Shown here: positions 1 to 64,000 of the stretch, piece after piece | How positions within the stretch are numbered: the stretch's first letter is position 1 | Layout: every line of letters begins with the position of its first letter | NCBI GenBank assembly: GCA_033439255.1 | Contig: CM065883.1 | Span: 2,852,001-2,916,000 of the forward strand | DNA from: Hericium rajendrae | Lineage: Eukaryota > Basidiomycota > Agaricomycetes > Russulales > Hericiaceae | Reading direction: 5' to 3' | Length of the DNA stretch: 64,000 bases | Notes under the pieces: generated by a model | Databases searched by the model: none | Told to the model about the DNA's origin: nothing | What the model saw: the letters and a program-made list of their open reading frames with translations, nothing else | Translations under genes and position numbers: made by a program

Positions 1-3000
1 AATAACTGGGCCCAAAAGTACCTCCAGATTCTTCACAGTCGATATCACCATGCCGACGCTGGGAAGACATGTTCTCAATGCCTAGGCGAAGATGCGCTCT
101 ATCGATGCACGGAGTGTTTTTACGCACATATGTTCTGCTCGAAATGCATTGTTGAAGCCCATCGCCAAGACCCTTTCCACGTTATCGAGCGTTGGTCGGG
201 TTCGTATTTCGAGAAGGCTACCCTCAGTAGCCTCGACTTGGTGATCTACCTGGGTCATAATGGTCTTCGATGTAGCTCTTCTAGACGAGCTCTGGTGGAG
301 ATCATGTGTGTTCATACTACTGGCATCCAGAACTGCAAGTTCGAATTCTGTGGCTGCAACCATCTGGACACGTATGAGCCTCTTGAGCGGCCCTGTCAAC
401 TTCTACGGGCTGGCCTTTGGCCCGCTTCCTTCAAACATCCTCGCACTGTCTTCACGCTCCATCTCCTCCGTCATTTCCACCATCTCTCTGTACGGGCAAA
501 AGTCACTGCGTACGACTTCTCTGCTGTTTTACAGCGCCTGACCAACAATGCATTCCAAGGCGACGTTCCGGTACGTTTTCTTGTCATACACACATTCCCT
601 TACTAAGACCGTCATAGGATCGTTATAGGCAACTTTTGTGTGCCTCTCGCTATTTCGATTTCCTTCAAGCATTGAAGTGGAACGGTCGCAACGCGAGTGA
701 GCCGCTCGAACCTGGTTGTTTAGTGCCGCCGTGTCCAAGCTGCCCATTAATCGGCATCAATATGGACCCCGATTGGGAAAAAACCCCTGCAGACTCCATG
801 TAAGCCTTGATTGTCTGTAGAACAATCTTGATGACTCACGACACCTCTAGGTACTTACATGCGCTTCGTTATGCGAAGGACGGCAATTTCTCAAGTAGTC
901 TGCACGATAAGCCTATGGACCCCAACGACCGCCCTTTAACACATGGTGCCGCCTTCTTTGCCAATGAAACTGATTATCAAAATTGGCTCGAAGAGTGCCC
1001 TCAGAATGCGAAGACTGAGGTATGTCATTATATCATCGATTCCTGCACTAGTCATTAACCTGACTGGAGCCAGACGTCAACGTGTAGTTCCTTCAAAGCG
1101 TTGACCAATCAGTATTCGGGTAAGATCGTGTCAGGAATCTTGGCGCTTGGATGCGCGCGATCCGGCATGATTATGGCGAATGGGGTGGTTGATCTCCCGA
1201 AAGGCGAGCGGTCAGTGTCTTCCTGGACGTGTTCAAGCACAGTAGCTTACTATCTGGATCATAAGGTACTGCAGCGTAGACTTTGCAAAAGTCTCCGCAA
1301 CGCGCCAATTTATCTCACTCCTCCTTTGGTATGAGTACTACGACATCGTGTGTCAGTACATGATCAACTTCGACAAGCGCATGCTGGATTTCCCTGGTGC
1401 TCCGGTATTTCCGAAGACCCATCATTTGATTGGTTCCTATCATCTACCGGGGCACACCAAGCCTGAATGCAAGACAAAACACAATGGTCACTTCGTCCCC
1501 AGGACGGGCCATACGGATGGCGAGGACCTGGAGCGCCTGTGGTCGGTCCAGAATGCAATCGCAAGAAGCACGCGGGAGATGGGAGCCGGGCATCGACATG
1601 ATGCTTTGAACGGGCATATGTCTGACTATAATATGCAGAAAATATTCAAAGAAGGCGAGTCTCCACAATCCCTTTATCGCACGCGATGGATTGCTGACGA
1701 CTATTTTTGGCCTTCAGCGTCACTAATTGCGAAGCGTTTCAAGCGAGTTCACGATAGGCTTGACACAGACCAATCAGACCTTGCAGACATGGAAACATCA
1801 CTCGCGGAACGTGACGCCCCGTTGCAAGATTGGCTCGAGCAGGAGCAAGCATGGTTGCGAAAAGTCAACGATCCGCATTGGAGGCGAGAAGAGATTACGA
1901 ACCCGTATGAGCTGATGGAGGACAAAGGTACTGTGTACTCCGTAATCACCAAGAAGAGTACTTATATACCGCAGCGCCGACACAGAAGCAAGCACTAGCA
2001 GAGCTCAATAGAGAGAACGAGCGACATCGCACCACAAATGGAATGACTTTGGAACCCAGCCATCGTCTAGGGCGGATGGTGAAGTTTGCAATGGATATTG
2101 AACACAAGCAGTGTGTGTCGTATTACGTCCCAACACCAAGAAGCTAACGTGTTCCAACAGAGGAAGGATTCATGTGCAAGTTCGAGAGTACGAAACGAAG
2201 AACTCGGATACGGTCTACAACGAGCTCGAACTTCTGCGTGAGCGATTAGCTAATGATCTAGAAGAATGGGAGGCTGCGTATGCAGAATCTCTAGGTCTCA
2301 TTGTTGAGGACTTGAAAACCCTCCATGATTTTGCTACCGCTGCATGGCCCCCGATGCCATCGGAGCAGCGTTGCAATCCCGAGGACGTCTCCCTACCGCT
2401 TCCCTCACAGTATCCCCCGGCTGTCCGTCGCTGTGCACAATTTACTAAGGCCATAAAGGCAGAGCATCTGCTCCGTGAAGGCCATGCAAATGATCTTATT
2501 CGGGATATCAAAAAAAGTTCTGCTATGCGCGGATTCCTCTGGCGATCAACCAAAGACACTACTGGGCAAAACAGCAAGACTCGTAATGGTCAAATTATAT
2601 CTAGCGTGTCATCCCGACTTGAAGCTCTTCGGCAAGAATATGAACGCACTCGATCGATATTGATGATCCTCGGCTCTGACAGTCACAATTACAAGCCTCT
2701 TCGCCCAGCGGACTGCTATGCGCCGACCGTGTATCACGGCGCTCGTGCAAAGAGTAGGAAAAAGGGAAACGGCCAAGCGAGTGAAGGATCATGGATTTGG
2801 CAGATGGGGTCGTATCGTGGTTCCACAAGATGCAGCCGCGGATGAGTGGCTGATGGAATGTGAGCCATAATGGGAACTCGTGACGAAATGATGCTGACAT
2901 AGATATTTGGTAGATGAAAGAGTGCATTGGTTCAGACAACACGCTGCGGTCGCACGATCTCAAGAGCAGAAGAATCTGCTCGACGTAGAGATGCGATGGA

Positions 3001-3244
3001 CGCAGCGGACGTTTCGTACATGGCACCGCCAGTGGAAAGCGAAAGCGGACGTTGTACTTTCCAGTAGTGGCCTGGGGGATAAGGGGCAAGGGAGCTATGC
3101 CGCAAAGTACGTGTAATGACGTTTCGAGTATTCTAGTGCTGACTAAATGGCTACAGGCAAGCCAATATGTGGAGGAGACTCTTTAATGAGGCGCAATTGG
3201 TGTTTCCAGAGGAGCAAAGACTAGTGTTTGACGGGGACGATTAG
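1..3244 (+). CDS. KDZ-family transposase with CxC2 cysteine cluster, 5'-truncated by the window
   Basis: DNA transposase of the Kyakuja-Dileera-Zisupton group. The frame is open from base 1. The first exon (1-570) carries a CxC2-type cluster (CSQC, RCTEC, CSKC, then HRQDPFHVIERW) followed by the usual FCGC, ..LRAGLWPAS and YDF..LQRLT motifs. Short introns follow, for example 571 to about 626 and 800-850. Later exons hold SSFKALTNQY, GVVDLPKGER, YYDIVCQY and DGEDLERLWS with STREMG, which are the conserved core blocks carrying acidic catalytic candidates. The C-terminal region (2111-3244) is coiled-coil-like and ends LVFDGDD at the TAG 3242-3244. The frame changes near 2757-2764 at an A/G run, so this copy is probably inactive. 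The N-terminus lies before base 1. Family call firm; exact exon borders not. Confidence 0.85.
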
Positions 3245-3689
3245 CTTATGTAGTCGATTATGCAGAGTAGCAAAAAGTGAGTTGTTTTTGCGAGTCCGCA
3301 GTGTGCTGTTCTCGCATTCGCACAGCATTGTTTTGTTTACATCCAACAAGTACATTGCTCGTCGCGTCTGCTCGTCGCGTTCGTTCATTGCATCTTTCTC
3401 GCGGCTACTGATCGCGTCTTTCTTTGTCGCGTCGACTCGTCGCGTTCACTCGTCGTGTCTGCCTCACGCCTGCTCATTGCGTTGGCTCGTTGTGTCTTCC
3501 TCGCGCCTGCTCGTCGTGTTCGCTTCTTGTATTCTCGCGTTTCTCGCATCCTCGTGTCTCCACATCGCGTCCTACACCCCACAGCCATATCTTCCTACTA
3601 CACCCTCCATTAAACCTCATGTCTTGCTTCAACCTCGCTCTCAACGCGATAATCGCATTCCTAGCCGCTCTACCCCACTGCATAACACA
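3245..3689. repeat. Low-complexity CTCGTCGCGT-type tract
   Basis: Between the KDZ gene and the next small gene lies a tract rich in degenerate CGTCGCGTC / CTCGCGC words (about 3355-3560). It gives long but compositionally biased frames on both strands. I see no conserved coding pattern. It may be the 3' flank of the KDZ element and the promoter of the small gene that follows. Confidence 0.4.
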
Positions 3690-4150
3690 ATGCCATGTCG
3701 ACGACAACGACAACGAGCATGTCCGACAAGTCATACGAGACGGGGAAGATGGGATCGACAAGATGACGATCCCTATGATAGTGTGAGTGACATCTGTTTC
3801 ACGTTACTGTAGCTATGATAGTAATTCTGCCCAGGGTAACGCCGCCAGGTGGTGACCCTACTTTGTGCGTCGAACGTGCCACGGCGCGAGCAAATGCCCC
3901 GCCGTCACGCATTCCGGTCCCAAAGGGCGGGTTGACGTCGGCGAAGAGGGCGCGACACGTCTTGCAGGCGACGATACTTGCACGGGAGGGAGTGGAAGAA
4001 GCGGTGGCCGAAACACTGGTAGCTATGGAAGATGAACAAGCCTATCAGCAGGAAATCATCGCGAACACCATTGCCGGTATAATGGAGTCCATGCGCGACG
4101 ATTTGGATGATTTGGATGAGAGCGAGGAAGGGAGTGCTCCGAGTGCATAA
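3690..4150 (+). CDS. Small two-exon hypothetical protein, acidic C-terminus
   Basis: Not recognised. A plausible model starts at 3690 (MPCRRQ), has an intron at 3783-3834 (GTGAGT ... CCCAG, 52 nt) and continues in the frame VTPPGGDPTLC... to the stop at 4148-4150. The product would be about 135 residues: a basic N-terminus, a Pro-rich middle, then a helix-prone segment (residues about 75-120, LQATILAREGVEEAVAETL) and an acidic tail DDLDDLDESEEG. Its position directly after the KDZ transposase suggests an accessory gene of the same element, but that is inference. The start codon is uncertain because a second ATG in another frame lies a few bases downstream. Confidence 0.4.
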
Positions 4151-4169
4151 AGAAGACGAAGAGCGTGGT

Positions 4170-4580
4170 AGAGGTCCTTGTTATCTTCTTGTTATCTTCT
4201 TACTGTGATATGAGATCATAGTCATATGTCGAAGTCATGCAATGTAGTCATTGGATCTAGTTGTCGTTGGAGTCGTTGAATATAGTCGTTTGTACTAGTC
4301 ATGGTGCCTAGTCGTCTAGTCGGTAGTATAAGTCGTGCAATGTAGTCGTTATTGTAGCTCGTAGTATGTAGTCGGTCCTACAAGTCACCATTACAAGATA
4401 CTGAGCTAGTATCTTTTTGTCACCCCAACTAGTCATGAAAATGGTAGTCAGTGAAAGTAGTCAGACTGTCATTGAATTTCTATCGCTAATCTAGTCTACA
4501 TGAAGAGATTTAGACAATCATCTCTTCTAGTCACCAGAATCTAGCCTACAAACTTGCTTAAGGTGGCCCTGATTAGGGGG
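4170..4580. repeat. Block of degenerate short repeats (TAGTCGTTG / AGTCAT)
   Basis: About 400 bases built from variants of TAGTCGT, AGTCGTTG, AGTCATG and CTAGTCAC. They are spaced irregularly and followed at 4586-4603 by the palindrome GTGACTAGCTAGTCAC, with CTTGCTTAAG on both sides of it. Subterminal repeat blocks of this look sit at the ends of many large DNA transposons, so this is probably an element end. I found no matching opposite end in the window. Confidence 0.45.
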
Positions 4581-4668
4581 TGACTAGCTAGTCACCTTGC
4601 TTAAGCCAATTCTGCTGCTACCCCACGACCGCTCACCTCCATCTACACGGCCCTTACCACCATTACTT

Positions 4669-5879
4669 ATGCCCCGAGGTGTTGCCATCCATTCAACCCT
4701 TGCTTTAGTTGTCGTTCGGATGACAGTTTGCGGCAAGGATCCAGGAGAAGTCAAGGCCTTCACTGGGGTTAGTCCCCGGCAGCAACGACGAATCATGCGA
4801 CTCTGGCGTACTACCGGTGATGTAGCTAGACCGAAACGGGATGGCAGATTGCATGGAAGGCCGAGAACACTCACAGCAGAGGATGTATTTGTATGTGTCT
4901 CCATTATTCTCAATGTTCTACTCAAGTCATAGGTTTCCTTGTAACCAATTCACAGACTCTTACCGATGCCGTGAACAACTCGTGCGATATCTATCTAGAT
5001 GAACTGCGAGACTCTCTTGCGGCTATCTGTGGGAAAGATGTATCCTTGTCCACAATATGGAGGACTCTCAAGCGCTCTGGGTACAGCATGAAGAAGGTAT
5101 ATCACTGTCTTTCTATCACATTTGTATTGAAAGGAATTTTCTTTTGCATATCAGATAACGCGGGCTGTAGCGGAGCGAAGCATCCGTCGGCGAGCAGCAT
5201 ATACTGCGAAGGTCGGAAGGTACAATCGGGATCAACTTGTCTTTGTCGATGAAAGTGCAGCCGATCGTCGTACAACATATCGTGGCTATGCATGGGCAAT
5301 CCGTGGTCGGCGTGCAGTTCGAAAGGCTTTCTTTGTGCGTGGAAAACGGTAATTCCTACAAATTCTATCTGCAAGACATAAGCTGATTGATCAATCAGAT
5401 ACTCAATCTTACCTGCTCTTTCTCTGAATGGAATTTTGGCTGTTGACATTGTCGAAGGATCATTCAACAAGCACCGTTTTTCTCGTTTTATCGATGGTCT
5501 ACTTGATCAGATGAACCCATGGCCTCTTCCGAACTCTGTTATCATTATGGACAATTGTTGTATACACAAGGATGAAGAAACACTAGACATGATAAAAGCC
5601 AGGTATGTTTTACAAGTTTTTATTATTACACTGACAGGTATCTTACTTATACCCAGGGGTATGCGATATTTGTTCCTCCCTCCTTACTCACCAGATTATA
5701 ACCCCATCGAGCTTGCCTTCTCAGCAATCAAAGCAGATATTAGACACAAAGGAGGACTTATAAGAGAGACCATGGAGGATGATCATGATCCAGTGGATAT
5801 TTATCTACGTCTCAATGAATCAGTTTGGTCGATTACAGCTGAGGATGCTTATGGCTGGTTCGTTCACTGTGCATATTAG
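4669..5879 (+). CDS. Tc1/mariner transposase (element 1)
   Basis: DDE transposase of the IS630-Tc1-mariner superfamily, predicted to cut and paste at TA. ATG at 4669. Introns are clear at 4891-4955, 5097-5154, 5349-5398 and 5603-5656, all GT...AG and 50-65 nt long. The N-terminal part is a helix-turn-helix DNA-binding region (VSPRQQRRIMRLWRTTGDV). The catalytic domain shows the three acidic sites: VDESAADRRT, IIMDNCCIHKDEE and LPPYSPDYNPIE (D, D, E) with normal spacing. Stop at 5877-5879. With these introns removed the frame appears intact, roughly 320 residues. The AT-rich stretch 5880-6110 separates it, tail to tail, from the companion gene on the other strand. I did not find terminal inverted repeats for this copy. 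Confidence 0.85.
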
Positions 5880-6110
5880 AAAATTCAAATTTTGTGGGTT
5901 TTGATAATAAAGATGCATAATAAAAATGTGAATCTGTAAAAGTGAAAGCATGTTGAACTGTAAATAATAGTTTTAAAATTATAAAAAGATTGAAATTGGT
6001 ATAGAATACTGAAAATATTGAAATAATAGTAGATGGATGAGTGGGGATGTAAAACAGATCATAGATGAAAAAAATAAAATGATTTGAAGGTATTACTTTA
6101 CTAAAATCTA

Positions 6111-7982
6111 TCAGTTGTTCTTGAGATCCTTCTGCAACTCACGCAAGTGTTGCCGTTCCCGCTTTCGAACCATCTCCGTGTCCTTGCATGCATATGCAAG
6201 AATTTTGTCTGCAGTCCCAACAGGTATTCCTGGACAAATGGTGATGATCCTTTCGGTTGTGAGAGCTTCAATATCAATAATGCAAATGTACTTGTGCTTC
6301 GCAAAGTCAGGTGCGAACTGACTAAAATCATGACCATCTTGTCCTCGCTTTCCTGAATTGAGGTCTGCCAACCAGGATGTGAGCAGAGGGAATAATGAAA
6401 CATCTTCTGCATCCTCGATCGGATCTGAACTTGGCATGTCATTGATATGATGTTGGCCACGATGGTGTGATGGTGGATGTGAAGGGTACCATTGAGGTGA
6501 TGGAAGATAGGCTGGTGGAAAAGGTGATGGCATGTAGGGGTATATCTGACCTGGTGGCATCATAGGATAGCCTGCAGGATAAGGAAAAGGCAGAGCCTGA
6601 GGATCAGTGGCTTTTGAGCCAGCCATTTTTGTTGGAGAGGCTGGTTTGTCATTATCGAGCACAAGCTTTGGAGGTGGACTCGTCGTTGATGCATAGCCAC
6701 TTTGCTGAAAGATGATCAGTTTGGTATCGAACATAGTTCAGCTTTGATGAGACATACGCACCAAAAAGATTGCCCATGAGTGGAGATCAGTCCTACTCAA
6801 TTGAATATGACGATCACGCAACTTGATGCATGCTCGACCCATATGCTCGTCGCATTTGTTGTCACGCTCGAGCTGAGCGACCCACTGTGTCGTGCTCTTC
6901 TTGCTGTTTCGTGCCTTCTCGCTATCTGCATCGCGATCGCTGTCGACTTCGGAATCAGAATCTGATACAGCCTGTTGATGGAATGCGGTCAGCGAACAGA
7001 AGGCGTCAGACTCGTTAGATGTGAGAACATTCAAATGTATATACCTTGCACTTCTTCGCCTTTTTTACAACTTTCTTGTCCTTCCCTCCTGATGACTTTC
7101 CTCCCGGTTGGCTAAGGTCCTTCAGCTCAACAAAAAATTCCTTCTTCGAACGAGACGAACGCGCAGCACGAGGAGCTTTGTTGAAAAGCTCTCGAAGGTG
7201 GGAAGCTTTGGAGAGGTGAGAATAAGGGCTTGAGCGCGCATCAACGCTGAATCGGTATGCCACGCTAACGTGCTTCGGCGAGACTGACATCAGGTTGGCC
7301 AGCTTCGTTACAAAAGATGTCCACGAGGTCTTTGACGAGATTGATACGGACTCGGTCGCACCGTTGAAAGGAACGGAGAACTTGACTTTGAAACCTAACA
7401 ATTGCCGCCGGTGAGTGTCTCGGATTCCATGGCAAGGCTGTACTTACCTGCTTTGGCTGGAGCCTCTTCGACAGCGCTGTCCTCGTTGTCATCCTCCGAG
7501 TCCCCATTATCTTCCTCAGACTCCTCCTCAGAATCATTCTCACCCTCCTCATCCTCGCCCTCATCTTCTTCACTCTCCTCAGTGTGCTTCCTCTTCTCTG
7601 CCTGTTGGCCTGGTTCACGGTCCTCACCCATGCCACTGTTGTCCGACTGCGCGCCACTCGGTACTGGTGGCTCCTTGCTCCTCAAGCCCATCAAACCAGC
7701 AACAGCAGATTGCACCAGCAAGTCGATCTCCTCGGCTGGCGCAGACTCGTCGGGTTGTGCAGCAGGTGTGTGGTCGGAAAGGAAATGATCTTCGGGGGGG
7801 TCTGCGGGGGCTGTTGCTGCCACGCCTTTGCGCACCATCCGTGGTTTCGGCTTGCTCTTCGGTTGCTCAGAAGAGGCCTGCTCCGCAGCTTTAGTCTTCT
7901 TAGCAGAGGGTTTGTCCTTCGTACCTGATTTCTTCTTGGTCTTCTTGGCCTCCTTCCGTTGCTTTTCGCGGGTGACAGACAT
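6111..7982 (-). CDS. 562-aa companion protein of Tc1 element 1 (CxxH...C...WA domain)
   Basis: Multi-exon gene opposite to and tail to tail with the Tc1 transposase. Start ATG at 7982 (MSVTREKQRKEAKK). Exons are 7982-7448, 7394-7045, 6971-6762 and 6704-6111. Their lengths sum to 1689 nt, an exact multiple of three, and all introns are GT...AG. The parts, in order, are a Lys-rich then strongly acidic tail (to residue ~175), a folded region KVKFSVPFNG...SVAYRFSVD that could be ubiquitin-like, an acidic Ser linker, a short motif L.RDNKCDEHMGRACIKL...HIQL...L.SWAIFL, a Pro/Tyr-rich stretch, and a C-terminal helical region ending ICPGIPVGTADKILAYA. Function unknown. It matches 42712-44773 in length, order of parts and motif, so it is probably cargo of the transposon rather than a host gene. 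Confidence 0.7.
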
Positions 7983-8566
7983 GGTGGAGGAAGGATAGAG
8001 AACAAGTCCGGCCAAGGCCGACAAGTGTGTGCCTCATCGACCCTGTGCCGCGACTTGGGATTCCGATCTTACGCAAAACTCGACGGATTCACTCCGTTTT
8101 TCTTGTCGCCTCGGCGGACTGAAAACGCTTACTCGAATCCGTTGACCGTTTGTCGATAGCTGTTGTAGTTCGCTCAGAATGATGCAAAACATTTCGGAGG
8201 GGGTCCGCATTTTCGATATTTCGAAAAGCGGTTTTTTCACTCCGTTCTTTTCACGCGCCTCAAGAGCTCGACTAGAGCTTTCTGAAACTGAAGAGATCAT
8301 TGTATTTGAGTAAGAATTGAGCTAGCTACGATGCAAAACATTTTCGCTGCCTATCGCGCGCAAAACTCGTTGGTGTCCGGAAAAGGAAGCCAGGCCAACA
8401 TTATTGCAAACAGCAATAATGCAGCTTTTGCCTCTTCCCTCTCTTCCTCACTCAAGTCCTTCAACTGCGACGATAAGTCAACGATGGACCTGTTGATGGC
8501 GGGGACAGCAAGGGCGGCGGCTGCATCTTCTGGAGCTACTCCCGGGGCAGAGCCGGTTTCTAGCGC
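7983..8566. other. Upstream region of the companion gene; no gene seen
   Basis: Contains the presumed promoter of the 6111-7982 gene. Two stretches repeat the word GATGCAAAACATTT (about 8189 and 8330) and two repeat GATTCACTCCG or TTCACTCCG (about 8086 and 8236). I see no open frame with credible codon use and no clear terminal repeat of Tc1 element 1. Confidence 0.4.
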
Positions 8567-9454
8567 TCAGACATGAGGGATTGGGGCACGGGGGTTGGAG
8601 TCGGCATTGAGGGGGCAGTCGCGGAAGCCATGGCCCTTCTGGCGGCAGCGGAAGCAACCACCCTCATGCCTGAGACACTCACGGTCAGGCTCCGAGAGTT
8701 TGGGCAGTGGGGCACCTGTAGCAGCAACTGTGCAGGATCGGCCAGTAGATGTGGACTGAGGGGAGCGAGTGCTCACCGGGGTGCACCCAGTTGTGGGGCG
8801 GGGACTCTGGAACCGGGTGCACATGAGGTAGGCAGCATTCCTGTCACGGGCCCTCGCCTTCCACTCATCCAGGGTGGTGGGCGTGGGGTAGCTGCACTGG
8901 CAATCATCCCGCAAGGCGCTGTTGAGGCCATGCAGGAACCAATCAATCAGGGCCACATCATTGTAGCCGGTGTGAGGAGCGAAGGACTCGAACTCGGTGA
9001 TGTAGTAGACTACCAGGCGCGTACCCATCTGGAGGGTCTGGATGGCATGGGAGGCATCCTTGGAGTCGTCAAGGGGGGAGAAGTCCAAATTGAAGCAAGT
9101 TCGAAGGGCAGCGAGGTTGGCGTAGCGAGGGACATGGGCTGGAGATGTGTTTGCAGCCACAAGATCGTCATCCTCAAGGATCTCCTCGACACGCTGGGTG
9201 GCCCACTGGCCAGCAATAGGGCCCTGGCAGAGGTCGAGGAAGAGGGAGATCTGGGTGGTATCATCTTTATACCGGGTAGAGTTGGCACGAAGGAATAAGC
9301 GAATACGCAACTGGAACTCCTTGGACTTGGAACGATCTCCCTCAAAGGGAGCAGGTCTGATGCCGATCTCGGGGTTGGACATGTCGTCGGGCAGCTGAAC
9401 AGGGGGAGCTGGGGTGATGATCGGTTTGACGTTGACGGTGGATGTGGATGTCAT
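8567..9454 (-). CDS. Retrotransposon gag-like reading frame (fossil)
   Basis: A 295-codon frame resembling the Gag of Ty3/gypsy-type elements. It has a Gag capsid-like region (PFEGDRSKSKEFQLRIRLF ... FLDLCQGPIAGQWA ... FNLDF ... YYITEFESFAPHTGYNDVALIDWFLHGLN) and a C-terminal CCHC knuckle CFRCRQKGHGFRDC near residue 270. No protease, reverse transcriptase or integrase follows, so it is a gag remnant or a captured gag gene. Its ATG (9452-9454) is supplied by the end of element A, and the bases just upstream read as a splice acceptor, TTTTTCAG. Confidence 0.7.
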   Translation of the reverse strand: MTSTSTVNVKPIITPAPPVQLPDDMSNPEIGIRPAPFEGDRSKSKEFQLRIRLFLRANSTRYKDDTTQISLFLDLCQGPIAGQWATQRVEEILEDDDLVAANTSPAHVPRYANLAALRTCFNLDFSPLDDSKDASHAIQTLQMGTRLVVYYITEFESFAPHTGYNDVALIDWFLHGLNSALRDDCQCSYPTPTTLDEWKARARDRNAAYLMCTRFQSPRPTTGCTPVSTRSPQSTSTGRSCTVAATGAPLPKLSEPDRECLRHEGGCFRCRQKGHGFRDCPLNADSNPRAPIPHV

Positions 9455-9794
9455 CTGAAAAATTAAAAATCTATATAGCTCAGTACTAAAGTATGTGTCC
9501 TAGCATAGTGCTATGGGATCTATATAGCCACTCTTGCATCTATGTAGTGCTATGCACATTATGATAGCCTTCATAGCAGTAGGCAGAAGGTATATAGATC
9601 TATGTACCTGTAAGCCATTGCTATCAGAGCTATGTACCATCATAGCCTTGCTATGGATTCTATAAGCCCTATGTCAGGTATGGTAGACTCCATAATTACA
9701 AGTCAAAATTTTCAATATTATTAGATGAGGGGCTTCTGACTTCAAAAACATTTTATTGCTATAAGTAACATAGTTACAAAAACTAATTGTAACT

Positions 9795-10640
9795 ATAGAT
9801 ACTACTCAGGCAGCATCGTGGACAGCCCGCGGTCGTTCAGTGCCTTACGCGGAAAGCAAGCGGCAGCGCAGACAGCGCGAATGGGGCGCGGAGCGTGTGG
9901 ATGCAGCGCAGAGGGAGAGAGATGGCGCATAGGGCGGGACGACTGCCCGGATGGTGCGGAAGCGACGTGGAGGGCGGGGAGGTGGCGCGAAAGGCGGGAA
10001 GGAGGCGCAGAGGGCGCGGAGGGTGCGGAGGTGGCAGGGATGGCATGGAGGTGGTGGGGATGGCACGAAGGCGGCGCGGATGGCATTGACACGGCGCGGA
10101 GGGCCGGGAGATGAAGAAGAGGGTGCAGAGGCGGGCAGATGGCAGGGAGGCGTGCGGAGGGCGTGGAGGCGGGGCTGAGGGCGTCGATGCGGTGCTGAGG
10201 GCGTCGACGTGGTGTTGAGGGCGTCGACGTGGTGTTGAGGGCGTCGACGTGGTGTTGAGGGCGTCGACGCGACGCTGAGGTGACGGACTCAGTGCTGAGG
10301 TGGCGGACTCGGTGCTGAGGTGGCGGACTCGGTGCTGAGGTGGCGGACGTGGCACAGAGTGCGGCGGGCCGTGCAGAGGGCACAAGCGGCGTGGAGGCCT
10401 GCTCGCGCCGTTGCACTCGTGCTTGTGCTGTCACGACCACGCACGGTCGACCACGCGCAGTCTGGGGCATGCAGGCGCACGGTCGGGGGGCAATTGGGCG
10501 GTTGGGCACAGGCGCGCGTAGCTGGGGCCAAATGCGGGCCCATGCACACGCTGTCGCGGGCGTACACGCTCCTGCACATGCTGTTGAGGTCGTGTGCGTG
10601 CAGTCGGAAGTGCGGGAAGCGGGCGCAGGGGCGCAGTACG
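9795..10640. repeat. GC-rich array in element A with 24-bp and 20-bp tandem units
   Basis: Purine-biased GC-rich tract. At 10196-10275 the unit GGGCGTCGACGTGGTGTTGA repeats about every 24 bases, and at 10280-10345 GGCGGACTCGGTGCTGAGGT repeats every 20. The long open frames here (e.g. minus 9802-10962) are Pro/Ser/His-biased and arise from composition. The equivalent positions in B, D and E hold comparable arrays of different sequence. Confidence 0.7.
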
Positions 10641-10649
10641 AGATATCGA

Positions 10650-10673
10650 GTCTCGTTGCCGTGGCAACGAGAC
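10650..10673. other. Hairpin 1 of element A
   Basis: Perfect inverted repeat: arms GTCTCGTTGCC / GGCAACGAGAC around a 2-nt centre. The same hairpin occurs at 21273-21300 and 45889-45920. Confidence 0.85.
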
Positions 10674-10970
10674 CCGACTGTCGTTGTGTCATTGTCGTTG
10701 TCCTTTGGGGATGTTGAGATGGGGTGGCGGGTGTTGAGACAGGGTAGGGGCTGTCACGGCGCCGTGGAGGGCGTGCACGGGCAGGCGCAGACAGGCGTGG
10801 GCTGTTGAAGCCCATTGAGGTGGCGCCCGGGACATCGGAGAGGATGTCGCGTGTTGTGACGCGACAGCGATGCGAGAGATGCGGCGAGGGTGCAAGGAGG
10901 GCCGCGAGGACACGAGGAGGGCGACAAAGTCGAGGAAGAGGGCGATGGGGAGCCGGAGGCACGAAAGAAT

Positions 10971-11003
10971 GAGAGTATCGCTCGTTATCTGAGCGATACT
11001 CTC
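10971..11003. other. Hairpin 2 of element A
   Basis: Perfect 13-nt arms GAGAGTATCGCTC / GAGCGATACTCTC around a 7-nt loop. The core TATCGCTC is shared with 21404-21438, 24221-24254 and 45769-45803. On the minus strand the hairpin sits about 30 nt after an ACCTTGAG/GGTAAGT donor-like site (about 11040-11050). Confidence 0.85.
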
Positions 11004-11369
11004 GGAATTAGTACGATAACACAGATATATATGAATTTTACTTACCTTGAGCCCCCTAAGCCTCTGACTGATCCTGCCGACCTTCGAAGTGACGAGAAAC
11101 GAAGAGAGCGACGAGGAGGACGGGATGCAAAGTGAGCTGAGTGAGGATAAAGACAAGTCGAACGACGCGCCTTAGTGCTTGAGCGATCGAAAGCACGAGT
11201 TCAGCGTTTCGAACTTCATTAATCGAATCAAATCGTTTTAATTCAGAAAAAAAGACAGTATGTATAATTTGCTCATACCATTCGATCATATGAGCTACTT
11301 GTCTAACTAACATATTGTACGCTACTGAGCAGCAAACACAAGTTAATAAAATCTATCACTTAGCCTCTG

Positions 11370-11460
11370 GCGCGGCACTCGGCAGCGCCCGGCAGCCACG
11401 ATTCTCGGCTTCGCCCAGGAATCGTATATAAGGCTCGCGCGACGCGCGTTGCCTCTTGCT
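11370..11460 (+). promoter_or_regulatory. TATA-type promoter of element A
   Basis: The string AGCCTCTGGCGCGGCACTCGGCAGCGCCCGGCAGCC is followed by TATATAAGG at about 11425 and a CT-rich start region (GCCTCTTGCTCTCTAACCCC). Homologous blocks occur in B (about 21830-21910), E (minus, 23740-23860) and D (minus, 41280-41420). Conservation of the TATA box and the pyrimidine-rich start across four copies supports a real promoter. Confidence 0.55.
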
Positions 11461-11940
11461 CTCTAACCCCACCATCTCTCCCACGTCGGCGTCGTCATCG
11501 TCATCGTCGTCGTCGTCGTCGTTGCTTGCTCGTCATTGCTTGCTCATCATTGCTTGCTCGTCGTTGTTCTTTCTTTGCTCGTTGTTACTTCTTTGCTCAT
11601 TGTTCTTTCTTTGCTTATTGTTCCTTTGCTCATTATCTTTTAGGTGTGTTGACTTTAATTTAATGTTCTATGTTCTTTACTAATGTTCTCTCTAGTTATG
11701 TCTCTGTTATCTTCTCAAGTTAAGGTGAGCTAATCTTTTATTGTCTCTGTCTTTGTTATGTAATATCTTTAATTAATAGATTCTCGCTTTTCAGATTAAA
11801 GTAAGTGTCATTAATTTGTTATCTTTTTGAGTTGTAAGTATATATTGTTGTAGTAAATTATAAACTTTATTATTAGATTATAAAGTTATAATATGAGATT
11901 TAAAAAAAAAATTAAAATTGAATAATTTACTTGGGAAGAG
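11461..11940 (+). other. Leader region with conserved micro-exon (element A)
   Basis: CT-rich leader with a TCG/TTGCTC repeat. After a TTAATAG acceptor-like site comes the small conserved segment ATTCTCGCTTTTCAGATTAAAG followed by GTAAGT (about 11780-11805). B, D and E keep the core TTTTCGCTTTT between AG and GTAAG. I infer a non-coding spliced leader. No protein frame is evident. Confidence 0.45.
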
Positions 11941-12812
11941 GGCCAATGCTGTGCATGGCAAAACGATTCCTTTTTATTATTATTAATGAAGGTATATAAA
12001 TTATCTCACACATAGATCAGACACACCATGCCCTGCCTCTGATGTCTTATGCATGGGCTCAGATGCTACACATGCTAGCATATGTATGGCTGATAAATGG
12101 TCATAGCTATGCACAAGCACATCAGTTAGCACACCTGTTAGCACACCTGTGTAGGCATGTCATGTACCTGTACCTCATGCTTTATACTTGGCATGTAGCA
12201 TTGTGCTGGGGCCAGTGCCTCGTGCATGTCTGCTACACCTCATGCCAGCCCACTGTGCTTCATGTTCACTGGCCACACCCTATACTGATTCACCACATCT
12301 CGATGTACCTTGTGGATGGGCCAGTGACAGCTCAGAGATGGCTACAGCTGAATGTGAGCATGTCAGTCAGCACAACCATATACACACATTGTGTGTTGCC
12401 ATGTGCAGGTGTGTCACTTGCCTGTACCTTTGTTGAGATTGGGGCAAATGCCCATTATCAAAGCACACTAAGTGTGATTTTCATCTTATCTCGTTCCTTA
12501 CCTTTAGATTAGATGTTTCAGGCCTGGAGCCCAGATCGATTATGTACACTACTGTACAGTTGCTTTCAGCCCCTCGTGCTATTGATGTAGGCACAAGTTT
12601 GCAGGATGTTTACCTCAGCGAATTCTTCTATCACTGAGGTATGTGATCTATGCTTCTTTCATTGATTATTAATGTACTTACTCCATGGGCAGTCCTGACT
12701 GCTCGGTATCATTCTAGGTACATAATCAATGCAGTGAATTCTTCTATCACTGAGTCCTGACTGCTCAGTATCATTTTAGATACCTCCCATACCCTGGTTC
12801 TTCTAAGAGGTT
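11941..12812. other. Non-coding flank of the Copia fossil
   Basis: Starts near the inferred breakpoint of element A. Between 12040 and 12450 it is rich in words such as TAGCACACCTGT and GCATGTC. At 12628-12775 the string GAATTCTTCTATCACTGAG and its follower CAGTCCTGACTGCTC are duplicated. This may be the leader of the Copia element; I could not identify an LTR. Confidence 0.35.
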
Positions 12813-15800
12813 ATGGGCCCTGGTCCTGAATTAATGTTGCTCAACAACTCATTCAACCTTTGCACTGTTCCGAAGCTCACAGCCAATGGCTCGAACTGGG
12901 TGACATACAAAACCTGCATTGTGATCATGATCGGAGTAAAAGGTTTGATGCATCATCTGAGAGGCACCGCCAAGGAACCAAAGGAACCATTGACATCACT
13001 CGATAAAGACAAAAAGGATGTCAATCCAATGACCAAGCAACTGGATGATTACAAAGAAAAGTGGAACAAGTGGCTCCAACAGGAATACACCATCAAACAA
13101 CAGATCTTCTTGACAATCATCAAATCACTCCTTTCATGCATGCAAGATCTTGATCGTGCACACAAAGTATGGTCTGCCATACTTGTAATGAATACAAGGG
13201 CAAGACCAAAATGGTCCAAATCGATCTCCGATGATGGCTCCAGGAGACACGTTGTCAACCCAGCGGCGACGTCCATGAGCATTTCAATTTGTTGCTTTGC
13301 ATGAAGGAAGAATTAGCAGGCATGGGGACTAAACTAATTGACACCAATTTCACTGCCATAATTTTATCCTTGCTCCTCACTGACTACAATCCTGTCCTCT
13401 CAGCAATGCTCTTAGCTGCTTGTATCACTGGAAAGACCATCCTGCCAATGACCATCATTTCTCATGTCGATGAGAAATTTGATCATCATGCGATCAAGGC
13501 CCAGCTCAACAAGGTTGATACAGTGCTCATCGTGGGATCCGATCCAAAGAAGTGTGGCACTAGCCAAGGCATGTGTGGCAACAGCAATAGCAGTAGCTCT
13601 GGCACGAAGAACAATGTCAAGTGCTCGAACTGCAGACACCATTTTCACAGCACCACTAATTGCTGGCAGAAAGGAGGCAGAAAGAAGGGGCAGGGATCTG
13701 ATAGGAAGGGCAAGAGCAGCAGGAAAGACAAGGACAGCAATGGGAAAGGTACAGTAAATGTGGCTGCCACCCTCGAGACCCATTTTGCTTTCTCAGCACT
13801 AGCTGCCACGGTTCCTGACTCAGCGCTGATGTAATGCATCAACATCAGCACCAGTCACCACTACTCCTCTTTCTGATCAGAATTCTTGAACTTCCATTAG
13901 ATTGCACCTAAACTGATCATCACTGCTGACAAGCATGTCTTCTTCATGACAGGCTGCGGTGATGTAATTATTACCTTCCCAAATGGTGACACAATCACCA
14001 GGATCACCCTGAAGGATGTACTGTACCATTTCGATCATAGGCTCATGGGGGTTGAGCTGTGACTGAGAACTTAGTAGGCTCATTTGGTCTCTTAGGCTCA
14101 CAACGGGCTGTGACCCATGACCAAAATAAAATAGGCTCACTCATCCCTTATGTTTTTGAGGAGTTGAGGCTCATATGCTTGGAGACATCTCATATTATCT
14201 TGTTGTGAATGCTCAGACAGCTTGAACATGTAATGAGATGATTTTAGCCCTCCACAAAGGTCTTGCATTACACCAAGAAAATTTTGATTTTAATTTAATT
14301 ATAATCAAAATTTGGTCACAGATATCGATGAGGCTCATCAGACCTTGTGACTAGTGACAAAGTGGTGATTAGGCATAGCTCAAGGGTCCCTGTGACCTGT
14401 GACATAAGCTTACGATCAAAATGGTACAGTACTGTACACGCTGAGCATAGTGTTTACCCTGATTTCAATCAGCTGCATTAATGCATTGGGCTTTTTGACA
14501 ATGTTCTGTGATGGACATTGTCAGATTTGCAGTCCTGCTAGACAAACCATCACATGCATCCTGTGTGACAACAACCTCTACAAATTTACTAGTCCTGCAG
14601 ATGCACTCGCACATGTGCTAGCTTCCATTGCGGCCATCGATGACCATAGTGCCAATCCCATGCTGTCCACTGCTGACCTTCATCACCAGCTAGGCCATAT
14701 GTCAATTGATGCTGCAAAGTCTCTAATCAAGCATGGCATGATCACTGGCATTAATCTCGATGATCTGATCCAGGAGATGGAACTCTGCTGAGCTTGTGTC
14801 CAAGCAAAAATCCAGCATGTGCCATTTCCAAAAGAATGCACGTGATCTCGATCGACAATCTATGGCAAACTTGTATCATCTGATCTATTCGGCCCTGCTC
14901 ACATTGCATCCCTTGTCAGACATTGGTATGCTATGACATTATTGGACGATACAACCTATGAGGTCCTCATCTCATTCCTCCAGCACAAGAGCGAAGCTTT
15001 TGACAAATATGTGAACTACGAGAAATTTGTCCAAGTTCATTGGAGGGTCTCTGTAATACAGACTTTCTGTTCTGACCAAGGTGGCAAGTACACCAGCCTC
15101 ACATTCGAAGATCATCTCATGAAGCAAGGCACACATCATGAAAAGATGGTCCATGACTCGTCTTCACAGAATGGTGCCGCAGAACTTTTTTTTCTGCATG
15201 AGTGTCACATGCATCCTTGCAATGCTATTGGCTGTGGGACTCCCTAAATTCCTCTGGGCCACTGTGATGCAACATGCCATGTAGCTTTGGAACTGCACCA
15301 GAGGAAAGATCACTGGCAACCAAACCCAATATGAATGGGCATTCAGCAAGAAATCAGACCTGTTGGACCTGCATGAATGGGAATGCCCCATCTGGGTCTG
15401 CATTGAGAACTGACCGAAGCTTGACGAATGTGCTGACAAAGGGAAGTTCGTTAGCTACAGCAGCAAGAGCAAAGGAATATTAGTATATTGGCCCTGCAAG
15501 CACTCGATCACTGTCGAGTGCAATGTCATTTGAGATGACATTGCACTGCTGCCGATGACTGACATGCCCATGGATGATTGGCTAATTGAACTTTTTGATG
15601 GTCGTGCTCCAGAGGAGTGGGTTGCCATTGACGGGGACAATGCTGCACTGAGAGATACTCCCACGACAGACCATACTGTCCCAGAGGCCGACCAACTGCC
15701 TCCAGACCACATGTCACCGACCGTCGCAGAGCAAGCCCTGCACGATGTGCCAGCTGACACTCTGCCTGATGTGATGAATGTGCTTGCAACTTGCCAGAGT

Positions 15801-15953
15801 GAGCCCTCACCTACGATAGGACATGCCGCCGCACTACAGACCCCATTGCCAGTGCATACGCACAGTGAACCACCAACTGTGCTAGATGCATCTCAAGCAC
15901 AGTGCATATTGTACCTTCCTGCTACGTCTGTTTACTTCAAGCTAGTACTATGA
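12813..15953 (+). mobile_element. Copia-type LTR retrotransposon fossil (gag to integrase)
   Basis: Parts recognised in order: a Copia Gag (from ATG 12813, with SNWVTYKTCIVIMIGVKGLMHHL), a CCHC knuckle (CSNCRHHFHSTTNCW), a GAG-pre-integrase motif (DLHHQLGHMSIDAAKSLI), and integrase core pieces (SDLFGPA, FCSDQGGKY, SSQNGAAE). Reverse transcriptase, RNase H and LTRs are not recognised. It is clearly broken, with several interruptions, and looks old. It sits inside the span of element A. Confidence 0.75.
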
Positions 15954-16835
15954 TAGGACATATAGATCAACACTGGACTATGTGAAATTTCAGTTTTTCA
16001 GATGATATACACTACACCAACTCATATATGCACTCTTGGCTCACATTTTTTGACCTATGTATACCTTTGTTGATCTACTTACACATGTATCAACCCATGG
16101 GCATCATAGCAAACATATGTATACTTCTACTACCTCATACATTTCCTGTTAGCCTGTGCACCTTCTATTGATTTGTATGCATTGCTGCTAGCACCAAAGG
16201 CAGAATTTAATTTCTATATTTGGATTTTTTTCTGACTTTTACAAAAAATAACATAACTCATACTAGTTTTTTTAATAGAGCTTATATCTCTTCAATGTAT
16301 AATCTAGTCAGTATTTTTCTATTTTACACGCATTAAATACTATTAAAATTGAATTCTCACTTTCAAATCATATTTTGTATACTGGCAGAAATTAGTAACC
16401 AAATATGGCAACTACTTTCTGATAAAATTGCCTGTTGACTAACATGAAGGTCCAGAGTAACAAAAAACTCATACAAATGCATGAGAGCATCAATTGTGCA
16501 AACATCACTTTAAGCATATAAAAAAACACTATTTAATCTAATCTAATCATAAGTAGTTCAGCTCCTACCTCTGATAACTCTACATTTTCTGCTATGTCAT
16601 ATATCTTAGCACCTTATTTTATATATAATCTTGTGTGTTATATAGTACACACTTGTCATATCTTATTCTACTCAGCTCGATATATGATATACACTATTAT
16701 ATATACTTATACTATAGATACTTGTAATATCTACAATTATAGTAGTAGTCTAGTTGTATGTCTAATCAAACAAGATTCAAGATTGAATATATGATCAATG
16801 TCAAACATTGTATTGTTGAACAAAGCTAATGGCCA
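15954..16835. other. AT-rich stretch without a gene
   Basis: AT-rich sequence with many ATACACAT/ATATAT words (densest at 16580-16790) and no credible coding frame. TTTTTCAGATG occurs near 15993-16003, the same acceptor-like word found at the ends of elements A to E, but no CTATAGCT block accompanies it. Confidence 0.35.
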
Positions 16836-17654
16836 ATCACGTGATCAATAGCAGACCTTGTTCGGCTGCACAAGGTCTGGTGGCTGTGCTTAGCTTATGT
16901 CAGCAGTAGTTGATGTTGCGCTCTCTGCTTTCTCTTCTTTTCTTCAGATAGCTTTGAAGTCAGTGTGATACTACCAGTAGTGCACACTGACTACAAGGCT
17001 TGGACACGCCCAGTTCCCATCTACAGCGAGTTGCGGCTGAGGTGTCCAATGATGGTGTAGGGCCATCACCAACTTTCTGGATCTCTTCTGATGATGTGGC
17101 ATAGAGATTGCACCATGGCCCTCTCAATACCACATGAATCAGAATGAGTGAAAGCTTGTTGGAATCAAATTTAGAATAGCTTTAGAATAGTGCCACAAAC
17201 AGCAAGATAGCATGGCAAAATGCTGATCTATTGAACTATATGTCCGTGATGATGTGGCAGACTAATTGCTTTATAGCTCTGCTAATACTGCATCAATCAT
17301 GATGTATGAGGGCTTATTGAAATTGGATTTACAGTAGCTTTCTAACAGTATAGTTTACAACATTATAGCACCATTGGTTGTTAAGATAGGAGACAATACT
17401 GTTTTGCTGATGTGGCACATAAATCGAGAAATATCTCTTCTTGGAGTGATCCGATTTTCATATTCTAAATTGGGTTGGAAAGGTGTAATCAAAGGTATTT
17501 GAACACAGTTTACCGTTTGTCGATTGATTGCTTCGTTGCAGAGCTATAAAGCAATCACTGTATACAGTGTATTGGCTCTCTAGGCGACTTATGCTTATGT
17601 AAGCGGGCGCTAAGACCTTGTTCGGCCGCACAAGGTCTTGTAGGATCACATGAC
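16836..17654. mobile_element. MITE-like element with hairpin ends
   Basis: Both ends carry a hairpin. The left, 16853-16878, has arms AGACCTTGT / ACAAGGTCT; the right, 17612-17639, has arms AAGACCTTGT / ACAAGGTCTT; both share a TCGGC(T/C)GC centre. Outside them are inverted words CACGTGATC (left) and GATCACATG (right). The 0.73-kb interior holds two degenerate copies of a module with GATGATGTGGCA... and GAA(T/A)..AGCTTT. No coding capacity, so a non-autonomous DNA element is the best reading. Confidence 0.55.
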
Positions 17655-17807
17655 CGAGTCTCAGGACCCATTGCTACCGATAAATTGCATTGTTTTGCTC
17701 ATTTTATCAATAAACAGTATGTACATTTGTTTGCTGTGTATCATTTTAGTGGCTGTATCTTTCTATGAGCAGTAAATTGTGTTGGAGACCAGCTTTCTGA
17801 TATATTA

Positions 17808-18345
17808 GGATGCATTTGAGAACAAGTGAATCGGCTGAGTACTGATTAAGTTAGCTGGAGTTCAAGCATTCTAGGGGGAAAATGCAGAAACAATTCGCAT
17901 TCTGCGAGTTTTGCACCGATCCTGACGCATGAGGTACCGTCAGAAAGCTATCAATAAGTAGATTCTGATGCACTTTAGAACGAGTAAATCGGTTGGGAAT
18001 TGACCTAGTTAGCTAGGGTGCAAGCATTTTAAAAGAGGAAAAAAAGAAACACTTTGCATTCTGCGAGTTCTTAACTGATTTGGACGCATAAAGTATGGTA
18101 GCAAAGCTATGAGTGAGTAGATTTAGACGCATTTGAGAACGAGTAAATCGGTGGAGAATGGACTGAGTTAGCTCAAGTTCAAGTGTTATAGAGGGGAAAT
18201 GTAGAAATTCATTGCACTCTGTGACTTCTGCACAGATCAGGATGCAAAAAATACTGTCAGAAAGCCATAAATGAGCAGATTCAGATGCATTTGAGAACAG
18301 GTGAATTGGTTGAGAACTGATCAAGTTACATTAAATCAACAAAGT
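17808..18345. repeat. Tandem repeat, period about 160 bp, ~3.4 copies
   Basis: Successive units start at about 17808, 17969, 18127 and 18283 with GA(T/C)GCA(T/C)TTGAGAACNNGT, each followed by AA(A/T)TCGGT.GAG.A..GA and TTGCATTCTGCGAGTT.. . Identity between units is moderate, so the array is not recent. It continues directly into the tRNA-like stretch on the minus strand. Confidence 0.7.
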
Positions 18346-18348
18346 TTG

Positions 18349-18422
18349 GCCAGAGCTGGAGTTGAACCTACAAACTCATCAGATCGATGATCTTGCAATT
18401 ACATAAGCCAACTGCCAAATGG
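18349..18422 (-). ncRNA. tRNA-like stretch (possible SINE head)
   Basis: On the minus strand GGCAGTTGGCTTATGTAA resembles a pol III A box, and GGTTCAACTCC about 45 nt downstream matches a B box. The first bases (GGC) and the GCTCTGGCC end do not form a full acceptor stem, and the anticodon arm is poor, so a working tRNA is unlikely. Downstream in transcript sense lies the ~160-bp tandem repeat, as in a tRNA-headed SINE or a tRNA relic. Low confidence. Confidence 0.35.
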
Positions 18423-18489
18423 GGATGGTCATCGTTTGCATGTCGTTTTCACTATGAAAAGGCAGTATAGAGTAAACGATTCTAAGGAA

Positions 18490-18875
18490 TCGTAATTTTG
18501 AAATAATGTTTTGATATGATCTTTCAGTAAGAGTAATGAATATAAGATTTGCTCTATAGCTAGATAAAAATTTTGATAGTTCTGATAGATTTTATTACTT
18601 TGATAGATGTGTTAAGTTTACATATTGAGTATAACATAAGTAGGTAACATAGCTCTGATACATTTAATAGCTAGGCACCCTATAGTAGCTTCATAGTTAG
18701 CTATGATAGCTATAATAGCAGTTCATAGTATCCCCTTCAGCTCTATAGCATCTCATAGCACTCCATAGCTCTCCTTTTGAGCTATGAGAGCTATGTAGTA
18801 AAGGGAGGTGCTATGGGCCTATGACTTCTATATAAGATATGTAGAACTATGTAGGACCTGCATATTTTTCTGATG
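18490..18875 (+). repeat. Right end of element A: subterminal CTATAGCT block
   Basis: Dense CTATGATAGCTATAATAGC / CATAGCT words from 18600 to 18860, closing with GCATATTTTTCTGATG. It matches in order and composition the right end of element B (22400-22707). Confidence 0.6.
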
Positions 18876-19046
18876 GTAACAGTGGTAACAGGTGGAGTGG
18901 GTGAGGGGATTGGTATCGGGGTTGGGATGCGAGGGGGTAGCGGTGAGCGGAGGACTGCGAGCCAGGCAACTCGCTCTTGCTCGCGGGCTTCTAGGACTTG
19001 GTGAGAGAGAGCGAGTTCAGGTTCAGTGATGAAAACGCTACTGGCC
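18876..19046. other. Spacer between element A and the unrecognised frame
   Basis: GT-rich spacer beginning GTAACAGTGGTAACAGGTGG; no gene seen. Confidence 0.3.
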
Positions 19047-19650
19047 TACCAAAACCACTGATCTCTTCCTTCTACTAGGTTTGGTCTCCAGCCAACGACT
19101 AGGTGTCGAGAGTTGGAACGGTATGCATAGTACTTCCTGGTAATGGCGTTGAAGATGATACCTGTTGGTACAAAGAGGGGTTCGGTGCGTGCAGGAGGGG
19201 AGTCGATACTAGGAGGGGCAACGGTGGGGAGCGGTGGAGTGGCTGGGTGTAGGCGGTGGTGTTCTTCTCTGGCAACGTCGAAGTCGATGAGTTCAAGGTT
19301 GGGGAAGTCTTCGTGCTCAGCGAAGTACCACTGGCGGGTGGCAGGGTCTTGGTGAGAAAAGTGGATCCGGGCGATGCCAGCAAGGGTGTAAACGTGGTAG
19401 TCCCCAAGGGACTCGAAGATCCCGAGTGGGAAGGGTGCAGTGGTCTGGAAGCGGGGGTCAGTGGAATCAATGGTGACAACCTACAGGAAGTCTGCCGCAA
19501 CTGGACGACGTCCAAGGGCACAAGGGTACAAGGTGGTGGAGTACGGGGTTCTGAGGAATCGGTGGCTGAGGCGTTCTCTGGCCCACACAGGCTCAGGCGA
19601 GGGTTCTGGGGTGAAGAAACCTAGTGTGCAAAAGGGGAATGAGGTCGATG
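19047..19650 (-). pseudogene. Unrecognised coding frame, broken
   Basis: One minus-strand frame reads with convincing amino-acid content over about 200 codons: ...EPSPEPVWARERLSHRF, GIFESLGDYHVYTLAGIAR, HFSHQDPATRQWYFAEHED, FPNLELIDFDVAREE, then FVPTGIIFNAITRKYYAYRS, RHLVVGWRPNLVEGRD, ending WFW and a stop near 19047. The overlapping frame with an ATG (19099-19521) is Ser/Pro/Thr-rich and looks like a shadow. The frame is interrupted once and has no clear start. I do not recognise the family; it could belong to a retroelement or a host gene. Confidence 0.4.
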
Positions 19651-20047
19651 GCAGGATGCTTGCAGGGGATCCTCAGTTGGGTTGGCGACAGTGGTAGGCG
19701 ATGTCCGAGGCACCAAACGTGAATTCTTGCAAGTCGATGTCAAAAGCAACTCGAATTCGAACATATAAGGCAATGGAGATAGCACCTGCACGTGGTTTCC
19801 ACGATCTCAATCGAAACCAAACTCCTTCAGCTTCCCAACGCTTCACAGCACAATAGCGGAGAAGGGGAATGAGTGCACTGCCCTCGATGGTGTTGGCGAT
19901 GGGGAAGGGGAGATGAGGTTGATGGAATGGATGTTGAGATATGGTGAAGATGTCGGCAGTGAAGGGTTCAAAGCAACGATCATCAGGGAATGGTGTTGGC
20001 GATGGGGAAGGGGAGATGAGGTTGATGGAATGGATGTTGAGATATGG
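19651..20047. repeat. Upstream sequence with a 58-bp direct duplication
   Basis: Bases 19887-19944 and 19990-20047 are identical (ATGGTGTTGGCGATGGGG...GAGATATGG), offset 103. The second copy ends exactly where element B begins. This suggests a local tandem duplication cut by the B insertion. No credible gene in the rest. Confidence 0.6.
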
Positions 20048-20394
20048 AATTCTACATAGCCCAGTGTTAAGTTATGTGTCCTATCAGAGTGCTATGAGGT
20101 CTATGTAACTATCCTTCTCAACTATGTAGGGCTATGAGGCCTATCATAACTTCCATAGTAGAAGATAGATGCTATGTAGTGCTATATACTCCTGAGATGC
20201 AGCTATGATTGCTATATAAACTTGTTAGCTTGCTATGATCCCTATGGCCCCTACAATAAGTGAGCTAGACTCCATAACCATCCAGTCAAAAGTCTTATAT
20301 TGCACACTCAAAAACATGCCAATGAAAATTATATATTCAAAGACTTCTACTAAGGGACATTGTATCTACAACACAGAAGTAAATGTAGTAGCAA

Positions 20395-21265
20395 ATGCTA
20401 CATGAGCACGAGGCGCACGGGCACGGCGGCTGTGCATACGCGCGAAACGCGAGGGCCGTGCGCGACGTAGCAAAGCCCCGCGTGCATCACAAGGGCCATG
20501 CCGAGACGACAGGGCCATGCATGGGTTGGCAGGGGTACGTGCGGGTCGATGAGGATACGCGCGGGATCAGCGGGGATACGCAGTCGGCAGGGGTACGCAC
20601 GGGTCGGCCGGGATACGCGTGCGCCTGCGAGAAGGGAGGCCGTGCGCGACAGCGATAAAGTCCCGCGGGTGGGGTTGCGGCTGTGCGACCGTGCCTGGCT
20701 GTGAATGGCTGCCCGCGCGCAGGCGAGGCCGTCGGTGGCTGGCTGCCCGTCGTGGTCATCCGCGGTCGTATGGCACCGTCACCGGTGTGCATGGACCAGC
20801 ACGCGCTGGCAGTCATCTGGGCCATGCACGCGCCCTCGTCGGTGTGCGTGGCCTCGCGCCCGCAGACGGGGCCGTGCGTGACTGCCCGCACCGTGCGCCA
20901 TGCGGTTGTCCGCCGCCGGGGGCACGCAGTCGCCGCCGGGCATGGCCCGCATGCATAGGAGGGGCGCGTTGGCGCGCTGGCAGGACTGTGCGCGGCTGCC
21001 CACGCCGTGCACGTGTGCGTGCGTGCGCTGATTCGGTCGTCCGAGGCCGTGCGCATGCAGTCGCCAGCGTGCACGGCTCCGCTCGTGCAAGCAGGGCCGT
21101 GCGCACGCAAGCGCTGGCGCGCGCGGGCGGGGTGCACGCCGGGCTGCGCACGGAGACGTGGCGGTGGGCGCAGCTTGGGCGCGAAGTGGGGGCGAGGTGC
21201 ACGCGCGGAGCGGAGGTGGGGCACGGGCTTGGTGGTGGCGAGAAGGGGGTGCGCGTCGCACAACG
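20395..21265. repeat. GC-rich array of element B
   Basis: Built from loosely repeated GGCCGTGCGCGC / GCGTGCGCNTGC words without a strict period. Large overlapping frames occur on both strands, as expected from GC bias, and I call none of them a gene. Confidence 0.6.
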
Positions 21266-21272
21266 TCTGGCT

Positions 21273-21300
21273 GAGTCTCGTTGCCGTAGCAACGAGACTC
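21273..21300. other. Hairpin 1 of element B
   Basis: Perfect 12-nt arms GAGTCTCGTTGC / GCAACGAGACTC around CGTA. Confidence 0.85.
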
Positions 21301-21403
21301 GACGACGGCGTCGACGACGGCGTTGTCGAGGGGAGGAGATGCGGCGGGCTTGTGGGTGTAGGCGAGGGTTCGCGAAGGCGAGCGGGGGTCCGCGAGACGA
21401 CAC

Positions 21404-21438
21404 ACGAGTATCGCTCGTTGCCAACGAGCGATACTCGT
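21404..21438. other. Hairpin 2 of element B
   Basis: Perfect 17-nt arms ACGAGTATCGCTCGTTG / CAACGAGCGATACTCGT around one base. On the minus strand it follows GGTAAGT (21477-21483) and the branch-like word GTGCTAATC; an AG of the arm could serve as acceptor. Confidence 0.85.
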
Positions 21439-21539
21439 TTGATTAGCACGAAAAGACAAAACAAAACATGTAATTACTTACCTAGACCCCCCGAAAGTCC
21501 TGCTAACCGTCCTGACCAGCGACCGACGTCGTATTTTGC

Positions 21540-21960
21540 ATTTGAAGAGAGAGGAGAGAGACAAGGGGAGAGGGAGGGAAAGGTGGATGTTGGGTTGAGG
21601 GAGTACTGGACGAAGAAACACACGAAGTCGACGCGTCGAGTGCAGGACTTGCGCGGTTGGCAGTTTTGAGTCCAACAAATCAAATCAAATGTTTTAAAAT
21701 ACGAAAAAAACGGGACACATATAAATTCATTGATTCTACACGATAAATGAGCTATATAGGTATCTACTACAGTGTATGTTCTTGAACAGTCAATCTAATT
21801 TACTGAAATCTAAATCAGTAGCCTCTGCCGCAGCATCCGGCAATCGCCGGCCAGCCACAATTCGGGCTCCGACGTGCGCACATATATAAGGCATGCGCGA
21901 TGCGCGTCCTCTCTCTCTTCCCTACCACTACCATCTCCCGTCTTCCGTTGTTCACTTCTC
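21540..21960 (+). promoter_or_regulatory. Divergent promoter region of element B
   Basis: Rightward: GTAGCCTCTGCCGCAGCATCCGGCAATCGCCGGCC, then ATATATAAGGC at about 21882 and a CT-rich start region. Leftward: the minus strand has a pyrimidine-rich stretch (about 21540-21600) leading to the GGTAAGT donor at 21477-21483. The two together look like a bidirectional promoter. Inference from conserved signals in A, B, D and E; no transcript data. Confidence 0.45.
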
Positions 21961-22400
21961 TTCCTTTCTTCAACTTTCTTTGTTCGGTAAGTTTTTATGT
22001 TGTTACATTGTTAACTAATCTTTATGCTTATATATTATCTTTGTAGACATGAATATTTTCGCTTTTTCTTCTCTTTGGTAAGTCTTATCTTTTGTGCTTT
22101 TTCTTTCTATTGTTTACTTACAATAAGTTGTTGACTTTAAGGTTTCATTTTCGCTTTTTATTGTCTTTGAGATAAGTCTTATGTTGTTTATTTTTATTTT
22201 TATTTGATATAGTTTGACTTAAACTTGTAAATATATATAGGTTTATTAACTTTGTAGTATAATGAAATAATCTTTTATGTATTAGTCTATCTGATAAATT
22301 ATGATGCTTTTTAAAATTTTGATATTTTTGTTAGTTTGGAACTTGTGTGAAAATTTGTTGTAGTCTGATTGTAGATTAGATAATATGAATAGCTTTCATT
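21961..22400 (+). other. Spliced leader region with micro-exon (element B)
   Basis: GTAAGT donor at about 21986, acceptor TTTGTAG near 22047, then the ~31-nt segment ACATGAATATTTTCGCTTTT... to TTTG before a second GTAAGT (about 22078). Downstream a degenerate second copy (GTTTCATTTTCGCTTTTTATTG) occurs near 22143. The last acceptor would be the TTTTCCTGATG at the element's edge. Confidence 0.4.
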
Positions 22401-22707
22401 GCTTTTATAGATTTGTTCAGTCTACCTTATAAACATAGCTTATATAGATATGTCAAGTCTATCTTATAGACATAGCTTATATCAGTGACATAACATTCAT
22501 AGCTTCTATAGCTATATGTCTTATGATAGCTGCATAGTTAGCTATGATAGCTATGATAGTACTTCATAGCATCCCTCTTGAGCTTTATAGCACTATATAG
22601 CATCTCTCCTTAGCTATATAGGCTATGGAGTAAAGGGCAATGCTATGGCCCTAGGAACTCTATATAACTCTGATAGGACTATATAGTATCTCTACATTTT
22701 CCTGATG

Positions 22708-23250
22708 ATGGGCGATAGTAGGGAGGTGAGGCGGGTGTATGAGAGATTGTCCAGGTGTCAGGACTCGGTCGTAGACAGCAGAGAACCACCCAAGTCACCA
22801 GTGATGATGAGAGCGAGAGAGCAGAGAGCGACTAGCAGCGCAGTGACCTGTATTGGAGGTACAGTATGGTACAGACGAAATGGACAATCTAGAGAAATAG
22901 GCGAGTGACAGGGAGCCTATAAGTACTGGGACGACAATGGGAAAAGAACAATGGACACCATAATGGGTCGAACAATAGAGTGAGAACAATGGTGGCCAAA
23001 AGGAGAACAATGGAAGGGAGAACAATAGGATGTCCCAAAGGGGAACAAGGGCATGAGTGAAGGATAGCCCCAGGTCATGTGAGGAAGTGAACATGTGATG
23101 GGGCTGCTGGAGCACATGACCGACGCGATGCCTTGATGGCAGAGAAGAAGGCGGAGAGAAATGGAGCGATTCGTGACAAGTAGTCTTAAAAATTTGAATC
23201 ACAAAGATCAAAAGTTTTAAAAACATCATATTTTTTAACAATTTCATTAC
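22708..23250. repeat. GAACAATGG repeat block
   Basis: At least six variants of AGAACAATGG / GAACAATAG occur between 22930 and 23060, just left of the leader of element E. They may be the subterminal repeats of E's far end or of another element. The remainder (22708-22930) shows no gene. Confidence 0.4.
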
Positions 23251-23739
23251 AAAACATTATTTATACTACAAAGACTACTAGATCACTATAAAGAAAACAA
23301 ACTCACAATGACTACAAAAAGCGAAAATATAAGTAACAAAAAAAAAGATATTAGTATTAGAAGATAACTAAGATAAAAAATGAACACTTACCAAACTAAT
23401 AAAAAAGCGAAAATCTATAAAGACAATCTAAAAGACATAAGTATAAGATACAAGTATAAGACATATGAAAAGCTTACCTAGATAAGAGTACAATAGTGCT
23501 GTGATAAGTATAAGAACATTAGTGATTATAAGATCACAAAGAATAAAGGCTCACCTTCAATAATAGAGAACAACGACAACGAATGATCAAACAACAATGA
23601 CGAATGAGCAGACAACAAGCAAGCGACAAACGACGACGAGAGAGCAAATGACGACGAGAGAGCAAACGACAACAAGAGAGCAAACGACAACGACAAAGGT
23701 GTCGATGTGGCAAGGGATGATGGGGGTTAAAGAGCAAAA

Positions 23740-23860
23740 GGTAATGTGCATCGCGCGAGCCTTATATACGAATCCCGGCCAGAGCCGGGATTTGTGGTTG
23801 CCGGGCACTTGCCGAGTGCCGCATCAGAGACTGGGCACCAGACGTGATTAATGTACGCAG
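23740..23860 (-). promoter_or_regulatory. Promoter of element E
   Basis: On the minus strand CGGCACTCGGCAAGTGCCCGGCAACC is followed by GTATATAAGGCTCGCGCGATG, the same order as in A, B and D. Confidence 0.5.
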
Positions 23861-24220
23861 GATGCTCACGAAAGTACCATACTCTAGATAGATGCTGTTC
23901 TCATTAGATGTATTTCTATGAGTTATCTACGATCAATATTTTTTTCCGTTAATTTCTACTAGTTTATTTGATTTGTTGTACTTAGAACATTTTGAAGTCG
24001 TGCGTTCAGTGGCTGAAGCACCGAGCTTCGCACGTTGACTTCAACACTCTGTCCTTCTGTCACTCCCTCCAGCTCCTTCCTCGCTGTCTTTCGTTTCCGC
24101 CGTACTTCCTCCCTTATTCATTCCGACGCCATCAGTTTCGAAGGTCTAGAGGGCATAACAGTAAGCTGAGGGCCATTGGGTAAGCAAAACAACCTACTGC
24201 TGTTGTTTCTGGACTAATAC

Positions 24221-24254
24221 GGAGAGTATCGCTCGTAAACGAGCGATATTCTCC
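24221..24254. other. Hairpin 2 of element E
   Basis: 16-nt arms GGAGAGTATCGCTCGT / ACGAGCGATATTCTCC with one G-A difference, which would still pair as G-U in RNA. Hairpin 1 was not found in this copy. Confidence 0.75.
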
Positions 24255-24351
24255 TTTTTCTTTTCCTTTCGACCCCTCCGCACCCCTTCACGCCACGCCT
24301 GGTCGCCGCGTGCAGTTCGTACACCCTGCCCCTGACTCGAACGCACCCCGG

Positions 24352-25370
24352 TGATGCACCCTTTAGCATGCCTTGCAACGGCATTGCCCACTCCCCGCCT
24401 CCTTGCCCGTCCCGCTTCACTTCACCTCAGCCGCACCAAGTCCGCCCACCGCGACGTTGCTCCCTGCACAGGACAAGCGCCCCCACGGGTTCGGGACCGA
24501 CCGGGTCGGACTAAAGCCAGTGTCCCGTGGTCCGATGCACCGAACGGGCCGGAGATCAACCGGCCGGACGAGTCAGCGGCACAGGAACAGAAGCACGCCC
24601 AGAGAACCAGCCGGCTCAATCAACGCGCCCTCGAATGCCCACACGCCCCCGGATCACGAGCGGCGCCCGCGACCGTGCGCTACTGACATCATCCCAGCCA
24701 TTCCAGCTCGACGCGCCCGCCGTTCCCGACGCACGCCCCGGGCGACGTTGTAAGGCGGCACCTTTGATTCGTTCATACCACGCGCACACCCTCTGCCCTG
24801 CACAGGCCGAGCCGCAACAACTCCACTCGCCAAGGGACCCGGAGCAGGCAGGATCAGGAAGGAATTGGAGATTGGGTCGGTCAGCGGGAGGTTGTCGTAG
24901 AAAGTCGTGCCGGGCTGCCTGAGGCGGCCTTGCCCATTTGTACCGTAGCTACTGACTTGGAGAATCAGAACGGAGTCTGCCTTTTTCCCTCAGAGCTCAG
25001 ATCTCACAAAGCCCGTCGTTTGACGTTCTCACAGCCAGCCTCTAAGCACGTCTCAGACGTAGCTCTTCTCACTTACTCGTGTCGCTCATCGTATTCGTCG
25101 TACTCGTCGCCGCACCGTTATCTACAAGCCGTATCACCTAAGACCTGTGAGTCTTGTCGTACCGTCATCATCCCTAGCAGAACCGCGTCGGAAGTCACCC
25201 GCGCGTAGCAAGCTCACCCTCCGCGGCCTTGCTCCCCTACCCGTAGTACCATCACCCGTCAGCTACACGTCTCGGCGCTCCCCTCTTGAGATACTTGGTC
25301 CCCTCGCACCCCCCGGTACTCTGTTGGTTTGGTTTTGGCTGCCGCCTCCATTCCCAGGGTCCACACATCA
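24352..25370 (+). repeat. Left LTR of the 24352-35500 element
   Basis: 1,019 bp, TG...CA, near-identical to the right copy. Open frames inside it have no coding look. Confidence 0.85.
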
Positions 25371-28113
25371 TTTTGGAGCCCACCGCGAGGGTTCCATACT
25401 CAAAATAGAGCTGCGTCGTACCAGGAGTAGTGCACGGTCGAATCCAGATCGTACCCTCGAACAAGAAGTCCGTGTTGCGACTCAGGACCCTCAGCAAGTT
25501 TCCCTCGACCTACCGTCACCTTTCCCACCGGTTCCAACTCCTACTAGTCCCCTTACTCCCATCGACGAAGAGTTCGAAATTCCCGAGCTCAAGCATTCTT
25601 TCATCGTTCCTACTCCACCCGTATCGCCAACCCCGGCGCCGCGACCCCTTGCTGGCCCCTCTGCTACCGCGGGTCCTAGGACAACGCCGCACCAGGTGAC
25701 TTTGCTTGCTACCCCCCATCCCCCTTCTGCTACTCAACAACACAGCCCGTTAGCCCCTGCACGTTTCCCCTTCCCCAGGCCACCAAGTATCCAACCAGTC
25801 ATGCCGCCCCCCTCCATGCCTATGCGCGGCGAGAGTGGTGCTCCCAAGTTCGACACCAACTCCCCCCGCGAGCTGGGCCGTTACTTCCTCGATCTCGAAT
25901 TTTGTTTTCAGCGTTCCTCTGTGGCAGATGACATGGAGAAAAAGAGTCATGCGGTCCGTCTCCTCTCAGACGTTGACGCACAAGAGCTGTGGCGGTTCGA
26001 GGCCAAGTACGCCGCCGGCACTTGGGACGAATTCAAGAAAGCTATCCACGAACTCTACCCGGGCTCGGCTAAGGAGAATACCTTTTCGCGTCAAGATTTG
26101 GAGTCACTCGTGCACCGAACCGCCGAGTCCACCCTCAGTTCTGTTGGCGAACTTGGTGCGTTCTCGCGCGAGTTCACGGTCATCACGCGCTACCTGAAAG
26201 GCAAGAACTGCATCTCCGATATCGAGGAACAACACTGGTTTTTGGCGGCGCTCCCCGAACGTCTTCACCTGTGGGTAGAGGACTGCCTTGCCCTTACCAA
26301 GCCTGATCACCATCCCAACGATCCACACCCAATCAACGACGTCTATAGGGCTGCAGAGTGGTGCATGTATGGCACTGCCATCACCCCCGACCCGTACCTG
26401 CGTGGACCGTCTTCAACTCAAGCCACCGCGTCGTCATCAACCGCCGATGCAGGCTCAGGAATGACTATCCAGATTAAGAGTGAGCAGTTAGCGTCACTGG
26501 CCGATATCCTCTTGAGGAGCGCGCAGCAGCCATCGCGTCAACCGATGGTCTCCGGAGGTAATCAAGGCGCGCCAATGCACGGGCGAATGGGGTCGGATCA
26601 GTGCAACTTCTGTGGGAACGTGGGGCATTTCGTGTGCGAATGCATGACAGCCCGGGAATACATGGCCGCCGGCAAGTGCAAGAAGGATGTCCAAGGCAAG
26701 ATGGTCTTACCCTCTGGGGCTTGGCTCCCGCAAGGAGCCCCAGGCGCGACTATGGCTGAACGGGTTGACGAATACCACTGTATGAACCCCAATCAGCGAG
26801 CTACGGGTCAGCTTATGATGGGTGTAGCCGGTACCCACCAGGCCAGTTCGCCGCAGGCGGGGCTCACTCCCTACGGCTATCGCGTCGCACCGGCATACGC
26901 TCAGACCACCGCGTCCCCCTATACCCAGGTCCAGGCAGGGTTGTACCAGCTCACCACAGACGCGCAGATCGAGAGCCTGGAGGGCGAGCTACGGCGGTTA
27001 TACCAGTTGAAGGGCGCCTCGGTTGTGCCCCCACCCAATGCCGCGGCCAGCTGTGATAGAGCTAACCGGGCGTTGGAACGAGCTCGCAGGATGGAAGAGC
27101 CTGCCTGCCAACCAGCCCCTCCACGATTGCCCCGTGCACCACCGCACCCGACCATCGAGGACGAACCAGAGCCGCCGCGGGTGTCCCTGCCCCCTCCGCA
27201 AGCTTCACCGGCCCCAGGCCCGGAACGAGACGTCCCCCCCCACCTTCCGTCTCAACCTGCAGTACGCGACAACCTCCGCGACCCTGATGGTCCCATCCAC
27301 CCGTTTGCCAGGGCCCGCGACGGTGCAAGGCCCACGCAAGTCCCAGTGATCGAAGTAGTCGAAGAAATGGGCCCAACCCGCCGTGCGCAAGACTCAGTCG
27401 GGCGAGACGTGCTGGACCGCGTGTTCGCACGCGCCATGTCCCTCCCTATCGAGGTCACCCAGGGCGAGCTCTGGTCCCTGGTGCCTGCACTACGTGCAAA
27501 ATACAAGGAGGCAGTCTCGCAGCGTCACACGCGACCGGTGGCGGGACAGAACCTGTTGGAAGTCCTTAACGAGACTGACCTGCTCTCCGAGCTGCCAGGC
27601 GAAGATGCAGTCGAGGAGCTGGCCTCGCCAGCGCATCAAGTAGAGCTCGCTGCAGGTATCCAGTTCGCGAGCGAGCCCGCTGAAGGCGACCGTGCGCAGC
27701 ATCCGGCCTCGCCCCCTCACCCACGGGTATCTATCCTTTCGCACCAGTGTGCCGAGCCGCCGGAAGGTGCTGTCGTCCTCCCGGATCCCTACGAGCAGTA
27801 CCTCAAGCAACTCTGCCCGGATGAAAAGCCTAAACCCCTGATCATCTCGCGCGAGTCTGCGGTGCTGTGCTCTATTGCAGCACTCATAGATCATCAAGAA
27901 CCGGTCGAGTGCATCTTGGACCCAGGTTCTCAGGTCATCTCCATGTCAGAGAGCGTTTGCTACACCCTAGGCCTGTCGTATGACCCCACGATTATCCTCA
28001 CTATGCAATCCGCCAACGGCGAACTTGATGACTCGCTGGGCCTGTGCCGAAACGTGCCTGCAGTCTTCGGCAACATTGTTCTCTACCTCCAAATACACAT
28101 CCTCCGGTCGTGA
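25147..28113 (+). CDS. Gag (and start of protease) of the LTR element
   Basis: Long open frame. Its first in-frame ATG after the LTR is 25801 (MPPPSMPMRGESG); the frame is open further upstream into the LTR, so the start is uncertain. The Pro-rich N-terminus is followed by a capsid-like region (FDTNSPRELGRYFLDLEFC ... AQELWRFEAKYAAGTWDEF ... LYPGSAKENTFS), a CCHC knuckle CNFCGNVGHFVCEC (near 26600), a Pro-rich linker, and ECILDPGSQVISMSE (near 27908), which fits the active-site strand of a retroviral-type aspartic protease. The frame ends at the nested element. Confidence 0.75.
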   Translation: MSLVVPSSSLAEPRRKSPARSKLTLRGLAPLPVVPSPVSYTSRRSPLEILGPLAPPGTLLVWFWLPPPFPGSTHHFGAHREGSILKIELRRTRSSARSNPDRTLEQEVRVATQDPQQVSLDLPSPFPPVPTPTSPLTPIDEEFEIPELKHSFIVPTPPVSPTPAPRPLAGPSATAGPRTTPHQVTLLATPHPPSATQQHSPLAPARFPFPRPPSIQPVMPPPSMPMRGESGAPKFDTNSPRELGRYFLDLEFCFQRSSVADDMEKKSHAVRLLSDVDAQELWRFEAKYAAGTWDEFKKAIHELYPGSAKENTFSRQDLESLVHRTAESTLSSVGELGAFSREFTVITRYLKGKNCISDIEEQHWFLAALPERLHLWVEDCLALTKPDHHPNDPHPINDVYRAAEWCMYGTAITPDPYLRGPSSTQATASSSTADAGSGMTIQIKSEQLASLADILLRSAQQPSRQPMVSGGNQGAPMHGRMGSDQCNFCGNVGHFVCECMTAREYMAAGKCKKDVQGKMVLPSGAWLPQGAPGATMAERVDEYHCMNPNQRATGQLMMGVAGTHQASSPQAGLTPYGYRVAPAYAQTTASPYTQVQAGLYQLTTDAQIESLEGELRRLYQLKGASVVPPPNAAASCDRANRALERARRMEEPACQPAPPRLPRAPPHPTIEDEPEPPRVSLPPPQASPAPGPERDVPPHLPSQPAVRDNLRDPDGPIHPFARARDGARPTQVPVIEVVEEMGPTRRAQDSVGRDVLDRVFARAMSLPIEVTQGELWSLVPALRAKYKEAVSQRHTRPVAGQNLLEVLNETDLLSELPGEDAVEELASPAHQVELAAGIQFASEPAEGDRAQHPASPPHPRVSILSHQCAEPPEGAVVLPDPYEQYLKQLCPDEKPKPLIISRESAVLCSIAALIDHQEPVECILDPGSQVISMSESVCYTLGLSYDPTIILTMQSANGELDDSLGLCRNVPAVFGNIVLYLQIHILRS

Positions 28114-28118
28114 GGTGT

Positions 28119-31100
28119 CCCAGTCACTGAAATACATTATATAAGGCAACTTGCCTAAAACGTATTACAAAAACCCCGGCAGTTGCTGCCCGGGGCCTTA
28201 CCGTGCACATTATAATTCAGTCCACTTAAGCCGCATTATAATGCGGCGCAGCGGCACCTGGGGTAGCCCAGGGGCCACGACAAAACATATATTATTGCAT
28301 AAAAAAACATACCAGCCGAGATCGTAAGGATCTCGGCCGCCGTCGCTACTGCTCGTTACCGCCGCCGCGCGCTCGTTGCGCTCGGCTACGGGCCTGCTGA
28401 CGCTCCCGCGTACCTGCGCTCACCGGCGCTTCCCTCGCGCTCGCCGGCGCTTCCCTCGCGCTCGCCGGCGCTTCCTCCCGCGCTCGCCGGCGCTTCCTCC
28501 CGCGCTCGCCGGCGCCTACTCCCGCGCTCGCCGGCGCCTACCGTCCCGCCGCGCCGCCGCTTCCACGTGCTGTTCCCGCTCCCGCCCCACGGCTACGCAC
28601 GCGCTGCGTGCTCGTTGCGCGCGCTGTTCGCCGCACGCCCGCTGCAGAGCGTGCGCGCCGTGGTCCAATCGACGCGACGCTACGCGCCCGTTTGCCGCTG
28701 GGCGCCCGCGCCGTCCACTGCGCTGGCCGCATCCGCCGCAGGCGTGGGCACGGCGCTGGACAGCGCGCGAGCCGTGGCACACAGTGCTGGAACAGCACGC
28801 GGGCCACGGCGCTCGGATGCGCGGGCGCGGGCACGCGGGCCACGGCGCTTGGACGCGCGGGCGCGGGCACGCGGGCTACTGCGTGGGCGCGTGGGGTGAC
28901 ACAGGCGCGCGCAGGGCATGCGCGGGCGCGGGCGGGCATGGCGCAAGCCGCATGAGTAACGGCGGAACCGCGCGGGGAACGGCGGGAGCGCGCGGGGAAC
29001 GGCGGTTGGGTGTTTGCGGGCGTTGGAGATGCGGGGACTAGAGCGCGCGGGTGCGGGGCTGGAACCCGCGCGGACGAGGCTGGAATCCGCGCGCACGCGG
29101 GAAGGCGTGCGCACGAGGCTGGGACGGGCGAGGCTGGAAGGCGTGCGCACGGGGCTGGAATCTGCGCGCACGGGACTGGGACGACACGCACACGCCGCTG
29201 GAGCGCGCGTGGGCGCGGAGCTGGCATCGGGAGCCGGCGGAGGAGGGTGTTTTGAGGGCGTCGTTCGCGTCCGCGTGCGTTGCTACGTGATGGGGCGTGC
29301 GTGGTAGTGAACCGACGCACACACGAACGCAAACGTCAGCGTGAATGCGGCGTGGCGAAGGTGGGGATGGGGGTGGAGATGGGGCGGAGATGGGGATGGG
29401 GCGGAGATGGGGACGGGGTCGAGATGGGGGCCTGGCGCGAGCGCGCGGTTGCTAGGGCGCGTGCGGCGTCGTACGGCGGGCGGTGCGTCGCATTGTGCGA
29501 GTGCGCGGGTCCTCAGGTGATGCGAGACGCGCGTTTGCGAGCGCGGGGTGAGGGACATACGTGGCGGGGGGCGGGTCTGGTCGTACGACGTACGGCCTGC
29601 TATGCCACGTCAGAGCACTCAGGAACTAAAAAAAAGAGAAGAGGTAGTTAGTATAGCACGATTAACAAATGTACGAACAAATAACTTACGAATTTGAGGG
29701 CTGTTGAGCCCTGGACTGTCCCCGCTTGATCATGGGAGGACGAGGAAGAGGATGGGCTGAGCCACGAGCCTTGTGGCACCGATCGGCAATTGCCGAACAG
29801 GGCACCGAACGAGGCTGGCCGAAATTCGAGCACGACTTTCAAGGGTAATAAATTTTATTAAATTCTACAAATAATAAGGGAGCTGTAGATACAAAGCATT
29901 GATGTAAATACAAAGTTTCGTATGAATCGAATGGAGAGGAAGCGTATTGTGTGTGAAGCATCGTTAAGCATGTCTAAAATGGACGGCGCCTGTCGATAGT
30001 GCTAACGCGTCGAGCTCGAATCGATGTCTCGGGCATGCCGGACATACGATTCGAGTCGCGATTTCTTAGCATACCTGCCTACCACCATCAATCGGTTTAC
30101 TGTAGTTTATTAGGCCACACTTGAACTATGTATTCGTACTTTATTAGATTTTATTGCTGGCCAGATCTCTAGGATCTGAGTAGGATTGATGTTTTTCGGT
30201 CATTTCAGGCTAGATTCTACAAGTTTTTCGAATCTTGAGGTCTCAACTCTTCATTGAAATATTTGTACTCTCGAAAATATATAATCTATAGCCTTTGAAA
30301 ACGTCTCGCATAACGTTCCTGTCCAATTTCGAGGGGGTGAAGCATGAATCACCTGAACTATGCATTAGGGTTACCTAAGGTTACTGTATTTTCGCTCTTC
30401 TGACTCTAATTCTGCTATTAGTCATTCAATTTTTCTACTGTGTATTCTATGCTACTATAGGTACATATGGAGACTTCATTTTTGTCTTATGCGGTCCAGA
30501 AACCGCGCAAGACTCGTCTCCTTCTCCACCCTCGGTCTTCTCGGCCTTCAGCCACCGAGGTTCGGCGACTGCCGAGACGCGTCACAGCTGGTACGCGGCT
30601 CGTCACGGTCCTCGTCCTCTCCCTCTGCACCCTCCTCCCTTTTTTGCCCACCCTCCTCCCTCTCCGCGTTCACGCGCGCCTCCGCGCTCTTCGCGCATCC
30701 CGCCCCGCTCTCTGCTCGCCGTCCCCCTCTGGCACGTCCGCCGCGCATCCGCCGCGCTCCACGCGTCTCGACCACGCCCTCCACGGCCCACCATAGCCGT
30801 CCACCCACCTCCACACACGCCGGACACGCGCAGAAGCGCGTACAAGACGCCCCGGATGTGTGTGGACGCGCACCCGACACCCCGCTTTCGCGGCGCCAGC
30901 ACCCACGCCCACGACAGCACCCGGCGCGCGTGGCCGCGGCCTCTACGCGTCGCGCGTCGCGCGCCGGCGGCCCTCAACACCCTCAAGCGTCGATCGACGC
31001 TCGCGACGGGTCAGCAACACCCGCTCGCGACGTGCAGCACCTCGGCACCGGCACGCGCAGCGCAGCAACGGCGCACCGCCCCCTATCCTCACGCTCTTGC

Positions 31101-31794
31101 GCTCGGGCCCCAGCACCCCCGCGGAACGCCAGCACCCGCGCGTGATGCCACGCAGAATGCCCCAACAACGGCGCGCCCGACGGCGCGGCGCGGTGCGTAG
31201 CACCACGCTAGCAACGCAGCAACGACGACGGCAGCAGCGCCTGCGGCGCTGGTGACGTGCGTCGCGGCAACGAGCGAGCGGCGGCGGCGGCAGCGGGGAG
31301 CGAGCGGCGGCAGCGGCGGGGAGCGAGCGCCGCGGCGACGGGAGCGCGCGCGCGGCGGCGACGGGGAGCGCGCGCCGCGGCGGCGGCGGGGAGCGAGCGC
31401 CGCGGCGGTGGCGGGAGCGAGTGCGGCGGCGGCGGTGGGAGCGAGTGCGGCGGCGGCGGTGGGGAGCGCGCGCGGCGGCGGCGGGGAGCGAGCGCGGTGG
31501 CGGCGGGCGCAGGCGCGTAGCCGAGGGCGGGAGGCGTTGAGCGCGTAGCCGAGGCGGGAAGCGCGCAGGGCGGTGAACGGTGCCGAGGCGAAGCGGGCGC
31601 GGTGCCCAGCGAGTAGGCGCGCTAAGCGCGCGGCAGTGAGTACTGTACGGCCCGGTAAGCGGCCCCGTTGCACATTATAATGTGTAGAATAACAATGTGT
31701 GCTGCGAGTTGCTGGCCAGCAACTGCCGGGTTTTTTGTAATACGCTTTAGGCAATTTGCTGGTACACAATATAATTTCATAGCTGGGACTGGTG
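28119..31794. mobile_element. Nested inverted-repeat element H with GC-rich flanks
   Basis: Imperfect terminal inverted repeats of about 75-80 bp. The left reads ...TTGCCTAAAACGTATTACAA then CCCCGGCAGTTGCTG; the right, reversed, reads ...TTGCCTAAAGCGTATTACAA then CCCGGCAGTTGCTG. Inside are a GC-rich left arm (28320-29600) with a ~20-bp unit GCTCGCCGGCGCTTCCCTCGC repeated at 28430-28545, an AT-rich core (29640-30480), and a GC-rich right arm (30530-31640) with GGCGGCGGGGAGCGAGC repeats at 31270-31510. I see no real gene; long frames follow composition. Confidence 0.6.
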
Positions 31795-33360
31795 GGTGCG
31801 GCGGAGCGACAAATCGCGCGGAATGCACGCGTAGGGGTCGACGTAGTCCCAGGCCCCTGGACGGAAGCCGTCGGAGACCGGGAACGGAAGGCGGGATGCG
31901 AGCGCCTCGAACGGGGCTGTAGGACGGTCACCCGGTCAGCAAATGCATAGCAACAGCGGGGTAGCGACTTACGGAGCGCGCTCGCGGGGTCTGGTATCCC
32001 CGGCAAGACCACGGGAGAGTCGACCACCTGGTCGCGACCAGAAGAAGCAGCGGCGGCACGCGCGGCAATGGGATCCACGACGGGCGCACCCATCCGCGTC
32101 AGATGCGCGTTGAGGTCGACGCAGGCGAGGCAGGAAGTGCGCTTCTCGCTGCACTCGCAGCATCGCTCGTGCTTCGCGCGCCCGACGTTCTTCGCAGGAA
32201 GGACCCGGCGGAGGCACTCCTTGCCCTCGTTGATGCACGCGGTGCACCACTGCTCAGGCAAGCACTATGCAAACAGAAAATTAGCGTCAAGCACAGGTGG
32301 AGGGGATGGGTACTTACCGGACCCCACTTCTCATCGGGCTCCTTGGCCTTGGCCTTCCCTTTCCCCTCGTTCGCAGCGACGGTGCCAGCCGGCCCCGTAC
32401 GCGCCCTCTTCGCCGGCGGGGGCACCTCGACAATCTCGTCCCCCACCTCCTCCTCCTCGACAGGTGCTACGGCCTTGTGCTTGGCCGCGCGAGTCACGGC
32501 AGACACTGGAGCATCCAGAGCCGGGTCTACGTCCCGCTCGGCGGATGCGTCTACGACACCGGTGGCGGTCAACAGGGCGGCGACTTCGAGGCGGTCTTGC
32601 TCACCGGTCTGCGAGTGGGGCGGCGACGGAGCCCTAGTGCACGTGGAAGACGAGGCCTGCGGGGTCTCGTTGGTTGGCGGGGCCGCCTTTTTGCCCTTAG
32701 GGGGCCCTGTCTTGCGCGTTGAAACGGGCGCGACCTGCGCGGGCCCCTTGCCCTTGGGCGTCGCGGCCGCGAGCGGGGTGTCGTCGTCGCTCTCCTCGAG
32801 CTCGTCAGTCTCCCGGTCCTCTGTCTCGGTCGGGTCTTCGGGCAGCTCGAAGACGTCGAGCACCTTGGCACCCCACTTGCGGTCGGACTTCAGCTCGAGG
32901 CGGCTGAAGACTACACGGGCGTCGGCGATCCCACGACGGAAGAAATCGTTGTCGAGGTGGGTCGAATTCGACCTCAAGAGAGGGCCCTGTCAGGAGTGGT
33001 GGTCAGCGGGGACGGAAGCAAAACGTGCGCAGGCGGACTCACCAAGCAAGTGGCAACCTGGGTGATCCACTCTGCCCAGACATTGCCGGGGTCACCTTCG
33101 CGCGGGTGGCCTGACCCGAAGAGGCGTTCGAGAGCCTGGATACCCTTGGGGCGGTTGTCGACGTACGCGCGAGCCATGGGAGACGAGGTGCTGAGGAGCG
33201 AGTCGCCTCGCAACTCAGTGTTCATAAGGACTCCGCGACAAGACGGAAGCGCCTGGCGAATTGCCTCCGGAGAAGCCCCCGCATACAGGTAGCTTCGCAG
33301 CTTCGCGCAGAAGCCCACGACGTGGGCACCCGGCCAAAACAGTTGTCGCTTCGGACTCAA
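31795..33360 (-). CDS. Antisense gene of the LTR element, cysteine-cluster protein
   Basis: Multi-exon reading on the minus strand, opposite to gag. It holds a structured N-terminal part (FWPGAHVVGFCAKLRSYLY ... VDNRPKGIQALERLFGSG), an exon starting near 32985 with FRRGIADARVVFSRLELKSD, a long acidic/Lys linker (EEEEVGDEIVEVPPPAKRAR, a nuclear-signal-like end), and after a GTAAGT...CATAG intron a Cys-rich module (WCTACINEGKEC ... CCECSEKRTSCLACVDL). That module resembles a zinc-binding cluster. The function in the element is unknown. Likely an accessory gene; the exact start and last exon are uncertain. Confidence 0.5.
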
Positions 33361-33530
33361 TCAGGATCTCAGGCCCCGATTGGCGCCCATTTGTCATTTC
33401 AGCCACGTCTCACGAACAGGAAGCCTATTCGGCGACGGGCAAGTCCCACAGACAGCATAGTGCGCCTTGGCACCAGAATAGTTCAATTGAGCAGCGAGGC
33501 ATGCTCGCCACCGGCATACATCGTACTGTA

Positions 33531-34283
33531 CTAATCCGCAGCCCCTCCCGCGACCCTGTCGCGGGTGCCCTCCTCGTCTGCTCGGTAGGGCGGAAGCCAC
33601 AGCAGCTCGGCCAAGTCGAGTGCCTCCGCCACTAGGCGGTGCATCGTCTCTAGCTCATGCAGATCCTCGCTCACCTCTCCCCCGGTGTCTTCCCACGGCA
33701 ACTCCGGCGCGGAGACCGCTTGATGCAGCCTGGTGAACAATGGCTCCAGCGCCCGCTTGCAGGCCTCCGCGTCTATGACGTCATACTGGTACTTGCGGCA
33801 GGTGATATCGATTTCCTCCAGGGCCACCGCGCGGCACGTCTCCCACAGCTCGGACTCAGCCACGGACAGGCGGTCTGCGGCATCTACCTGATGGTGCTCC
33901 AGGGAATCGAGCCACTCGCGCTTCAGCGACGGCATGAGGTACCAACCCCAGTCGAGCCAACGGCGGACTTTCCCGGACGCGCGGGCGGCCTCGGACAGGA
34001 AGTGGTCCGACATCTGCGTGATGTCATCCTGCAGACCCACGTCGATGGCGCCAGCGTAGCGCTGGTAGTCCTTCTGGAGTCCTGAGAATTAGCAGGTACG
34101 CAACAACGCCGCAAGCGAGCTTGGACGTACTACGGCGACCATGAGGTCTCGACCCCAGATCTCGCGTTCCCGGATGACCGTGTCACGCTTGGACAGCGTG
34201 GATGCATCGAGCGGGGTCCACGAGCGCTCCGCAAGGAGCCAGGTCACTTTCTGGCGGAAGACTTGATCAAGGAAGGTGTTCAT
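33531..34283 (-). CDS. Antisense gene of the LTR element, helical protein
   Basis: Two-exon reading: start ATG at 34283 (MNTFLDQVFRQKVTWLLAER), intron near 34130-34083 (GTACGT ... TCTCAG), then a long helical exon (DYQRYAGAIDVGLQDDITQM ... WLDWGWYLMPSLKREWLDSL ... KRALEPLFTRLHQAVSAPEL) ending at 33531. Rich in Leu, Glu and Ala, no membrane segment, no known motif. It begins about 200 bp inside the right LTR, which may supply its promoter on the minus strand. Confidence 0.5.
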
Positions 34284-34483
34284 CGGGACAAGACTGCCGG
34301 GCGCGAAGATGGCTCGGAGTTGAAGTGCCCTCCCGGGGCGTAGATGCCTTTTATAGGCTCGCTGCAGCACACCCGCCCAGGGCGCCGTCGCACAATCGGC
34401 TTCACGCATGCCCGCGCCCGAATCCCTCGTGGGGCTCCAGATTAGACTACGGAGAGTCTAAATTTTCAGTTAGGGGGAGAATG

Positions 34484-35500
34484 ATGCGCCCTTTAGCGTG
34501 CCTTGCAACGGCATTGCCCACTCCCCGCCTCCTTGCCCGTCCCGCTTCACTTCACCTCAGCTGCACCAAGTCCGCCCACCGCGACGTTGCTCCTCGCACA
34601 GGACAAGCGCCCCCACGGGTTCGGGACCGACCGGGTCGGACTAAAGCCAGTGTCCCGTGGTCCGATGCACCGAACGGGCTGGAGATCAACCAGCCGGACG
34701 AGTCAGTGGCACAGGAACAGAAGTGCACCCAGAGAACCAGCTGGCTCAATCAACGTGCCCTCGAACGCCCACACGCCCCCGGATCACGAGCAGCGCCCGC
34801 GACCGTGCGCTACTGACGTCATCCCAGCCATTCCAGCTCGACGCGCCCGCCGTTCCCAATGCACGCCCCGGGCGACGTTGTAAGACGGCACCTTTGATTC
34901 ATTCGTACCACGCGCACGCCCTCTGCCCTGCACGGGCCGAGCTGCAACAACTCCACTCACCAAGGGACCCGGAGCAGGCAGGATCAGGAAGGAATTGGAG
35001 ATTGGGTCGGTCAGTGGGAGGTTGTCGTAGAAAGTCGCGCCGGGCTGCCTGAGGCGGCCTTGCCCATTTGTACCGTAGCTACTGACTTGGAGAATCAGAA
35101 CGGAGTCTGCCTTTTTCCCTCAGAGCTCAGATCTCACAAAGCCCGTCATTTGACGTTCTCACAGCCAGCCTCTAAGCACGTCTCAGACGTAGCTCTTCTC
35201 ACTTACTCGTGTTGCTCATCGTATTCGTCGTACTCGTCGCCGCACCGTTATCTACAAGCCGTATCACCTAAGACCCGTGAGTCTTGTCGTACCGTCATCG
35301 TCCCTAGCAGAACCACGTCGGAAGTCGCCCGCGCGTAGCAAGCTCACCCTCCGCGGCCTTGCTCCCCTACCCATAGTACGATCACCCGTCAGCTACACGT
35401 CTCGGCACTCCCCTCTTGAGATACTTGGTCCCCTCGCACCCCCCGGTACTCTGTTGGTTTGGTTTTGGCTGCCGCCTCCATTCCCAGGGTCCACACATCA
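34484..35500 (+). repeat. Right LTR of the 24352-35500 element
   Basis: 1,017 bp, near-identical to 24352-25370, preceded by the purine tract and followed by CCGG. Confidence 0.85.
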
Positions 35501-36640
35501 CCGGCACCCCTGCAATTGGCCCCAATGACGTGCACGCCCAACGCGCACCCTTCTGCGCACGTCCACGCCTGCCCGCAGGCACTGTCGCATCGCACGCATG
35601 CACGTACACACGACCTCGCCATCTGCGTGCCATCAAGGTGTGCGCACGGGCCATGTCATCATGCGTGGCATTGCTGGCATGCCCGCACAATGCCCTGCAC
35701 TCTGCACAACCCCCGTCGATGCATTGACACCAGTGCACAGCCCTGCACGGGCACGACAATGCGTGCAGGGCTGTGTATGGCTCCGCCAACCTCCATTGCA
35801 CACGCAACACCCCATGCCCGTGCCCCACGCCCCAACATCCCACCTGTGCGCACATGGACAACAGCCCCACGCCGGCTCAATGCTCTGCATGGCTGCTGCG
35901 CCTCGCGCGCAGGCTTGCCGCATTGTGCACGGCCCCGCGGCAATGCAATGACCCCTCCGCCCACCTCGCGCCTCTGGCACGCAGGCCTGCTGCGTCGCGC
36001 ATGGCCTCCGCGCCCTATGTCGGCCTGCTGCGCCTCGCGCAGGGGCCCAGTGCCTTGCGCATGCCCGTCACATCTCGCGCACACCCCAATGCATCGCGCA
36101 CGCACTCGGCTCCCAGCGCTGTCTCCTGCACGCCGCCTGTGCCTCAAGCACACCTGCACACTGGTGCGCCGGTCTCTCGCGCACCGCAAACCTTGCCCAC
36201 ACCCCCGCACCTCGCGTACAGCAGCACGGCGCACTCCGCACGGGCCTCCGTGCCGAGCACACCCCCCACACATCGCGCATTGACCGGCGGCAGCCCAGTG
36301 TCACATGCACAGGCACCCGCGCCTCGCATGTGCCTCACTGCCTCGCGCACGGACCCTATGACTCCGCATGAGCCCACGGTAATCCAGCGCCTCGTGCACA
36401 GACCCCGGACCTGGCCTTTCATGCGCGCAGGCCCGGCCTATTGCGTGGGTCCCACCAGCATGCCCACGGACCCCGCCAGCACGCACACTCCTGCGCACAG
36501 GCCCGGGCTTTGCATGCGACCATCGCGCCTCGCACGCATAAGTGCCGCATCACGCTCGTGCGTGTGTGCCCCTTGTCGCGCCACGCTCGTGTGCGTGCCG
36601 GGTCTGCCTGTGCATGCTACATGTGATGTAGTATACTGGA
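35501..36640. repeat. GC-rich array of element E
   Basis: CA/GC-rich words (GCCCGCGCATG, CGCGCACGG, GCCTCGCGCA) with no strict period. Frames on both strands are composition-driven. Confidence 0.55.
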
Positions 36641-36951
36641 TTGTATTTGTAGTAATATGTAATATAATTAATTTTGATCTGAAATCTTTCGTACCTACCT
36701 GACTTGACATAGTACTAATAGTAATCATAGCTCACCTAACTAAGTATGATAATGCTATATATCTCACATTGCTAACTATGGGAGCTATAGGAGCTATGAT
36801 AGCATTATATAGTTGGCACTACCAGCTATGGAAGCTATGGAAGGTCTCATAGCTCTACATAGCTGGATAAGCAAACTACATAGCTCTGATAGCTCAGTGA
36901 TAGCACCCATAATATAACCTGCAGCTATATATAATTCAGTTTTCTCAGATG
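36641..36951 (-). repeat. Subterminal CTATAGCT block and end of element E
   Basis: AGCTATGG / ATAGCTCTACATAGC words; the outer edge reads TTTTCTCAGATG, an acceptor-like sequence facing right. Confidence 0.6.
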
Positions 36952-38695
36952 TATGGTCCTGGGCAGAGATGTGGATATTTTGAAAGACCAGGAACCACAG
37001 TCCTGATGGTAGATCAATATGGAGCGATGTCCATGCACAAAGACATAATGTGGTGACAGGACCATAGGATATTGATAGTCCCATGGCCTGACAGATTAGG
37101 GATGAAGCCCTGCATGTCTGGCACAGGAGCCTGTATTCCCATCAGAAAGCAAATAATATCAGGATACGACCAGTGGCAGTGCACCATTGTGAAGAAAATT
37201 TGGTGATCAGCGACAGACTGCCCTACAAGGACGATAACAAGGATGTGAAAGGACAGGTTTTGGTGGAGTGGATGAAGTGGGAAGGCACTGGTATGATGGT
37301 AGTACCTTGAACTGAGGTGAGTGAGAAGTAATCACCATCGAATAGCCAGAGAGGGACCACTTAAATATGCACTGATTGATCCTCGAGGCTGGCAAGGAGG
37401 AGTCTCCTCAGGGGCACTCCACGGAGATCTCTGCATGGAATGAACAGAAGTTGTTCTGACACCGTCCAGCATGCTTCCCAAACAACTTCAAGTTGCTGAA
37501 TACTATATATATATACTGTTTCATGTGTAATCGATCAGAGGGTGTGCTTAACATGTAGGGTAGGGCGCGGAACGCATGCTGCTCCCATTTAGATGCAAAG
37601 CTCTGTCCGGAGTTGGTACGAAAGTTCCTACGATCCAGAAAGCAGCCTGTGAGATCTAATAAAACACATACTGAAAATCTTGATAGGTCGAGAGTTGTTC
37701 AGACAATTTCTGTGAAGACAGTGAGAGAAGTGTGCCTCAGTGTACGGGCATACACGTCACTACTGTAGCATCTGCCAGCATGTCCCTGGAGATTTTTTCT
37801 GAGCTCTGTGTGATCTTCATGAAGTTAACTGGGGGGAGCATCGAGCGTAACAGCAAATGGTGAGCACTGGGTGACCCATTGCCAAGGATGTCGATGACTG
37901 GTATGAAGGAAGGAAAGAAGCAAGCATGTTCTGCAGCGGTCCCTATAGTGTACAGGAGTGGACAAAAGTATGATGGCCTGATGCATTGGAAGTTTGTATG
38001 GAATTTCGACTTATGTGGGTGTGACTTGACCAAGACTTGACTTCTACCATTTGGCTTTGACTTTTGGCAATAGCTGGACACATCCCAATGGATTCCCATT
38101 CTGACAGGTCATGGCACTCTGCGCTGAGCGCACCACGGTTGATATTGCTTGTTTGACATGGTAGATGACTGCAGAAATTTTCTTACATTTAGTTACCTAA
38201 TGAGTTACAAGGCTTGAGTATTGTGGCATTTTTAATAACTCTCTTCTGTATCAGAGGTATGAGCCCGCAACATACTGTGGCTGATCGCAGGCAGATGCCG
38301 CTTATCTAAGGCACTGTTTGAGGCAACTGAGCCTAGCCACTCTGACCGTTTGAAGCCATTGCTCAGGTGGGATAGACCGGTGTGGACCGAACGCCACCGC
38401 TGCTGAAAAATGCACGGTGATTTCGCATAATTTCGCAAATGGCTGTAAGTACGAAGTAATGTTTCCTTGCTATATTTTTAGTTCAAATACAAATCGATGT
38501 CCCAAAGACTATTCTGCACTTTAAAGTCGAAGTTAAAAGCCAAAGTACGACGCCAAAAGCCTGATCTGCATGCCCAAAGCGGAATTTTGAATGCCGAAAA
38601 TGAAAAGTCATGCCGTTCTAGTGCTAAACCCACACTGTTCGCAAAGGCTAATCCTGTTTCCAAATCCCAAGTTGTCCTCCGAAGCCTAGTAATTT
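36952..38695. other. Unassigned 1.7 kb
   Basis: No coding frame with recognisable content on either strand; mixed composition, a short (TA)n run near 37500. It lies between the end of element E and the inverted end of the Ulp1/transposase element. Near 38580-38610 TGCCGAAAATGAAAAGTC resembles, inverted, TGCCTAAAATGGAAAGTC at about 57470-57490, so the inverted homology may start here. Confidence 0.35.
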
Positions 38696-39087
38696 TTTCC
38701 ACTGGCGCAGGACCCCTGAGTATTAGAAGTGAGGCTGTTTCATAGTCCGGACAGAAAATGGGGATTTGGCCGGTATGGCCGGTTCAAAATCCGGACAAAT
38801 GGGTGGTCTCACGGCGGGAGGTCAGTTCAGGCATCCGGACATGCTAGACCACAACTGGTTGAGGTCGTTTCATAGTCCGGACAAAATATGGTTCATTCGT
38901 GTAATGGTAGTAGCTGACAGTAGACAAAAATTTTGGTCAATTGAGCTTGTACGAAGGTTCAAGCCTCCAATGTGCCATTTTTCTGGTCATCGAGATTGAC
39001 GCGCATTTGGCAATAGCAATCAATGCATGTTTGGCAATAGCAAGTCCATTCTGGGTGTTAGCAAGTTCGCTTGGGACGGCGTGCAGT

Positions 39088-40552
39088 ATGGACAATTTTT
39101 GTCATCTTACCCTCACTGCTGGACAATATCCACCGACATCGAATGACCTCCAGCACACTCTTGATCAACATAGAATCAGTGAGTACATTGCCTGCTTTTT
39201 CTGCATTTTCGCTCAAGAATAAATGAAATGTAAGAATGATGATGACGGGGGTGGTGCTCATTTTCTTCCCAACATCCCTACGACAATCTCCATCCCAGCC
39301 AATAATACCCCCATAGCACATCTCTTGAAGGTCTCACTCCCAATAATGTCCTTTGGCATCCTCCTTGTAAAAGCAAAGACATGGTTCAACAAAGATTGCC
39401 CACACAAAGTAACAGCAGAGATACTTACTTGCGCATTGCCCAGCCTTGCTCAGATAGAGCAGTTAGAGGCAACATTTGAATCACAGACTCGTCTTGGAGC
39501 TCGGTCTATCGTAAACAACCGGGTCAATAATGGTAGTGATCGCCTACCGCTTTGGATTCTGACCTATTGGAAAACCATAGAAGCACTTGTCCAGGGGCAG
39601 AAAACGTGGATGGACTCTGACGACTGGTTGGCCAGAGAATCTCGGACGCCCGAAACAACAGCATTATTTGACAGGATATGCACCTCCTTCGAATCTACTG
39701 CCTGGAATAGTCAGCTTCGTTGCTTTGGGATCCCAACAAGTATTCTTGAGCTATCCCACCTTCTGAACACGGTCTCCTTGTCTGACAACCACCTTGACAT
39801 GATGATGGCTTCAATAGGCCAATGTACCCATCAGGATGTAACAGTCAGCTCACGAGTTATCATTGGTACCACAGGTTTCTCAAGAGTGCTGAACGACATC
39901 GCGAAGCAGTGGCATAATATGGACAAGCCATCAAGTCAGCAACAGATTGTCTTGCAAAATGAATCATTAGTGAAGGACTCAGGTCGGCGTGTAATTTATT
40001 ACCCTGGATTTGTGCATTCGAACCACTGGATTGCGGTGCGAGTTGATTTTGAGGCAAGAACTATCGCATATGGTGAGTTCAAATTAGATATATGCATTGT
40101 CCTTGTTTAAATGGTACGCTTTAGGTGACTCACTCGTTTATCAATCACATCTGCTGCCTGGAATATTTGACGGCCTTCAATCCTGGTTACGTGCGAACTT
40201 TGACAGCCCATTCGAAGTCCTTGGCGATGTTGTTGAGCATGGATCGCAGAGGGATATATTCTCCTGTGGGATATGTACAGCAAATACCATCGCCCATGCA
40301 GTGCTTCATGATGAGTTATGGATGAGGGCACGAAAGGGTCTGGAAAGAGGACATTGGTTTGTTACATTGCTTTGCCATTGCAGGACAATCGTACGTACCT
40401 CCGATTAACTAAGCATCCCAATTGGTCTGAAGCGTCCTTTGCAGACACAAACAGCAAAAAACCCTCTCCTAGATAGTGATGATGATAATCAGTCATCAGA
40501 TGCTGAAGAGATTCAGGCAGACATACCACCTTCAGAATACAGCAACATCTGA
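39088..40552 (+). CDS. Ulp1-type cysteine protease (C48-like) of the large transposon
   Basis: Possible start ATG 39088 with a donor at 39179; the main exon opens near 39223. Introns at 40073-40124 and 40391-40444. The N-terminal two thirds (TWFNKDCPHKVTAEILTCAL, LPLWILTYWKTIEALVQGQK, RCFGIPTSILELSHLLNTVS) has no named domain. The C-terminal part has the catalytic order of Ulp1/SUMO-protease-like enzymes: VHSNHWIAVRVDF (His), YGDSL (Asp), then GSQRDIFSCGIC (Gln and the nucleophile Cys). An acidic tail DSDDDNQSSDAEE follows. The last codons (S-N-I-stop) run into the end of element D, so the natural C-terminus may be lost. Such proteases accompany transposases in several fungal DNA elements. 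Role not known. Confidence 0.7.
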
Positions 40553-40559
40553 AAAATGT

Positions 40560-41250
40560 ACCAATGCTATGTTGTCCTATATTGCTTACATAGATCTCAT
40601 AGTTCCATAGCAATCCCCTTTTATACATAGGGCCCCTATAGCTGAAAGGCAGTCTATGGCAAGCTATATAATCAAATAGGATTGCTATGTCTAGCTATGA
40701 TAGCTATGATAGCTACCAGAGCATAAGGCATAGCTATGGTAGCTATAAAGACTATGTCAGTTATGCTATGTATGACCATTATCATATCATATCTAGCTTA
40801 ATAGGATTGCTATCTACTCTATATCATTTCTGACTGATATGTCACTTAGAAATACTATAAATATATTTCAGATATCTGAGCTCTTTTATAGGCTTAATAC
40901 TTTTATTACATAAATCAATAAAACATCGAAATTTGATAGCATTATATTTATTCTCATGATACTGATACAAACACTACAAAAGTAAGACTACAAGAATCCT
41001 ATGCTAATATAGAAACTATAAGAAAAAGCTATGCAACATTACCAAATATGAAGAAAAAGCAAATATAATCTACAAGAATGATACATCATTAGTATAAAGT
41101 AACAACAAACATAAGAAAGAACTAGAGACTTACCCAAAGATCATAAAAGCGAAAATGAAGTCTATAAAGTTAAGACATTAGTAGTATCAACAACAAAGAA
41201 GATTATAGACTTACCAACAACATATAAATGTTGAAGTAGTATAGCAGAGA
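40560..41250 (-). repeat. Left subterminal block and leader of element D
   Basis: CTATAGCT/ATGATAGC words at 40560-40830, then AT-rich leader with ACTTACC (minus-strand GGTAAGT) sites near 41130 and 41215, and the micro-exon AAGCGAAAATGAAG (minus TTCATTTTCGCTT) between them. No gene. Confidence 0.55.
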
Positions 41251-41254
41251 GAAA

Positions 41255-41407
41255 AGAGAAAGACGACAGAATGTCGAAGGGAGATGGTAGTGGTTGAGAG
41301 GAAAGAGAGGTCGCGCGTCGCGCGCATCTTATATCGCCAGCGCAGTGCGGAGTCCGAAATGTGGCTGCCGGGTGTTGCCGGGTGCCGCGCCGGAGGCTAG
41401 TGATTTA
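41255..41407 (-). promoter_or_regulatory. Promoter of element D
   Basis: Minus strand: AGCCTCCGGCGCGGCACC, CCGGCAGCC, then CGATATAAG at about 41328-41336 and the CT-rich start region, as in A, B and E. Confidence 0.5.
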
Positions 41408-41456
41408 CAGTGCTTTGCATATGAAACTGCAGTCGACGCGCCGATATTTTTGTTTG
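41408..41456 (+). repeat. Left TIR of Tc1/mariner element 2
   Basis: 49 bp, perfect inverse of 45351-45399; preceded by TA. Confidence 0.95.
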
Positions 41457-41545
41457 TAGTAGCCAAATAGTCACAACATGTCACAAGTCTGTCACCCAAA
41501 CATCGATGCCAGTCGCAGCGGTTCGCGTCGTGCACCACAATAAGC

Positions 41546-42631
41546 ATGCCTCCTCACTTGTCTCAGGAAATGCGAGCAAACATCGTACGCTGGCACCATG
41601 AGCAGGACAAGCCTGTCTCCGAAATTGCTATTCTTGCAGCATGCTCTGAGCGTACTGTATATGATATCTTGCGCTTGAATCGTGACTACGGAGTCATTCA
41701 GAACCCATTTTCACGTCCTCGGCGACGCGATCGGATCCTTGACATTGGCGACATAAACTACATTTCCTCTCTTATTTCAGCAAACCCATCCCTCTATCTC
41801 GATGAACTCCAGACTCGGCTATCCGATACTCGACTGGTCGAGGTCTCCATTGCCACCATTTCGCGCACCATTCGAAATATGGCATTGACTCATAAGCAAG
41901 TCTCAAAATCAGCCATGGAGCGGAATGAGCTCCTTCGCGCCACCTGGCAGGCAGAATATGGGCATATACCTGCAGAGAGATTTGTTTGGATTGACGAGTC
42001 AAGTGTCGACGACACGACAAACCAGCGGCAAGATGGATGGGCTGCACTTGGCCGCGCTTGTGTTCGCCGAGCTACCTTCATACGCGGGCAACGCTATTCC
42101 GTTCTTCCTGCATTGACCCATGAGGGGCTCATTGCGCTTGATATTTTTGAGGGCTCTGTGACAAAAGAAAAATTTATTCAGTTTGTCCAAACAGAGTTGG
42201 TACGTACTCTGCTCGCTGATGCGATTGGCATGATTGATTGACGATTCATATAGGCTCCTAATCTAGGCCCGTATCCTGGGCCACGAAGTGTAGTTGTAAT
42301 GGATAATTGTGCAATCCACCATGACGAGGAAGTGCGTCGCATTGTTGAAGATGAATGCAGTAAGTTCATCTTCATATCTTCTTTCTTTCCGAGGCTGACT
42401 TTCTTTTCTTCCATTGTTATAGATGCGAAACTGATTTATTTACCACCCTACTCTCCCGATTTTAATCCGATTGAACAAGCTTTTCATTCGGTCAAAGCAT
42501 GGCTTCGGCGCCACGAGTCTCAAGCTATCCGACCTGAAGTTAGACCATGGCTGATCGAGCAGGCGATAGCATCAGTATCAGGCGAGAGTGCTGAGGGGTG
42601 GATCACAAACTGCGGATATTCATTTGTCTAA
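41546..42631 (+). CDS. Tc1/mariner transposase (element 2)
   Basis: ATG 41546, 90 bases inside the left TIR region. Two introns, 42200-42253 (GTACGT...ATAG) and 42360-42422 (GTAAGT...TATAG). The N-terminal helix-turn-helix pair shows VSEIAILAACSERTVYDIL and SIATISRTIRNM. The catalytic triad is VWIDESSVDDT, VVMDNCAIHHDEE and LPPYSPDFNPIEQAF (D, D, E). The C-terminus is ...EGWITNCGYSFV. The frame is intact after removing the introns, about 322 residues, the usual size. It is related to the 4669-5879 gene (shared LPALTHEGLIALDIFEGS / LPALSLNGILAVDIVEGS), yet the two elements are clearly different lineages. Probably functional. Confidence 0.93.
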
Positions 42632-42711
42632 ATTTTATCTAAAGAAGTATTGAGAGATGGATTGACAAGAGGCAAAATCTAAATCTATAGTGGATATGTA
42701 ATCTATGAAAA

Positions 42712-44773
42712 TCAGTCGAAACGACGGCGTTTATCAGAAAAGAAAGCCCGTTTCTCCTCCAAGCGAGCAGACCAAGCTCGACAAAACACCTGCAGCTTCA
42801 CGACACGTCCCTCCGAAGCACCTGTCAATTCGCACAGACGCGCGATTGGCACATCAGGTATGACGTCAGGCATGAAGTCAACGCTCGCAAATGCATCTGC
42901 GCATCCCGTCAGATCAATACCCTTGATGTCATTGAAGTCCGCGAGACAGGCCTGTAGTTCGGACCCCTTCTTCGGAAGAGGTGAAGGTGGGATCACTGAA
43001 GTTCGTGGCCGAGTCGGAGTGCGAGGTGGCTGGGGTGACGGGGACCGGGTACGCTTGCCGTTGGTGTTCAGGTTGCTGAGAATGGCGGCCATGAGCAGTT
43101 GAGATGTGTCGCTCGACTGCATGCTTCCTGAAATAGAAGCTGGACCAGGCCCGGAGCGTCCGCGAGACCGCGTGAGTGAGAGACGACCGTCACGTATGCC
43201 ATCGAACTCCAATGTGTTCGGAGGGTCATGCTTTGTGGCGTCATGCGCAGCCTACAAGTTCATGAAGTCAGACAGTCGAAAGATCATCATCAAATTGTAA
43301 AGACTTACAATCGCAGCAGCCCAGAATTTGAGCTTGCGCATATTTAACCCCACATGCTCCGCATTTGCCGTAATATAGCAGTATCCGAGTTCGCCATGTT
43401 CACCTGCATGCTGTTGGCAGGTCCATTTTTCCTTGAGCTCGAGGATGATGGGACCATGCAACTGTGCCTCGTTGCTGAACGACTCGACCCTCGGTACCTG
43501 AGAAACACTATCAGCAACACACAGAGAAGTAGATTAAAATTCGCTCACCCGGGTTCCATAGACCAACTCCTGTGATCCAGCGACATCATCGGCAACTATA
43601 TTAGGCAACTGAATGCACACAAAGATATATTAGGAACATACACGTATTGACATAAATGTAGCAACTTACAGCTTTACGGATGCGAAACCCATCCATGTTA
43701 TCAGTATCGAACTCGATGGAGACAGCGCACGTTCTTCGGTTCTTCTGCATGAGAGTAGCAACGGCGAGCGTGAAGTCTCGATCATTATCAATCGTCAATG
43801 CACCTGCTTTGCCGCCGCTGTCAAGGGTGTGAGACACTGAGTGATCGCTCGAAGAGGAAAGCTTCTACGTACTTTGATCCAGTCCACCAGAGCTTGAACT
43901 CCGGTCCCGAATGGACACCGGCACTGAACTGCTTGTGAAGCTCATGTACGCGAAGGAAAGCCTTGATAAACGCAGATCGCGTCATCCCGTCCATCTTGAT
44001 ATACTCGAACTTTGTTGTCGTTATCAGCTTCTTCTTTGGCGCGGTCTTCGTAGACCGAGCAGGTGGTAATTTGTCAGGAGGCGAGAAGGAGTGGGTGACA
44101 TAGACGAGGTGACCAGCTGTGTCAATTGCTATCGAGACGATGTCAAAATTGTTGACACAAAAAAGATATAACATGCATTGTACTTACGAGCATCATTTGG
44201 AAGCGGCGCATGTGCTTGTGCGTTGCCTGTACCTTGTAAGCCAACTAAAAAAAAAAGGTGCAAAACCAGTCAGCACAATGGATTTCTTCAACGTAAACGA
44301 AACATAGCCTACCAAATTGTTGATTGGCATTGGCCACCGCTTGGACTCGAGCATGCTCCGGTTCCGGAGCAGCAGTTGGTGCCGCATTGCCTTGAGGTGG
44401 CTGCGCTATGGCCGGAGCTACGTGAATGCCTGCATTGGCAGCTGCTCGAATGGCATCCTGTATTTCAGCGGCAGTAGTATAGAATCGAGGGGGGTTTACA
44501 CCACCGTCTAGCATATAGCATCAAACACGTAGCAAGCAAGTAGAGACAACATGACAACTTACCGACCCAGGCAGGATTTCGCAGCCATCCTGCAGACGGC
44601 AGTCCTGCAATTGGCGCAGGAGGCGGCGCAGGAGGTGGCGCAGGCGGCGCAGGAGGCAGCGCGATCGGCGCTGGAGCACCAATCGGCGCGGAAGCACCAT
44701 TCTGCTGAGTGGTGCCAGCCCCGCCGGAGCTGCGAGCTGAGCGGGAGGGGATGCGGATGGTGAACGGAGCCAT
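42712..44773 (-). CDS. 551-aa cargo protein of Tc1/mariner element 2
   Basis: Start ATG at 44773 (MAPFTIRIPSRSARSSGG). Eight exons: 44773-44563, 44507-44313, 44244-44188, 44128-43873, 43817-43670, 43608-43549, 43497-43309, 43251-42712. All introns are GT...AG, 49-68 nt, and the exons total 1656 nt (552 codons with the stop). Order: Ala/Pro-rich N-terminus, a mixed fold (KFEYIKMDGMTRSAFIKAFL ... KAGALTIDNDRDFTLAVATL ... SIEFDTDNMDGFRI), then LELKEKWTCQQH...CYITANAEHVGLNMRKLKFWAAAI with Cys/His that may bind metal, a Ser/Pro linker (KRTRSPSPQPPRTPTRPRTS, nuclear-signal-like), and a C-terminal SAM-like helical end. Same plan as 6111-7982. It lies wholly within the TIRs, so it moves with the transposon. 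Function unknown. Confidence 0.8.
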
Positions 44774-45350
44774 TGTGAGATATGTGAGCTGAAGAGGGCG
44801 GGTTGGAGATCTAAATGAAGCTGTAGTTCTCCAACCAGTGCACTCACCTTTATAAACCAGTAAACGACCGAAACGGCCGACAGTTGCATAGAAACCTGGT
44901 ATACAATTTATCTCGCAAGCGTCGATCGTGTATTGCGAGCAACGGGACCCAGTTGGGACAAGAGAAAGCGGAACGATGCTTTTTGGGTGTAGAAAATTGA
45001 GCGCATCAGCGACAATATGCTGACACTCACGTTCTGGACCACCGGATGTGCAGTCACTGGCAACGCTCACGAACCAACGTCAGTTTCCGGGGTGAGATAG
45101 GTGCTGAAACTCGTTCGGCTATGGTCCAGGTTGCTCTAGGTCTGTTGAAACGGTATCACCATGGAAATTTGAGCAGTCTATGCATTACACATGCACTGGG
45201 AAGAGTCATGCCAGTGGCCTGAAGGATTCACGGCGGTAAGTTCAACAGCATCGAGGACGTTAACTCGAGACGACCACTCGACGCCGGGCTTGGTCAGTTG
45301 ACGCGGCGAATTAAGGTTTCGGAACCTGAAATGTCACGCTTTGGTCAGAA
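44774..45350. other. 5' flank of the cargo gene
   Basis: About 580 bases between the cargo ATG and the right TIR; presumed promoter. No gene recognised. Confidence 0.4.
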
Positions 45351-45399
45351 CAAACAAAAATATCGGCGCGTCGACTGCAGTTTCATATGCAAAGCACTG
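45351..45399 (-). repeat. Right TIR of Tc1/mariner element 2
   Basis: Perfect inverse of 41408-41456; followed by TA. Confidence 0.95.
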
Positions 45400-45527
45400 T
45401 AGATTTTACTAAGTTGGCTTGCTGGCGCGGAAAGATACAGTATGGTGGGTAAAAATGTAACTCATGTATCATGTAGATATAGATACTATACAACTTCCTC
45501 CTTTTTTTCGGATTTTATAAGATTTTA

Positions 45528-45733
45528 TTCTATTTGTTACACTCGAAACCGCCAGCCGCGCGAATCGAGTGCTGTGGTTGACCGTTGCACTCGACGCGCG
45601 ACTTGACGCGTCTCTTCTCTCCATCTCCCACCTCGTCTCCCCTCGTCTCCCCTCTTTCTCTATGCAAGCAACGCACGGCGTCGACCGACGGTTGGGAGGG
45701 TCAGCAGGAGGGCCGCGGGTCTCGAGGTAAGTA
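45528..45733 (+). promoter_or_regulatory. Rightward leader and splice donor of element D
   Basis: Pyrimidine-rich stretch (TCTCTTCTCTCCATCTCCC) then an ATG (MQATHGVD...) and CTCGAG|GTAAGT at about 45727. Element B has the equivalent on its minus strand (ATGCAAAATACG... and GGTAAGT). A transcript from here, spliced to the TTTTTCAG at 47253-47260, would join to the ATG of the transposase frame at 47261. Inference. Confidence 0.4.
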
Positions 45734-45768
45734 AATACTATAATCTTTTTTGTCTTCGTGCTAATCAA

Positions 45769-45803
45769 ACGAGTATCGCTCGTTGCAAACGAGCGATACT
45801 CGT
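45769..45803. other. Hairpin 2 of element D
   Basis: Perfect 16-nt arms ACGAGTATCGCTCGTT / AACGAGCGATACTCGT around GCA. Confidence 0.85.
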
Positions 45804-45888
45804 GTCGTTCCACTATCAACCCACGCGCCCCCACCACACGAGCCCACCCCACGCCGCTCCCTCGACAACGCCGTCGACGATGCCGACG

Positions 45889-45920
45889 TCGAGTCTCGTT
45901 GCCGTGGCAACGAGACTCGA
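45889..45920. other. Hairpin 1 of element D
   Basis: Perfect 15-nt arms TCGAGTCTCGTTGCC / GGCAACGAGACTCGA around GT. Confidence 0.85.
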
Positions 45921-45924
45921 CCAA

Positions 45925-46900
45925 TCGTCGTACGACGCGCGCTCATCCTCTACCACGCCCACGCAACACCCTCGCTGCAACGCCCCAAGCCGCGGCCATG
46001 CCCACATCCTCATGCGACCCCGGTCACGCCCGCACGCCCACGCACGCCGGCGATTGCGTGCGCACGGCCCCGCTCGCACGAGCGCGTCCACGTACGCCGG
46101 CGACTGCGTACGCACGGCGGCAGACGACCCCGCTAGCACGTATGCGCACACGCAACGCAGGCCGCTGCGCCCGGCCTTGCCAACGCGCGGATGGTCGCGG
46201 CCCCGCCCCGCTTTCTCGCGGCCTCGCCCTGCCTGCACACCGCCATGGACGCGCGCCAGCACAGCCGCGCACGCACACCGACGACCGCACCGGCCTACGC
46301 ACGCACGGCACGGGCAGCCGTGCACGGCCCCGCCAGCGGGCGGGCTGCCACATACGGCATCGCCCCGCCCCCGCACGGCCGCAGGCGACGGCGCCAGTGC
46401 GTATACGCACGCACAGCGAGGCAGCCGCGCACGGGTCCGCCAGCGCGTGGGCTGCCACGCACGGCCTGGCCTGCTAACGCGCGGCCACGCAGGCCCTCGA
46501 CTGCGCGCGCACGGCCGTGCCAGCACATGCACACACCCGCGCACGGCGTGACAACCGCGCCTGGCCGCGCTTGACCGTGCCAACGCACGCGCGCAACGAC
46601 GATGCAGGCAGCCACGTACGGCGGCATCTGCGCGCGCGACCACGCACGGTGCCGTCTCCGTGCGCGAGGCAAGACACGCCGGCGACGACGCGCGCACGAC
46701 TGCACCAGCGCACATGCGCGCGCGGGCCGCTGCGGGCAGCTCGTCTACGCGTGCGAGCCCCAGCACACCGGCCGCGGCGCGCGCACAGTCGCAGGCGGCC
46801 GTCTGTGCGCGCAGTGCCATGCATGCTGGCGACGGCGCGCGCATATTATTGACTACGCACGGCCGGCCGCGACGATGGGCGCCACGTTATCTGCGCATGT
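45925..46900. repeat. GC-rich array of element D
   Basis: GCGCACGGCC / CGCACGCC words, unordered; similar in style to the array of B. Long frames on both strands are not genes. Confidence 0.6.
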
Positions 46901-46979
46901 CTTTGTGCATGTGTATGAGGGTATTTAGTCAATTACTTACTTCTGTAATGTAGTAGACTTGTTTGCAATATATCCTATC

Positions 46980-47263
46980 TCTCAAATTTAAAAAATCTGA
47001 CTCGAAATCTTTGGTGCTTATCTGACTTAACATAGTCAATATAGTGATCATAGGAGCCATAGCTCCCCTTACTCAGTAGAATAGCTCTATGTATCTAATA
47101 CTGCTAGCTATAGAGGCTATGTATTTTATGCTGTCTACTATGGAGGCTATGGCAGCTCTCAGAGGTCTATATAGTTTGACAAGTGAAAGTCATAGGCTCT
47201 ATAGCTCACCTATAGAACCCATAGCTTGCCCTTTTGCTATATAAAAATTAGATTTTTCAGATG
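46980..47263 (+). repeat. Right subterminal block and edge of element D
   Basis: CTATAGCT / GAGGCTATG words between 47030 and 47250, then AAAAATTAGATTTTTCAG|ATG. Aligns with 36650-36951. Confidence 0.65.
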
Positions 47264-50200
47264 AATGCAGACTCGGACATGTATACTGCGCCCGAGAACA
47301 TGTCTTCAAACTTCCCATCTTTGCCGGACTCTGCGCGCAGCCACAATGATATGATCACCGAGTCTGACAACCAAGGTGCACCTTCTTCCCTTGCACATTT
47401 GCTCAATCCTCAGGTGGAGGCACAGACCACGGACAACAACAACAGGGCTAATCGCTGCTCGTCTGATGATCACATGTCTTCCCAAGAGAACCTGTCGCGA
47501 AGCAGAGACTACGGCGTCAGCGCATGCTCAAGTGTCTCAAACTTCTCAGCCATGGAGGACATACAGAGTAATAACGATTCAGATCTGGACCAGCCCAAGG
47601 ACAATGCGACATCTGAAACCCATCCTGAGGCTGAACCGGCACCAAAATGCCGCCTTTTTAGTATCTTCATGAAGTCGTATGTGAAAGTCTCTCAAGGCGC
47701 TGAGAATGTGAAAGCGAGCGGTCCATCCTCCCGCAATGCGGGGTCCAGCCATGAGCGTGCTCGCTCACCTACATCCAGTCTTTCATCATCACTTCGAACA
47801 GGAATTAAGGCAAAGGCCCTAGCTGCTGCATGACAGCTCGCATCGGATGCCACATCAGTCCTCTGCAAACATCATCGTGGCTCCACGTCAGGTGGATCTG
47901 AAGATGAGCTTGAGGCAGTGAACCTTGGAGCTGTTGGTATCAGTCGGTCAGCTAGTGCATCGTGCGCAAACCGAAAGGCCGGGAGAACTGCAGCTTGGAA
48001 ACCGAGTCTGACGAAACTGGAGAAATGGAAAGGGAAGCTCATCAAAGAGGATCCTGATGTTCAGTTCCTTCCCAACAATGCTATCAATGCTCATCATTCT
48101 GCTTGTGGCACCATCATCCTAGGAAAGGACATCTATGATGCATCGCGGTTCCTCAAACATATTCCGCTATGCGATGCCCTGAAGCCGGACAGTGATGGCA
48201 TGAAAGCACAGACACTCACAAGTATGTGGGCCAACTCTGGGACTACCAAGGGATGCAAAATGAAGGCGGGGCCATCGAAAGAGAAACAGAAGATGCTGCC
48301 ATGCCCTGGCTTAACAGCGAATGACGACCCATGGATCCCTGCATATCTTGAGTGCTCCAGAGCTGGTGGCGGCAGTGGACGTTCTGTCACTGTCATTGCA
48401 AAGGAGCGGTTCAACGGCAAAGCATATGTGGAATTTAATGAAGAGGAAAAACAAGAAGTACAGGATGTTCAAAAACACGAATATGTGTGGCATACTGAAC
48501 ATGACAATTGGCACGTCTTCTCTACAGATTGCTTACACGAAGTTTCTCAGGGTCATCAAAAACTTGATGGATGGACTTCGCCATGCTCACAGTGTGAAAC
48601 TCTCCTAAAAAACCGTCGCTTTGCAGCTGTCCTGTCCAAGAAAACCCCTCAAGACAAGAACTTCAAATTTACCAACAGTCGGTGGTGCGCTGGCATCCTA
48701 GGCTCAATCTATGCCTGGGCTATTGATGTCAAGGAACTTATCGAAACTGCAGTAATATATATCTGGTCAATCATTTGTGATGCATACTAACATGAAATAC
48801 TTGTTAGGACGCAAGGAACTCACCTGCAGTCAAATACGCAAAGGGCATTCTGAAGGGAAAATATAAAGGTCGCGAGGTTTTCACAGGACTGGTCGAAGCG
48901 ATGGTGTCAAAGCTCGATCGTGAAGAACGTGGCGTGGGCATGCAAAACTTTCACTACTCACCTTCCTATGATGAATTCATCCACATTGTCAGCATTCAGA
49001 GCCCCGAGGTACACCGGTTTCTGAGCGAGCATTTGCCTGCTCGAACAGAACACAGTTTCCAGTGAGTTTCTTACTTAACTTAGTATAGGAATCACCTCAA
49101 TGCCTTGCTACTTCAGCGAAAAGGAGGCGCGCCAGCCTAAATTTCCCATCAAAATATGTGAAGAAACATTTTTGTTGGTTGCTGAGCAGCTCAAGTCTCT
49201 CAACTATGAAGGGCTGGTTGCTTTAAGCTGTGATGATACAAAGCTATTTGGCGCATGGCGAATGTACTGGGATGGCATCGAGAAGGGTTTCTTTCTAGTT
49301 GGTGCTGCTGGAGAGCCACTACGAGTCGCTAATCCTGACAAACTGAAGCGCATGGTTAGCGAAGCCTCGTTAGTCAAAGCCAGTAAAGTAAGTTGTGTTC
49401 ATTCACAGCAATCCCATCTATTGATCTACGCTATCTAGGTACGCCTTTGGTGTCTCCAGATTCCGTTGCCTAAAGTTGCCCCGATCGTTGTCGCAGCAAT
49501 ACCGATCGAGGGGACAATGTCAGCTGGTGACCTGCTCAAGTATCCAGAGCCACTATTGAATGGGCTACTTGCTCGCAGGATCTGTGTCATCTCGTATGCA
49601 TGCAACGGGACTGAGAGTGAGCGTAGTCTTCAGCGCCTCATTTCTGACCGTGGTACTGGCCGAATCCAACACTCGATTCCCAACTTCTTTGACCCTTTCT
49701 CTGCCTTCGATATCCATATACCAACATTTAACGGCTATCCAATTGTGATGATCCAAGACTCCAAGCATGCGTTAAAGATGTTTCGCAACAATTTGTTCTC
49801 CGGCACCCGTCTCCTTGTTCTTGGCAATTATGTCACTATCTATGAGCATATTCGACAGATGGCCATGGAGGATGGCTCGCCGCTGTACCATCGAGATGTG
49901 AACAAGCTCGATCACCAGGATGACAATGCCACAAGTCGTTTATTTTCAGCAGCTACTTTGGAGTATCTTGCACAGCATCACCCGGAATACCTCAGCGAGA
50001 TCATATATCTCTTCATCTTCGGCGAGCTTGTTGACGCCTACCAGAACTGCCAAATTTCACATGGAGAGCGCATCAAGATGGCTCTGCGGGCCAAGTACTT
50101 TCTGAACATGTGGAGGCTCTATTTACAACAAGCTGGTTACAAAGAATCTCAGCATTTCCTATCCCGCGAGGCGGCAGATATCGCCAACATACTCATCCAT

Positions 50201-51860
50201 GGTCTCCTTGGCCTCGTGCTGATCCATCGTGACCATCTCCCCAACACATTTCCACTACTTCCCTGGTTACACTCGAGTGAGCCCTGCGAGCATGTCTTTG
50301 GCGAAGCCTGTCATATTGTGAAGGACTTCACGATGCTCGATTTCCTCCACATGATCCCCAAACTATGAGTGAAGCTGAATGAGGCCGCTTTTCGAGCGAC
50401 CACTGGTGATGCGAAGGCACGCGCAAGTGGATACTCACACATGTATTTCGCTGCTAAGGATACAGATCTGCATGCATTAGCCATGTATCCAGATGATGGC
50501 GAAATCTCTCGTATATCTCAGGTGGCCTTCGAAGATGCAGAAAGCCTTATCTCACTTCTCAGTATTCAACCCGCATATCTGATGTGATCTGCATTGGATG
50601 TGCCAGTGAGGCTTCCTGAAATCGCATCCTGGTATCAAGACAGCATATTGAAGGATAACGATATCGCAGATGATGAGTCTGACGTGGACGAGGAGTCCAT
50701 TTGCAATGCACAAGAGCTTCAGGATCTGATAGATGCAGAGGAAGAGGGACAGCTGGGCTCAGGGTTCACTCAGGAGGACGACGAAGCATTCCTACACCTC
50801 AAATGTGCGGCACTCGCAGTGACTGCCGATGAATTCACGCAAATGTAAGTTTCCGAGATCTCATTCGTACCATGTTTCTGACATGAACTGCCAACCTCTA
50901 GTCAATCCCTGCCTGAGGAGGAGGATTTTCCCGACCTGCATGCTCAACAACATGATGAAATTCAAGCCCTGGTTTCGAACATCCACAGCCCGCCATGCAT
51001 CACTCTGCTTGACTTACCTGATGAGCTGACCCAACCATTGGGACTCGGTCATCTCTCTATTGACAACATTGACTTCTCCGCACTTGTATCTATTTGGCAT
51101 CGTAATCAGACCCGCCAGGCTGCCAAGGGTATCCGTCAAGCGAGCTCAAAACAAACTGTTGATCCGGAGGATTCAAGAAAGGCAACACTCACAATTCGGC
51201 AAGAACTGATTCAGCAGTTCTACGAGATCATAAAGGCACAACAAGAACGAGCAATTGGGACAGGTTACGAGCGCGCCGCTCGCTGGACTGTACCCGAAGA
51301 ATCTGGGAATGTCGCAAATGCTCGCCTTGCATCGCAAGTGAACGCGACTAAGGTGCGTGTTTTAATCCTTCATACATCCTACCTCGAAATTAACTGCACG
51401 CCCCCATGCAGGTTTTAGCAAAGCGGAAAAAGGTATTCACTCAGGCTCAAGTACCAGACTGTGAATGCATCGTCACTGCTTGTGTCTCCATGATGCGGCC
51501 AATTCGCATAGGTGATTATGGGGTTATATTTACGGAGAGCGGCCTGATGGTTGGACACAGTAAGTCCACAGCTCCGTCAAAATACCTGCAAGTGCTCATC
51601 ATTGCTCTGTCAGTCATTGCGCTCTATTCGAAATCCAACAGCAGATATGGCAAGCACTGTTTGGTACAGGAAGCTGGTAATATTTCAGGATTGTCCTATG
51701 TTGCCATGCAGGCTTTCCAGTACATGCGTCCACGTCAATTTGCCTCAGTCACCAGGACGACCACTGCGTGGCAAACAAACCAATTCATACTCGCGCCTTC
51801 GATTTCATTCCTCACTTTATTCCCTCGAACAATGACTCCAGTGGTGACTACTCGTACCAG
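47261..51860 (+). pseudogene. Large DDE-type transposase (P-element-like motif order), decayed
   Basis: Multi-exon frame with introns 48752-48807, 49062-49116, 49388-49438, 50845-50901 and 51353-51411. The N-terminus is Ser/acidic-rich. Next is a possible zinc motif (HHSACGTIILGKDIYDASRF then HIPLC). Acidic candidates are ALSCDDTKLFGAW, MIQDSKHALKMFRNNLFSG and SSEPCEHVFGEACHIVKDFT; their order recalls P-element/THAP9 transposases (D, D-x-x-H-x-LK..RNN, E..FG), but the superfamily is not certain. C-terminal acidic region and helices. Three in-frame stops (47831, 50366, 50585) are all TGA where CGA (Arg) would fit, as expected from C-to-T decay. The ATG at 47261 belongs to element D, so the true start may lie elsewhere. 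The 3' part lies beyond the 51861-57005 insertion. Confidence 0.6.
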
Positions 51861-52025
51861 TGGACCAGGCCGAGGGGACACTATAGCAAGCCCCGAGGTG
51901 ATAGCAGGATCTGAGACTACTACATGAGGTGCTGGCTACTCTAAGGCTATGCTGACTAAGCAGCCGGTAAACACCGGCTGATCCTGCCCTCTAACCCTGT
52001 AGGGACCCCCAGGCTCCCTACTGCA
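51861..52025. repeat. 165-bp direct repeat, left copy
   Basis: Near-identical to 56841-57005. Confidence 0.9.
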
Positions 52026-52499
52026 TGTGCCCCCACCAAACATGGTGACGTCCTCGTCACCCCTGAAAGACCTCAACCCACTGATGAATGAACCCCATCT
52101 GGAAAAACAGGAAGAGCTACAGTGGGCTACCATGAGCTACAGTAGTGATCAGAATCCTACCGTAGTGACCTGTAGCTCCCATAGCTCCTGTAGTACTCGT
52201 AGGACCCCCCCCTACTACCGTGGCTCCGATAGTGAGCCGTAGTGACCTGTAGTGAATATGTCTCTACTGTAGCAATGAATCTCTTTATAGTAGTTATACA
52301 ATTCAATGTATAAACAACTGTTGATATCCTTATATTTCACTCAATTGCAATATATCAGAACATTCATAAACTTTATTTAAGAATAACTACATAACATGAG
52401 CTAGCTAATCACTACTTCATACTACATTAGGCTACTTGTGCTGTCATCTCACAGATATATAAACACCAGCCCCCTCTACTGTAGTACATACATAGGTCA

Positions 52500-52820
52500 G
52501 ACAGACATGCGAGTGAGCAGGTGGGCATGCAAGTGAGCAGGTGGACATGTAGGCAAGCAGGTGAGTGGACGAGCATGCAAACAAGCAGGTGAGCAGATGA
52601 GCATGTGAACAAGTGGAAAGGTACATAGGTGAGCAGGCAGGTGTGCAGATGAGCAGGCAGGCAAGCAGATTGCGAGCAAGCCATTGGGCAAGCGGGCAAG
52701 CCATTGGGCAAGCGGGCAAGCCATCGAGCAAGTGAGCAAGCCATCAGGCAAGTGAGCAGGCAAGCAGGCAGGCATGCATGTGGATGGTTGCATGGGCAAG
52801 CAGGCAGGTAGAGGGCAGAT
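52500..52820. repeat. GCAAGCAGG / GTGAGCAGG tandem words
   Basis: Degenerate 8-16-bp repeats (GGGCAAGCGGGCAAGCCATT occurs twice in a row near 52690). Frames through it are Cys/Leu/His-rich repeats, not genes. Confidence 0.7.
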
Positions 52821-53072
52821 GAGCAAGCATATCAGCGCTGAAACAACCAATAAAATAAAAACAAACATACATACAATGTACCAGTATCACTCTTGTAGCC
52901 TTCTCTTACACCCTTCTAACCTGAAAAGAGATGAGAACAAAAGAATAACAGACTTACAATAAAACAAGAGAGAGAGAAGTGAGAGAGTGAGAGAGTGAGA
53001 GAGAAGAGACTTAGAAAGAGTGGCAAAGATGACGCGCTGCTGGCAAATCCTGAGGCCAAACAACACCAAAGG

Positions 53073-53110
53073 CAGAAACCAGATTGCCATATTTGGCAAT
53101 CTGGTTTCTG
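53073..53110. other. 38-nt perfect palindrome
   Basis: 17-nt arms CAGAAACCAGATTGCCA / TGGCAATCTGGTTTCTG around TATT. A half copy (GGCAGAAATCAGATTGCCAG) lies at about 53214-53234. Confidence 0.85.
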
Positions 53111-53379
53111 GCTCCTGCACGAAAAATGAAAACATTGCAAGTTATATTACTTACAAAATTTCCTTCAGTGTTTATAGATATAAACTCTACACTGACTTAC
53201 ACTTGTCCAATGCTGGCAGAAATCAGATTGCCAGATATGACCATCTGTGTTCTGCCCTGTTGTGCGCCTTAGCTGCAAGGAGCGTGGGAGAGTATCCGGG
53301 TCCCCTGGAGAGTTCTGCATTTCTCTGCTACAAACATCAGTTTTCATCTGATTAACACGTACCTAGTACTGACCAAGCC

Positions 53380-54390
53380 GGACGAATCATCGCTTTCGAA
53401 CGATGCCTTGTACGCCATGATCTGTTGGATATTAAAGGCGCTATGGCCAGAATGCTATAAGTGACATTTAGTAGATACAAAAAGTGATATAACTTTATGA
53501 ATATTGCACGCACCACATATCTTTTTGGCTCATCTGAATGTTCTTATTCGTAGCTTCCAAGCAAGCCCTCATACACTACGTTAGGTGCAGAACTCGTGCA
53601 CCAGTGGCAAAATCTCTGAAAATGGGGGTCAAACAGCAGTTTTGGCATATCTTCACAACGAGAACACGCACCGCTGACGTTTCAGACATTCCTGAACGCG
53701 GTGGAGCGTAGCTTTCGAACGGTGCCCTACACAACCTGATCCAAGAAGATTTAAAAATCGTCCCTTTGAGCGAAAATTGGATATATCATGATGAATATTG
53801 GACATACCACGAAAATTTTTATCTCGTTAAAAGGAGCTCATCAAGAGCTTTCGAACGAGTTATTGTGCGCCCTGATGGGTGAAAAACTCGAGGCACTACA
53901 ACAGAATCTCTTAAACTGTCAGCAAGAACATGTTTTGAGGATATCTTTACAATGAGTGAACGCACCGGCAACATTTCTGGTGTTTCAGAAAGTGGCATTC
54001 AGTAGCTTTCGAACGCATGTACATACATGCAAATCGGTGCAGTGCTTGGTGCACAACATCAAAATCTATGGTGTCAAAGCGTCAGCCACACATACCTTTT
54101 GAAACTTGAAGTCGTCTATGCAAGGGTGTTATCCTAAACTTGTTGAAAAGTGTCAGTCAAGAGTATCTTAATACACTCACATTTGTTCTGAGTTATTTCC
54201 TGCTTGCCTTGAAACCGCAAAAAAATGCAGACACACAGTATGAGCAGGACTTGCTTAGAGGCACATATGTGTGCGTAACATGTCACTAGTGGTGATAGCA
54301 CATTAGTAATCAAAACTGGCAGATCATATGATGAAATACAAGCCTCACATCACTTTTGAAAGACTTCCGAGCAATATAATAGATTAAAAA
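53380..54390. repeat. Degenerate modules with AGCTTTCGAACG
   Basis: The word (A)GCTTTCGAACG recurs at about 53390, 53706, 53852 and 54004, each time within similar surroundings (ACGCACCG...TTTC.GA, ...GATATCTT.ACAA.GAG). An old tandem duplication is likely. No gene seen. Confidence 0.4.
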
Positions 54391-54546
54391 GACAGTGTCA
54401 CTACAGAAAACTACAGGAGACTACGGTAGGACAAGACAAGCTATGGGACCTGAATGCAGTCATACAGTATGTAATAGAAGAGCTACAGGATCAGCCAGAA
54501 AACACCGGTAGTTACCATCAGTGCTTCTATATCTACATCAGTGCTT

Positions 54547-56583
54547 CTATAGGCACATCAATGCTTCTATAGGCATATCATCTGATTTAGTGAAACTCCG
54601 GTTTTTCCTGATGCCATCCAAGGCCTTGTAAGACACGACCAAGTTCAGAAAGGCGTGGGTCACGCTCCCAGTCGAGATCAGAAATGTCACGTGAAGATGA
54701 ACACCAGGATGATTTGGATGATGGCAAACACCGACACCATCGGGACTGAGGAGCCCGCACAACACGTCTGTGAGAACGCCGGGCCCGGCGCTGGAGGAAA
54801 CCAAATGGCTGAGCAATGGAGTCGGACCGGAGAACTGAGAAGTCACGAGGTGGCAGTGAGATGGTTGAGATGAGAAGGGAGTCAGCCTCGTCAGCTCATG
54901 AGAATGGTGCAGGGGCAGTTTGTTCAGTAGTGACCATATTGATACAATGATTGACGGGTGTGCGACATTCGATAACCGTGTTTGGAGGTGCCATGACCGA
55001 AGTCGACACGGTCTGTGCTGCAGAATTGATGTGCATCGGTGTGGGTGATTGCCGGATGTTGGGGGCTTGCTCCGTTTGTAAAGCAAAGTCAGCATGGTCG
55101 GGAGCATTGCCATTTTGCAATGAGATATCTGCATGAGGAGGTGAATGTGGTGCGACCGTTTGAACTGCGATATTGACGAGGGAGATGGATTCCACCTCTG
55201 CAAGGACCAGCGCATGGCCGTTCTTCAAACCAACCAACTTCCCTTCCTTGAATCCTTGCTCCCAGCCATCCAATAAGGCCGTCCTCTTCCCAGCCTCCAA
55301 CCCCTCGCGAAAACCCTCTGCTCTGCCTTCCATTCGACTCTCCTCTCGGCTCTCCTTCCTTGCGTCCAGCCTCCCTTCCTTCATCCCTCGCCGCCAGCCC
55401 CGTTCCTCAATCGCAATCAGGAATGCTCGCTCGAGCGAGCTAAGCGCGGTGGGTGGTCGTGGCAGGGGTCGTCCGCGGCGGCCGTTTGGGGCATTCCTGG
55501 TTCGAATCCGGGCATCGGCGATGTTGCATCGTGCGCGTCGGCGGTACAGGGTGGCAATACGTGGTGGGAGGTCTCGTTCTTCGCGGCCTTGTACCCTTCG
55601 CGATATCCACCCGCTCGTCCATGCATCTCCCCGTCATCCCATCCATCTTGCCTTCCTCATTCCATCGCATCCTCACGTATCCATGCGAGGAGCCCATCGT
55701 CGATTTTGTCGATCGTGGTTGCTCAGCGCTTGACTGACTTGCGTGCATTCATCTTGGGCTCTGAGTTCGCGGACGTGTCGGCGATGTCGTATGTGGGGTC
55801 GATGCGGGAGTCGGTGTGGGCGAGAACTGGGATATGGCACATGAAGAAGATGTCGGGTGGGCCGTGGACGGGGATACATGCCGCGAGGGCTGCGAGCGTG
55901 GCCGTGGGGCCGGTTGAGGTGACGAGCGGGGTATGCGAGTCGCGCCTGGGGCCATCGGGCTGCTCGGCGACGGCGGAAACGTCGAGCGGGGAGCCGTGAG
56001 TCGCGCTCAGCGCTGGCATTGCGTCGTTGAACGGGGGAGTGGAGGCGGAGACAGCGGAATGTGCAGCAGGGGATGCGAATGGCACGGACGTGGTGTTCTG
56101 GGATGTGAGGTACGTGTACTCACCGTTCCCGTGATCCTCGTCCTCCGGACTGACTTCCTGGTACCCCTCCGACTGGCCGGTGTTCGAATAAACGTGCGAC
56201 GAGGCATGGGGCGTTGGGTACGTGTCCTCGCTGCTGGCTTCGCGCGGGTCGCGGGTGGTGGCTGCAAGTCGCTCGCTCGAGTCGATTCCGGTCGCGTGCG
56301 AGTGTGTGGCATTGTTGCACAGTACGAAGAGGTCGGATGAGGCTGGGGTATGCGTGTACAACGCGAGGGTGGAGGTGCGAGCTGCGAGACATGAGCTTGC
56401 CTCGTGCGGATCATGCGGTGGCTGCGTAGGTGCCGAAGTTGGCTCGCTCTCGAAATCGCGTGTGACGGCGGTTATCGCGGGGTCGTTGAGCGCCGCGGGA
56501 ATGACGGATAAGGGTGCGGGGCACACCGTAGTTTCTGCTGCTGCTGCTGTGGCTCGTCGGGCAGCGGTACGCTTCTTGCCCAT
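54547..56583 (-). CDS. Reading frames inside the 165-bp-repeat unit, unknown protein
   Basis: From ATG 56583 (MGKKRTAARRATAAAAETT) the minus strand reads a Thr/Ser/Pro-rich disordered protein, and further on (54896-55384) an Arg/Glu-rich coiled segment with Gly at every fourth residue (RAEGFREGLEAGKRTALLDG then WEQGFKEGKLVGLKNG), followed by a Pro/Gln-rich tail. I do not recognise the family. It may be the structural protein of this unit. The coding sequence appears split over more than one exon or broken. Confidence 0.4.
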
Positions 56584-56840
56584 ATTGGGTAATAGCGATG
56601 CTTGCGTGTCGAAAGTGGATGTCGATGTGCGAACAGTTATGCGGAGACACCAAATATGGGGCACTGAACACTGGAAAACATGAGAAGGAGGCCCGAAGAC
56701 TATACTGAGGCCCGAAGATGATATTGAGATGCGAAGATGATATTGAGATGCGAAGACGATGACACGAAATGATGAAATGCAGAATGCAGAATGCAGATGC
56801 AGACGCTGAAACGAGGACGAAACCTCTCTTGTCACCAAGA

Positions 56841-57005
56841 TGGACCAGGCCGAGGGGACACTATAGCAAGCCCTGAGGTGATAGCAGGATCTGAGACTAC
56901 TACATGAGGTGCTGGCTACTCTAAGGCTATGCTGACTAAGCAGCCGGTAAACACCGGCTGATCCTGCCCTCTAACCCTGTAGGGACCCCCAGGCTCCCTA
57001 CTGCA
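56841..57005. repeat. 165-bp direct repeat, right copy
   Basis: Near-identical to 51861-52025. Confidence 0.9.
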
Positions 57006-57139
57006 CCGGCTTGGAGCTTGGCACAGATGCCACTCGCATCTTCGATGGGCTCAGCAAGGGATTGCTGAAGTTTTCCGTGGCGATGAAGCACTTCCGGAGT
57101 AGGAAGAAGACAGCTGCAAGTGATGACGAGGCGGACTAG
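57006..57139 (+). pseudogene. C-terminal end of the large transposase gene
   Basis: Open frame ...LGLELGTDATRIFDGLSKGL then LKFSVAMKHFRSRKKTAASD, ending DEAD at a TAG (57137-57139). It follows directly after the right 165-bp repeat and in strand and style suits the missing 3' part of 47261-51860. The basic/acidic tail is typical for these proteins. Inference from position. Confidence 0.45.
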
Positions 57140-57286
57140 CATTATCTTGGGTAGCACGGGTACATATTGTCGTATTCTCTACATTCTGTTCTAGTAGCAC
57201 TCTGTAGTGCTACAAATTGGTTTCTGCAGCTCCACAGTTATGCTATTGACCAGCATTGGCCATCTAGAAGTAATTACATGATTTTA

Positions 57287-57414
57287 TGAGGCCGTTTCCG
57301 AAGTCCGGACAAAATGTACTTTGGCGACCTCGATGTCATTGTTAATCTGGACAAATGCTGGCCCAGAAAAAAATTCCAATCCGGACATCAGATGGCCTGG
57401 GCTGAAACGGCCTC
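57287..57414. repeat. Short inverted-repeat unit TGAGGCCGTTTC
   Basis: Begins TGAGGCCGTTTC and ends GAAACGGCCTCA (128 bp), with two further CCGGACA words inside. A related direct copy of the start, TGAGGCTGTTTCATAGTCCGGAC, occurs at 38730 and again at about 38859. Either a MITE or part of the ends of the large transposon. Confidence 0.5.
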
Positions 57415-57708
57415 AGTACCAATACTCAGGGGTCCTACTGGCGCCCCTCATAGGTCCTCAAATTACGAGACTTTCCATTTTAGGCACCAAATTTAGGTCA
57501 AGTGCCTGAGCGCTTTGCTGGTTGTCTGCAACATCGACTTGCTGACGCTGACTATCCGTCTACTGCAGGTCGAAGACTCGACTGTGGTCATTGTGGTTTC
57601 CGAAACCCATCATAATAGTGCGTATTGAGTAGCGACACTTATCTCGGACTGCTCACCTTCTCCCGGTATTTGTGCTCTGCGGTGTATCGGGCAGGGCGGA
57701 GTGGGCCA

Positions 57709-57977
57709 TGTAATGGTCAAGGCTCGTGAACGAGGCGAGGCACAAGGGATTTGCGAACAAGGGGACCCGGTTACGGGAGTTGATTCGACGAGGAAAACGT
57801 ACAGGCCGCGAGTCGACAGGATGAGGGGCGACGGTGCTGCGGGCGGGATACAAACATCTGCAAACAGAACTAGTGGCCGTCTGGATCCATACAGTAAGTG
57901 AAACGTGCATGAGTCCATGGAAATGGCCGTTGTATAGTAAGTGTCTTTTCGAGACAGTGACCATGACCATCACATCA
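57709..57977 (-). repeat. 3' LTR of the chromovirus
   Basis: 269 bp; inner edge by the purine tract, outer edge TGTAATGGTC (plus strand). Confidence 0.8.
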
Positions 57978-58006
57978 TCCCCCTTTTTAACAGGAGACGG
58001 ACATGT

Positions 58007-60097
58007 TTACAGGTCGGGGTCCAGCCTTGCGGCAGGACGAGACATGCGACCAGAATGGGTCGTGGTCTGCGCGGGAGGCACGTAGTGCAGCGCGGGATCA
58101 GCGCGGACGGCAGGTGGAGAGGCAGGACGGGTGGCAGCGGAGGGCACGGCAGTTTGGGACGACGAATCAACAGAAGGCAGTACGATGGGCAACAAAGGGA
58201 GAGTGGACGGCGACGCGGGGCTCTGAGCAGAAGGAGTAATGGGATCAGCGGGCAAATAAAATGTTTGTTGGAGTGTGAGCTCGTGAGGACGTGGGGCGCG
58301 AGGATGGCGACGATGGAAGCGATCGAGGGCCTCGTTTTGTGATGTAGGTATGTCGGAAAGGGGAATCCATGAGTTCTCGGAGTCTGGGAGTGATTTCCAA
58401 CGAACGAGGTATTCGAAACGGTGGCCAATCTTGCGGCAGTCGAGAATTGTATGAATGTCGAGTGCGGGGTCTTCAGCGAGGTCGAAAGGTTGAGGTAAAG
58501 AGTGTGTATGAAATTCGGAGGGATCATGATAAGGTTCTAAAAGAGAGACATTGAAAACAGGATGAAGGTAAGAGAGATAAGGTGGAAGTCGAAGGTGATA
58601 AGCATTGGAGCCGATTTTGCGAATGACAGGATAAGGACCGAGGCGACGATGATCGAGCTTGAACAAAGGGCGAGTCGTGGAAATGTTGCAACGGAGAAGC
58701 CAAACAAGTTGATCGGGTTTGAACTCGGGCGCGGGCATAGCGCGTCGATCGTGATATCTTGCTTGGAGTTCCTGTGCGTGCTCTAACTCGGCGCGTAACT
58801 CCGTGTGAATGGTGTCGAGTCGGGTAACAAGGTCAGCGGCGGCGGGGACACTGGACCGTTCCGTCAATTGAGGCTCGAATGCGGGATGAAAACCAAAGTT
58901 GGCGAAGAAAGGAGAGTGTCGAGTGGAAGTATTTTCAAGGTTGTTGAACGCAAATTCTGCGAGGGGGAGATAATCCACCCAATCATCCTGTTGATAAGAG
59001 CAATATGCACGTAAGTAGGTCTCGACTGTTTGGTTTGTACGTTCCGTCAATCCGTCAGATTGAGGATGGTACGCAGTCGAAGTGCGAGCATCAATCTTTA
59101 ATAGATGGATGAGTTCCGACCAGAATTTGGAAACAAAAATAGAACCACGGTCTGAAATGATCGAATTGGGAAGTCCGTGAAGGCGAAAGATACGGTCTAA
59201 GAACAACCATGCGAGGCCAGGTGCGTCGATCGTCTCGTTGCATGGAACAAAGTGCGCTTGACGAGTGAGATGGTCGCACACGACCCAGATGGAGTCATAA
59301 CCATAAGAAGAAGGGAGTTTAACAATAAAATCCATGGAGATAGATCTCCATGGTCGAGAAGGAATATCAAGGGGTTTAAGAAGACCATACGGTTTGTGAC
59401 ACGGGGTCTTGACACGTGCACATGTGTCGCAAGCCTCGACATAGCGACGGACATAAGTCTGCATGCCTGGCCACGAATAATCACGTGAGACGAGTGTGAA
59501 AGTACGCGTTCGTCCGGGATGACCTGCGAGTAGAGAATTATGGCGAGAATGCAATATATCAGCACGCAATGGTTTAGGAACAAATAATCTCCCTTTATGG
59601 AAGACTAGGCCAGCTTCTGAAGTGAAGTCTGGACTGCCTTGAACAAGTGCTTCGCGCCATTCAATGTCTTCTTGGAATGTATTCTTGAAGCATTCCAGAA
59701 GTGCGGAGCTGTCGATAGCAAGGGTAGTGAGAGCGCGGAGAGATTGCGAGGATGCAGAAGAATCTATAAAAGGAAAAAGACGTTCAGTATGCTTTTCGGT
59801 TAAAACTCTGCGATTTTGAACGAGTAACGTGTCATCCCCCTTTTCAGGAACAAAATCAGGACACCGAGAAGGAGCGTCAGCGACGTTGTCCTTCCCGGGA
59901 GCCCAAGAAAGACGAAAATCGAAATCAGAAAGAAACATAGCCCAACGTGATTGACGTCGGTTGAGAATCTGTGAAGACATAAAATATTCAAGATTTTTAT
60001 GATCAGAGATAACAGAAATCGGAAAAGGAGAACTGAGAAGCCAAGAACGCATGTCGCGAAAGGAGTCAACGACAGCAAGGAGCTCCTTATCGTGCAC
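58007..60097 (-). CDS. Pol C-terminal part: RNase H end, integrase, chromodomain
   Basis: Begins within RNase H (DKELLAVVDSFRDMRSWL). The integrase zinc-binding motif is H...H...C..C (LLAGHPGRTRTF ... CDTCARVKTPC). The catalytic core has MDFIVKLP, ISDRGSIFVSKFW and the Glu in SDGLTERTNQTVE. It is followed by a GPY/F-type region (LGPYPVIRKIGSNAYHL) and a chromodomain (HRFEYLVRWKSLPDSENSWI). This chromodomain marks the chromovirus branch and would guide insertion to modified chromatin. The C-terminal tail is Pro/Ser-rich. Confidence 0.85.
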   Translation of the reverse strand: MHDKELLAVVDSFRDMRSWLLSSPFPISVISDHKNLEYFMSSQILNRRQSRWAMFLSDFDFRLSWAPGKDNVADAPSRCPDFVPEKGDDTLLVQNRRVLTEKHTERLFPFIDSSASSQSLRALTTLAIDSSALLECFKNTFQEDIEWREALVQGSPDFTSEAGLVFHKGRLFVPKPLRADILHSRHNSLLAGHPGRTRTFTLVSRDYSWPGMQTYVRRYVEACDTCARVKTPCHKPYGLLKPLDIPSRPWRSISMDFIVKLPSSYGYDSIWVVCDHLTRQAHFVPCNETIDAPGLAWLFLDRIFRLHGLPNSIISDRGSIFVSKFWSELIHLLKIDARTSTAYHPQSDGLTERTNQTVETYLRAYCSYQQDDWVDYLPLAEFAFNNLENTSTRHSPFFANFGFHPAFEPQLTERSSVPAAADLVTRLDTIHTELRAELEHAQELQARYHDRRAMPAPEFKPDQLVWLLRCNISTTRPLFKLDHRRLGPYPVIRKIGSNAYHLRLPPYLSYLHPVFNVSLLEPYHDPSEFHTHSLPQPFDLAEDPALDIHTILDCRKIGHRFEYLVRWKSLPDSENSWIPLSDIPTSQNEALDRFHRRHPRAPRPHELTLQQTFYLPADPITPSAQSPASPSTLPLLPIVLPSVDSSSQTAVPSAATRPASPPAVRADPALHYVPPAQTTTHSGRMSRPAARLDPDL

Positions 60098-61511
60098 TTC
60101 ATAATTAATCTCAGAAGGTGCAAACTTCCGAGAATAGAAGGCGACAGGATGAAGGAGACCATTTGATCGGGTTGTTGAAGAACACCCGAGATAGCAAAAT
60201 CAGAGGCATCCGTGCTAAGAGTGCATGGAGCCTGAGGATTAAAATGAGCAAGAACGGGAAATGAAGTAAAACGACGCTTCAACGTTTCGAAGGCGAAACG
60301 TGCAGAATCTGAAAAAATAAAAGGAACATTCTTTTTTGTTAGCGAAGTCAAAGGATTGGTGATACGAGCATAACCATCAATAAAACGGCGATAAAAATTG
60401 GTGAAACCAAGAAAAGATTGAAGGTCCTTCACCGAAGTTGGCTCAGGCCATGAAACAATAGTATCGAGCTTTTTCGGGTTCATTTTAATGCCGTCAGCAC
60501 CAACAATGTAACCCAAATACTCGACCTCTGACTTGTCAAAGAAACACTTCGACGGATTAGCACAGAGGTGAGCATCTCGAAGACGATTCAGAATGAGCTT
60601 AACGTGTTCATCATGCTCTTCCTGAGTCTTCGAAAAAATAAGAATGTCGTCGAGGTACACAACGCATATAACGTCGAGTAGATCTCGAAGAACATCTTGA
60701 ATAAAAGACTGAAATGAAGCGGGAGCGTTCGTCAACCCGTAAGGGACAACAAGATGTTCGAAGAGACCAAGAGGAGTCCGAAATGCGGTCTTCCACTCGT
60801 CTCCCTCCTTGATGCGTAGGTGACTGTAAGCAGAGACCAAATCCATAAGCGTGAAAATTTTACAGCCCTGAACGCGATCAAGAAGATCATGGACAAGAGG
60901 AATAGGATACCGATTCTTTTTCGTGATGGCATTAAGCCCACGATAGTCAACGCATAGGCGGAGATTAACCGTGGACATATCCGCAGCTCAACATCGTCCG
61001 CCGGCATGCCCGTCCTCTTCATTCGAAAGAGGACGGGCGCGCCGGCGGACGATGTTGAGCTGCGGATATGTCCGCGCTTGAGATTACTGTTTACATAATC
61101 AGCTAGCGCTTCACGTTCCGTGGATGCGAGGCGATAGAGCGGGCTGAAGGGCGGGGTCTTCCCTTCTTCGAGCTCGATATCGACATCATAGGGCCGGTGC
61201 GGTGGGAGCTTGTCAAATTCGTCAGCAGAGAAGACAGTATTCGCCCATGGCATGTACTTGTCGGGGATAAAACGAGTGAGGTCGTACTCGGGAGAATGAG
61301 GGTCGCTAGAGGCAGGTGGTGACGTGGAATCCAAGTCATCAACGAGGTCGTCACAAGGCTCGTGAACGACAGGAGTAGGAGAGATGGCAGAAAGGTAGGC
61401 GGGAGAACCTGTGGGAAGAAATCGAATGAGGCAGGCAGCCTGAGGGTCTGCACATGCCACTTTAGCAAATTTCTTCGGACTAATGAGACGAATATTTGGA
61501 GAAGAAAGCAA
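59800..61511 (-). CDS. Reverse transcriptase and RNase H region of the chromovirus
   Basis: Shows the upstream palm motif (LCVDYRGLNAITKKNRYPIP), the active-site motif YLDDILIFSK, the FLGFTNFYRRFI block and an RNase H start (LSTDASDFAISGVLQQ). The N-terminal part (61511 leftwards) holds the linker between protease and reverse transcriptase (HRPYDVDIELEEGKTPPFSP). Family assignment is firm. Confidence 0.8.
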
Positions 61512-61538
61512 AGGTGGCGAGGAGCGACCGAAGCCATT

Positions 61539-62423
61539 CTAATGCGTAATAGAGGAAAGCAAAGAAGGAAAATGCGAGGAGACAGAATGAGATGGAGCAT
61601 CAACTGAAACAGATGATGAAGGAGCCTCTGATGCAGGAAAAATCCTGGCAGATGAAGATGAGGCAAGAGCAGTTGCAGAAAGTGCAATATGAGTGGGTTG
61701 GTTGAGACCGAAGCCTAAACCGAGAGAGGCAGAAGAATTAAGAGACGGTCGAGACAGTTTCGGCGAGAGACCAGAGCCTTTCGCAGAAACGGTGACCGGA
61801 TGAGAGCGAGAAAGCCCGCAACAGTCGAGCGTGAGATTAGCCTCAGCCCAATCGATGTTGGGGTTGTGACGGCGGAGCCAGTCAAGGCCCAAGATAATTG
61901 GATAACCTACAGAAACGACAGAAAGAGGAAGAAATTCAGTATGATTTCTGACAGCGAGATTTGCGACAACATCCTGGGTGATCAAGCCAGAAGCAATCGG
62001 GCGATCATCAACTGCCATAATAGGAACAGGAACGTCCTTGAGACGTCGAGAAAGCGAGTGTCGCGCAGCGAAATGCTCGGAGATACAAGATGTGGTAGAA
62101 CCACAATCAACGAGAGCATAAGTATGGATGGGTTTTCGATTCGGAAAAGAAAGCCGAACAGAAATAAAGAAATGCGAAGGAGAATAAAGTGACGAGCCCG
62201 AAGCAGCGAAGATAAATTGAGGAGAATTAGTATTTTTCAATATAAATGTTCCGTTATCGCAACGGACGTGCGTGGGCTCCGGCGCAGCAATAAAAGCAAG
62301 ACGTGTCCCATCGTCTGCCGGTTGCCCTGGGACAAGAGAGGAACCGGCTAGGCTTTTCCCGATTGGGAAGAAGCCTTGCGCGCAGCGAGCTGCTTTTTGG
62401 CACGCTCGGACATGTTCGGACAA
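61539..62423 (-). CDS. Aspartic protease region of the chromovirus
   Basis: Contains THAYALVDCGSTTSCISEHF-type active-site strand (here IHTYALVDCGSTTSC), followed by VVSVGYPIILGLDWLRRHNP, the conserved ILGLDWL flap-to-end motif of gypsy proteases. Lies between gag and the reverse transcriptase on the same strand. Confidence 0.75.
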   Translation of the reverse strand: MSEHVRACQKAARCAQGFFPIGKSLAGSSLVPGQPADDGTRLAFIAAPEPTHVRCDNGTFILKNTNSPQFIFAASGSSLYSPSHFFISVRLSFPNRKPIHTYALVDCGSTTSCISEHFAARHSLSRRLKDVPVPIMAVDDRPIASGLITQDVVANLAVRNHTEFLPLSVVSVGYPIILGLDWLRRHNPNIDWAEANLTLDCCGLSRSHPVTVSAKGSGLSPKLSRPSLNSSASLGLGFGLNQPTHIALSATALASSSSARIFPASEAPSSSVSVDAPSHSVSSHFPSLLSSITH

Positions 62424-63577
62424 TCAGCAATGAAATGCTTGCCCGTACCGCAATATGCGCAGAGACCTTCGCACTTGCGACGGTCTTTCTCTGCTTGTGT
62501 AAGCGGAGAACGTTTGGTCTTGGTAGCATCGATTTCCATGGGGACTCCAGGCGGCGTCGACGAGCGCGCAGGAGTCGGAGCGGCCTGCTCGCGAGATGTC
62601 GATGCGCGGGGTTGAGGTTGAGTCGTCGGACGAGCCGGAGTCTTCTTGGCATGTTGCTGACGCTCGAGATGATGGCGATGAAGGCGATTGTCGATCTCGA
62701 TTGCTTTAGCTACATAGCGATCAAATTTAGTAGGTGGATTCGGAAGAGTAATAAAAAGATCTTTGATTTCTTCTTTTAGACCATCGTAGAATTTCTGGAT
62801 CTTGGTCGACTCAGAGAAGTCGACATGAATGAGTAGCTCGCGGAACTTGGAAGCGTAGACGGCACACGCGCCAGTTTGGCGCAGAGCTTCGATCTTCCGT
62901 AGTGCGGTGCCTTCAACGTCAGGGTCGCCAAAGTGCGCGCGGAAGTCGTCGATGAGAGTTTCGAAGTTGTCGATCTTGTAATCGTCGTCGCTCTGGCGTA
63001 GGGCCGTGTACCATGAACGTGCAGAACCGTTCGCAAGGTAGCTCTGTAAATATAAACTTTTATCGCGGTCAGTAGGCAATGATGCGCGAGAGAGCTCGAC
63101 GGCGCTTTGAACCTCGTCGATAAATGGTTCGACGTCGGCGGCTTTACCGTCAAAGATGCGAGGCTCTCGGAAACGAGCGACGCTGCGAGGTACATCGGGG
63201 TCTGAAGAGCCCACTGGTGCAGAGCTCGACGATGCAGCGCCCGATGCACGAGCAGAGGCCGAGGCCGCGGAAGCTGCAGAGGCCCAACGATTAGTCAATG
63301 CCTCGAAGGCACGACCAATCTGACGTTGGTTCTCGTGCATAAGACTGGTGCCGTGACCAACAGCCACGATGTTCTCAGCAATCGCATGGATGTCCGTAAA
63401 AAGACGGTCCATTGCGAAAGCCGATTGCGCGTCGGACTGTGGTGCCCCAGCAGTTGAAGCCGAGGAGGCGGAGGGTTGTTGTCCGGCGGGTTGTTGCGCC
63501 GGCTGACCAGGGTTGCGAGCGGGATTGCGGGAAGAATTGTCGAGGTTGTCGGCCCACGTATTGAACTCTGGTTCCAT
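62348..63577 (-). CDS. Gag of the chromovirus
   Basis: ATG 63577 (MEPEFNTWADN). Disordered Ala/Gln/Ser-rich start, then capsid-like PRIFDGKAADVEPFI-type region (here FREPRIFDGKAADVEPFIDE), SARSWYTALRQSDD, FRAHFGDPDVEGTALRKIEA, YASKFRELLIHVDFSE, a basic Pro-rich linker and a CCHC knuckle (CAYCGTGKHFIADC). About 409 residues, normal for the family. Confidence 0.85.
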   Translation of the reverse strand: MEPEFNTWADNLDNSSRNPARNPGQPAQQPAGQQPSASSASTAGAPQSDAQSAFAMDRLFTDIHAIAENIVAVGHGTSLMHENQRQIGRAFEALTNRWASAASAASASARASGAASSSSAPVGSSDPDVPRSVARFREPRIFDGKAADVEPFIDEVQSAVELSRASLPTDRDKSLYLQSYLANGSARSWYTALRQSDDDYKIDNFETLIDDFRAHFGDPDVEGTALRKIEALRQTGACAVYASKFRELLIHVDFSESTKIQKFYDGLKEEIKDLFITLPNPPTKFDRYVAKAIEIDNRLHRHHLERQQHAKKTPARPTTQPQPRASTSREQAAPTPARSSTPPGVPMEIDATKTKRSPLTQAEKDRRKCEGLCAYCGTGKHFIADCPNMSERAKKQLAARKASSQSGKA

Positions 63578-63791
63578 GATGGTACAAAAGTTAGTAGAAA
63601 AAAGCAAATAGGAAGTTATAATGTGAATAAAAGCTGAAATACTTCGAGTTTATGATAGGCTTGAGATTCGAGATTGAGTCGAGCTGAGAGAGAGGAGAGA
63701 ACGAAGTCGCCGCAGAGGTTGAGTGAAACGAGCTTTCCAAAACGGGAAAGAAGCGTAAAATCAACGAAAAGGATTGGTGGTCGAATCAAAC

Positions 63792-64000
63792 TGTAATGGT
63801 CAAGGCTCGTGAACGAGGCGAGGCGCAAGGGATTCGCGAACAAGGGGACCCGGTTACGGGAGTTGATTCGACGAGGAAAACGTACAGGCCGCGAGTCGAC
63901 AGGATGAGGGGCGACGGTGCTGCGGGCGGGATACAAACATCTGCAAACAGAACTAGTGGCCGTCCGGATCCGTACAGTAAGTGAAACGCGCATGAGTCCA
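63792..64000 (-). repeat. 5' LTR of the chromovirus, cut by the window edge
   Basis: Matches 57709-57918. The 200 bases 63590-63791 between gag and this LTR form the untranslated leader. Confidence 0.85.

Follow-up and report, generated by a model that had tools for sequence, protein, structure and literature searches.

Non-autonomous DNA transposons are usually held to need their ends alone, and coding transposons commonly give rise to non-coding derivatives. dSpm and other large non-autonomous derivatives in the CACTA/EnSpm group are without full coding capacity and have short inverted repeats, repetitive subterminal regions, a GC-rich part and short duplications. Among the elements of Agaricomycotina, PMC12730594 gives PlavakaB, of the CMCT group, 2–3 bp duplications and the termini CATCA..TGATG, and allows CA..TG termini for CMCT elements in general.

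We describe one family of non-coding DNA transposons of ∼2.7 kb, present in many copies in the genome of the fungus Hericium rajendrae and represented several times in a 64-kb window (the whole stretch of DNA analysed; Table 1). A preliminary description of the window had reported cassettes with a shared plan and shared ends, and had inferred that transcripts starting inside can be spliced outward so as to give neighbouring DNA a start codon; the observation is partly confirmed and the interpretation, as a whole, partly supported. GC arrays, two palindromes, GTAAGT in both orientations, TATATAAGG and TTTTCGCTTTT are present as reported. Inverted ends stand at 9452, 18875, 22707 (with two mismatches), 36951, 40546 and 47263. 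B is without its left terminus, and no terminus was found on the leader side of D. Our letters D and E may differ from those used before. Two corrections concern internal structure: a nested insertion separates the two ends of A, and E is a single element with one interruption. The DDE_3 gene in E is not part of the cassette but belongs to the nested element, which brought a TA duplication of its own. Two frames tested from the insertion in A gave no Pfam match.

Table 1. Cassette copies, their internal signals, nested elements and interrupted reading frames in the window
Feature	Positions	Strand	Remarks
gag-like frame split by A	8570..9451	-	open on far side, 18878 onward
Element A	9452..18875	+	array end on the left, leader end on the right; flanked on both sides by the GT target duplication
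A core	9452-11929 plus about 18495-18875
Insertion in A	11930..18494		limits approximate; translated frames look copia-like by eye
Element B	20048..22707	+	same plan; without left terminus
Copy D	23179..36951	-	inverted; array end right (CTCAGATG); LTR element nested inside
LTR element in D	24352..35500		1019-bp LTRs, 96.5% alike; TG..CA ends
Coding frame split by E	39223..40545	+	introns by eye; resumes open at 47266, past second AA
Element E	40546..47263	-	opposite orientation to A, with the leader end on the left and the array end on the right; AA target duplication
E core	40546-41407 plus 45402-47263
Tc1/mariner-like DDE_3 element in E	41408..45399		TA duplication, CAGTGC ends
Palindrome 1	B 21273..21300; E 45891-45918; A 10648-10675
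Palindrome 2	B 21406..21436; E 45771-45801; A from 10973		just past branch-point-like site of leftward intron; this is the hairpin whose stem covaries
Array-side splice donor GTAAGT of A (leftward)	11040..11045	-
Array-side splice donor GTAAGT of B (leftward)	21476..21481	-
Array-side splice donor GTAAGT of E	45727..45732	+
TATATAAGG, rightward	B 21883..21891; A 11425-11433	+
Predicted micro-exon of B	22047..22077	+	contains TTTTCGCTTTT at 22056-22066; a predicted intron on either side (60 and 64 nt)
Second TTTTCGCTTTT of B	22148-22158

Within the window CATCTGAAAAA occurs eight times when one mismatch is allowed, against 1.4 expected (0 of 100 shuffles reach eight); three of these sites (15994, 52096 and 60306) do not mark ends of the elements treated here. 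For CTATAGCT the count is six, again against 1.4 expected, and one shuffle in 100 reaches it. Genome-wide, cassette ends have 646 matches with up to three mismatches and the reversed control none, a number that overcounts elements because some matches sit in a copia-like LTR family. From lists of the best 40 scored candidates each, at least 61 pairs of ends (34 E, 27 A) were matched by hand, some ends being left unpaired. Lengths fall between 2.6 and 3.0 kb in 44 of the 61, and two D copies measure 2.7–2.8 kb. Searches with the ends of two further subfamilies brought up more copies (best 40 candidates scored each).

The mobility claimed earlier is borne out by target duplications: of the 61 pairs, 43 were read at both ends, and every one of these has a duplication, of 2 bp in 40 and of 3 bp in three, where chance would give a 2-bp duplication with a frequency of 0.063 per insertion. 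At other genomic sites the same ends border on unrelated DNA, with flanks that vary between copies, and locus L069 carries an empty relative of A's insertion site. Right ends that are 99% alike at two places have different flanks, which implies recent movement.

The duplications are mixed, with TA in only three of the 43, unlike those of Tc1/mariner elements, and the termini are CATCTG or CATCAG, not the CAC or CACTA of CACTA/EnSpm. The duplications, of 2 or 3 bp in every pair read, agree with the PlavakaB (CMCT) group, and the termini may do so in part: TGATG stands at 18 of 21 A leader ends. Almost all the remaining ends have CATCT/AGATG, E reading CATCT..AGATG instead of starting with CATCA; the shared CA..TG accords with CMCT elements at large. 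The cassettes differ from PlavakaB in being without a transposase and in their subterminal words, and their TATA block, GCGCGACGCGCG and micro-exons are absent from three Plavaka-bearing stretches (C4, C12 and C9). Plavaka genes do exist elsewhere in the genome, one element (C4:1685208-1695833) having CATCAGCAAAAC ends and a CA duplication. Inside the listed A and E pairs there is no listed match to PF18759, the Plavaka transposase (by eye, best 123 of 166 candidates scored), and a cassette would therefore be at most a non-autonomous associate of PlavakaB.

No autonomous partner with cassette ends was found in the three Plavaka-bearing stretches read or by comparing positions. Cassette sequence compared with the Plavaka surroundings on C4, C12 and C9 matched only cassettes inserted beside the C12 element and one 44-nt segment at C9 (E 0.004). 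An apparent 14-nt match between the C12 Plavaka end and the E leader end was discarded, as the repeats run past that point. Some cassette ends lie ∼1–6 kb from Plavaka matches (e.g. C18:28879, C9:1991220, C12:1487245, C12:1004045 and C12:976885), a proximity judged by eye from positions, with C12:976885 alone also read. Set by eye against the Plavaka list, copies of two further subfamilies (best 40 each) have a few neighbours at ∼1–6 kb and no consistent partner.

With dSpm-type derivatives the cassettes share short inverted repeats, repetitive subterminal regions, a GC-rich part and short duplications; they differ in termini that are not CACTA and in having a promoter-like region that is divergent, along with non-coding splicing units that are conserved. 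Introners likewise have splice-site-like sequence at inverted ends, whereas the cassettes are 2.7 kb long and contain promoter-like sequence. We found no description of such an element in the open literature searched.

The promoter-like sequence and functional-looking splice sites of the preliminary description hold up, as does the family plan. Four diverged subfamilies (about 60% alike) all carry TATATAAGG, and on the other side the same four have an almost invariant splice donor, a branch-point-like site about 40 nt away, a covarying hairpin and then a zone poor in CAG and TAG that ends at candidate internal acceptors. Over nine copies from the four subfamilies (four from E, two each from A and D, and one from B; a tenth, A_C7, was missed by the anchor rule and dropped) conservation is 0.97 for the donor, 0.94 and 0.97 for the hairpin arms, 0.94 for the TATA and 0.94 for the ends, against a mean column value of 0.58. 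Among the 25 E rows 22 have a donor of the form GTRAGY, as do 22 of the 23 A rows, counts that are not independent because the copies are related. These rows come from profiles seeded with 10 E and 15 A copies having the exact donor; 25 of 30 E loci matched, as did 27 of 30 A loci, of which two exact duplicates were dropped and two of the 25 left stop short of the donor. Stem cells of the hairpin are paired in 300 of 341 cases, with two-sided changes, the arms (57 copies, 31 distinct arm pairs) having been chosen by likeness to the paired consensus, which favours pairing.

From the branch point to the first CAG or TAG the median distance is 204 nt in E and 130 nt in A, compared with 43 and 50 nt in dinucleotide shuffles (loci with the donor, branch-point and hairpin pattern: 21 of the 30 for E, 24 of the 30 for A), a depletion that is in part compositional since AG is generally below expectation along most of the array strand. 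Near the end of the zone are columns of YAG, at 179–221 nt past the branch point in 13 of 22 A rows and at 303–391 nt in 15 of 21 E rows, with a further E column in 11 of 21; the array around them is C-rich and has many such words, and they mark candidate acceptors only. Taken together, the branch-point-like site, the depleted zone and the YAG columns suggest that the acceptor of the leftward intron is probably inside the element. On the leader side a script found GTAAGT introns of 52–64 nt in six of 10 copies, only a 73-nt intron candidate in E_C12 and none in A_C7, A_C9 and D_L117. The spliced leaders, read by eye, have no open reading frame in common, and four loci gave no Rfam match at E 0.5.

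Internal signals are thus conserved as strongly as the ends, and transcription and splicing seem to matter to this gene-less element. We propose, with a probability of roughly 0.7, that the cassettes are non-autonomous, non-coding cut-and-paste transposons of PlavakaB/CMCT type with two back-to-back promoters that would make spliced RNAs. A transposase supplied in trans would recognise the CATC[T/A]GAAAAAT inverted ends together with the ATAGCTATG subterminal repeats, and would insert the cassettes with a duplication of 2, sometimes 3, bp. Inside, two RNA polymerase II promoters facing away from each other would give two spliced non-coding RNAs, the rightward one running through short introns and TTTTCGCTTTT micro-exons, the leftward one carrying an intron with a strong donor, a branch point, the hairpin and an acceptor probably within the element. 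The RNA might perhaps keep the element open to transposase, or counter silencing. More tentatively, and somewhat against the odds, the gene-less transposon may need the RNA it makes, or may need to be transcribed; selection would then have kept the divergent promoters, the 5' splice site, the branch point, the covarying hairpin, the CAG/TAG-poor zone with its internal acceptor and the TTTTCGCTTTT micro-exons as firmly as the ends required by the transposase. If the internal signals are conserved like ends, transcription or a spliced non-coding RNA would share in the family's survival, for example by escaping silencing, and the copies would scatter bidirectional promoters across a fungal genome.

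The conserved signals could also have come down from a coding relative that is not among the copies seen. Promoter and introns would then come from a parent with two divergent genes, the copies being deletion derivatives whose RNA has no role. Such derivatives are common, conservation of donor and promoter could date from the parent, and a few cassette ends lie near Plavaka matches, as noted. We nevertheless consider this unlikely: the four diverged subfamilies have the same non-coding layout, and most A and E pairs and two D copies are of similar size, so that the same deletion would be needed several times; by eye, the long A and E pairs contain no listed Plavaka match among the candidates scored. 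A promoter captured from the host or another transposon and carried neutrally would accord with PMC1947982, by which CACTA-group transposons can carry gene fragments. Donor, TATA and hairpin are, however, far more conserved across subfamilies than their surroundings, unlike neutral cargo, and capture is the least probable of the explanations considered.

Returning to the transposon reading, the CAG|ATG edge is the inverted repeat read outward; the edges read this way because the repeat starts with CATCTGAAAAAT. The preliminary description had instead made each cassette an outward exon donor, with RNAs that begin within it, are joined by splicing to TTTTTCAG at its edge and supply the flank's start codon. 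Promoter-like sequence and donors do point outward, CAG|ATG is kept at the array-side ends of 55 of 60 loci, and CTAAT lies just upstream of CAG in many A array ends. The flanks say otherwise: of 60 array-side flanks, 20 have their longest frame in that of the ATG, as many as chance predicts (the 60 include at least one pair with an identical flank, L033 and L034). Each of the two neighbours said to fit, with ATG at 9454 and at 47261, is one half of a reading frame into which A or E has inserted and which stays open across the joined flanks. At A leader-side ends the acceptor AG is lost in 18 of 21 pairs (CTGATG), leaving those copies with one edge that lacks a usable acceptor. Two of the three A copies have, by eye, a third, outward GTAAGT past the micro-exons, and no E or B leader that was read has one; the signals described above point to an internal acceptor, and the donor is about 1.4–1.8 kb from the terminal one. 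Outward exon donation is thus highly improbable, and the frame test, the interrupted frames and the lost acceptors lead us to reject ATG donation as a selected function. Outward splicing, not supported as a function, may occur by accident at single copies. E keeps acceptor and ATG at both edges (21 of 22 and 22 of 22).

The window copies A, B, D and E of the cassette family, whose letters also name its four subfamilies, belong to a larger set in the 46.77-Mb genome (19 contigs), whose KDZ and Plavaka genes suggest a basidiomycete. The genome was searched with the left and right ends of A and of E as queries. Among the matches listed, nearly all extend to the terminal base, and the DNA beyond varies between copies. 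Cassettes start with CATC[T/A]GAAAAAT and finish with ATTTTTC[A/T]GATG; hand-made pairing of the listed ends gave at least 61 elements, 44 of 61 being 2.6–3.0 kb long. For the 43 elements with both ends read, identical dinucleotides flank 40 (chance expectation for equal dinucleotides on two sides, 0.063) and identical trinucleotides the other three; the duplicated dinucleotides are of mixed sequence. The cassettes therefore form a family of DNA transposons that duplicate 2 bp, sometimes 3 bp, on insertion, bearing out the mobility proposed in the preliminary description. An E-type and an A-type cassette lie 207 bases apart at G000:C2:4230282-4235864, with a TG duplication on each separately.

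Cassettes and other features of the window
Feature	Position	Remarks
KDZ transposase fragment	1246-1995	
DDE_3 transposase fragment	5391-5876	
A	9452-18875	GT duplication; contains nested insertion
Cassette end with outside flank	15943-16104	recurs at another locus (L114, 1-162), 91% identity
Direct repeat, 58 nt	19887-19944, 19990-20047	identical copies, at truncated left edge of B
B	20048-22707	left terminus absent
Open frame, 1016 aa	25063-28113	GC-rich DNA; starts within repeat of LTR element nested in D; no Pfam match at E 0.001
D	to 36951	inverted; nested LTR element inside; leader terminus sought, not found
E	40546-47263	AA duplication; holds Tc1/mariner-like element with its own TA duplication
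Ty3-type LTR retrotransposon	57709-64000	chromodomain; direct repeats (209 nt, 98% alike) at a spacing of 6.1 kb; truncated at the window end
Inverted repeat, 53 nt	60967-61079	92% complementary, 7-nt spacer

PlavakaB elements have 2 or 3 bp duplications, as the cassettes do, and CATCA..TGATG termini (PMC12730594). The genome holds many Plavaka genes (at least 132 matches, many of them pieces of one gene) and a Plavaka element with CATCAGCAAAAC ends and a CA duplication; on these grounds we file the cassettes with PlavakaB. They are probably non-autonomous associates rather than members, since no Plavaka protein was found encoded in them, E termini differ by one base from the PlavakaB ones, and the Plavaka stretches read in this genome have other subterminal repeats. 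A Plavaka-type transposase would act on them in trans.

The array side of a cassette holds a GTAAGT donor, the leader side predicted micro-exons. Nine copies were aligned (E four, A and D two each, B one), with a mean conservation of 0.58 per column. Among the best-conserved ten-base windows are the array-side donor (0.97), the arms of palindrome 2 (0.94 and 0.97), TATATAAGG (0.94), GCGCGACGCGCG (0.92), the terminus (0.94) and the subterminal TAGCTATGATAGC (0.94). Within subfamilies, most donor changes hit positions where splice donors tolerate variation; GTRAGY is kept in 22/25 E and 22/23 A rows. About 40 nt past the donor stand CTAAT and then a hairpin, whose stem has changed on both sides (300/341 cells paired, 31 distinct arm pairs). 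Beyond this point CAG/TAG is scarce: over 0–50, 50–100 and 100–200 nt, E has 2, 1 and 11 against 28, 19 and 53 expected, and A has 9, 3 and 24 against 30, 11 and 52. The first CAG/TAG comes at a median of 204 nt (E) and 130 nt (A); dinucleotide shuffles put it at 43 and 50. In this zone GA[C/T], the motif reversed, shows no depletion (0.90–1.89 of expectation); AG overall is also below expectation along most of the array strand (0.21–0.84 from 50 nt on), so the depletion is partly compositional. A CAG/TAG-poor zone normally terminates at a splice acceptor. Since YAG columns follow it here (13/22 A rows at 179–221 nt, 15/21 E rows at 303–391 nt), the acceptor of the array-side donor probably sits inside the cassette.

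On the leader side, a CT-rich stretch comes after TATATAAGG. A script scan of ten copies gave GTAAGT introns of 52–64 nt in six, mostly adjoining exons with TTTTCGCTTTT, a sole 73-nt candidate in one E copy (E_C12), and none in A_C7, A_C9 and D_L117. Two promoters may fire, with the RNAs spliced within the element; as no open reading frame common to the predicted spliced leaders was seen by eye, these predicted RNAs would be non-coding. The transcription units could have been passively inherited from a coding parent, and some Plavaka hits do lie a few kb or less from a cassette end, by position; the same non-coding layout nevertheless recurs in four subfamilies, and we therefore favour retention for a benefit to the element itself.

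The preliminary description inferred outward splicing at CAG|ATG edges, with start codons donated to neighbours. Array-side ends have such edges at 55/60 loci; leader-side ends have them in 21/22 E pairs but in just 3/21 A pairs, a loss of AG that speaks against any need for an acceptor at A leader ends. The needs of transposition suffice to account for end conservation. Both supposed recipients are interrupted frames. With the flanks of A joined, the gag-like frame runs open through the junction and continues some 60 codons beyond it before meeting a stop in this copy; a relative of the site without the insertion (L069) stays open further. The frame at 47261 is open into an exon ending at 40545. 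The ATG frame is the longest of three in 20/60 array-side flanks, the share that chance predicts.

That the cassette end at 15943-16104 recurs along with the DNA beside it suggests that a copia-like LTR family carries an internal cassette fragment and has spread it.
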